34,021 nucleotides of DNA, taken from Bathymodiolus japonicus methanotrophic gill symbiont. Lineage in GTDB: Bacteria; Pseudomonadota; Gammaproteobacteria; Methylococcales; Methylomonadaceae. The notes beneath the pieces are model-generated. The model searched no databases. It was not told the origin of the DNA and saw only the letters and a program-made list of their open reading frames with translations. The position numbers and the translations under genes are program-made. This document shows positions 1-34,021 of the stretch, piece after piece (positions within the stretch are counted from its first letter, which is position 1; each line of letters begins with the position of its first letter). The stretch lies in contig NZ_BLYC01000033.1 of NCBI RefSeq assembly GCF_019721995.1, positions 1 through 34,021 on the forward strand. The letters are read 5' to 3'.

Positions 1-573
1 AAAAAGTACGTGCAGCGTCTGGGGTCAGCCACAGACATGGCAAAAATAGTACAACAAAAGGCCCGATCGTATACCGTGAATCTCTACGGAAAACAGCGTG
101 AAGTCAGGGCTTATAGTCGCGTTGTCATGCTGAAAACATTGAAACGACCCGTTCAGGTTGTCTGGGTGTTTCGTCGCACACAGTGGATTGCTTTGTTTAC
201 GACCGATCTAAGTTTATCCGTCACACAGATTATTGAGTATTATGGTGCGCGATGGAAAATCGAATCCGGATTCAAAGAGCTCAAGCAAGACATAGGGAGT
301 CAGAAAAGTCAGTGTCGAAATGCGCAGGCAGTGACCAACCATTTGAACTTCTGTATGATGGCAACAACGCTGACGTGGATTTACGCGGATCGTTTAAAAA
401 CCGATCCAGAACGTCGGCACAAAGTGAAGGGGCGAGCCAGTTTCGCCTTTTCAGATATCCGCCGCATCATTGACGAAGCGGCTTTGGATCCGGATTTTGA
501 AAGGGTTTGCCCCAAATACAGCAGCTCCCCTGTAAATTCGGTGGTAGCCGTTTTATTACGAATGGTTGCTTGA
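1..573 (+). CDS. IS4-family DDE transposase, C-terminal part (cut by window start)
   Basis: The reading frame is open from base 1 and ends with TGA at 571-573, giving about 190 C-terminal residues. The stretch around nucleotides 238-285 carries YYGARWKIESGFKELK, which fits the Y-(2)-R-(3)-E-(6)-K signature of IS4-family transposases, including the catalytic glutamate. A TTDL motif about 25 residues before it may hold another catalytic aspartate. The protein would catalyse cut-and-paste movement of its own element. It differs from the 3723-4439 copy by only a few residues, so both spread recently. Whether the N-terminal half is intact cannot be seen here. Confidence 0.85.
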   Translation, partial: KKYVQRLGSATDMAKIVQQKARSYTVNLYGKQREVRAYSRVVMLKTLKRPVQVVWVFRRTQWIALFTTDLSLSVTQIIEYYGARWKIESGFKELKQDIGSQKSQCRNAQAVTNHLNFCMMATTLTWIYADRLKTDPERRHKVKGRASFAFSDIRRIIDEAALDPDFERVCPKYSSSPVNSVVAVLLRMVA

Positions 574-594
574 TGAATTTCTAAGAAACTTCAG
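1..594 (+). mobile_element. IS4-family insertion sequence, copy 1 of type 'IS4-a' (left part outside window)
   Basis: Only the right part is in the window. The right end reads CTGAAGTTTC inward from position 594, and the same end begins the second copy at 3702 in the opposite orientation. The transposase part is nearly identical to that copy. The element sits downstream of glnK, where amtB often lies in other genomes, so it may have displaced or separated amtB; that is inference. Confidence 0.8.
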
Positions 595-671
595 TTAAGA
601 AATAAAACGTATCTAATGCGTAGCTTAATTCTATTAATTTTTCCACTTTACACTCTCACTTTATCTAATAG

Positions 672-1010
<339 letters not shown>

Positions 1011-1053
1011 TTATGTCTCCGTTAATTAACAATTCATTTAACACTTAACAACA

Positions 1054-1070
1054 AGCACAGCCCATGCCAA
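1054..1070 (-). promoter_or_regulatory. Sigma-54 (-24/-12) promoter of glnK
   Basis: On the minus strand the sequence reads TTGGCATGGGCTGTGCT. It matches the RpoN consensus YTGGCACGRNNNTTGCW at 15 of 17 positions, with exactly 10 bases between the GG and GC doublets. Transcription would start near 1043, about 33 bases before the glnK ATG. Sigma-54 control is usual for glnK genes. Confidence 0.85.
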
Positions 1071-1143
1071 AGATTTATACCATTGTTTTTAAAGTGTTTT
1101 TAATATTTCGCTAACAACTCTGTGTTAACTCAGCTGAAATAAT

Positions 1144-1160
1144 CGCACCAAAATGATGCG
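1144..1160. promoter_or_regulatory. NtrC-like enhancer site upstream of glnK
   Basis: GCACC-AAAA-TGATGC at 1145-1159 is one base away from the NtrC palindrome GCACC-N4-GGTGC with its flanks. It lies roughly 85-105 bases upstream of the predicted sigma-54 start, a usual enhancer distance. Confidence 0.65.
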
Positions 1161-1294
1161 CAACTCCATGTAACCCTGTTTAATATTTGGACATTTAACA
1201 GCACCAACCTTATACATTGCTCGCAGCATATTTTCTAATTTACTACTATAAACCGATATATTCTACTTTTTCAGTATGATTATAACTTTGAACC

Positions 1295-1574
1295 CAGGCG
1301 CGCCATGCTACCTCACGAAATTCCGGGACTCCTGTCGCCATAATTCGCTCACCTACGCAGCGGATGGGAGATGCTCTGAACGCCCTGCGTCCGCAACGAC
1401 TACGCACAAAAGCCGCTTCGTCATTACTACCTCACTGGCTGGACGGCTATTCGGAATGCAATTCTTGCTCCTCTCGCGTGCTGCTAGCACACGTCGAATC
1501 AGCGAATTGCCCTGTCGCCTATCAGGGACTAAAAATCACCACTTCGCTAAGCTACGTTTCCATGATTTTCAGCG
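1295..1574 (+). mobile_element. Family-A structured element, copy A1 (280 bp)
   Basis: It runs from CAGGCGCGCC to TTTTCAGCG and is nearly identical to copies A2-A6. It lies upstream of glnK and its NtrC-like site. Flanks are TTTGAACC on the left and ATTGTCAG on the right, with no target duplication visible. No uninterrupted version of this site is in the window, so its ends are taken from the other copies. Confidence 0.85.
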
Positions 1575-1779
1575 ATTGTCAGTCAGCTGGTTTTATATTT
1601 CAGCCCTTAAGGTCTTAGTATTAATGCAGCTTGACGGAATAAAGTTACCAAGATTGCGAAGAAAATTTGATTCTGGACAACTATCTCAAGAGGAGCACAG
1701 TCATTCTAAGTAACGATAGAGGTCGTTTAGTCAGGAGTAAAAAGGCAAGAAAGGTTAGTAGTTTTTTTCGTTAGACTGC

Positions 1780-1945
1780 CTAAGGTAGCTCGCAACAAAT
1801 AACCCACCCACCTTGCCTGTCTTTTTGTCCGTCTTCTGCGTTGTAGGAATAGTTACATAGCCGGCTATTCACCTCTTTCTACGCCTTGAAGGCGAACAAA
1901 AATCCCGCGCAATATTGGTAGGTTATTTATTGCGTTTTACCTAAG
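1780..1945. repeat. Large palindrome P1 (166 bp) centred on a conserved core
   Basis: The outer arms at 1792-1808 and 1917-1933 are inverted repeats matching at 15 of 17 bases, and CTAAGGTA/TTACCTAAG extends them outward. The exact centre (1862.5) is the perfect palindrome ATAGCCGGCTAT at 1857-1868. The core resembles those of P2 and P3, but the arm sequences differ. As single strand it would fold into one long hairpin. Confidence 0.7.
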
Positions 1946-1975
1946 TTTCGTACTGCAAAAGATCCCCCCTGAATA

Positions 1976-2139
1976 TATACTTCGCGCGGTCACAACTGCG
2001 GATTTCTAACGACTGAGTTTTTGCCAATAGCGGCGTTGCTAAAACAGTTGCGTAGCCAGCTATGCGCCTGTTTTAGCGCCTTGCCCTCGACAAAAATCAG
2101 TGCACTATAAATTCCGCATCCGTGACCGCGCGAAGTATA
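1976..2139. repeat. Large palindrome P2 (164 bp) centred on a conserved core
   Basis: The outer arms TATACTTCGCGCGGTCAC (1976-1993) and its exact reverse complement (2122-2139) pair over 18 bases. Inner pairs include TGCGGA/TCCGCA, ACTGA-TTTTTG/CAAAAATCAGT and CTAAAACAG/CTGTTTTAG. The centre at 2057.5 is GCGTAGCCAGCTATGC. The right edge stops 30 bases before an NtrC-like site, so it may insulate or affect the porin promoter. Confidence 0.85.
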
Positions 2140-2169
2140 ACTAATGGGCCGCCTCATAATGGAACTTAT

Positions 2170-2186
2170 TGCTCTACTTTGGTGCA
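2170..2186. promoter_or_regulatory. NtrC-like enhancer site upstream of the porin gene
   Basis: TGCTCTACTTTGGTGCA matches the 17-base NtrC palindrome TGCACC-N5-GGTGCA with a perfect right half and two mismatches in the left half. It lies about 65-80 bases upstream of the sigma-54 promoter at 2250-2266. Confidence 0.6.
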
Positions 2187-2249
2187 AACAGACAAATCCA
2201 ATATTCGCCTTCACCTCCTATCTTTATGACTTACAGTGCTTTATTACAA

Positions 2250-2266
2250 GTGGCATTATTAATGCT
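2250..2266 (+). promoter_or_regulatory. Sigma-54 (-24/-12) promoter of the porin gene
   Basis: GTGGCATTATTAATGCT has the RpoN GG (2252-2253) and GC (2264-2265) doublets exactly 10 bases apart, inside TGGCA and TGC. Transcription would start near 2277, about 60 bases before the porin ATG. Confidence 0.75.
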
Positions 2267-2338
2267 TGCTAGACTAAGATATGTGACACCTGTAAGATAA
2301 TGCAGTATTTTTTAATAAAAACTAGGACTTAACGACCT

Positions 2339-3559
2339 ATGAACAAGAAACAAATATTTAAGCGTACTCTACTCAGTAGCGCGCTGCTCACAGCAAGCCT
2401 GCAAGTAGTTGCTGCTGATGATTTTCATTACCTGCTAACGTCTGACAGCCTATTTACAGGCCTTATCAATGACACTGCTTTTATGCAAGACACAGGCTTT
2501 AAAGTGGGCATGTGGGCATCTGCAGGTATTACCGGTAATACAAATGGCGGCAAATCAGCTAATGGCGGAGCCTTTAATAATTCACCCATTCAATTCAATG
2601 ACCGTGTTAATGAAGTCGTCTTCAATCAGCTAAACTTCTATATTGAACGAGCAGTCACCAAAGGCGACAAATGGGATGTTGGTATGCGCATGGATTTCTT
2701 GTATGGGGCTGATGCCAACAATACCCAGGCATCTGGCTGGGATGATGCATGGTGGGTTAATAATGCAGGTGGCTACTACAATATAGCAATGCCACAATTA
2801 TATATGGAAGTCTACGCACCTTTAGGCAATGGCGTTACCGCTAAACTAGGACATTTCTACACCACGATCGGCTATGAAGTCGTCCCATCACCTGATAATT
2901 TCTTCTATTCACATGCCTATACCATGAACTATGGCGAACCATTTACCCATACAGGTGCCTTGCTTAGCTATGATATCGATGATAACTGGTATGTCAATGG
3001 TGGAGCAGTGATGGGCTGGGATAATATGACTGATTATGCTGGCGCGTGGAGTTTTCTAGGGGGCACTAGCTGGACGAGTGATAGCCAGGCTACATCTGTA
3101 ACAGTGCAATTAATCAGTGGAGACATTAGCGACACAGAGGCTAGCAATAGAACCATGTACAGCATTGTTGCAACCCATGACTTCACCGAAAATTTCCATT
3201 ATGTATTTCAACATGACTTTGGTACAACGAGAGGTACTACAAGGATTTCTCCTAATGGAAATGGTCCTGTAAGTGCCGGTAACTGGTTTGGTATTAACCA
3301 ATATTTTGTCTACGACATAATGGATGAACTTAGCGTTGGACTACGTGCAGAATGGTTTAATGACAAAGGCGGTGCGCAAAAAGTAAATGCAGTTGGCGCA
3401 AATTACCTTGCTGCCTCTTTCGGTGTCAACTACACGCCACTTCCCTGGCTTAAACTACGCCCGGAACTTCGCTTAGACTGGGCTGATGAAAAAGTATTTA
3501 ATGGTAATACTGGCAATGATCAAGTCGAATTTGCTATGGATATGATTATTACTTTCTAA
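2339..3559 (+). CDS. Outer-membrane beta-barrel porin, OmpL-like/bbp2 type
   Basis: The 406-residue protein starts with a typical signal peptide (positive start, hydrophobic core, cleavage near Ala25-Ala26). The rest is rich in alternating aromatic and polar strands and ends in Phe, as outer-membrane barrels do. Segments such as the QLYMEVYAPLGNGVTAKLGHF region and the C-terminal strands resemble the putative beta-barrel porin-2 family (PF07642). It would sit in the outer membrane as a diffusion channel. Sigma-54 control shared with glnK suggests a role in taking up a nitrogen compound, which is inference; the substrate cannot be read from the sequence. The gene is intact, unlike many neighbours, and followed by a transposase remnant. 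Confidence 0.8.
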   Translation: MNKKQIFKRTLLSSALLTASLQVVAADDFHYLLTSDSLFTGLINDTAFMQDTGFKVGMWASAGITGNTNGGKSANGGAFNNSPIQFNDRVNEVVFNQLNFYIERAVTKGDKWDVGMRMDFLYGADANNTQASGWDDAWWVNNAGGYYNIAMPQLYMEVYAPLGNGVTAKLGHFYTTIGYEVVPSPDNFFYSHAYTMNYGEPFTHTGALLSYDIDDNWYVNGGAVMGWDNMTDYAGAWSFLGGTSWTSDSQATSVTVQLISGDISDTEASNRTMYSIVATHDFTENFHYVFQHDFGTTRGTTRISPNGNGPVSAGNWFGINQYFVYDIMDELSVGLRAEWFNDKGGAQKVNAVGANYLAASFGVNYTPLPWLKLRPELRLDWADEKVFNGNTGNDQVEFAMDMIITF

Positions 3560-3616
3560 TCAGCTTGATACGATTTATCATTAAAAAGTCTGGATGTAGA
3601 AAAATAATATTCTTAA

Positions 3617-3701
3617 CCTCTAAAGCAATCATCAGTGTTCTCCTGTCAATTGAGGCCGTGAAACTAACCTCGCCACAAGAGAGCTCATAAAGCACTGTAA
3701 A
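3617..3701 (-). pseudogene. Remnant of the 3' end of a DDE transposase gene
   Basis: Bases 3617-3701 match 33682-33765 closely, including the same C-terminal residues (RPQL-GEH and stop at 3632-3634). Only the last ~22 codons and the element end remain. The IS4-a copy starting at 3702 cuts it off. Confidence 0.75.
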
Positions 3702-4439
3702 CTGAAGTTTCTTAGAAATTCATCAAGCAACCATTCGCAATAAAACGGCTACCACCGAATTTACAGGGGAGCTGCTGTATTTGGGGCAAACCCTTTCAAA
3801 ATCCGGTTCCAAAGCCGCTTCGGCAATGATGCGGCGGATATCTGAAAAGGCGAAACTGGCTCGCCCCTTCACTTTGTGCCGACGTTCCGGATCGGTTTTT
3901 AAACGACCCGCGTAAATCCACGTCAGCGTTGTTGCCATCATACAGAAGTTCAAATGGTTGGTCACTGCCTGCGCATTTCGACACTGACTTTTCTGACTCC
4001 CTATGTCTTGCTTGAGCTCTTTGAACCCGGATTCGATTTTCCATCGCGCACCATAATACTCAATAATCTGTGTGACGGATAAACTTAGATCGGTCGTAAA
4101 CAAAGCAATCCACTGTGTGCGACGAAACACCCAGACAACCTGAACGGGTCGTTTCAATGTTTTCAGCATGACAACGCGACTATAAGCCCTGACTTCACGC
4201 TGTTTTCCATAGAGATTCACGGTATACGATCGGGCCTTTTGTTGTACTGTTTTTGCCATGTCTGTGGCTGACCCCAGACGCTGCCCGTACTTTTTATTCC
4301 GCCCCCTCTGCTTGGGTTTTCTTTTTTCTGGACGATCGTACAGTACATTATTGCACCTTAACCTAGAGAGAATATTAAACCGGCTTCCGATAGCCAAGTC
4401 TCTCATTAAATGCTTATGTACAAAAAAACCTGGCGGCAC
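3702..4439 (-). mobile_element. IS4-a, copy 2 (5' truncated)
   Basis: The end CTGAAGTTTC at 3702 matches the end at 594 in inverted orientation. The other end is missing: the similarity to a transposase fades at about 4440, just before the symporter stop codon. No target duplication can be defined. Confidence 0.75.
3723..4439 (-). pseudogene. IS4-family transposase, N-terminally truncated
   Basis: The last 190 residues are nearly identical to those at 1-573, including YYGARWKIESGFKELK with the catalytic Glu. The upstream part adds about 45 residues (SRLRCNNVLYDRPEKRKP and on) typical of the middle of these transposases. The N-terminal half with the first catalytic Asp is absent: full-length IS4 transposases are usually near 400 residues or more, and an in-frame stop lies just before 4446. 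The copy is therefore inactive. Confidence 0.8.
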
Positions 4440-4819
4440 AGGTATCAGCTAATTGAATTGTACTAGGTTATTGTTTGCCTCGCCAGTACACCGCTAATAA
4501 CGAGCCGGAAATATTATGCCAGATACTAAATATTGCCCCAGGCAGTGCCGCTGCGGCAGAAAAATATTGCATTGCCAATGCAACACTGAGTCCTGAATTT
4601 TGCATACCGACCTCTATGCTAACCGTGCGGCAGGTAACTGCATCATATTTTAATAATCTTGGAATAAAGTAACCTACTGTCATACCGAGTAAATTATGCA
4701 GCGCTACTGCAACAATAACCGGCAACGCAAGCGTGGCAATATTTTGCTGGTTTAAAGCAACGATAATCGCAATAATAAGCACGATCGCCATACTGGAAAA
4801 AACCCCAGCAGCTTATGAG

Positions 4820-5015
4820 CTGAAGTTTCCCAATAATTATTTATGGTAAAATTGAAACTATGCTACAACTATATGAAAAAAAATAGTCTTTTCATTCGTT
4901 TCAAATGCTATTGCCTAAGGGGAATTAAGTAGGGGTTTGCTATAAAACCACCTAAAATAAACCTCGATACACCAGCATTGTGTATTTCAGCTACTCAATA
5001 ATTGGGAAACTTCAG
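4820..5015. mobile_element. MITE C, copy 1 (196 bp, 8-bp target duplication)
   Basis: The terminal inverted repeats begin CTGAAGTTTCCCAATWATT, and the target duplication CTTATGAG is exact at 4812-4819 and 5016-5023. It encodes nothing. The first ten bases of its ends equal those of IS4-a, so a related IS4 transposase may move it. Confidence 0.9.
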
Positions 5016-5151
5016 CTTATGAGTTAAGTGTGCGTAAAACGAGTTAATCGTAGTACCCGCCAGCACCGGCAATAATACAATTAGCAAGATACTGCGCATC
5101 ATGCTTGCCACTGGCACCTCGACACTCTGGTTCAGGTACAGATAACTTAAT

Positions 5152-5600
5152 ACTCTCGGGGAGTCGCTATTTTTGCGAAAGCTTGTTTTGGGCATCCCAG
5201 CCCAAGCAAGCAGCAAAAACTTAACGCGACCACTTATGCCTCCGGCGGCCCCGATTCGTCCTCGTCACCTCGTCCCGACCCAACAAGGGGTCGGAACATA
5301 GGCTCCAAATGACTTGACGCCGTGTCGGATGGCCTTTTATTTTGTCTCCACCTTCGCTAACGCTCAGACTCCGACAAAACAACGGCCCTACGGCTATCGC
5401 GGACTAAAAGTCTTCACTTCGCTAAAGCTCCGTTTCCAGGATTTTCAGCGGATGTTCAAGTTTTTTAACTGATTGATTTTATTGATAATCTTACTGACAA
5501 AGAAAGCATCAACATCATTGTAAATCAATCACTTATGAAACAAAGCCGGAAAAATTTACTTTTCTTAGCCCAGTTATAGCTGAAAACTTGAACATCGAGT
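5152..5600. mobile_element. MITE F (154 bp without B1), derivative of IS4-b
   Basis: The ends ACTCGATGTTCAAG and CTTGAACATCGAGT match the terminal repeats of the IS4-b copies at 22001 and 31540. A 3-bp duplication AAT flanks it (5149-5151, 5601-5603). Element B1 sits after its fourth base. Joining the flanks restores PLLSYLYL of the symporter. Confidence 0.85.
5156..5450 (+). mobile_element. Family-B structured element, copy B1 (295 bp)
   Basis: It runs from TCGGGGAGTCGC to TTTTCAGCG inside the left end of MITE F. Removing exactly 295 bases restores the terminal repeat ACTC|GATGTTCAAG. No target duplication is present. Length is identical to B2 and B3, but it is the most diverged of the three, with changes in the 3' hairpin (AAAAGTC/GGATTTT). 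Confidence 0.9.
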
Positions 5601-5693
5601 AATAGCGGCATCGCCAGCACTGCACACAGAGTTGATGCCATGGTCATTAAGATAGATAAGGCAACATTCCCCTTAGCCAAATAACAGATAACA

Positions 5694-5973
5694 CAGGCGC
5701 GCCATGCTACCTCACGAAATTCCGGGACTCCTGTCGCCATAATTCGTTCACCTACGCAGCGGATGGGAGATGCCCTGAACGCCCTGCATCCGCAACGACT
5801 ACGCACAAAAACCGCTTCGTCATTACTACCTCACTGGCTGGACGGCTATTCGGAATGCAATTCTTGCTCCTCTCGCGTGCTGCTAGCACACGTCGAATCA
5901 GCGAATTGCCCTGTCGCCTATCAGGGACTAAAAATCACCACTTCGCTAAGCTACGTTTCCATGATTTTCAGCG
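5694..5973 (+). mobile_element. Family-A structured element, copy A2 (280 bp)
   Basis: It splits the symporter gene. Removing exactly CAGGCGCGCC...TTTTCAGCG joins GATAACA to TTTGAGGC and restores codons for ASN-VICYL, with no duplication. Predicted stems: GCAATTC 5857-5863 with GAATTGC 5903-5909, GCT 5866-5868 with AGC 5900-5902, GTGCT 5877-5881 with AGCAC 5885-5889, CCTG 5910-5913 with CAGG 5922-5925, and AAAATCA 5931-5937 with TGATTTT 5962-5968, followed by CAGCG. Confidence 0.9.
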
Positions 5974-6317
5974 TTTGAGGCTGTGCCTCCCGCACTGCAA
6001 CCTACTAGCACCATGTCTATGGTTTGCGCTGTGGACAATTCCTGTGCCTGTGCCAGTAGATAGGCAAACAAGGGCATAAAGGTAAATTGTATGCCAAGGG
6101 TGAGCAGGATAACCAGCGGCTGCTTTAGTGCTGCCCTAAAATTCTGCCAGTTCAGGGTCATGCCCATTAAGAACATAACCACGGCGAGCAATGGGATAAT
6201 CGCACTTTTGGCCGCGACAAAGTTTGCCGGATATAAGTAGGCAATAACAGAACATAGCATTGCGGTTAGTGGAAATAAAGCAATCAGTTTATTATTCATT
6301 GCTTGTACGCCTTCAAC

Positions 6318-7007
6318 TTACCAGGGCATAGGCAGTCCATTATATTTAATAAAGCTGCCGGTTTGCGACAGTTCGAATTTCTGCATCACCCGCCTCATGC
6401 CAGCGATGCTTTCATCCACATCTATCAAACCATGCGGACCACCCATATCGGTTCTGACCCAGCCAGGATGAAAGATAAGTACGCCGGTTCCCTGTTGGCG
6501 AAAATCAAATGACAGGCTTTTCATCGCAGCATTTAGCGCAGCTTTGCTGGAGCGATGAATATAACTGCCACCACTGCTATTATCTGCCATGCTACCCATT
6601 AAGCTACTAATGGCAACAAACAGCCCTTGCTCACTTAAAGCCAGATTGCCAGCAAAAACTTCAGCCAGTTTTAAAGCGCCAAACACATTGACTTCCATCG
6701 CAGTTTGCCAGTGCTGATAATCAATAGCACCCAGCCCATAACGTTCACCATAAACACCCGCATTGGAGATTAATATATCTATAGTTACGTCTTTTAACTC
6801 TGCTGCAAGTGCGTCTATTTGCTGATGATTCTGTACATCTAGCTGGACGATACGCAGGTGCTTAGAGTGACCTGCCAATTGCGCTAATGCCGTTGCTGAT
6901 TCAGGATTACGACAGCAAGCGATAACATGCCAGCCAGCCTGTGCATATTGACGGCTAAATTCCAGACCCAGGCCTCGATTTGCGCCGGTGATTAAGACTG
7001 TTTGCAT
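6318..7007 (-). CDS. Short-chain dehydrogenase/reductase (C-factor-like) with altered active site
   Basis: The 229-residue protein has the Rossmann cofactor motif TGANRGLG (residues 7-14), SNAG (81-84), Asn107, and the catalytic Ser in ISSL (134-135). Length and layout fit the C-factor-like branch of classical SDRs, which are NAD(P)H oxidoreductases of unknown substrate. In this family the active site reads YRxSK, but here the residue is His151 (HRSSK, codon CAT), with Lys155 kept; a Tyr at 149 is two residues off. One base change (TAT to CAT) would explain it and would be expected to abolish normal catalysis. It sits between the broken symporter and bamA, all on the minus strand. Confidence 0.85.
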   Translation of the reverse strand: MQTVLITGANRGLGLEFSRQYAQAGWHVIACCRNPESATALAQLAGHSKHLRIVQLDVQNHQQIDALAAELKDVTIDILISNAGVYGERYGLGAIDYQHWQTAMEVNVFGALKLAEVFAGNLALSEQGLFVAISSLMGSMADNSSGGSYIHRSSKAALNAAMKSLSFDFRQQGTGVLIFHPGWVRTDMGGPHGLIDVDESIAGMRRVMQKFELSQTGSFIKYNGLPMPW

Positions 7008-7069
7008 AAGTGTATTTTCTCGTTTCTTAGTATCGTAGGCTGGGCTAGATTATCAAGCGCAGCGCTGAT

Positions 7070-7116
7070 AACGTAACCCAGCATATTGCATATATCCGAA
7101 GGTGCTGGGTTACGTT
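7070..7116. repeat. 14-bp perfect inverted repeat between bamA and the dehydrogenase
   Basis: AACGTAACCCAGCA (7070-7083) pairs perfectly with TGCTGGGTTACGTT (7103-7116), with a 19-base loop. It lies 44 bases past the bamA stop and could act as a terminator or RNA-stabilising hairpin, though no clear T-run follows. It looks like a REP-type intergenic repeat. Confidence 0.6.
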
Positions 7117-7159
7117 TTGTTACAATGCAAAAAAATCTAACCCTAGTTACAATAATACA

Positions 7160-9520
7160 TTAAAACTGCGAGCCAAAATTGAATTGAAATGATTGCAGCT
7201 GATCACCTGGTTGAGCATTCAGAGGAATTGCATAACTGACCTGTAAAGCACCAAAAGGTGATAACCATTTGGCTGCTATCCCGGTTGAATATCTGAAATC
7301 CTTAAATGAAAAACCAGGTTTTACAGTATCAAAACTTTCATCCGATTTTTTCTGAATATAAGGGCCTTGAATCGACCCTATATCAAAAAAGGCCATGATT
7401 CGAACCGAGTCAACATCGGGCATAAAAGGGATAGGAAAAATAAGTTCCGTGTTTCCTATCATTTTAATATTACCCCCATAAGGTCTGGGTTGAGAACCAT
7501 CATTTAGATCACAAGTCCCATTACAGTGATCACGCGGTCCTATAGTATTTTGCCTCCAGCCTCGAACCGAGTTCACTCCACCCGCAAAATAATTCTCAAA
7601 GAAAGGCAAAGTCTCAGTGTCTCCATAGCCATTACCATAAGCAACAGAAGCCATCAATTTTAAAACCAGGTCTTTTGCGAGAGGAAAATAATGCTGATCT
7701 TTTGCACTCACTTTATAATAGGTCAAATCACTGCCCGGAATTGTCACTAAACCTGAAACACGTTGTTGACTACCTACCGTTGGAAAAATAGCTTTATTCA
7801 GCGTATCACGCACCCATCCCATAGATAAAGGAAAGTTTAAAAAACTATCCCCATTTGCAGCAATCCAGACCGGTAGTTCAGGAGGAGAAAATTGCCCCTG
7901 CTTAAGTTTGGTATGTTTAATATTAAAACCAAGACTAAATCGTTGGTTTTCATTAAGTGGAAAACCAAAGTTAAACCCACCACTGATCACGTCAGTTAAA
8001 TAATTTGAAATATTAGCTTGTTGTGCATCAGTTGTTTTAAATAGGAAGTTATAACCTAGACTAACCCCGTCCCGTGTAAAATAGGGATTAGTGAAACCAA
8101 GGCTATAGAGCGTCGAAACATTACTTTTATTAAAATTAACACTGACTCGCTTACCCGAACCAAAGATATTGTCCTGAGTCACACTGGCATTATAGATAAT
8201 TCCCTGGGTTTGCGAATAACCAATACCGGCCATTAGATTACCCGAGGATTTTTCAGTCACTGCAAAGTTTAAGTCTAGCTGGTCACGCGTACCTGGCACT
8301 TTAGGTGTTTCTATACCAACATTTTCAAAATAGCCTAGGCGATTTAAGCGTGCTTTAGAGCGCTCGATTTTAAGTGACGATGCCCAAGCCCCTTCCATCT
8401 GACGCATCTCTCTGCGCAGCACTGCGTCGCGGGTTTTAGTATTACCATGCATGCTAATACGCCTAACATAGGCACGATTAGCAGGGTCTACAAAAAATGT
8501 CATATCGACAATTTTAGTGTCGTTATGAATATCCGGCACCATATTGACATTGGCAAATGCATAGCCTTCTTCTCCCAGCCGATCAGAAATTGCCTTCGAG
8601 GTCAGAGTTGCATTTTTCCGTGAAAAAACTTCAGTCGGCCCCACCAGTAGCAGAGCAATTAGCTCTTCAGGATCGACTACTAGATTACCGCTGAGCTTAA
8701 CACTGCCCAGAGTAAACAAGTCGCCCTCTTCGATATTCACCACCACATAAATATCTTTTTTATCCGGTGTAATCGAAACCTGGGTAGATTTGATATTAAA
8801 GTTAATATAACCACGATCCAGATAGTAGGAGCGTAAGCGCTCTAAATCGGCAGATAGTTTTTGCTTGGAGTATTGATCATCTTTGGTATAAAAAGACAGC
8901 CAGCCAGTGACGCTTAATTCAAAATTCTTTATTAAGTCCTTTTCGGAGAAAACTTTGTTACCAATTATGTTGACAGACTTTATTTTTGCGACCACACCTT
9001 CTGATATATTGATATTGATACTGACCCTGTTTCTTTCCAGCGGCAAAACATTGGTATCAATTTTTAAGCTATATTTACCATGACTAAAATACTGACGGCG
9101 TAATTCCTGTTCTACTTTATCCAGTATTTGCCGGTTAAACACCTTGCCTTTAGCCAGCCCAATAGTCGTTAATGCGGTTAATAAATCTTCAGTTTTCAGA
9201 TCATCATTACCTTCTATCTCGATTTCAGCGATGGAAGGACGCTCCTGCACTTCGACCAGTAATACGTCACCTTCACGCCCCATGGAAATATCCTGGAAGA
9301 ACCCGGTTTTAAACAAGGCTCTGATCGCAGGTGCGATGTTTTTATCCAGTAATTTTTCACCTATATTCACCGGCAGATAATTGAATACCGTACCCACTGA
9401 TATGCGCTGCAAGCCTGTGACACGGATATCTTGTACGATAAAGCCCGGCTCTTCACTATATGCAATGGAAGGTAGTGACAATAACAGCAAAAATAATGGC
9501 AGAAAAACTTTAAATTTCAT
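7160..9520 (-). CDS. bamA: Outer-membrane protein assembly factor BamA
   Basis: The 786-residue precursor has a signal peptide ([20 protein letters not shown], cut near residue 20-22). About 400 residues follow with five POTRA repeats, starting [20 protein letters not shown]. The C-terminal beta-barrel ends in Phe. The barrel carries the family's VRG(F/W) motif as VRGW at 652-655 in loop 6, followed by a Cys pair (666, 670). BamA is the central subunit of the BAM complex that folds and inserts barrel proteins such as the porin at 2339. Its usual neighbours rseP and skp are absent: epmA lies upstream and a dehydrogenase downstream. Length is typical and no damage is seen. I see no strong ribosome site before the ATG. 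Confidence 0.95.
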
Positions 9521-9567
9521 GTACTAGTCGTAGCAGAAGAAAATCCGTAAAAACAAAAAACTGGCCC

Positions 9568-9734
9568 CTAAGGAGCGAGAATTCAATAATACCCGAGTCT
9601 GATTGGTCTTTTGACTCCATCGGCTCACTAGAAAAATAGTTGCGTAGTCTGCTATGCGCCAGTTTTCCTAGCACGCCTGTGAAACCAAAATCCTGCGTCA
9701 TACTTGCAGGTACTCTTAAGCCCTCACTCCTAAG
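9568..9734. repeat. Large palindrome P3 (167 bp) with the P1/P2 core
   Basis: The outer arms CTAAGGAGCGAG (9568-9579) and CTCACTCCTAAG (9723-9734) pair at 10 of 12 bases. The centre is GCGTAGTCTGCTATGC (9642-9657), almost the P2 core. Arms differ from P1 and P2, and the middle of the arms pairs less well. The right arm includes the epmA stop codon (9730-9732). Confidence 0.65.
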
Positions 9735-10707
9735 CATTTTCAATAGGAAATGCTAAAACCTCATCGATATGATTTTTCTGGCTGATAACCATCAATAATC
9801 GGTCTATACCCATGGCGATACCCGAGCAATCTGGCAGACCACTTTGTAGCGCCGCTAAAAAGTGCAGATCCTTACTCACCGCAATAGCCCCATTTTTCTC
9901 TCGCAATGCAATCTCCTGATCAAAGCGACTCTCCTGTTGCTTTACATCGGCTAATTCATGATAGCCATTCGCAAGTTCAATACCATCAATAAACACTTCC
10001 ACACGTGCCACAGTAAGCGGTTTGCCAGTATTTAAACGTGCCAGCGAAGGCAGGCAAGCGGGATAATCATAAACCATACATACGCCGGTTTCTCCCAAGT
10101 GCTGTTGCACGCAATGACTAAATAAAAAATCCAGCCAGGTAGCATGATCATCAGTACAGATATTAATCGCCTCTGAAAACCCCAGTCTCTTTGCGCTATG
10201 GCTATAGATCCCCCGGTCAAACTGCAGTGCATCCAATCCGGTGTATTGCTGAAAAACCTGTTGATAGCTAATCCGCTCTGCAGGCTCTGCGAAGCGGTCA
10301 GCGGGTAATAATCGGTCTAACAATAGCTCTACATCATCCATCAGTTGCGCTAAGTCATAGCCGACCCGGTACCACTCCAGCATACTGAACTCAGGGTTAT
10401 GCAAACGTCCTGACTCGCCGTTCCTAAATGCCCTGATTATCTGGTAAATAGAGCCTGTCTGTGCAGCTAACAGGCGTTTCATGGCAAACTCTGGAGAAGT
10501 TTGCAGATATAAAGCCTGCTGCTTACCCGAAAGTTGACTGGTGGCAAAAAAATCTAAATGCGGGTCAGTTCCAATCGCATGGCACAGTATTGGCGTTTCA
10601 ACTTCCAGTACATTTTCAGCATAAAAATACTGCCTGATTACATGCAGTAACTTAGCGCGTAACTGGATTATCTCAATCGAGCAAGCAGGTTGCCAGCTTA
10701 TTGTCAT
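9730..10707 (-). CDS. epmA: EF-P lysine (beta-lysyl) ligase EpmA
   Basis: The 325-residue protein is a class II lysyl-tRNA synthetase-like catalytic domain without the anticodon-binding domain, as expected for EpmA (PoxA/GenX/YjeA). Motif 2 reads RAFRNGESGRLHNPEFSMLE and motif 3 GIAMGIDRLLM near the C-terminus. It activates (R)-beta-lysine with ATP and transfers it to Lys34 of EF-P. It lies 37 bases downstream of efp on the same strand, so the two are probably cotranscribed, while epmB is divergent. Its stop codon lies in the arm of palindrome P3. Confidence 0.95.
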   Translation of the reverse strand: MTISWQPACSIEIIQLRAKLLHVIRQYFYAENVLEVETPILCHAIGTDPHLDFFATSQLSGKQQALYLQTSPEFAMKRLLAAQTGSIYQIIRAFRNGESGRLHNPEFSMLEWYRVGYDLAQLMDDVELLLDRLLPADRFAEPAERISYQQVFQQYTGLDALQFDRGIYSHSAKRLGFSEAINICTDDHATWLDFLFSHCVQQHLGETGVCMVYDYPACLPSLARLNTGKPLTVARVEVFIDGIELANGYHELADVKQQESRFDQEIALREKNGAIAVSKDLHFLAALQSGLPDCSGIAMGIDRLLMVISQKNHIDEVLAFPIENA

Positions 10708-10744
10708 TTGCTATTTATCGAATTGCTGTCACTAGTTATCTAGT

Positions 10745-11314
10745 TTAAGCTTTTGCCCGCGAAACATATTCCCCAGTGCGGGTATCTACCTTAACTACTT
10801 CGCCGATCTGCACAAATAATGGCACACGCACCACAGCCCCAGTTTCTAATGTCGCTGGCTTACCGCCACCACCTGATGTATCACCTTTTAGACCAGGGTC
10901 AGTTTCAGTTATTTCCAATTCAACAAAATTAGGCGGAGTCACTGAAATAGGCGCATCATTCCATAAAGTTAAAATACACATCGCCTGGTCTTTTAGCCAT
11001 AATTTAGCATCGGCAACCGCAGTCTCATCCGCCTGATACTGGTCAAAAGATTCTGGATCCATAAAATGAAAAAACTCGCCATCATTGTACAAAAACTGCA
11101 TATCTAACTCGACGACATCCGCACCTTCAAGCGATTCACCTGACTTAAATGTGCGTTCAATTACTCGTCCTGTTTTTAGGTTTCTAAATTTAACGCGGTT
11201 AAAAGCCTGCCCTTTTCCCGGTTTAACAATCTCATTCTCGATAATAGAACAAGGGTCACCATCCAGCATTAACTTTAATCCACCCTTGAACTCACTTGTA
11301 CTGTAATTCGCCAT
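10745..11314 (-). CDS. efp: Translation elongation factor P
   Basis: The 189-residue protein has the standard three-domain EF-P length. Lys34 lies in the loop VKPGKGQAF, the site modified by EpmA with beta-lysine. EF-P relieves ribosome stalling at polyproline stretches. The C-terminal domain ends [14 protein letters not shown], typical of the gammaproteobacterial form. It heads an efp-epmA pair and is divergent from epmB across an 83-base spacer, so the whole modification pathway except the hydroxylase EpmC is together. Confidence 0.97.
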
Positions 11315-11348
11315 TTATATCTCTAATATGTCCGCTTAAATTTTTGCT

Positions 11349-11354
11349 ATTATA
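11349..11354 (-). promoter_or_regulatory. Candidate sigma-70 -10 box of efp
   Basis: The minus strand carries a perfect TATAAT, placing the start about 30 bases before the efp ATG. No good -35 box at 16-18 bases is visible, so this is only a candidate. Confidence 0.45.
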
Positions 11355-11397
11355 CCTTGCATCATTTGAATTCTGTAGAATATTCCATATTTAAATT

Positions 11398-12381
11398 ATG
11401 ACAGCACACTTACCTAGCTGGCAAAAAGACCTGGCTGCAGGCTTTAGCAATCCAGAAGCTTTACTCCAATATCTAAAGCTGGATTTCAAGGCATATTCAG
11501 CTCAGGCCAGGGATGATTTTTCTATGCGTGTACCTCTGAGTTATGCAGCCTGCATGCAAAAAGGCGAACCCAGCGACCCACTACTGATGCAGGTTTTGCC
11601 AATTGCTGATGAACTGAATAACCCAGTTGATTTTCAGGATGACCCGGTCGGTGATTTGGCTGCTATTACTGAAAATTGCATAATCCACAAATATCAGGGC
11701 AGAGTCTTATTAATTATCACTGGCGGATGTGCAATTAATTGTCGCTTTTGTTTTCGACGTAACTTTCCGTATGCCAACGTACAACTGAATACACAAAAGG
11801 AAGGGATAGCTCTGAACTACATCCGGGGTAATTCCACTATTCATGAAGTGATTTTAAGCGGGGGTGATCCCCTGCTGTTAAGTGACCAGAGGCTAAAGGC
11901 TTTACTGCAGAAGTTATCTAGTATTGCGCATATAAAGCGCATACGCATCCACACGCGCTTGCCTATTGTGTTGTCCACTCGCGTAACAACCGAACTTATT
12001 AGAATATTAAATAACTTACCCATCCCGGTTATTATGGTTATGCATTGTAATCATGCGCATGAACTAAGTGAGCAGGTGATCACAGCATGTCTGGCATTAA
12101 AGCAGCCGAATATTACCTTATTAAATCAATCGGTATTGCTCAAAGGTATTAATGATAACGCGCAAGTATTGCAAGCGTTAAGTGAAAAGTTGTTTACGAC
12201 GGGAGTTCTGCCCTATTATTTGCACTTATTAGATAAGGCGAAGGGGACTGCACATTTTGAAATGAGCCAGATAAAGGCAATTAAGTTACATCAGAAATTA
12301 CAACAGGTATTGCCTGGGTATCTGGTGCCTAAGTTAGTAAAGGAACAGCAAGGGGAAGTAGCAAAAACATTGATTATATAG
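11398..12381 (+). CDS. epmB: EF-P beta-lysylation protein EpmB (lysine 2,3-aminomutase)
   Basis: The 327-residue radical-SAM enzyme has the cluster motif CAINCRFC (Cys111, Cys115, Cys118), after which YANVQL and the barrel follow. The C-terminal part (VPKLVKEQQGE) should contain the PLP-binding Lys of lysine 2,3-aminomutases. EpmB converts L-lysine to (R)-beta-lysine, the substrate of EpmA. It is divergent from efp-epmA. No clear Shine-Dalgarno sequence precedes the ATG. Element A3 begins two bases after its TAG stop and separates it from its terminator. Confidence 0.95.
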   Translation: MTAHLPSWQKDLAAGFSNPEALLQYLKLDFKAYSAQARDDFSMRVPLSYAACMQKGEPSDPLLMQVLPIADELNNPVDFQDDPVGDLAAITENCIIHKYQGRVLLIITGGCAINCRFCFRRNFPYANVQLNTQKEGIALNYIRGNSTIHEVILSGGDPLLLSDQRLKALLQKLSSIAHIKRIRIHTRLPIVLSTRVTTELIRILNNLPIPVIMVMHCNHAHELSEQVITACLALKQPNITLLNQSVLLKGINDNAQVLQALSEKLFTTGVLPYYLHLLDKAKGTAHFEMSQIKAIKLHQKLQQVLPGYLVPKLVKEQQGEVAKTLII

Positions 12382-12383
12382 CA

Positions 12384-12662
12384 CAGGCGCGCCATGCTAC
12401 CTCACGAAATTCCGGGACTCCTGTCGCCATAATTCGTTCACCTACGCAGCGGATGGGAGATGCCCTGAACGCCCTGCGTCCGCAACGACTACGCACAAAA
12501 GCCGCTTCGTCATTACTACCTCACTGGCTGGACGGCTATTCGGAATCCAATTCTTGCTCCTCTCGCGTGCTGCTAGCACACGTCAAATCAGCGAATTGCC
12601 TGTCGCCTATCAGGGACTAAAAATCACCACTTCGCTAAGCTACGTTTCCATGATTTTCAGCG
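12384..12662 (+). mobile_element. Family-A structured element, copy A3 (279 bp)
   Basis: Same ends as A2, with one base deleted in the CCCTG stem and a few substitutions. It sits two bases past the epmB stop. Removing it joins TATAGCA directly to GGAGTAAAAAAGC, which begins the terminator hairpin. No target duplication. Confidence 0.88.
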
Positions 12663-12667
12663 GGAGT

Positions 12668-12687
12668 AAAAAAGCTTTAGCTTTTTT
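12668..12687 (+). terminator. Intrinsic terminator of epmB
   Basis: AAAAAAGC-TTTA-GCTTTTTT forms a hairpin whose 3' arm is the T-run, and it works in either direction. A second 7-bp hairpin, CAATAGC-TAAA-GCTATTG, follows at 12698-12715. Before A3 arrived the first hairpin began about 12 bases after the epmB stop. It also lies between epmB and the converging gene at 12729. Confidence 0.65.
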
Positions 12688-12728
12688 CTAATAATAACAA
12701 TAGCTAAAGCTATTGTGCTCCATAGGTT

Positions 12729-13202
12729 CTATGCCAGACGCAATTGCGCTAATGAAGCAAAAGCTTTCTGGTTATTAATGTCAGGATTGATACTTAGTTC
12801 CAGTTCTGTCACTGCAGCAAATTCTACGCTATAGTCTTCGGTTTCACTGATTGCTCCCGATGGGCTAAAATTCCACTGCTGACGCACTACTTCCTGAAAC
12901 GACTGGCCATTATCGGATGAACAACGCATCCTGAATTCCTGAGTACGTTCTGCATTCGTCTCTGCAAAGCATAACCAGATACGTGTAAGTTTTTGCGGTG
13001 TAGCAAACATTATACGGATCACTTGCTGGCCTGGTTCAATAGCACGCCAGCCTGATGACTGTCCCGGTATTAGCGCGGACTCAATTGGGTAAGCAACATC
13101 TTCAGAGCTGATTTCTACTTCTGCAATTGCCTCCAGGTCTAACCAGGCATCATCAGGTGTCGACCTGTTATTTTTATCAGTGCTAATAATTCGTTTACGC
13201 AT
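12729..13202 (-). CDS. Conserved hypothetical protein, discoidin (F5/8 type C)-like
   Basis: The 157-residue protein has no signal peptide or membrane segment. It starts MRKRIIST and has WLDLEAIAEVEISSEDVAYP, then a beta-rich body with IWLCFAETNAERTQEFRMR and VRQQWNFSPSGA, ending FASLAQLRLA. The alternating strand pattern and WNFSPSG region recall a conserved proteobacterial family with a jelly-roll fold like carbohydrate-binding F5/8C domains. I know no function for it. It is convergent with epmB and flanked by family-A elements on both sides. Confidence 0.7.
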   Translation of the reverse strand: MRKRIISTDKNNRSTPDDAWLDLEAIAEVEISSEDVAYPIESALIPGQSSGWRAIEPGQQVIRIMFATPQKLTRIWLCFAETNAERTQEFRMRCSSDNGQSFQEVVRQQWNFSPSGAISETEDYSVEFAAVTELELSINPDINNQKAFASLAQLRLA

Positions 13203-13395
13203 CTTGCTGCCTTATGTTGTTAAGATAGAGTGAAGCATCAAGCAGGATATGTTAATAGTTGCATAAGTTTTCGCAGTATAAAAGATTCTTCACTAGCGAA
13301 TTGATAACAATCTACATGCGAGAGCTTATGGGAAATTATTAACGTGTAGTGTGTCTCTTATAATTTCAATTTTACCATGAAGCTCGTGAAGGACA

Positions 13396-14140
13396 TTAAG
13401 GACATTCTTTTCCTTCAATATCTTCATGGCCTTCATGGTATTTTTTTTGCATAAGGGAGCTGGAACAGGCGCGCCATGCTACCTCACGAAATTCCGGGAC
13501 TCCTGTCGCCATAATTCGTTCACCTACGCAGCGGATGGGAGATGCCCTGAACACCCTGCGTCCGCAACGACTACGCACAAAAGCCGCTTCGTCATTACTA
13601 CCTCACTGGCTGGACGGCTATTCGGAATGCAATTCTTGCTCCTCTCGCGTGCTGCTAGCACACGTCGAATCAGCGAATTGCCCTGTCGCCTATCAGGGAC
13701 TAAAAATCACCACTTCGCTAAGCTACGTTTCCATGATTTTCAGCGTAAGCCGTTGTTGCTAAGGCTCTCAGTATATCGGTACGACTAATAATGCCGACCA
13801 AATCCTTGTCGCGATACACTGGAAAACTTCTGACCGAGGTATTCTGGAATTTTTCAGCCAAGTCCACAATGCTCATTTCGGCTTCGACCTTAACCACATC
13901 AGCAGTCATATACTCAGTTACATTTCCAGCGCTGCTCTGATTATAAGCGACTTCCAGAACCATTTTCAGGGCATCTTTCTCAGAAAACATGCCAATCACT
14001 TTATCATGTTCATCAAATACTGGCGCACCAGTAATTTTATGATCAAGAATTTTTTTTATTGCATCAATGCCAGTCATCTCTTTAGTTAATTTAATTAACC
14101 GCGTGGTCATATAATCTGCAACTGTAATTTTTGCCAACAT
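13396..14140 (-). pseudogene. CBS-domain pair protein, 3' end split by element A4
   Basis: The start is ATG at 14140, chosen because GGAG lies 8 bases upstream (GAAGGAGAGGACTATG) and the following MLAKITVADYM begins the first CBS domain. CBS 1 covers about residues 6-60 (ITGAPVFDEHDKVIGMFSEK) and CBS 2 about 80-135 (RSFPVYRDKDLVGIISRTD). Such pairs usually bind adenosyl ligands. Removing A4 gives a 154-residue protein ending EGKECP. With A4 the frame ends after 140 residues with tail AENHGNVA. Both CBS domains survive, so the shortened protein may still work. It lies 31 bases after nqrM and may belong to the nqr transcript. Confidence 0.8.
13466..13745 (+). mobile_element. Family-A structured element, copy A4 (280 bp)
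   Basis: It is inserted in the 3' end of the CBS gene. Exact removal joins CTGGAA to TAAGCC and restores the codons for TTAYSSS in one frame. No target duplication. Confidence 0.9.
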
Positions 14141-14171
14141 AGTCCTCTCCTTCTCTAATGAAATAAAACTA

Positions 14172-14354
14172 TTAACCAGCTTCCGCCTCAGCTTCGATTT
14201 TCTTTCTTTTATCACATTTTTCAACACAAATACAATTTCCAGCACCTGTACCGCCACATGAGCCTTTAATTGCATTGCGACCTAAAATTACACCGATAGC
14301 CATTATCACAATGACTATCAGCATAAACGCAAATGTCACTAAAAAATATATCAT
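14172..14354 (-). CDS. nqrM: Na+-NQR maturation protein NqrM
   Basis: The 60-residue protein has one N-terminal membrane helix (residues 3-24), then GVILGRNAIKGSCGG and three more Cys (CICVEKC), four in all. This is the NqrM (DUF539) pattern. NqrM is required for iron delivery to the Cys-bound centre between NqrD and NqrE. Its ATG overlaps the apbE stop (ATGA), indicating translational coupling. The position after apbE at the end of the nqr operon is the common one. Confidence 0.92.
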   Translation of the reverse strand: MIYFLVTFAFMLIVIVIMAIGVILGRNAIKGSCGGTGAGNCICVEKCDKRKKIEAEAEAG

Positions 14355-15394
14355 TGCTCTACCTTTGTCTGCTCAGAAAATGCAGGGGTCTCTTTTTCGA
14401 CAAATCCTTGATCAGTTTTAATTATAAAAAAGGCTACCAACTTTTGTTGCTCAGCAATTTTATACCCCTCTTCCTCACCCAATACCATTAAGGCAGTCGC
14501 CCAGGCATCGGCTTTCATTGTAGTATCGCTTAAAACGGTCACAGATGCCAGTTTATGTGTAATTGGATAACCCGTTCGAGGATCTATCGTATGCGAAAAA
14601 CGCTTGCCATCCTGCTCAAAAAAGTTCCGGTAATCACCTGATGTTGCCATGGCAATATCTGTAATAGGTAAAACTCGCTGTAATTCACGCTTTTCTGCAT
14701 TAGGCTTCTCAATGGCAATGTGCCAGTTTTCACCCTGCAGGTTTTTCCCTTTTAAGTACAGCTCACCACCAATTTCCACCATATAATCAGTGATGCCCTG
14801 CTTATCTAATACTTTAGCGACTTCATCGACAGCATAGCCTTTTGCTAGAGAAGATAAATCGATTGCTACATCCGGTTTGGTTTTACTAAGTGTTGTTATG
14901 CGCTTATTGATCACTAAATTTTTATAATTAACGACCTCTAGCACTTGCTGAATTTCTTCTGCTTTGGGTGCCTTATTGTCCGTCTTCTCAGGACCAAAGC
15001 CCCATAAATTAACTAGTGGTGCGACAGTAATATCAAATGCCCCATTGGATAATTCACTGATTTCCTGAGCCTGCAACATAACTTTTTCTAATTCAGGCGT
15101 TATAAATGTAGCTCCGGGATTGGGTGAGCTATTAATTAGCGCTACTTCTGAATCGCTAATATAAGTAGACATACGCTGATTTATTTCATCCAGGCGATTC
15201 TTAATAAGCGTCTCTAGTCTATAGGTCTTAACGCCCTGGGGTAACTGACTAGCTTTTACTGAAAAACTCGTGCCCATCGTTGGGCCTGAAAAGTTAAACG
15301 GGTATTTTTCTACACTATTATTTGCACAGCCTGATAACAAAAAAACGAGAATCAAGCTCAAGCTTAACCCTCGTTTAGAGATTATTTTTTTCAT
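14351..15394 (-). CDS. apbE: FAD:protein FMN transferase ApbE (lipoprotein)
   Basis: The 347-residue protein starts at the ATG at 15394, the first that gives a signal peptide. A longer frame exists only because the inserted element A5 is open upstream. The lipobox LSGC places the lipid-anchored Cys at residue 23. Family motifs include PTMGTSFSVKA, the IDLSSLAKGYAVD region, VEIGGELYLKG, and the HTIDPRTGYP Mg/FAD site. ApbE attaches FMN through a phosphoester bond to Thr in NqrB and NqrC. It sits between nqrF and nqrM. Without A5 the nqrF-apbE gap would be 69 bases; with A5 it is 349. Confidence 0.95.
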   Translation of the reverse strand: MKKIISKRGLSLSLILVFLLSGCANNSVEKYPFNFSGPTMGTSFSVKASQLPQGVKTYRLETLIKNRLDEINQRMSTYISDSEVALINSSPNPGATFITPELEKVMLQAQEISELSNGAFDITVAPLVNLWGFGPEKTDNKAPKAEEIQQVLEVVNYKNLVINKRITTLSKTKPDVAIDLSSLAKGYAVDEVAKVLDKQGITDYMVEIGGELYLKGKNLQGENWHIAIEKPNAEKRELQRVLPITDIAMATSGDYRNFFEQDGKRFSHTIDPRTGYPITHKLASVTVLSDTTMKADAWATALMVLGEEEGYKIAEQQKLVAFFIIKTDQGFVEKETPAFSEQTKVEQ

Positions 15395-15434
15395 TGTTAT
15401 TCTTTGTAAGTATATGTTACATATGAAGCATAGA

Positions 15435-15714
15435 CAGGCGCGCCATGCTACCTCACGAAATTCCGAGACTCCTGTCGCCATAATTCGTTCACCTACGCAG
15501 CGGATGGGAGATGCCCTGAACGCCCTGCGTCCGCAACAACTACGCACAAAAGCCGCTTCGTCATTACTACCTCACTGGCTGGACGGCTATTCGGAATGCA
15601 ATTCTTGCTCCTCTCGCGTGCTGCTAGCACACGTCGAATCAGCGAATTGCCCTGTCGCCTATCAGGGACTAAAAATCAACACTTCGCTAAGCTACGTTTC
15701 CATGATTTTCAGCG
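15435..15714 (+). mobile_element. Family-A structured element, copy A5 (280 bp), inside the nqr operon
   Basis: Same ends as the other copies, with four or five substitutions. It lies between nqrF and apbE, antisense to the operon. Flanks AGCATAGA and GTGTGCTT show no duplication. Its hairpins would be transcribed as part of the nqr message. Confidence 0.88.
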
Positions 15715-15743
15715 GTGTGCTTAGCCCACCCTACATCCATTAT

Positions 15744-16964
15744 TTAACCGCCAAAATCATCTAACATGATATTTTCTGGCTCAACGCCATTTTCAATCAA
15801 CATGTTAATCACTGATGAATTCATGATTGGAGGTCCACACATGTAGAATTCACAATCCTCTGGAGCTGGATGGTTTTTAATAAACTCTTCAAACAAGACA
15901 TTATGAATAAAACCGGTATAACCTTCCCAGTTATCTTCTGGCAATGCATCAGACAAAGCACAATGCCATTCAAAGTTATCATTTTCGGCCGCCAACATAT
16001 CAAAATCTTCTACGTAGAACATTTCACGCTTACTACGCGCGCCATACCAAAATGACATTTTACGTTTTGATTTTAAGCGACGCAGTTGATCAAAGATATG
16101 CGAACGCATGGGTGCCATACCTGCTCCACCACCGACAAATACCATTTCAGCATCTGTCTCTTTAGCAAAGAACTCACCATAAGGACCTGAAATAATACAT
16201 TTATCTCCTGGTTTCAGGTCAAAGATATACGATGACATAATACCTGGAGGTACTGAATCAGGTGCACCAGGTGGTGGTGTAGCGATACGTACATTGAGCA
16301 TAATTTCTTTTTCTTCAGGATAAGAAGCCATTGAATATGCACGCAAAGCATCTTCTTTTACATCAGAAGTATAACGCCATAAGTCAAACTTATCCCAGTC
16401 TTCACGAAATTCTTCTTCTATGTCGAAGTCAGAATATTTCGCAATATGCGGTGGACATTCAATCTGAATATAGCCACCTGCCCGATAGTTGATTTCTTCA
16501 CCCTCAGGCAGAGTTAAAACCAATTCTTTAATAAATGTCGCTACGTTGTGATTGGATTTAACTGTACATTCCCATTTTTTAACCCCGAAGACACTGTCTT
16601 CGACTTCAATGTTCATGTCGTGCTTAATCGCAACCTGACAAGCCAGACGCTCACCTTCTGCTGCTTCACGCTTGGTAATATGTCCTAATTCAGTGGGCAG
16701 AATCTCACCGCCACCTGAGTGGATTTTAACTTTACATTGCGCACACGTTCCACCACCACCACAGGCAGACGGGACAAATAAGCCGACATCGGCAAGTGCG
16801 GTTAATAATTTACCACCGACTGGAACATGAATTTTTTTCTCATCATTGATAAGAATTTCCACATCGCCAGAGGCAACGAGTTGACTCTTTGCACCGATAA
16901 TAATAAATACCAGTGCAATCACGATCACCGTGAAAATAATAATTCCTAATGCAATCTCTAGCAT
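15744..16964 (-). CDS. nqrF: Na+-NQR subunit F, NADH-oxidising FAD/2Fe-2S flavoprotein
   Basis: The 406-residue protein has one N-terminal membrane helix (residues 4-23). A plant-type ferredoxin domain follows with Cys68, Cys74, Cys77 ([12 protein letters not shown]) and Cys109. The FAD-binding domain has [11 protein letters not shown], and the NADH domain has [11 protein letters not shown] and CGPPIMN, ending [10 protein letters not shown]. It takes electrons from NADH at the cytoplasmic face and passes them through FAD and 2Fe-2S into the membrane subunits. Length and motifs match the Vibrio enzyme. It is the last structural gene, 12 bases after nqrE. Confidence 0.97.
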
Positions 16965-16976
16965 TACGATACCTTC

Positions 16977-17585
16977 TTAAAGTTGAATTCCAGAGAAAGC
17001 CATGAAGCCAAGTGACATCAGACCCGCGCTAATAAATGTAATTCCCAGACCCTCCAGGCCTTTAGGAATATCACTGTATTTTAGTTTTTCACGTACACCT
17101 GCCATTACAGTAATTGCCAGTGCCCAGCCAAAACCACTACCGATACCGTAAACAACACTTTGAGTGAAGTCGTAGTCTCGTTCAATCATAAACAAACTAC
17201 CACCCAGAATTGCGCAGTTAACAGTGATCAATGGTAAAAATACGCCCAATGCATGATACAAGGCAGGAAAGAATTTATCTAAAATCATTTCCAGCATTTG
17301 TACTAATGCAGCAATCATACCGATACAGCTTAATAATGCTAAAAAGCTTAAATCAACACCGGTAATGCCCATCCATGACAAAGCATCTTCTTTAAGTAAT
17401 GTATGATAAATAATATTATTAACCGGAACAGTAATAGTCTGTACAACCATTACCGCAATACCTAATCCTATCGCTGTCGAAATCTTTTTTGATACCGCAA
17501 GAAAGGTACACATTCCCAGAAAGAATGCCAAAGCCAGGTTTTCAATGAAAACTGCTTTGATAAACAAACTAATATAAGCTTCCAT
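16977..17585 (-). CDS. nqrE: Na+-NQR subunit E
   Basis: The 202-residue protein has six predicted membrane helices. The conserved Cys26 ([10 protein letters not shown]) and Cys124 (VNCAILGG) sit in the two inverted half-repeats and, with the pair in NqrD, bind the intramembrane iron centre. The start overlaps the nqrD stop by one base, so the two are translationally coupled. Size and motifs are standard. Confidence 0.96.
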
Positions 17586-18265
17586 TAGTGATGCCCTCCT
17601 TCACCATGAGCAATTGCCATAATTTTAAAATCAGCGGCTTCATTTTGCTCAGGCTTCCATTGACGGAAAACCCAGATAATAATACCAATAATAAAAAATG
17701 CACTCGGTGGCAATAGCATTAAGCCGTTTGGATCATACCAGCCACCATCTTTAGTTAAGGTAAAAACATCAATACCCAGTAATTTACCCGAACCAAGCAG
17801 TTCTCTAAAAAATGCAACAATAATCAAGATTAAGCTATAACCCAAGCCATTACCAATACCATCGATAAAACTCGCCATCGGCGGATTTTTCATAGCATAG
17901 GCTTCAGCACGCCCCATCACGATACAGTTAGTGATAATCAAGCCAACAAAAACCGATAATTGCTTACTGATTTCATAAGCAAAGGCTTTTAGAATTTGGT
18001 CAACCACGATAACCAGTGAAGCGATAATCGTCATCTGCACAATAATACGAATACTACTCGGAATATGGTTACGGATGGAGCTAATCGCGGCACTCGAACA
18101 AGCGGTTACTGCGGTCAATGCCACTGCCATAATCAAAGACGTAGACATTTGCGATGTCACCGCCAAGGCAGAGCAGATACCCAATACTTGCAGAGTAATC
18201 GGATTGTTATTGACCAGTGGATCGATCAGTGTTTTCTTTGTTTCGTCATTCATAACGGCACTCAT
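17585..18265 (-). CDS. nqrD: Na+-NQR subunit D
   Basis: The 226-residue membrane protein is a homologue of NqrE, with Cys31 (LGICSALAV) and Cys114 ([11 protein letters not shown]) as the iron ligands. [12 protein letters not shown] is conserved as in other NqrD proteins. NqrD and NqrE form the pseudo-symmetric core through which electrons and probably Na+ pass. It follows nqrC by nine bases, and its end is the start of nqrE. A His-rich tail (GEGGHH) closes it. Confidence 0.96.
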
Positions 18266-18274
18266 AATAACCTC

Positions 18275-19150
18275 CTAGCCCTTAGTTTTTACTTTATCCA
18301 GATAAGCCTTAAAACCTTCCCGACCCATCCAGTATTTAACAAGATTAGTAACACCGACACTAGTAAGTGTCGCACCCGCCAAACCATCAACCTTATATTC
18401 AGCACCTGGTTTAGATGTATCAACCACGCCTTTGGCTAAACCTAAAGCAACCTGCCCAGATCCATCATAGAGTTTTTTACCTTGCCATAATGCACGCCAG
18501 TTAGGATTGACTACCTCGCCACCCAGTCCTGGAGTTTCAGCCTGGTCATAAAAGTTAATGCTCTGTACTGTCTCGCCATCGGCATCTAGGGCAAGAAAGC
18601 CGTACATAGTTGACCATAAACCATAACCATGCACAGGCAGGATAATAGACTTAATGGTTTCACCGTCTTTAACTAGGTAGACTTTAGCAATTTTTGCACG
18701 TTTTTTAATGCTGGCAATGTCCTGATTAGGTGTTAAAGCAACACTTAGCTCAGGATCTTTTGCAGCTTTACGTTGATCGTAGGCAACCACATCACCCTCA
18801 ACATAATCACCCGTAGCAACATCCACTAATTTAGCTTCAATTTGCTGCGCAAAAGCCGTGTGTATATCAGTGTCCTCTTGCAAAAGACCTGCGACATCGA
18901 GAATATTCTTCTTCATATCCATCGCTTTGTTTTCAATTTGCAGTGGTCTTAATGCAACCGCTGCGAATGAAACCAGAATCGCACAAACAAAACTTAGTGC
19001 CAAAGCAACTGAAACAGTCTTTTGCAAACTATCATTACTTAAGCTTAGAACTTTTTCCCAGTACTTTTTTAATTTCTGATAATGCTCGCAATTGTCCAGA
19101 TTTTCACAAAGCGGCCCTAAATACTTACATAGTTTATTTTCGTTAGGCAT
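18275..19150 (-). CDS. nqrC: Na+-NQR subunit C, covalent FMN carrier, with N-terminal extension
   Basis: The 291-residue protein has one membrane helix at about residues 46-67 and a periplasmic FMN domain. The flavinylation motif is DGLAGAT (255-261), with Thr261 as FMN acceptor for ApbE; the fourth position is Ala rather than the usual Ser/Thr. Typical NqrC proteins are near 255-260 residues, so this one has about 35 extra cytoplasmic residues, holding three Cys at 8, 15 and 21. The ATG overlaps the nqrB stop by 8 bases. A later start would remove the extension, but no Met occurs until residue 77, after the helix. Confidence 0.93.
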   Translation of the reverse strand: MPNENKLCKYLGPLCENLDNCEHYQKLKKYWEKVLSLSNDSLQKTVSVALALSFVCAILVSFAAVALRPLQIENKAMDMKKNILDVAGLLQEDTDIHTAFAQQIEAKLVDVATGDYVEGDVVAYDQRKAAKDPELSVALTPNQDIASIKKRAKIAKVYLVKDGETIKSIILPVHGYGLWSTMYGFLALDADGETVQSINFYDQAETPGLGGEVVNPNWRALWQGKKLYDGSGQVALGLAKGVVDTSKPGAEYKVDGLAGATLTSVGVTNLVKYWMGREGFKAYLDKVKTKG

Positions 19151-20344
19151 GACGTTTTATCCTTCTATTAATATTTTCCTGAACGACAAAATAATCAATC
19201 ACAGGCGCAAACATATTAGCGAATAAAATAGATAACATCATGCCTTCCGGGAAGGCAGGGTTTACTACTCGCACTAATACAACCATCACACCAATTAAGG
19301 CTCCAAATATCCAGCGGCCAGTATTAGTAGATGCTGCTGAGACTGGGTCGGTTGCCATATATACCATTCCAAAGGCAAAACCACCTAAGGTTAAATGCCA
19401 GTAAAAAGGCATGGCAAACATTGGATTGGTATCACTACCAATAATGTTAAACAATAATGAAGTCGCGACCATTCCTCCTAGTACGCCGCCCATAATACGG
19501 TATGACGCAATACGTGTATAGAGCAGGAATGCCGCACCAATTAGAATTGCAAGCGTCGATGTTTCACCGATAGAACCCGGTATAAAGCCCATAAAACTCT
19601 GAAACCAGCCATATCCTGCCGCATTAACCGCATCAATTCCACCTTGTGCAGCGATACCCAGAGGCGTTGCCATGGTATAGCCATCCACACCAACCCAGGC
19701 AGTATCACCTGAAATTGCAGCGGGATAAGCAAAGAATAAAAATGCACGTCCGGTTAGAGCAGGGTTTAAAAAGTTCTTACCGGTACCACCAAAGACTTCT
19801 TTACCGATCACAATACCGAATGAAATACCTAAAGCAACCTGCCATAAAGGCATATCTGGAGGTAAAATTAAGGTATATAACATCGAAGAAACAAGGAAAC
19901 CCTCATTCACCTCATGTCCACGAACCGTGGCAAATAACACTTCCCATACACCACCCACTGCTAATGTAATCAGGTAGATAGGTAGGAAAAACAAAGCGCC
20001 GTGAACAAAATTGGAAATAGGGTTCATTGGACTGTAACCAAACAATGACATAGGAATACTACGCCAGTTGGTAGTCTCGCTTAAGCCCATTGCTTCTATC
20101 GCCAAATTAGCCTGATAACCTGAGTTATACATTGCCATTAACACGGCAAAGAAGGTTGCGATAACCACAAACGTCATAGTACGCTTCAGGTCATTACCAT
20201 CGCGTACATGTGTCGTGCCACGCGTGACATCTGCAGGGGTATAAATAAAAGTATCGACCATCTCATAGAGACCGTAATACCTCTCCAGCTTGCCGCCTTT
20301 GGTAAAGACCGGCTCAATACTATCTAATAAAGATCTAGCATTCA

Positions 20345-20345
<1 letters not shown>
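19143..20345 (-). CDS. nqrB: Na+-NQR subunit B, covalent FMN and riboflavin subunit
   Basis: The 400-residue protein has about ten membrane helices. The flavinylation motif DGYTMAT (221-227) places FMN on Thr227. GKEVFGGTGKNFLNPALTGR is the conserved stretch just before it. NqrB is the largest membrane subunit and the site of quinone reduction and of the Na+ path. Its start codon shares one base with the nqrA stop. Everything expected is present. Confidence 0.97.
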
Positions 20346-22000
<1,655 letters not shown>

Positions 22001-22079
22001 ACTCGATGTTCAAATTTTTGATATTGAGAAGGTAAAATCAGGTATTCTGAGGTTGTTGTAATTTTATCGGCGTAATCCC

Positions 22080-23532
22080 ATGTTAATGAATGCCCCAGCC
22101 ACCTTTATCCAAAGCTATATTGACGATTTAAATGATGCGCTCAATCAGCTAAAACCCGGAGCCGCTTTGACACGGATTCAAGCCGCTTGGTTGGGCACTT
22201 GTTTAACGTGCATACTGCTAATGAACTCTGTTTGCTGGGCTAAGTTTGAGCGAGCAAGCCTTGGAGATTGCAAAGTAGCCGCATTATCCTGGGTGTTTCG
22301 TAAAGCAAGTATACCCTGGGACTGGTTGCTACAGGTGAGTGTGGTCTTAATTTTAAAACGTTATGGCATTACTGAAGGTGTGTTGGCCTTTGATGAATCA
22401 GACCGAGCACGATCTAAGTCTACAAAACGTATTTATAAGGTTTACAAGCAGAAACACAAAGGCTCCGGCGGGTATGTTAATGGACAAACGATAGTATTAT
22501 TGCTGCTAGTTACCTCATCCATTACAGTGCCTGTCGGTTTTTTCTTTTATATGCCGGATCCAGCCTTAAAGCAGTGGGATAAAGAAGATAAACGGTTGAA
22601 AAAGAGCGGTATAGCAAAAAAAGATCGGCCTATTAAGCCTGAACGTGACAGTGCCTACCCGACCAAAACAGAGATTGCATTAGGCTTATTAAAAGAGTTT
22701 AACAGGCGCGCCATGCTACCTCACGAAATTCCGGGACTCCTGTCGCCATAATTCGTTCACCTACGCAGCGGATGGGAGATGCCCTGAACGCCCTGCGTCC
22801 GCAACGACTACGCACAAAAGCCGCTTCGTCATTACTACCTCACTGGCTGGACGGCTATTCGGAATGCAATTCTTGCTCCTCTCGCGTGCTGCTAGCACAC
22901 GTCGAATCAGCGAATTGCCCTGTCGCCTATCAGGGACTAAAAATCACCACTTCGCTAAGCTCCGTTTCCATGATTTTCAGCGAGTGACTGTCAGCAGTGC
23001 ACGATTAAAGGTGAGTTCTCACAGTAAAAAGCGCTTTGTCATTGCCTTAAAATATGACGGTGAAAACGACTATCGCTATTTAGTGGCGACAGACCTGACT
23101 TGGCGCACACAAGATATTATTCAAGCCTATACGTTGAGATGGCTGATTGAGGTTTTCTTTGAGGACTGGAAGCTTTATGAAGGATGGGGGCGTGAGGCCA
23201 AACAATTAGATGAAGAGGGATCAAGCCGTGGCCTGGTTCTGAGTCTTTTGTTTGACCATTGCCTTCTCCTTCACCCAGAGCAAATAGCCCGCATTGAAAG
23301 CAAACTACCTGCGTATACCGTAGGAAGCTTACAGCGCAAGTCTCAAATGGATGTACTGCTTGAGTTCATCACGTCATTGCTAGAGTTTCCAGATCCTGGT
23401 GATAAGCTGAAAGAGTTAGGTGAATTAATAAAGGATGTGTTTCAACTGATGCCATCAGGAAAACATATGATTGGCAGAGATTTAGGCCGCTTAGGGCCAA
23501 CAGCATCATTAAAGTATTGTTCTGCTGGGTGA
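22080..23532 (+). pseudogene. IS4-b transposase, internally deleted and split by A6
   Basis: The N-terminal piece (22080-22702) has FDESDRARSKSTK, probably with the first catalytic Asp. The C-terminal piece (from 22984) has YTLRWLIEVFFEDWK, fitting the IS4-type Y-(2)-R-(3)-E-(6)-K signature. The middle, including the DALYGEKAF region present in copy 2, is missing: 235 bases of copy 2 (32536-32770) have no counterpart. Allowing for an extra T in copy 2, the loss is 234 bases or 78 codons. Element A6 sits at the junction. This copy cannot make active transposase. Confidence 0.85.
22703..22982 (+). mobile_element. Family-A structured element, copy A6 (280 bp)
   Basis: Standard ends inside the IS4-b transposase gene. 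Compared with copy 2 it stands in place of 235 bases bordered by a direct TTAAAGT repeat (32533 and 32768 regions). Either a repeat-mediated deletion came first and A6 inserted into the scar, or insertion and deletion were one event. Confidence 0.88.
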
Positions 23533-23578
23533 AGGTAAGAGTTTGATGGCAATGGGATGGAAAAACTTGAACATCGAG

Positions 23579-25744
23579 TTATACAACCTCTAACTTGGCA
23601 TAAGACAGCATCAACCACTTCATACCCACATTGGCAAAATTAATTTGCACTCGCTCCTGACTACCTTCACCATCGACTTGCAACACCACCCCCTCACCAA
23701 ATTTCTCATGCCTTACCCGCTGCCCTAATTGATAACGCCCACTGGTTCCAAGTATTACCTTTGCTTTAGTATTTGTTGATACAGGCTTGCTGACACTGGC
23801 ACGCAGCCGTATTTCCTGCATCTGTTCAGCAGGAATTTCTTTTAAAAAGCGCGAAGGTCTAGGATGATTTTCCTTACCATATAAACGTCTGGACTCCGCA
23901 TAACTTATATATAATAACTTCATCGCACGAGTCATGCCTACATAACACAAGCGGCGCTCCTCTTCTAATCGGGCTATATCATCGACTGACTGCTGCGAAG
24001 GAAATAAACCTTCTTCTAGGCCCACCATAAATACTAGAGGGAACTCCAAGCCTTTTGCCGAATGCAAGGTCATTAACTGTACACAATCCTCAAAGTCATC
24101 TGCTTGTGCATCGCCTGACTCTAAAGCGGCATGCGCTAAAAACAAATCCAGCTCTGAAAAGTTTTCTTCATTATCTTCGTCAAATTCAAATTGCCGCGCT
24201 GCGTTAACTAGTTCTTCCAGATTTTCTACCCGCGCCTCACCCTTATCTCCTTTTTCTTTCTTATGGAATTCAATTAGACCGCTTTTTTCGATCGCATATT
24301 TGACCTGCTCATATAACTCCTGATCTTCCGCCTGCTCCCCCAGACTGTTAATTAACTGCACAAAGCCTTTAAGCGCATTTTCCGCACGCGGAGTAAAGTG
24401 CCCCGCCTTAAGCAACTCAATCATTGCCTGCCATAAACTTATTTGTTTAGACCTAGCTAGCTGGCGTATATCATCCAGGGTTTTTGCTCCAACCCCACGC
24501 GTTGGCGTATTAATAATGCGCTCAAACGCTGAATCATTATCTTTATGCAACATAAGAAACAGGTACGCCAAGGCATTTTTGATTTCCATACGATCAAAGA
24601 AGCGCAACCCACCGTAAACTCGATACGGCGTACCGGTCGCCATCAACTTCTCTTCAAACTGGCGCGACTGGGCATTGGACCGATACAGAATAGCAATATC
24701 CGAGCGTAAATTTCCTTCTGCAACCCATTTACGTATCCGCTCTACGACAAAGTAGGCTTCATCCTGCTCATTAAAAGCAGAATACAGCGAGATTAAATCA
24801 CCATCACCGCCATCGGTTCTAAGTTCTTTCCCCATACGCCCATCATTGCATGCAATTAGCGCATTAGACGCTTTAAGAATATTTCCAGTAGAACGATAAT
24901 TTTGCTCGAGTCTAATCAATAGATGATTAGGATAATGCTGTTGAAAATTAAACATATTCTCAATTTTCGCCCCACGCCAGCCGTAAATTGACTGATCATC
25001 ATCCCCCACGACAAACAAATTGTCCTGCCCTTCGGTTAATAAACGTAACCAGGCATATTGCACGGTATTGGTATCCTGAAATTCGTCCACATGCACATGC
25101 TTAAAACGCGCCCGATAGAAAGCTAATAATTCGGCATTATCACGTAAGGTTTCATGCGCTCGTAACAGTAACTCTGCAAAATCCACCAACCCCGAGCGCT
25201 GACATAGATCTTCGTAGGTGCGATAAATAACCAACAATTGCTGCTGATATAAATCGCCCGTTTCCTGTATATGTTTAGCGCGTATGCCTTCATCTTTTTG
25301 CGCATTGATATACCACACCACCTGCTTAGGTGGCCAGCGGTTATCATCTATATTCATCGCCTTCATCAAGCGCTTAATTAAGCGTAATTGATCATCTGAA
25401 TCGATTACCTGGAAGGTATCTGGTAATTTTGCTTCCTTATTATGCTGGCGTAATAAGCGATGTGCCAGGCCGTGAAAAGTACCAATCCACATGGAACGCG
25501 CTGAAATATTTAACAGATCTTCAACACGGCTACGCATTTCTTTAGCCGCTTTATTAGTAAAGGTAACCGCCAGGATATTATGAGGTGAAATATGCTCTAT
25601 CTTAATTAACCAGGCTATACGATGCACCAGCACACGCGTCTTACCACTACCCGCACCCGCCAGTACCAGCATAGACCGAGTGGGTGCTGAGACTGCTTCA
25701 CGCTGCGCATCATTTAGAGAATCAATAATTGCCGTTACATCCAT
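23579..25744 (-). CDS. uvrD: DNA helicase II UvrD
   Basis: The 721-residue SF1A helicase has Walker A AGAGSGKT at about residues 29-36, motif Ia TFTNKAAKEM, Walker B VDEFQDTN, motif III GDDDQSIYGWRGA, motif V TLHSAKGLEF and motif VI YVGMTRAMKLL. The C-terminal Tudor-like tail (GQRVRHEKFGEGVV to YAKLEVV) is that of UvrD rather than Rep. It unwinds DNA 3' to 5' in mismatch and nucleotide excision repair. The gene is full length. The IS4-b element is inserted at its last codon, but the stop is preserved. Confidence 0.96.
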   Translation of the reverse strand: MDVTAIIDSLNDAQREAVSAPTRSMLVLAGAGSGKTRVLVHRIAWLIKIEHISPHNILAVTFTNKAAKEMRSRVEDLLNISARSMWIGTFHGLAHRLLRQHNKEAKLPDTFQVIDSDDQLRLIKRLMKAMNIDDNRWPPKQVVWYINAQKDEGIRAKHIQETGDLYQQQLLVIYRTYEDLCQRSGLVDFAELLLRAHETLRDNAELLAFYRARFKHVHVDEFQDTNTVQYAWLRLLTEGQDNLFVVGDDDQSIYGWRGAKIENMFNFQQHYPNHLLIRLEQNYRSTGNILKASNALIACNDGRMGKELRTDGGDGDLISLYSAFNEQDEAYFVVERIRKWVAEGNLRSDIAILYRSNAQSRQFEEKLMATGTPYRVYGGLRFFDRMEIKNALAYLFLMLHKDNDSAFERIINTPTRGVGAKTLDDIRQLARSKQISLWQAMIELLKAGHFTPRAENALKGFVQLINSLGEQAEDQELYEQVKYAIEKSGLIEFHKKEKGDKGEARVENLEELVNAARQFEFDEDNEENFSELDLFLAHAALESGDAQADDFEDCVQLMTLHSAKGLEFPLVFMVGLEEGLFPSQQSVDDIARLEEERRLCYVGMTRAMKLLYISYAESRRLYGKENHPRPSRFLKEIPAEQMQEIRLRASVSKPVSTNTKAKVILGTSGRYQLGQRVRHEKFGEGVVLQVDGEGSQERVQINFANVGMKWLMLSYAKLEVV

Positions 25745-25779
25745 TACTTAACCTATTTGGCATTTACTATAAGTACACG

Positions 25780-25843
25780 GTAGAGCGTGACTTTAGTGCG
25801 CCTTTCTAAACTGTTTTACCAGCGGACTAAAGCCACGCTCTAC
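25780..25843. repeat. REP-like hairpin upstream of uvrD
   Basis: GTAGAGCGTGACTTTAGT (25780-25797) pairs with ACTAAAGCCACGCTCTAC (25826-25843) with one mismatch and a 28-base loop. It lies 36 bases upstream of the uvrD ATG. I see no second copy in the window, so its repeat status is a guess from its form. Confidence 0.6.
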
Positions 25844-25898
25844 AGCATTCAATAAGGCGATAAAAAATCAAACATTATACCTGATCAAAATAATGAAT

Positions 25899-27019
25899 CC
25901 TGAATTCGTATAATAAGTGCATAACCCCCTGCAAGTATTGGCTAGACTAACACCTGTTGAATTAAGACAAGACATAGGTGTAAAGTAAACAGCTACCAAA
26001 CAATTTACAGAGGCTACAAATGAGCTATACACACCTATGTCCTGAAGAAAGATATTATATAGAAATTGAATTAAAAAAGGGAACTTCACAGAATAAAATA
26101 GCAGAAGCCTTAGAACGAAGCCAAAGCAATATTTCACGCGAGATTAAACGCAATACAGGTCAAAGAGGCTACAGGCATAAACAAGCAGAAGATTTTGCCC
26201 AAGAACGACACAAAAACAAGCCTAAAGAGGTTAAATTAACGGATGAAATAAAAGGCATTGTTAATGTTCGCATTGAGGATGACTGGAGTCCTGAGCAGAT
26301 TGCAGGGCGGTTAAAACAAGAAGGTATAATTAGTCTTCATCATGAAACAATCTACCAGCATATTCTGGCGGACAAAAAGGCAGGGGGTGAACTATACAAG
26401 CATCTTCGGCATCAGAACAAAACCTATCGCAAGCGGTATGGGTCAGCCCATAATAGGACAGGAATCCCTAATAGAGTCGATATAGATGAGCGTCCTGAAG
26501 AGGTCAACAACCGTAAGCGTATAGGTGATTGGGAGGCAGATACAATCATTGGGAAAAATCACAAAGGGGCGATTGTAACGTTGGATGAGCGAGTCTCTAA
26601 ATTACGGTTGGCCTTCCCTTTAGCGGGGAAAAAGGCTCAATATGTATTAGACGCAACTATTTTAATGCTTGATCCTATAAAAAGCTTTGTTAAAACAATT
26701 ACTTTTTATAACGGGAAAGAGTTTACCCTGCATGAAAAAATAGCAGAAGCACTAGGTTGTGATACGTATTTTTCGACTCCATACAGCTCTTGGGAAAGAG
26801 GGCAAAATGAGAATGCTAATGGCTTATTAAGACAGTATTTCCCTAAAGTAATGGATTTGATTGATGTTACGATAAAAGAGGTTTTTATAGCCGTTGATAA
26901 GCTAAATAGTCGCCCTAAAAAGTGTCTCAATTACAAAACACCTTATGAGGTATTTGAAGAGCTGACTGGGATAGATATGAAAAATTTATTGGGTTATGTA
27001 CTTATGACTTGAATTCAGG
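25899..27019 (+). mobile_element. IS30-family insertion sequence (1121 bp)
   Basis: The ends are imperfect inverted repeats of about 29 bases: CCTGAATTC...AAGTGCATAACCC on the left and GGGTTATGTACTT...GAATTCAGG on the right. AAT flanks both sides as a probable 3-bp duplication. A single gene fills it. It lies between uvrD and the DUF2892 gene. Confidence 0.9.
26020..27012 (+). CDS. IS30-family transposase with a changed catalytic residue
   Basis: The 330-residue protein has the IS30 layout: N-terminal helix-turn-helix (ERYYIEIELKKGTSQNKIAEAL, SNISREIKRN), a second HTH (WSPEQIAGRL), then the DDE core. The first Asp is 174 (WEADTIIG) and the Glu is 264 (RGQNENANGLLRQYFP). The second Asp, normally in SDNGKEF or FDNGKEF, is Tyr230 here (FYNGKEF, codon TAT). 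One G-to-T change explains it and should abolish catalysis. The gene is otherwise intact, so the loss is probably recent. Confidence 0.9.
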   Translation: MSYTHLCPEERYYIEIELKKGTSQNKIAEALERSQSNISREIKRNTGQRGYRHKQAEDFAQERHKNKPKEVKLTDEIKGIVNVRIEDDWSPEQIAGRLKQEGIISLHHETIYQHILADKKAGGELYKHLRHQNKTYRKRYGSAHNRTGIPNRVDIDERPEEVNNRKRIGDWEADTIIGKNHKGAIVTLDERVSKLRLAFPLAGKKAQYVLDATILMLDPIKSFVKTITFYNGKEFTLHEKIAEALGCDTYFSTPYSSWERGQNENANGLLRQYFPKVMDLIDVTIKEVFIAVDKLNSRPKKCLNYKTPYEVFEELTGIDMKNLLGYVLMT

Positions 27020-27096
27020 AATTAAAAATGCGTTGGTTTTACCGGTTATTTTCATCCTGAGCTTGCACATTTTTATTAGGCCTGTATATTTACTAT

Positions 27097-27300
27097 CTGA
27101 AGTTTCCCAATAATTATTTATGGTAAAATTGAAACTATGCTACAACTATATGAAAAAAACAGTCTTTTCATTCATTTCAAATGCTATTGCCTAAGGGGAA
27201 TTAAGTAGGGGTTTGCTATAAACATGGCAAAACCACCTAAAATAAACCTCGATACACCAGCATTGTGTCTTTCAGCTACTCAATAATTGGGAAACTTCAG
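27097..27300. mobile_element. MITE C, copy 2 (204 bp, 8-bp target duplication)
   Basis: The same terminal repeats as at 4820-5015 (CTGAAGTTTCCCAATAATT). TTTACTAT is exactly duplicated at 27089-27096 and 27301-27308. It is 8 bases longer than copy 1 owing to an indel in the ATAAACATGGCAAAACC part. Confidence 0.92.
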
Positions 27301-27365
27301 TTTACTATTGTTAAACACTGACTATCTGTCCTCTTATTATAAATTAGAATAAAAAAGGAAAAACC

Positions 27366-27584
27366 ATGAACTTTGATTTTAAACGCATGCTAAAATTTGA
27401 AATTAACGTCGGCACAAAAGAAAAAAAAATGCGCATCTATTCAGGTGCCGCTTTATTGTTTGTTTCCCTATTTATAGCTTCTGTGCCTTTACTATTAATC
27501 GGCCTGATACTGGTTGCTACTGGTTACACTGGATTTTGCCCGGTTTATTCAGGCATAGAAAGATCGACTGTAGAAGAAGAGTAA
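27366..27584 (+). CDS. DUF2892-type small membrane protein
   Basis: The 72-residue protein has a charged N-terminus with NVGTKEKKMRIYSG, two close membrane segments (about residues 24-55), and GFCPVYSG near the end. This matches DUF2892 (YgaP-like membrane domain) with its NVG-R-R start and GFCPxY motif. Function is unknown; relatives often accompany rhodanese or sulfur and redox proteins. AAGGA precedes the ATG at suitable spacing. Upstream are an IS30 element and MITE C, so its original promoter may be displaced. Confidence 0.8.
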   Translation: MNFDFKRMLKFEINVGTKEKKMRIYSGAALLFVSLFIASVPLLLIGLILVATGYTGFCPVYSGIERSTVEEE

Positions 27585-28427
27585 ACACCGTAAGTTGGGC
27601 ATAGGCACGCAAGGTGACAAGTGACTCTCCCAACTAACCTGATTAGCCACAGCAGATCCATTCACACCTTCTCTCCCTCCCCCTAGCCCTCAGAATAACC
27701 CACTACACTCAGCCTATCAGTTTAATCTAGCTTGCGACTAGTGCCTCCCTATTTTGTATCAAATATTAATAGTTGAATTTAAGAGATGCTGTACTAGAAT
27801 AAATATGTCTTGCTTAGGAACTATTTCCCCTGAAGCTATTCTTTATTCAAGGTGACTGATTATGCTGCAACAAATAATGGACTATTTTCGTATAGGGCTG
27901 TGGTTACAACAAACAGAAACCGAAGAGCGACAACTAAAAGCATACCTCATACGTTTGCTAAAAATATTCACGCTCTCCATCAAGGCTTTTATTAAAGATA
28001 ATGGCGCCTTGAGAGCATCGGCACTCACACTTTATTCGCTTTTATCTATAGTACCTGTTATTGCCATGTTATTTGGTATCGCCAAGGGCTTTGGCTTTGA
28101 AGCACTTTTAGAACAGCGACTGCTAGAACAATCATCCGAACAAAGCGCCCTTATCGAAAAATTATTTGAGATGGCAAAGCACCTGTTAGACTCCACTAAA
28201 GGTGGTGTCGTTGCCGGCGTTGGCGTTGGCGTTGGCGTTGCAATTCTTTTTTGGACCGTGCTAAAAGTCATTAGCAATATCGAAGAGTCATTTAATCATA
28301 TCTGGCGAGTGACAAAATCACGGACTCTGGCACGCAAGCTAAGTGATTATCTCTCGGTCATGTTACTCGCTCCACTATTGATGATTGCAGCCAGCAGTAT
28401 CAGTATCTATAGACTTTCAGAAAATTA

Positions 28428-29821
28428 ATTTCCGAACAAACAAAAACGACAGAGGGGAAACTGGCTTATAATTTTCGTCCCAACACTAACGGAAACAGTC
28501 AAAAATGGTATCCCTCACTTTTTCAAAGTCAATTGTAGGCCGACTAAAAAAAAATATGGCGACAACTCTCAAGCTAAGTAATATTCGTTTATATCGATTA
28601 ACTCAAGCTCTACTCTGGTTCAGTGAATGCATGGGAATCAAAGAAATAGCACGCCTAATGTGAGTCTGTGAAAAAACCATTATAAATTGGCTGAAAACAT
28701 TCATGCATAAAGGTGTCGGTTGGTTAATAGGGCAACACTATCAAGGACGTGGTCGGAAGTCAAAGTTAACTAAAGACCAGAAAAATAGATTGGTTGAGTT
28801 GATAAAGAAAGGCCCAGAAGACAATGGATTTCATTGTGGAATATGGAATACTGCGATGATTGCCGAGCTTATTTGGTTAAAACTTGAAGTTCGTTATAAA
28901 ACTTGAACTATTTATCAAGCCTAATGAAAAAACTGGGCTTCAGTTATCAAAAAGCTCGTTTTGTGACTGATCGCCAAGAAGAAGAAAAGTACGAGCTTGA
29001 AAGAAAAACGTGGCTGGAAGAAACATTGCCTGCCATTATGGAAAAGGCGGTAGAAGAAAAGAGTGTCGTTTTATTCGGTGATGAGGTGTCATTTGCTATG
29101 TGGGGTTCATTGGCACGAACCTGGGCTCCAATAGGAGAGCAACCCACAGTGAAAACATCAGGGATTCGAAAAGGGTTGAAAATGTTTGGTACGATCGAAC
29201 TCGAAGGAGGGAGTTTTCAATACCGAGAATCATTGGCTTATGAGATAAAACCAAAGTCACTTAGACTTTTAAAAGAAGCTGGGCTGCCTCAAGAATTTTT
29301 AGCTATTCTTAAAAGCTTAAAAAATGAGAAATATCCAACACAGAAGCTTTTTATGGAAGCGATATATTCTATTGCCGACAACGTCTTAATCGAGAGTTAT
29401 AAGCCAATGATATTACAACACGCTGAAACATCTGGGCGTTTTAATGGTGAAAGCTATGTTGAGTTTTTAACACAATTGCTGGCTTATTATAAAGGCAAGA
29501 TTATTCTAATTGAAGATGGTGCCCCGTATCATGGAAGCGGTGTTATTAAGGAATTTAAGTTAGCTAATGTAGATCGTTTGACAGTAGAACGTCTCCCTGC
29601 GTTCTCGCCGGATTTTAATCCGATTGAGAAATTATGGAAAAATACGAAACGCGATTCGACTCATATGAAGTATTTTAAAACTTTTGAAGATCTTCATGAT
29701 TCAGTTGTGCAAACTTTTAACACTTATATGCATGATGCCAGTAAAGTGATTTGTGTTATGCAAAAATTGCGGGAAGATTTCGTTGTTACCGCCTAAGTTT
29801 AAGCGCTCCAAATTTGGAAAT
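28428..29821 (+). mobile_element. IS630-family insertion sequence (about 1394 bp)
   Basis: TA is duplicated at 28426-28427 and 29822-29823, the hallmark of IS630/mariner elements, and ATTTCC...GGAAAT form the outermost inverted repeat. Removing it restores the yihY frame exactly, which fixes the ends. Confidence 0.85.
28556..29796 (+). pseudogene. IS630-family transposase, degraded
   Basis: The frame starts MATTLKLSNIRLYRLTQALL with an HTH region, but has a TGA at 28661-28663 (RLM-stop-VCEKTI), a second TGA at 28904-28906, and a frameshift before LMKKLGFSYQKARF. The C-terminal catalytic part is intact: VLFGDEVSF (first Asp), ILIEDGAPYH (second Asp) and FSPDFNPIEKLWK (Glu). At least two stops and one frameshift make it inactive. 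Confidence 0.88.
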
Positions 29822-30543
29822 TATTTATCTGAGAAACTATATGTACAAACCCAGTTAACGTCTCTTATCAATGCCATCGCAATACCAGGCACAATCCTTG
29901 CATTAAAGCTACTCAGCTATTTGCCGATACTCATTTTATGGGGCTTATTTAGCTTTGTGTTTATTTTTATGCCTAATACTACGGTGAGTTACCGCTCTGG
30001 CTTATTTGCCGGCATTATCTCAGGGACTATCTATTATATAGTGCAGTCTTTATATGTCTCATTACAAATTGGGGTGAGCAGTTATAACGCGATTTATGGT
30101 AGCTTTGCTGCACTACCCTTATTTCTGGTATGGCTGCAGATTACCTGGGTTATTGTATTGATAGGCTCAGAAATATCCTTTTTTCATCAGAACCTTGCTT
30201 TTTATCAATTTAATCAGCATATTAAAAACCTGAACTTCGCATCTAAAGTAACGCTAGCCCAGCAAATTATGCACTCGATTATTGATCGCTTCAAACAAGC
30301 AGGTGCATCTCCCTATTCTGCTGAAGAACTGAGCATACACAATCAACTGCCAATTTCCATTTTACAACCCATCCTATCAGAACTGGTGGATTGTCAGTTA
30401 TTAATCAAAATAGATATACCAGATGACCAGCCTGCTAGCTATCAACCCGCTAGAGATCCCAGCCTGCTTAGTGATGAAATGATTACTGAAGCTTTAGAAA
30501 ATAATGGCGAATCCTATTGCATTGCGCAAAACCAAGTGTGATT

Positions 30544-30803
30544 CAGGCGCGCCATGCTACCTCACGAAATTCCGGGACTCCTGTCGCCGTAATTCGTTCA
30601 CCTACGCAGCGAATAGGAGATGCTCCAGCCGCCCTGCGTCCGCCACAGACTGAGCACAAAGCAGCTCAGTCATGGCTACCACAAATGGCTCTACGGCTAT
30701 TCGGGATAAAATTTTAGCCTCCCTCGCGCGCTATCGCGCACTTCGGATTGGCAAATTTCCCTGCGCCTTCTGGAGACTATCAGCCCGTCCGGGGCTGACA
30801 GCG
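30544..30803 (+). mobile_element. Diverged family-A element, copy A7 (A' type, 260 bp)
   Basis: The first ~80 bases match A1-A6, then the sequence diverges while the fold is kept. Stems: AAATTT 30709-30714 with AAATTT 30753-30758; GCC 30717-30719 with GGC 30750-30752, leaving the same 2-base bulge as in A; GCGCG 30726-30730 with CGCGC 30735-30739; TCAGCCC 30780-30786 with GGGCTGA 30792-30798, followed by CAGCG. It starts two bases after the yihY stop. Confidence 0.8.
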
Positions 30804-30894
30804 TGAGTATATCAATCTCAGCCTATAGGGATGGGGGGGGGTATTCAAGAAGAATGTAACGTCTAGGGCGCTGGTCAATTACTCAGTGCCATTT

Positions 30895-30932
30895 AAGAAA
30901 AATGCCATCCTAAATTTACTCTAGGAAGGCAT
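30895..30932 (-). terminator. Intrinsic terminator of the haemoglobin gene
   Basis: Read on the minus strand, ATGCC-T-TCCTA pairs with TAGGA-T-GGCAT and a T-run follows. It starts about 7 bases past the stop codon. Confidence 0.75.
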
Positions 30933-30938
30933 AAAACT

Positions 30939-31313
30939 TTATTTTCCAAGCACATCCTTTCGCGTGCTTTCTGCAATCGCTGCTGCTTGTCCAATTAGAT
31001 CATCAGGTACGCCTAATTCTTTTAGCGTTGCACCTAAGTGCTCCATAACCGCATCAAAATGTGAACTATCTAAACCCATTTCTACCAAACGTGCATGAAC
31101 GCTGCGCATATCACCACCGGTGTAATTATTCGGTCCACCAAACGCCATGGTAAAAAATGCTTTCTGTTTAGCAATCTGCTCTTCCATATTAGTTTTACTA
31201 AAAAAACGATTAATACGGTGATCGCCTAACACTTTTCGATAAAACAGCTCAACGGCTGCATCAACTGCTGCTTCCCCACCAATTTGATCATATAAACTTG
31301 CTTCTTCGCTCAT
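30939..31313 (-). CDS. Group 1 truncated haemoglobin
   Basis: The 124-residue protein fits the trHbN family: SLYDQIGGEAAVDAAVELFY, Tyr25 (B10 position), FFTMAFGGPNNYTGGDM, and the proximal His73 in MRSVHARL. It binds haem, and group 1 members bind O2 and usually detoxify NO. I chose the ATG at 31313 over the GTG one codon upstream because AGAGG lies 6 bases before it. A terminator follows at 30895-30932. It stands alone with mobile elements on both sides, so no partner gene is suggested. Confidence 0.92.
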   Translation of the reverse strand: MSEEASLYDQIGGEAAVDAAVELFYRKVLGDHRINRFFSKTNMEEQIAKQKAFFTMAFGGPNNYTGGDMRSVHARLVEMGLDSSHFDAVMEHLGATLKELGVPDDLIGQAAAIAESTRKDVLGK

Positions 31314-31415
31314 CACAACCCTCTTTGTTATTGTTATGCTTAAAAAATCAGAACCCTGATAATAACAAGTATGTACTGACTATGCAATTACAGAAAGCAT
31401 AAAAATCACATTAAA

Positions 31416-31539
31416 CTGAAGCTTCCCAATAATTATTTATGGTAAAATTAGAACTATGCTACAACTATATGAAAAAAATAGTCTTTTCATTCGTTTCAAA
31501 TGCTATTGCCTAAGGGGAATTAAGTAGGGGTTTGCTATA
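31416..31539. mobile_element. MITE C, copy 3, right part lost
   Basis: It begins CTGAAGCTTCCCAATAATT and matches the first 120-odd bases of the other MITE C copies. IS4-b copy 2 follows directly after GGTTTGCTATA. The remaining part of the MITE is not found after the IS, so a deletion took it. Confidence 0.85.
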
Positions 31540-31800
31540 ACTCGATGTTCAAGTTTTTGATATTGAGAAGGTAAAATCAGGTATTCTGAGGTTGTTGTAA
31601 TTTTATCGGTGCAAGCCCATGTTAATGAATGCCCAGCCACCTTTATCCAAAGCTATATTGACGATTTAAATGATGCGCTCAATCAGCTAAAACCCGGAGC
31701 CGCTTTGACACGGATTCAAGCCGCTTGGTTGGGCACTTGTTTAACGGGCATACTGCTAATGAACTCTGTTTGCTGGGCTAAGTTTGAGCGAGCAAGCCTT

Positions 31801-32095
31801 TTGGGGAGTCGCTATTTTTGCGAAAGCTTGTTTTGGGCATCCCAGCCCAAGCAAGCAGCAAAAACTTAACGCGACCACTTATGCCTCCGGCGGCCCCGAT
31901 TCGTCCTCGTCACCTCGTCCCGACCCAACAAGGGGTCGGAACATAGGCTCCAAATGACTTGACGCCGTGTCGGATGGCCTTTTATTTTGTCTCCACCTTC
32001 GCTAACGCTCAGACTCCGACAAAATAACGGCCCTACGGCTATCGCGGACTAAAAATCATCACTTCGCTTAGGCTCCGTTTCCCTGATTTTCAGCG
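31801..32095 (+). mobile_element. Family-B structured element, copy B2 (295 bp)
   Basis: TTGGGGAGTCGC to TTTTCAGCG. Copy 1 of the IS reads AGCAAGCCTT|GGAGATTG at the same place, so exactly 295 bases were added with no duplication. Stems include CCGACCC/GGGTCGG, TTATTTTGTC 31982-31991 with GACAAAATAA 32018-32027, and AAAATCA/TGATTTT before the final CAGCG. Confidence 0.93.
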
Positions 32096-33104
32096 GGAGA
32101 TTGCAAAGTAGCCGCATTATCCTGGGTATTTCGTAAAGCAAGTATACCCTGGGACTGTTTGCTACGGGTGAGTGTGGTCTTAGTTTTAAAACGTTATGGC
32201 ATTACTGAAGGTGTGTTGGCCTTTGATGAATCAGACCGAGCACGATCTAAGTCTACAAAACATATTTATAAGGTTTACAAGCAGAAACACAAAGGCTCCG
32301 GCGGGTATGTTAATGGACAAACGATAGTATTATTGCTGCTAGTTACCTCATCCATTACAGTGCCTGTCGGTTTTTTCTTTTATATGCCGGATCCAGCCTT
32401 AAAGCAGTGGGATAAAGAAGATAAACGGTTGAAAAAGAGCGGTATAGCAAAAAAATATCGGCCTATTAAGCCTGAACGTGACAGTGCCTACCCGACCAAA
32501 ACAGAGATTGCATTAGGCTTATTAAAAGAGTTTAAAGTTGCGCATAGCCTGATTAAAATTAAAGGCGTACTGGCTTGATGCGCTGTATGGTGAAAAAGCC
32601 TTTATGGACGAAGCCGCTAAAGAACCTGGAGGCTCGCAGGTGATTAGCCAATTACGTAAAAACCAAAATATTGAATATAGAGGTAGAATAAGGTCAGTCG
32701 AGAGCTACTTTAATTCGATTAACAAAGGCATTGATCAGATAATACGTGTACGTGGCGGCAAAGAGATTAAAGTGACTGTCAGCAGTGCACGATTGAAGGT
32801 GAGTTCTCACAGTAAAAAACGCTTTGTCATTGCCTTAAAATATGACGGTGAAAACGACTATCGCTATTTAGTGGCGACAGACCTGACTTGGCGCACACAA
32901 TATATTATTCAAGCCTATACGTTGAGATGGCTGATTGAGGTTTTCTTTGAGGACTGGAAGCTTTATGAAGGATGGGGGCGTGAGGCCAAACAATTAGATG
33001 AAGAGGGATCAAGCCGTGGCCTGATTCTGAGTCTTTTGTTTGACCATTGCCTTCTCCTTCACCCAGAGCAAATAGCCCGCATTGAAAGCAAACTACCTGA
33101 GTAT

Positions 33105-33399
33105 TTGGGGAGTCGCTATTTTTGCGAAAGCTTGTTTTGGGCATCCCAGCCCAAGCAAGCAGCAAAAACTTAACGCGACCACTTATGCCTCCGGCGGCCC
33201 CGATTCGTCCTCGTCACCTCGTCCCGACCCAACAAGGGGTCGGAACATAGGCTCCAAATGACTTGACGCCGTGTCGGATGGCCTTTTATTTTGTCTCCAC
33301 CTTCGCTAACGCTCAGACTCCGACAAAATAACGGCCCTACGGCTATCGCGGACTAAAAATCATCACTTCGCTTAGGCTCCGTTTCCCTGATTTTCAGCG
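33105..33399 (+). mobile_element. Family-B structured element, copy B3 (295 bp)
   Basis: Nearly identical to B2. Copy 1 of the IS reads GCGTAT|ACCGTAGG here, so again exactly 295 bases were added without duplication. The transposase frame runs on into the element and stops at 33171-33173. Confidence 0.93.
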
Positions 33400-33694
33400 A
33401 CCGTAGGAAGCTTACAGCGCAAGTCTCAAATGGATGTACTGCTTGAGTTCATCACGTCATTGCTAGAGTTTCCAGATCCTGGTGATAAGCTGAAAGAGTT
33501 AGGTGAATTAATAAAGGATGTGTTTCAACTGATGCCATCAGGAAAACATATGATTGGCAGAGATTTAGGGCGCTTAGAGCCAACAGCATCATTAAAGTAT
33601 TGTTCTGCTGGGTGAAGGTAAGAGTTTGATGGCAATGGGATGGAAAAACTTGAACATCGAGTGATACGCACGTCATATTAGTGTCTAAAGATCA

Positions 33695-34021
33695 TCAGTG
33701 TTCCCCTATCAATTGAGGCCGTGAAACTAACCTCGCCACAAGAGAGCTCATAAAGCACTGTAAAGACATTCCTGTTATTATTGCGTTTTGAACTGCTCGA
33801 ATGGTATACGAGCTGATACGAGATATTCTTGCCTGGAAAAATAATGGATTCACAAAACGATCTCGTTTTTGGGCCTGTTGCTGCCTTATCTCCAGAGCCT
33901 CGCTATATTTTTTATCCGATGGATGAATCAATTCTGGCTCTTGTGTTTTTGAAATCTCTTCAAACACGCGCATTAAATTATAGCTCATTGCAGTCAGGCG
34001 CATTTGATTTTCAAGTGAGCG
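33695..34021 (-). CDS. DDE transposase C-terminal part (continues past the window end)
   Basis: The frame is open to the last base (SLENQMRLTAMSYNLMR) and ends RPQLIGEH with TGA at 33695-33697. About 108 residues are visible, rich in Arg and Gln, without the catalytic core. The MRLTAMSYNL start resembles the end of IS4-like transposases, but I am not sure of the family. The 3617-3701 remnant is the end of the same type of element. Confidence 0.65.
   Translation of the reverse strand, partial: RSLENQMRLTAMSYNLMRVFEEISKTQEPELIHPSDKKYSEALEIRQQQAQKRDRFVNPLFFQARISRISSYTIRAVQNAIITGMSLQCFMSSLVARLVSRPQLIGEH

Follow-up and report, generated by a model that had tools for sequence, protein, structure and literature searches.

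How do short DNA elements that carry no credible gene enter new sites precisely and without duplicating target bases? The question is raised by the window, the whole stretch of 34,021 nucleotides analysed here from the genome of the Bathymodiolus japonicus methanotrophic gill symbiont, in which an earlier note had described ten such elements of two families, A and B. Ten short elements with precise ends and without a credible gene are indeed present, namely six A elements, one A-like element and three B elements. In all ten, the strand that folds (hereafter the T-strand) is the minus strand, i.e. the reverse complement of the orientation in which they were first described. The A elements occupy positions 1295–1574 (right flank ATTG), 5694–5973 (A2, 280 bp, right flank TTTG; the query for our genome searches), 12384–12662 (279 bp, GGAG), 13466–13745 (A4, TAAG; in a CBS gene according to the first description), 15435–15714 (GTGT) and 22703–22982 (AGTG; within an IS4-type element). 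Of the B elements, B1 (295 bp, 5156–5450, right flank GATG) was first described as lying in the terminal repeat of a MITE, while B2 (31801–32095, GGAG) and B3 (33105–33399, ACCG) lie in a second IS4-type copy and have exact empty sites. The A-like element of 260 bp (30544–30803, TGAG) joins an A far end to a different terminal hairpin, CGCTG TCAGCCC...GGGCTGA TAGTC. The division into two families holds in so far as both are present, but across the order Methylococcales a single architecture underlies A, B and further combinations.

The claim that insertion is exact and leaves no target duplication is borne out as a rule. Among 174 full-length copies queried, 82 had a spanning empty site, and 67 of these 82 insertions neither gained nor lost a base; B2 and B3, re-tested in this bulk comparison, are both exact. 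The other 15 empty sites comprise seven with gaps of at least 12 columns and eight whose gaps span 1 to 7; among the latter, C2:24344 has the appearance of a genuine 6-bp duplication. That site would suit MITEs of the ordinary DDE type that lack or have lost their target duplications, as would the other DDE-type elements that the reading frames reveal in the symbiont genome and the fact that some DDE copies lack target duplications. This explanation is nevertheless extremely unlikely, since it is largely contradicted by the exact empty sites, the ends of A or of B elements, read directly, form no inverted repeats such as a DDE MITE would have, and the elements show a single favoured folding strand and, on one side only, a rule that fixes one base at a set distance. 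The exact insertions, the folding strand and the one-sided base rule support the earlier preference for a single-strand mechanism over ordinary DDE transposition.

The base rule also revises the first description, in which the flanks were said to share no motif: all five right flanks considered there (TTTG, TAAG, GATG, GGAG, ACCG) have G at +4. Read on the T-strand, the target is CNNN^, with a near-absolute C at −4 in 432 of the 442 typed copies in 1.72 Mb of the symbiont genome; this column holds 2.04 bits over 403 distinct sites, and the next best column 0.30. The same C precedes 55 of 56 end hairpins of the named genomes and all 16 hairpins within the 400 kb read of a second complete genome (G008). 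Relatives and plasmids supply 16 rows (two of them for a single site), and every row has this C. Its mirror image, G at +4, follows all 37 matches that reach the B hairpin end (five being rows of the symbiont genome) and nine of the ten window elements, the only departure being the copy that ends at 15714. At the far end, 27 of the 28 copies aligned, which include one from the symbiont genome, likewise have C at −4, followed by variable bases at −3 to −1 (CTTG, CCAA, CCGT, CCGC, CCGG, CTTA and others). The far end of the Methylotuvimicrobium family is CTTG. The idea that B's variable first base is copied from the target was dropped, as the smallest p over 11 flank positions was 0.059 and the base associates solely with the neighbouring element base.

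The window elements belong to an abundant family. We found 485 of its end hairpins in 1.72 Mb of the symbiont genome, 443 of them with a far end within 330 bp, and the family makes up about 7% of the sampled sequence (123,246 of 1,715,194 bases, a total that counts nested copies in full). Lengths are sharply peaked, with 175 copies at 295 bp, 110 at 260 bp and 103 at 280 bp (n = 443). This argues against the capture of folded single-stranded fragments by host repair or replication without a dedicated enzyme, which we regard as very unlikely. Such capture would fit the lack of an identified enzyme, and the structure would be expected to stall replication forks, but a C fixed at −4 across the order would need a specific cleaving activity.

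Of 301 genomes sampled across the order, 171 have family matches, the symbiont's own included, and these represent 33 of the 50 sampled genera. Among the carriers are Methylotuvimicrobium buryatense 5G and genome G006, which shares A elements with the symbiont at 99% identity. In the named genomes, 34 of the 56 end hairpins lack an A or B far end within 400 bp. Alignment of 16 of them assigned at least 13 to an ORF-less family that has a far end of its own, and many of the remainder sit at locus ends. In viral contigs, the A-type pattern gave no stretch and the B far-end pattern 14, and those compared with B contained copies or pieces of the element. Orphan far ends, without a nearby end hairpin of the two types searched, number 14 of A type and five of B type in 834 kb; in most of them the hairpin is of another kind or altered, the copy is nested, or other repeats interrupt it, and at least one (C1:389046) plainly has no end hairpin.

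The T-strand consensus of 304 columns folds into a hairpin at each end (helix 1, columns 2–48; helices 12–15, columns 225–298) and a branched core, the structure of which is conserved across the order. The fold comprises 86 pairs with 98.5% of cells paired, and 23 pairs covary, compared with 9.0 in shuffles, none of 500 shuffles reaching 23. The excess of G.T over A.C cells (228 vs 10; ratios of 0.8 to 1.7 in slid controls) identifies the T-strand as the folding strand. Both hairpins directly adjoin the cleavage sites, and the foot CGCTG/TAGTC is constant among end hairpins whose stems are unrelated. Folded as RNA, B reaches a z of −4.30 with none of 200 shuffles better. The other strand of B also outperforms most shuffles (z −2.09), and an A element alone folds no better than shuffles.

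Such a fold raises the question of whether the T-strand works as an RNA, one that inserts itself, is inserted at the RNA level or guides a nuclease. Group II introns can reverse-splice into single-stranded DNA at forks, and a mobile structured RNA of a different class might do the same and then be copied. This would predict the same strand bias and zero duplication, and it draws support from the covarying branched fold, which spans the whole T-strand beyond its ends, from the stability of B as RNA and from the failure to find a DNA transposase. A family hairpin lies in three of five fetched reverse transcriptase loci, about what chance predicts at 283 per Mb, and from their reading frames alone the reverse transcriptase genes look like defence or retron types. 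Aborted reverse transcription should also leave more far-end copies without hairpins than the few orphans counted above. The whole window gave no Rfam match at the gathering score, and in a stretch with one A and one B no intron or HEARO model matched at E values up to 10, a search that returned three chance-like matches; in these scans no covariance model of a group I or II intron or other described RNA family recognised the elements. Overall, an RNA-level mechanism appears improbable.

A HEARO-like RNA was considered because of the element size and the flank motif: HEARO or omega-RNA-only elements (IscB-IsrB) and TnpB reRNA elements are structured, ORF-less mobile units of about 300 nt with a motif on one flank, a description that resembles the present family. 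It was rejected, as neither Rfam nor protein searches supported it. TnpB (PF07282) had no match in the symbiont genome, with the control positive in 6 of 14, and RRXRR/IscB had none either, the control genomes being equally silent for this search.

The orientation of the copies provides a further line of evidence. In the symbiont genome, the strand of positive GC skew is the one expected to be the lagging-strand template, and with the elements masked the T-strand lies on it in a ratio of 310:131 (40-kb bins) or 289:152 (20-kb bins). The corresponding ratio is 55:12 for the 67 exact insertions, which by construction all lie in repeated DNA. An A element has a GC skew of its own of 0.21 on the T-strand; a bias arising solely from this was rejected, since masking weakens it (331:110 to 289:152, 20-kb bins) and the bias persists. 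In G008, where no clear preference emerges, only 7 of 12 full-length chromosomal copies lie on the strand expected from local skew.

On balance, we favour the view that these are non-autonomous elements that move as single-stranded DNA, probably through a HUH-type enzyme acting in trans. We propose the T-strand as the active one, 5'-...CNNN^[CGCTG-hairpin-TAGTC - branched core - second hairpin - CNNN]^...-3', whose end hairpins would be recognised by the enzyme. The latter would cut three bases 3' of the C, both at the element end and at a target preferably exposed on the lagging-strand template, and then join the strands; cleavage and joining of this kind would leave no duplicated target bases. 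We infer the trans-acting enzyme, the single-stranded intermediate and the HUH chemistry, the last by analogy with the Y1 transposase logic of IS200/IS605 and the REP-associated group. The failure to find a partner enzyme, the apparent 6-bp duplication, the 7/12 split in G008, the non-superior fold of A and the better-than-shuffled fold of B's other strand count against this model, as does the conservation of the core structure across the order, which transposition of the ends alone does not require.

The suggested check for one gene flanked by the same ends yielded none in 1.72 Mb of symbiont sequence, nor around the 22 Y1 matches of this genome; the remaining 3.26 Mb were covered by family searches. 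Of the 42 hairpins without a far end within 330 bp, 33 hold another element hairpin inside, three lie at contig ends, one was scored as a chance hairpin, one has its far end at 421 bp and four have none within 5 kb, at least some of the four looking like chance hairpins beside host genes. Long open frames near these 42 include host genes and IS transposases, and no transposase-like unit with both element ends around it was seen, so they were rejected as autonomous copies. A Y1 TnpA with the same ends was likewise absent from the loci fetched and scanned in relatives, and the IS200 TnpA matches looked at in the symbiont genome are fragments or interrupted. The only intact Y1 gene found there (L108, 222 aa) has unrelated palindromes on its flanks, and its best match in G006, the genome with the 99% identical A elements, reaches 46% over 153 residues. 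Ten L108-like loci fetched contained none of these element hairpins, no RAYT locus fetched was flanked by them as a unit, and both L108 and the G008 RAYT that was read carry other inverted repeats. A Y2 search was empty, as were its controls.

Insertion by a tyrosine recombinase that uses a folded single strand as its substrate, in the way that integron integrases use attC, would give a formally identical product, strand-specific, folded and without duplication, and integron integrase exceeds the curated cut-off in 25 of 41 genomes. We consider this route unlikely. In CNNN^CGCTG, the sequence around the cleavage site, the attC boxes (GTT/AAC) of an integron cassette are missing, the symbiont genome has only a C-terminal integrase piece, adjoining an A copy, and two genomes (G016 and G022) carry elements with no integrase match above the cut-off. 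Six integrase loci fetched contained no element hairpin. None of the Y1, Y2, RRXRR, TnpB, reverse transcriptase, integron integrase or L108-relative candidates fits as partner.

Among known systems, IS200/IS605 elements have a tetra- or pentanucleotide target motif, whereas the motif here is one base, the hairpins adjoin the cleavage sites, a covarying core fills the element and no TnpA with matching ends was found. Likenesses to IS608, ISDra2 and gene-less derivatives are zero duplication, hairpins on one strand at both ends and cleavage 3' of a short motif also at the element's own end (these family traits in part after passages of PMC6006769 and PMC8266576). The lagging-strand preference of that family is indicated here in the symbiont genome (310:131) but not clearly in G008 (7/12). 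REPs and REPINs with RAYT (TnpA_REP), including orphan CGTC-tagged REPs, similarly comprise many gene-less hairpin copies served in trans, and three copies of 183 bp are REPIN-like in having two end hairpins in inverted orientation. The present elements differ in length, about 260–310 bp rather than 20–40 bp, in combining a single end hairpin of this kind with a core, and in having the foot CGCTG/TAGTC instead of GTAG or CGTC. RAYT cleavage, at C^T or C^A according to passages of PMC8266576, also involves a C, but a C at −4 followed by any NNN matches neither. We met no description of this family in the literature consulted, including passages of PMC8266576, PMC6006769, PMC8788690 and PMC3733652, which does not prove its absence; those of PMC8788690, reporting 1,303 and 1,847 insertion sequence elements in apparently two Methyloprofundus endosymbionts, do not mention these repeats.

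In summary, a one-base rule that holds at both ends, a fold specific to one strand and matches in 33 of 50 sampled genera define a sharp, testable system, and since M. buryatense 5G carries the family and can be genetically manipulated, the question is directly testable there. If the cognate enzyme is of the HUH type, its target would be unusually relaxed; if it is not, this would be a new way to move DNA. Tentatively, the elements may even represent a new mobile class, a gene-less, wholly structured strand of about 260–310 nt, conserved throughout this methanotroph order, with a one-base target rule and entry into single-stranded DNA through a novel enzyme or its own catalysis, in which case the core would be a functional RNA or DNA of the system and not filler. 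As it stands, these gene-less folded elements across methane-oxidising bacteria appear to be passengers of a machinery for single-strand transposition.

Neither A (280 bp) nor B (295 bp) carries a credible gene, as the earlier note had held, and of the ten elements in the window six are A copies, three are B copies and one is A-like but carries a different end hairpin. We read them here on the T-strand, the reverse complement of the orientation in which they were first described, which opens with an end hairpin (CGCTG-hairpin-TAGTC) and closes with a CNNN far end. The 4.97-Mb symbiont genome, to which the window belongs as contig 33, was sampled as parts of contigs C1, C2, C4, C10 and C11, the whole of C3, C6, C7 and C90-C109, and the window. 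This sample of 1,715,194 bases contains 485 end hairpins (283 per Mb), a few of which resemble chance matches, and extrapolates to about 1,400 genome-wide. A recognised far end lies no more than 330 bp away from 443 of the 485; these 443 elements, mainly 295 (175 copies), 260 (110) and 280 bp (103) long, make up 7.2% of the sampled sequence. The far end is GCGCGCCTG in A and GACTCCCC plus two variable bases in B, and the units are modular, since both far ends occur with several different end hairpins. Counting the symbiont's own genome, A has matches in 17 of 41 genomes and B, in a sample of 301 genomes drawn from the order, in 171 (33 of 50 genera). Methylotuvimicrobium buryatense 5G, Methylomonas, Methylomicrobium, Methylicorpusculum and a Bathymodiolus methanotrophic symbiont are among the matches listed; four matches are on plasmids (Methyloprofundus, Methylobacter, Methylomonas). 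Copies also lie on contigs labelled as thiotrophic symbiont and Cycloclasticus symbiont of Bathymodiolus and as a Rhodospirillales MAG (loci L323, L353 and L326), through either transfer between co-symbionts or mis-binning.

The earlier view that the flanks share no motif has to be abandoned: in the original orientation, G is the fourth base past the element in 98% of 180 copies. On the T-strand the context is 5'-CNNN^CGCTG..., with C at -4 in 432 of the 442 typed copies of the symbiont genome; over 403 distinct sites the -4 column holds 2.04 bits, and G is disfavoured at -1 (0.30 bits) and C at -5 (0.19 bits). The rule is kept in all 16 rows that come from plasmids or other genomes (one site accounts for two of them), in 16/16 hairpins found in 400 kb of sequence from a second, complete genome (G008), in 37/37 matches reaching the B hairpin end (five from the symbiont's own genome, six from one viral-collection record) and in 55/56 hairpins of named genomes. 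The far end likewise has C at -4, reading CCTG in A, CC plus two variable bases in B and CTTG in the Methylotuvimicrobium family. This C is present in 27 of 28 aligned B-type copies (one from the symbiont genome), the last three bases varying between lineages; the sole exception, L275, has an uncertain end because it aligned only from query base 10. We infer that a cleave-and-join enzyme of the IS200/IS605 kind would need just such a specificity, common to its target and the end of the element. An A copy (C2:36058) and a B copy (C2:249311) occupy the identical position in a repeated sequence, between GTTTTTGAT and ATTGAGAAGG, which hints at preferences exceeding the one-base rule. Three 183-bp copies with two inverted end hairpins, at unrelated sites of the symbiont genome (C3:109942-110125, C6:115592-115775 and C104:1949-2132; loci L197, L217 and L041), follow the rule on both sides when each is read on its own strand (all three have C at -4 and G at +4). 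In their two inverted end hairpins they are similar to REPINs; movement of this form as a unit is only a candidate reading, because no empty site was found for these copies.

Insertion was assessed by joining both 60-bp flanks of 174 full-length copies and searching them against the fetched sequence. A spanning match was obtained for 82 copies, whose sites lie by construction in repeated DNA, including IS4-type copies and other family elements, and in two runs of the test the junction was exact in 67 of these, with zero bases gained or lost. The remaining 15 showed gaps of at least 12 columns in seven cases, the pattern of tandem or neighbouring copies, and of 1 to 7 columns in eight. Exact insertion without duplication, as originally proposed, stands for 67 of 82 testable sites; one small-gap case, C2:24344, has what looks like a true 6-bp duplication (ATTGAG). 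That site is a sequence struck by other family copies too, and nested and reversed insertions are present in the family. At the A insertion at 22703-22982 of the window, 235 bases corresponding to 32536-32770 of the second IS4-type copy are absent, with TTAAAG repeats at the borders; this DNA was apparently deleted before or together with the insertion.

Both strands were folded from two alignments, one with 11 A-type and one with 28 B-type elements, with consensus energies of -70.8 kcal/mol for the T-strand vs -37.4 for the other strand (A) and of -91.9 vs -62.2 (B). The B structure has 86 pairs, with 98.5% of cells paired (38-46% in slid controls), a percentage that benefits from the structure having been built on that very alignment; stronger evidence is covariation, with both-side changes at 23 pairs vs 9.0 in shuffles (0/500 as high). 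The excess of wobble cells on the T-strand (228 G.T vs 10 A.C; slid-control ratios 0.8 to 1.7) reveals it as the folding strand. At the 5' cleavage site its hairpin keeps a constant foot (CGCTG/TAGTC) under interchangeable stems (AAAATC, TCAGCC, CCAGCC, TTAATCC); a branched core follows, and then a second hairpin that stops right before CNNN. Among single-sequence folds, those of B reached significance (T-strand z -4.30 as RNA and -3.09 as DNA; other strand z -2.09 as DNA) and those of A did not (T-strand z -0.59 and -0.58; other strand -0.44). After masking of the elements, the T-strand coincides with the strand of positive GC skew in the symbiont genome for 310 vs 131 copies (40-kb bins) or 289 vs 152 (20-kb bins); the unmasked 331 to 110 (20-kb bins) is partly due to the elements' own skew. 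The 67 exact insertions divide 55 to 12 in the same direction; because their sites are in repeated DNA, host-gene selection is unlikely to have produced this split. Counting against the bias, however, only 7 of 12 full-length chromosomal copies in G008 are on the expected strand, with 5 opposite (local, unmasked skew).

The earlier note had suggested looking for one gene bounded by both element ends; none was seen in the sequence read (symbiont genome sample, named-genome loci). A Y1 model gave 22 matches in the symbiont genome (98.9% complete). The intact match is L108, 222 aa long and REP-transposase-like, which scores 65 bits (under the curated cut-off of 80) and has flanking palindromes of its own, unlike the element ends. 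Its gene (C5:59189-62518) lies between inverted copies of AAAGGGGACG(C/T)TACCCTTT, flanks reminiscent of the terminal-inverted-repeat type (PMC3733652). The most complete IS200 TnpA frame is broken close to its start and lies in an element that bears other ends. TnpB had no match in this genome with positive controls, whereas Y2 and IscB searches gave zero matches in genome and controls alike. Integron integrases are frequent in the order; the symbiont retains just a C-terminal piece, which an A copy adjoins (L371:1876; C1 about 416,375). Reverse transcriptase genes occur as a tandem pair on C102, singly on C92 and beside a helix-turn-helix-like gene on C85 (L244, L234 and L265), and from their reading frames alone look like defence or retron types. 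An RNA-based mechanism for the elements is kept alive by the conserved core, for which an HUH-type scheme does not account.

The computation establishes mostly exact insertion in the testable cases, a one-base rule at both cleavage points, a favoured folding strand, end hairpins and order-wide conservation. We propose an HUH-type scheme in which (i) the T-strand, laid bare in replication, would fold; (ii) a trans-acting enzyme, most likely an HUH Y1 protein, would cut at CNNN^; (iii) the same enzyme would connect the far end with the near end or with the target; and (iv) replication would complete the second strand. We do not assign the elements to IS200/IS605 or to REPINs, since the search for the defining transposase, with ends to match, came up empty; the elements work in a manner like that of an IS200/IS605 or REPIN passenger.
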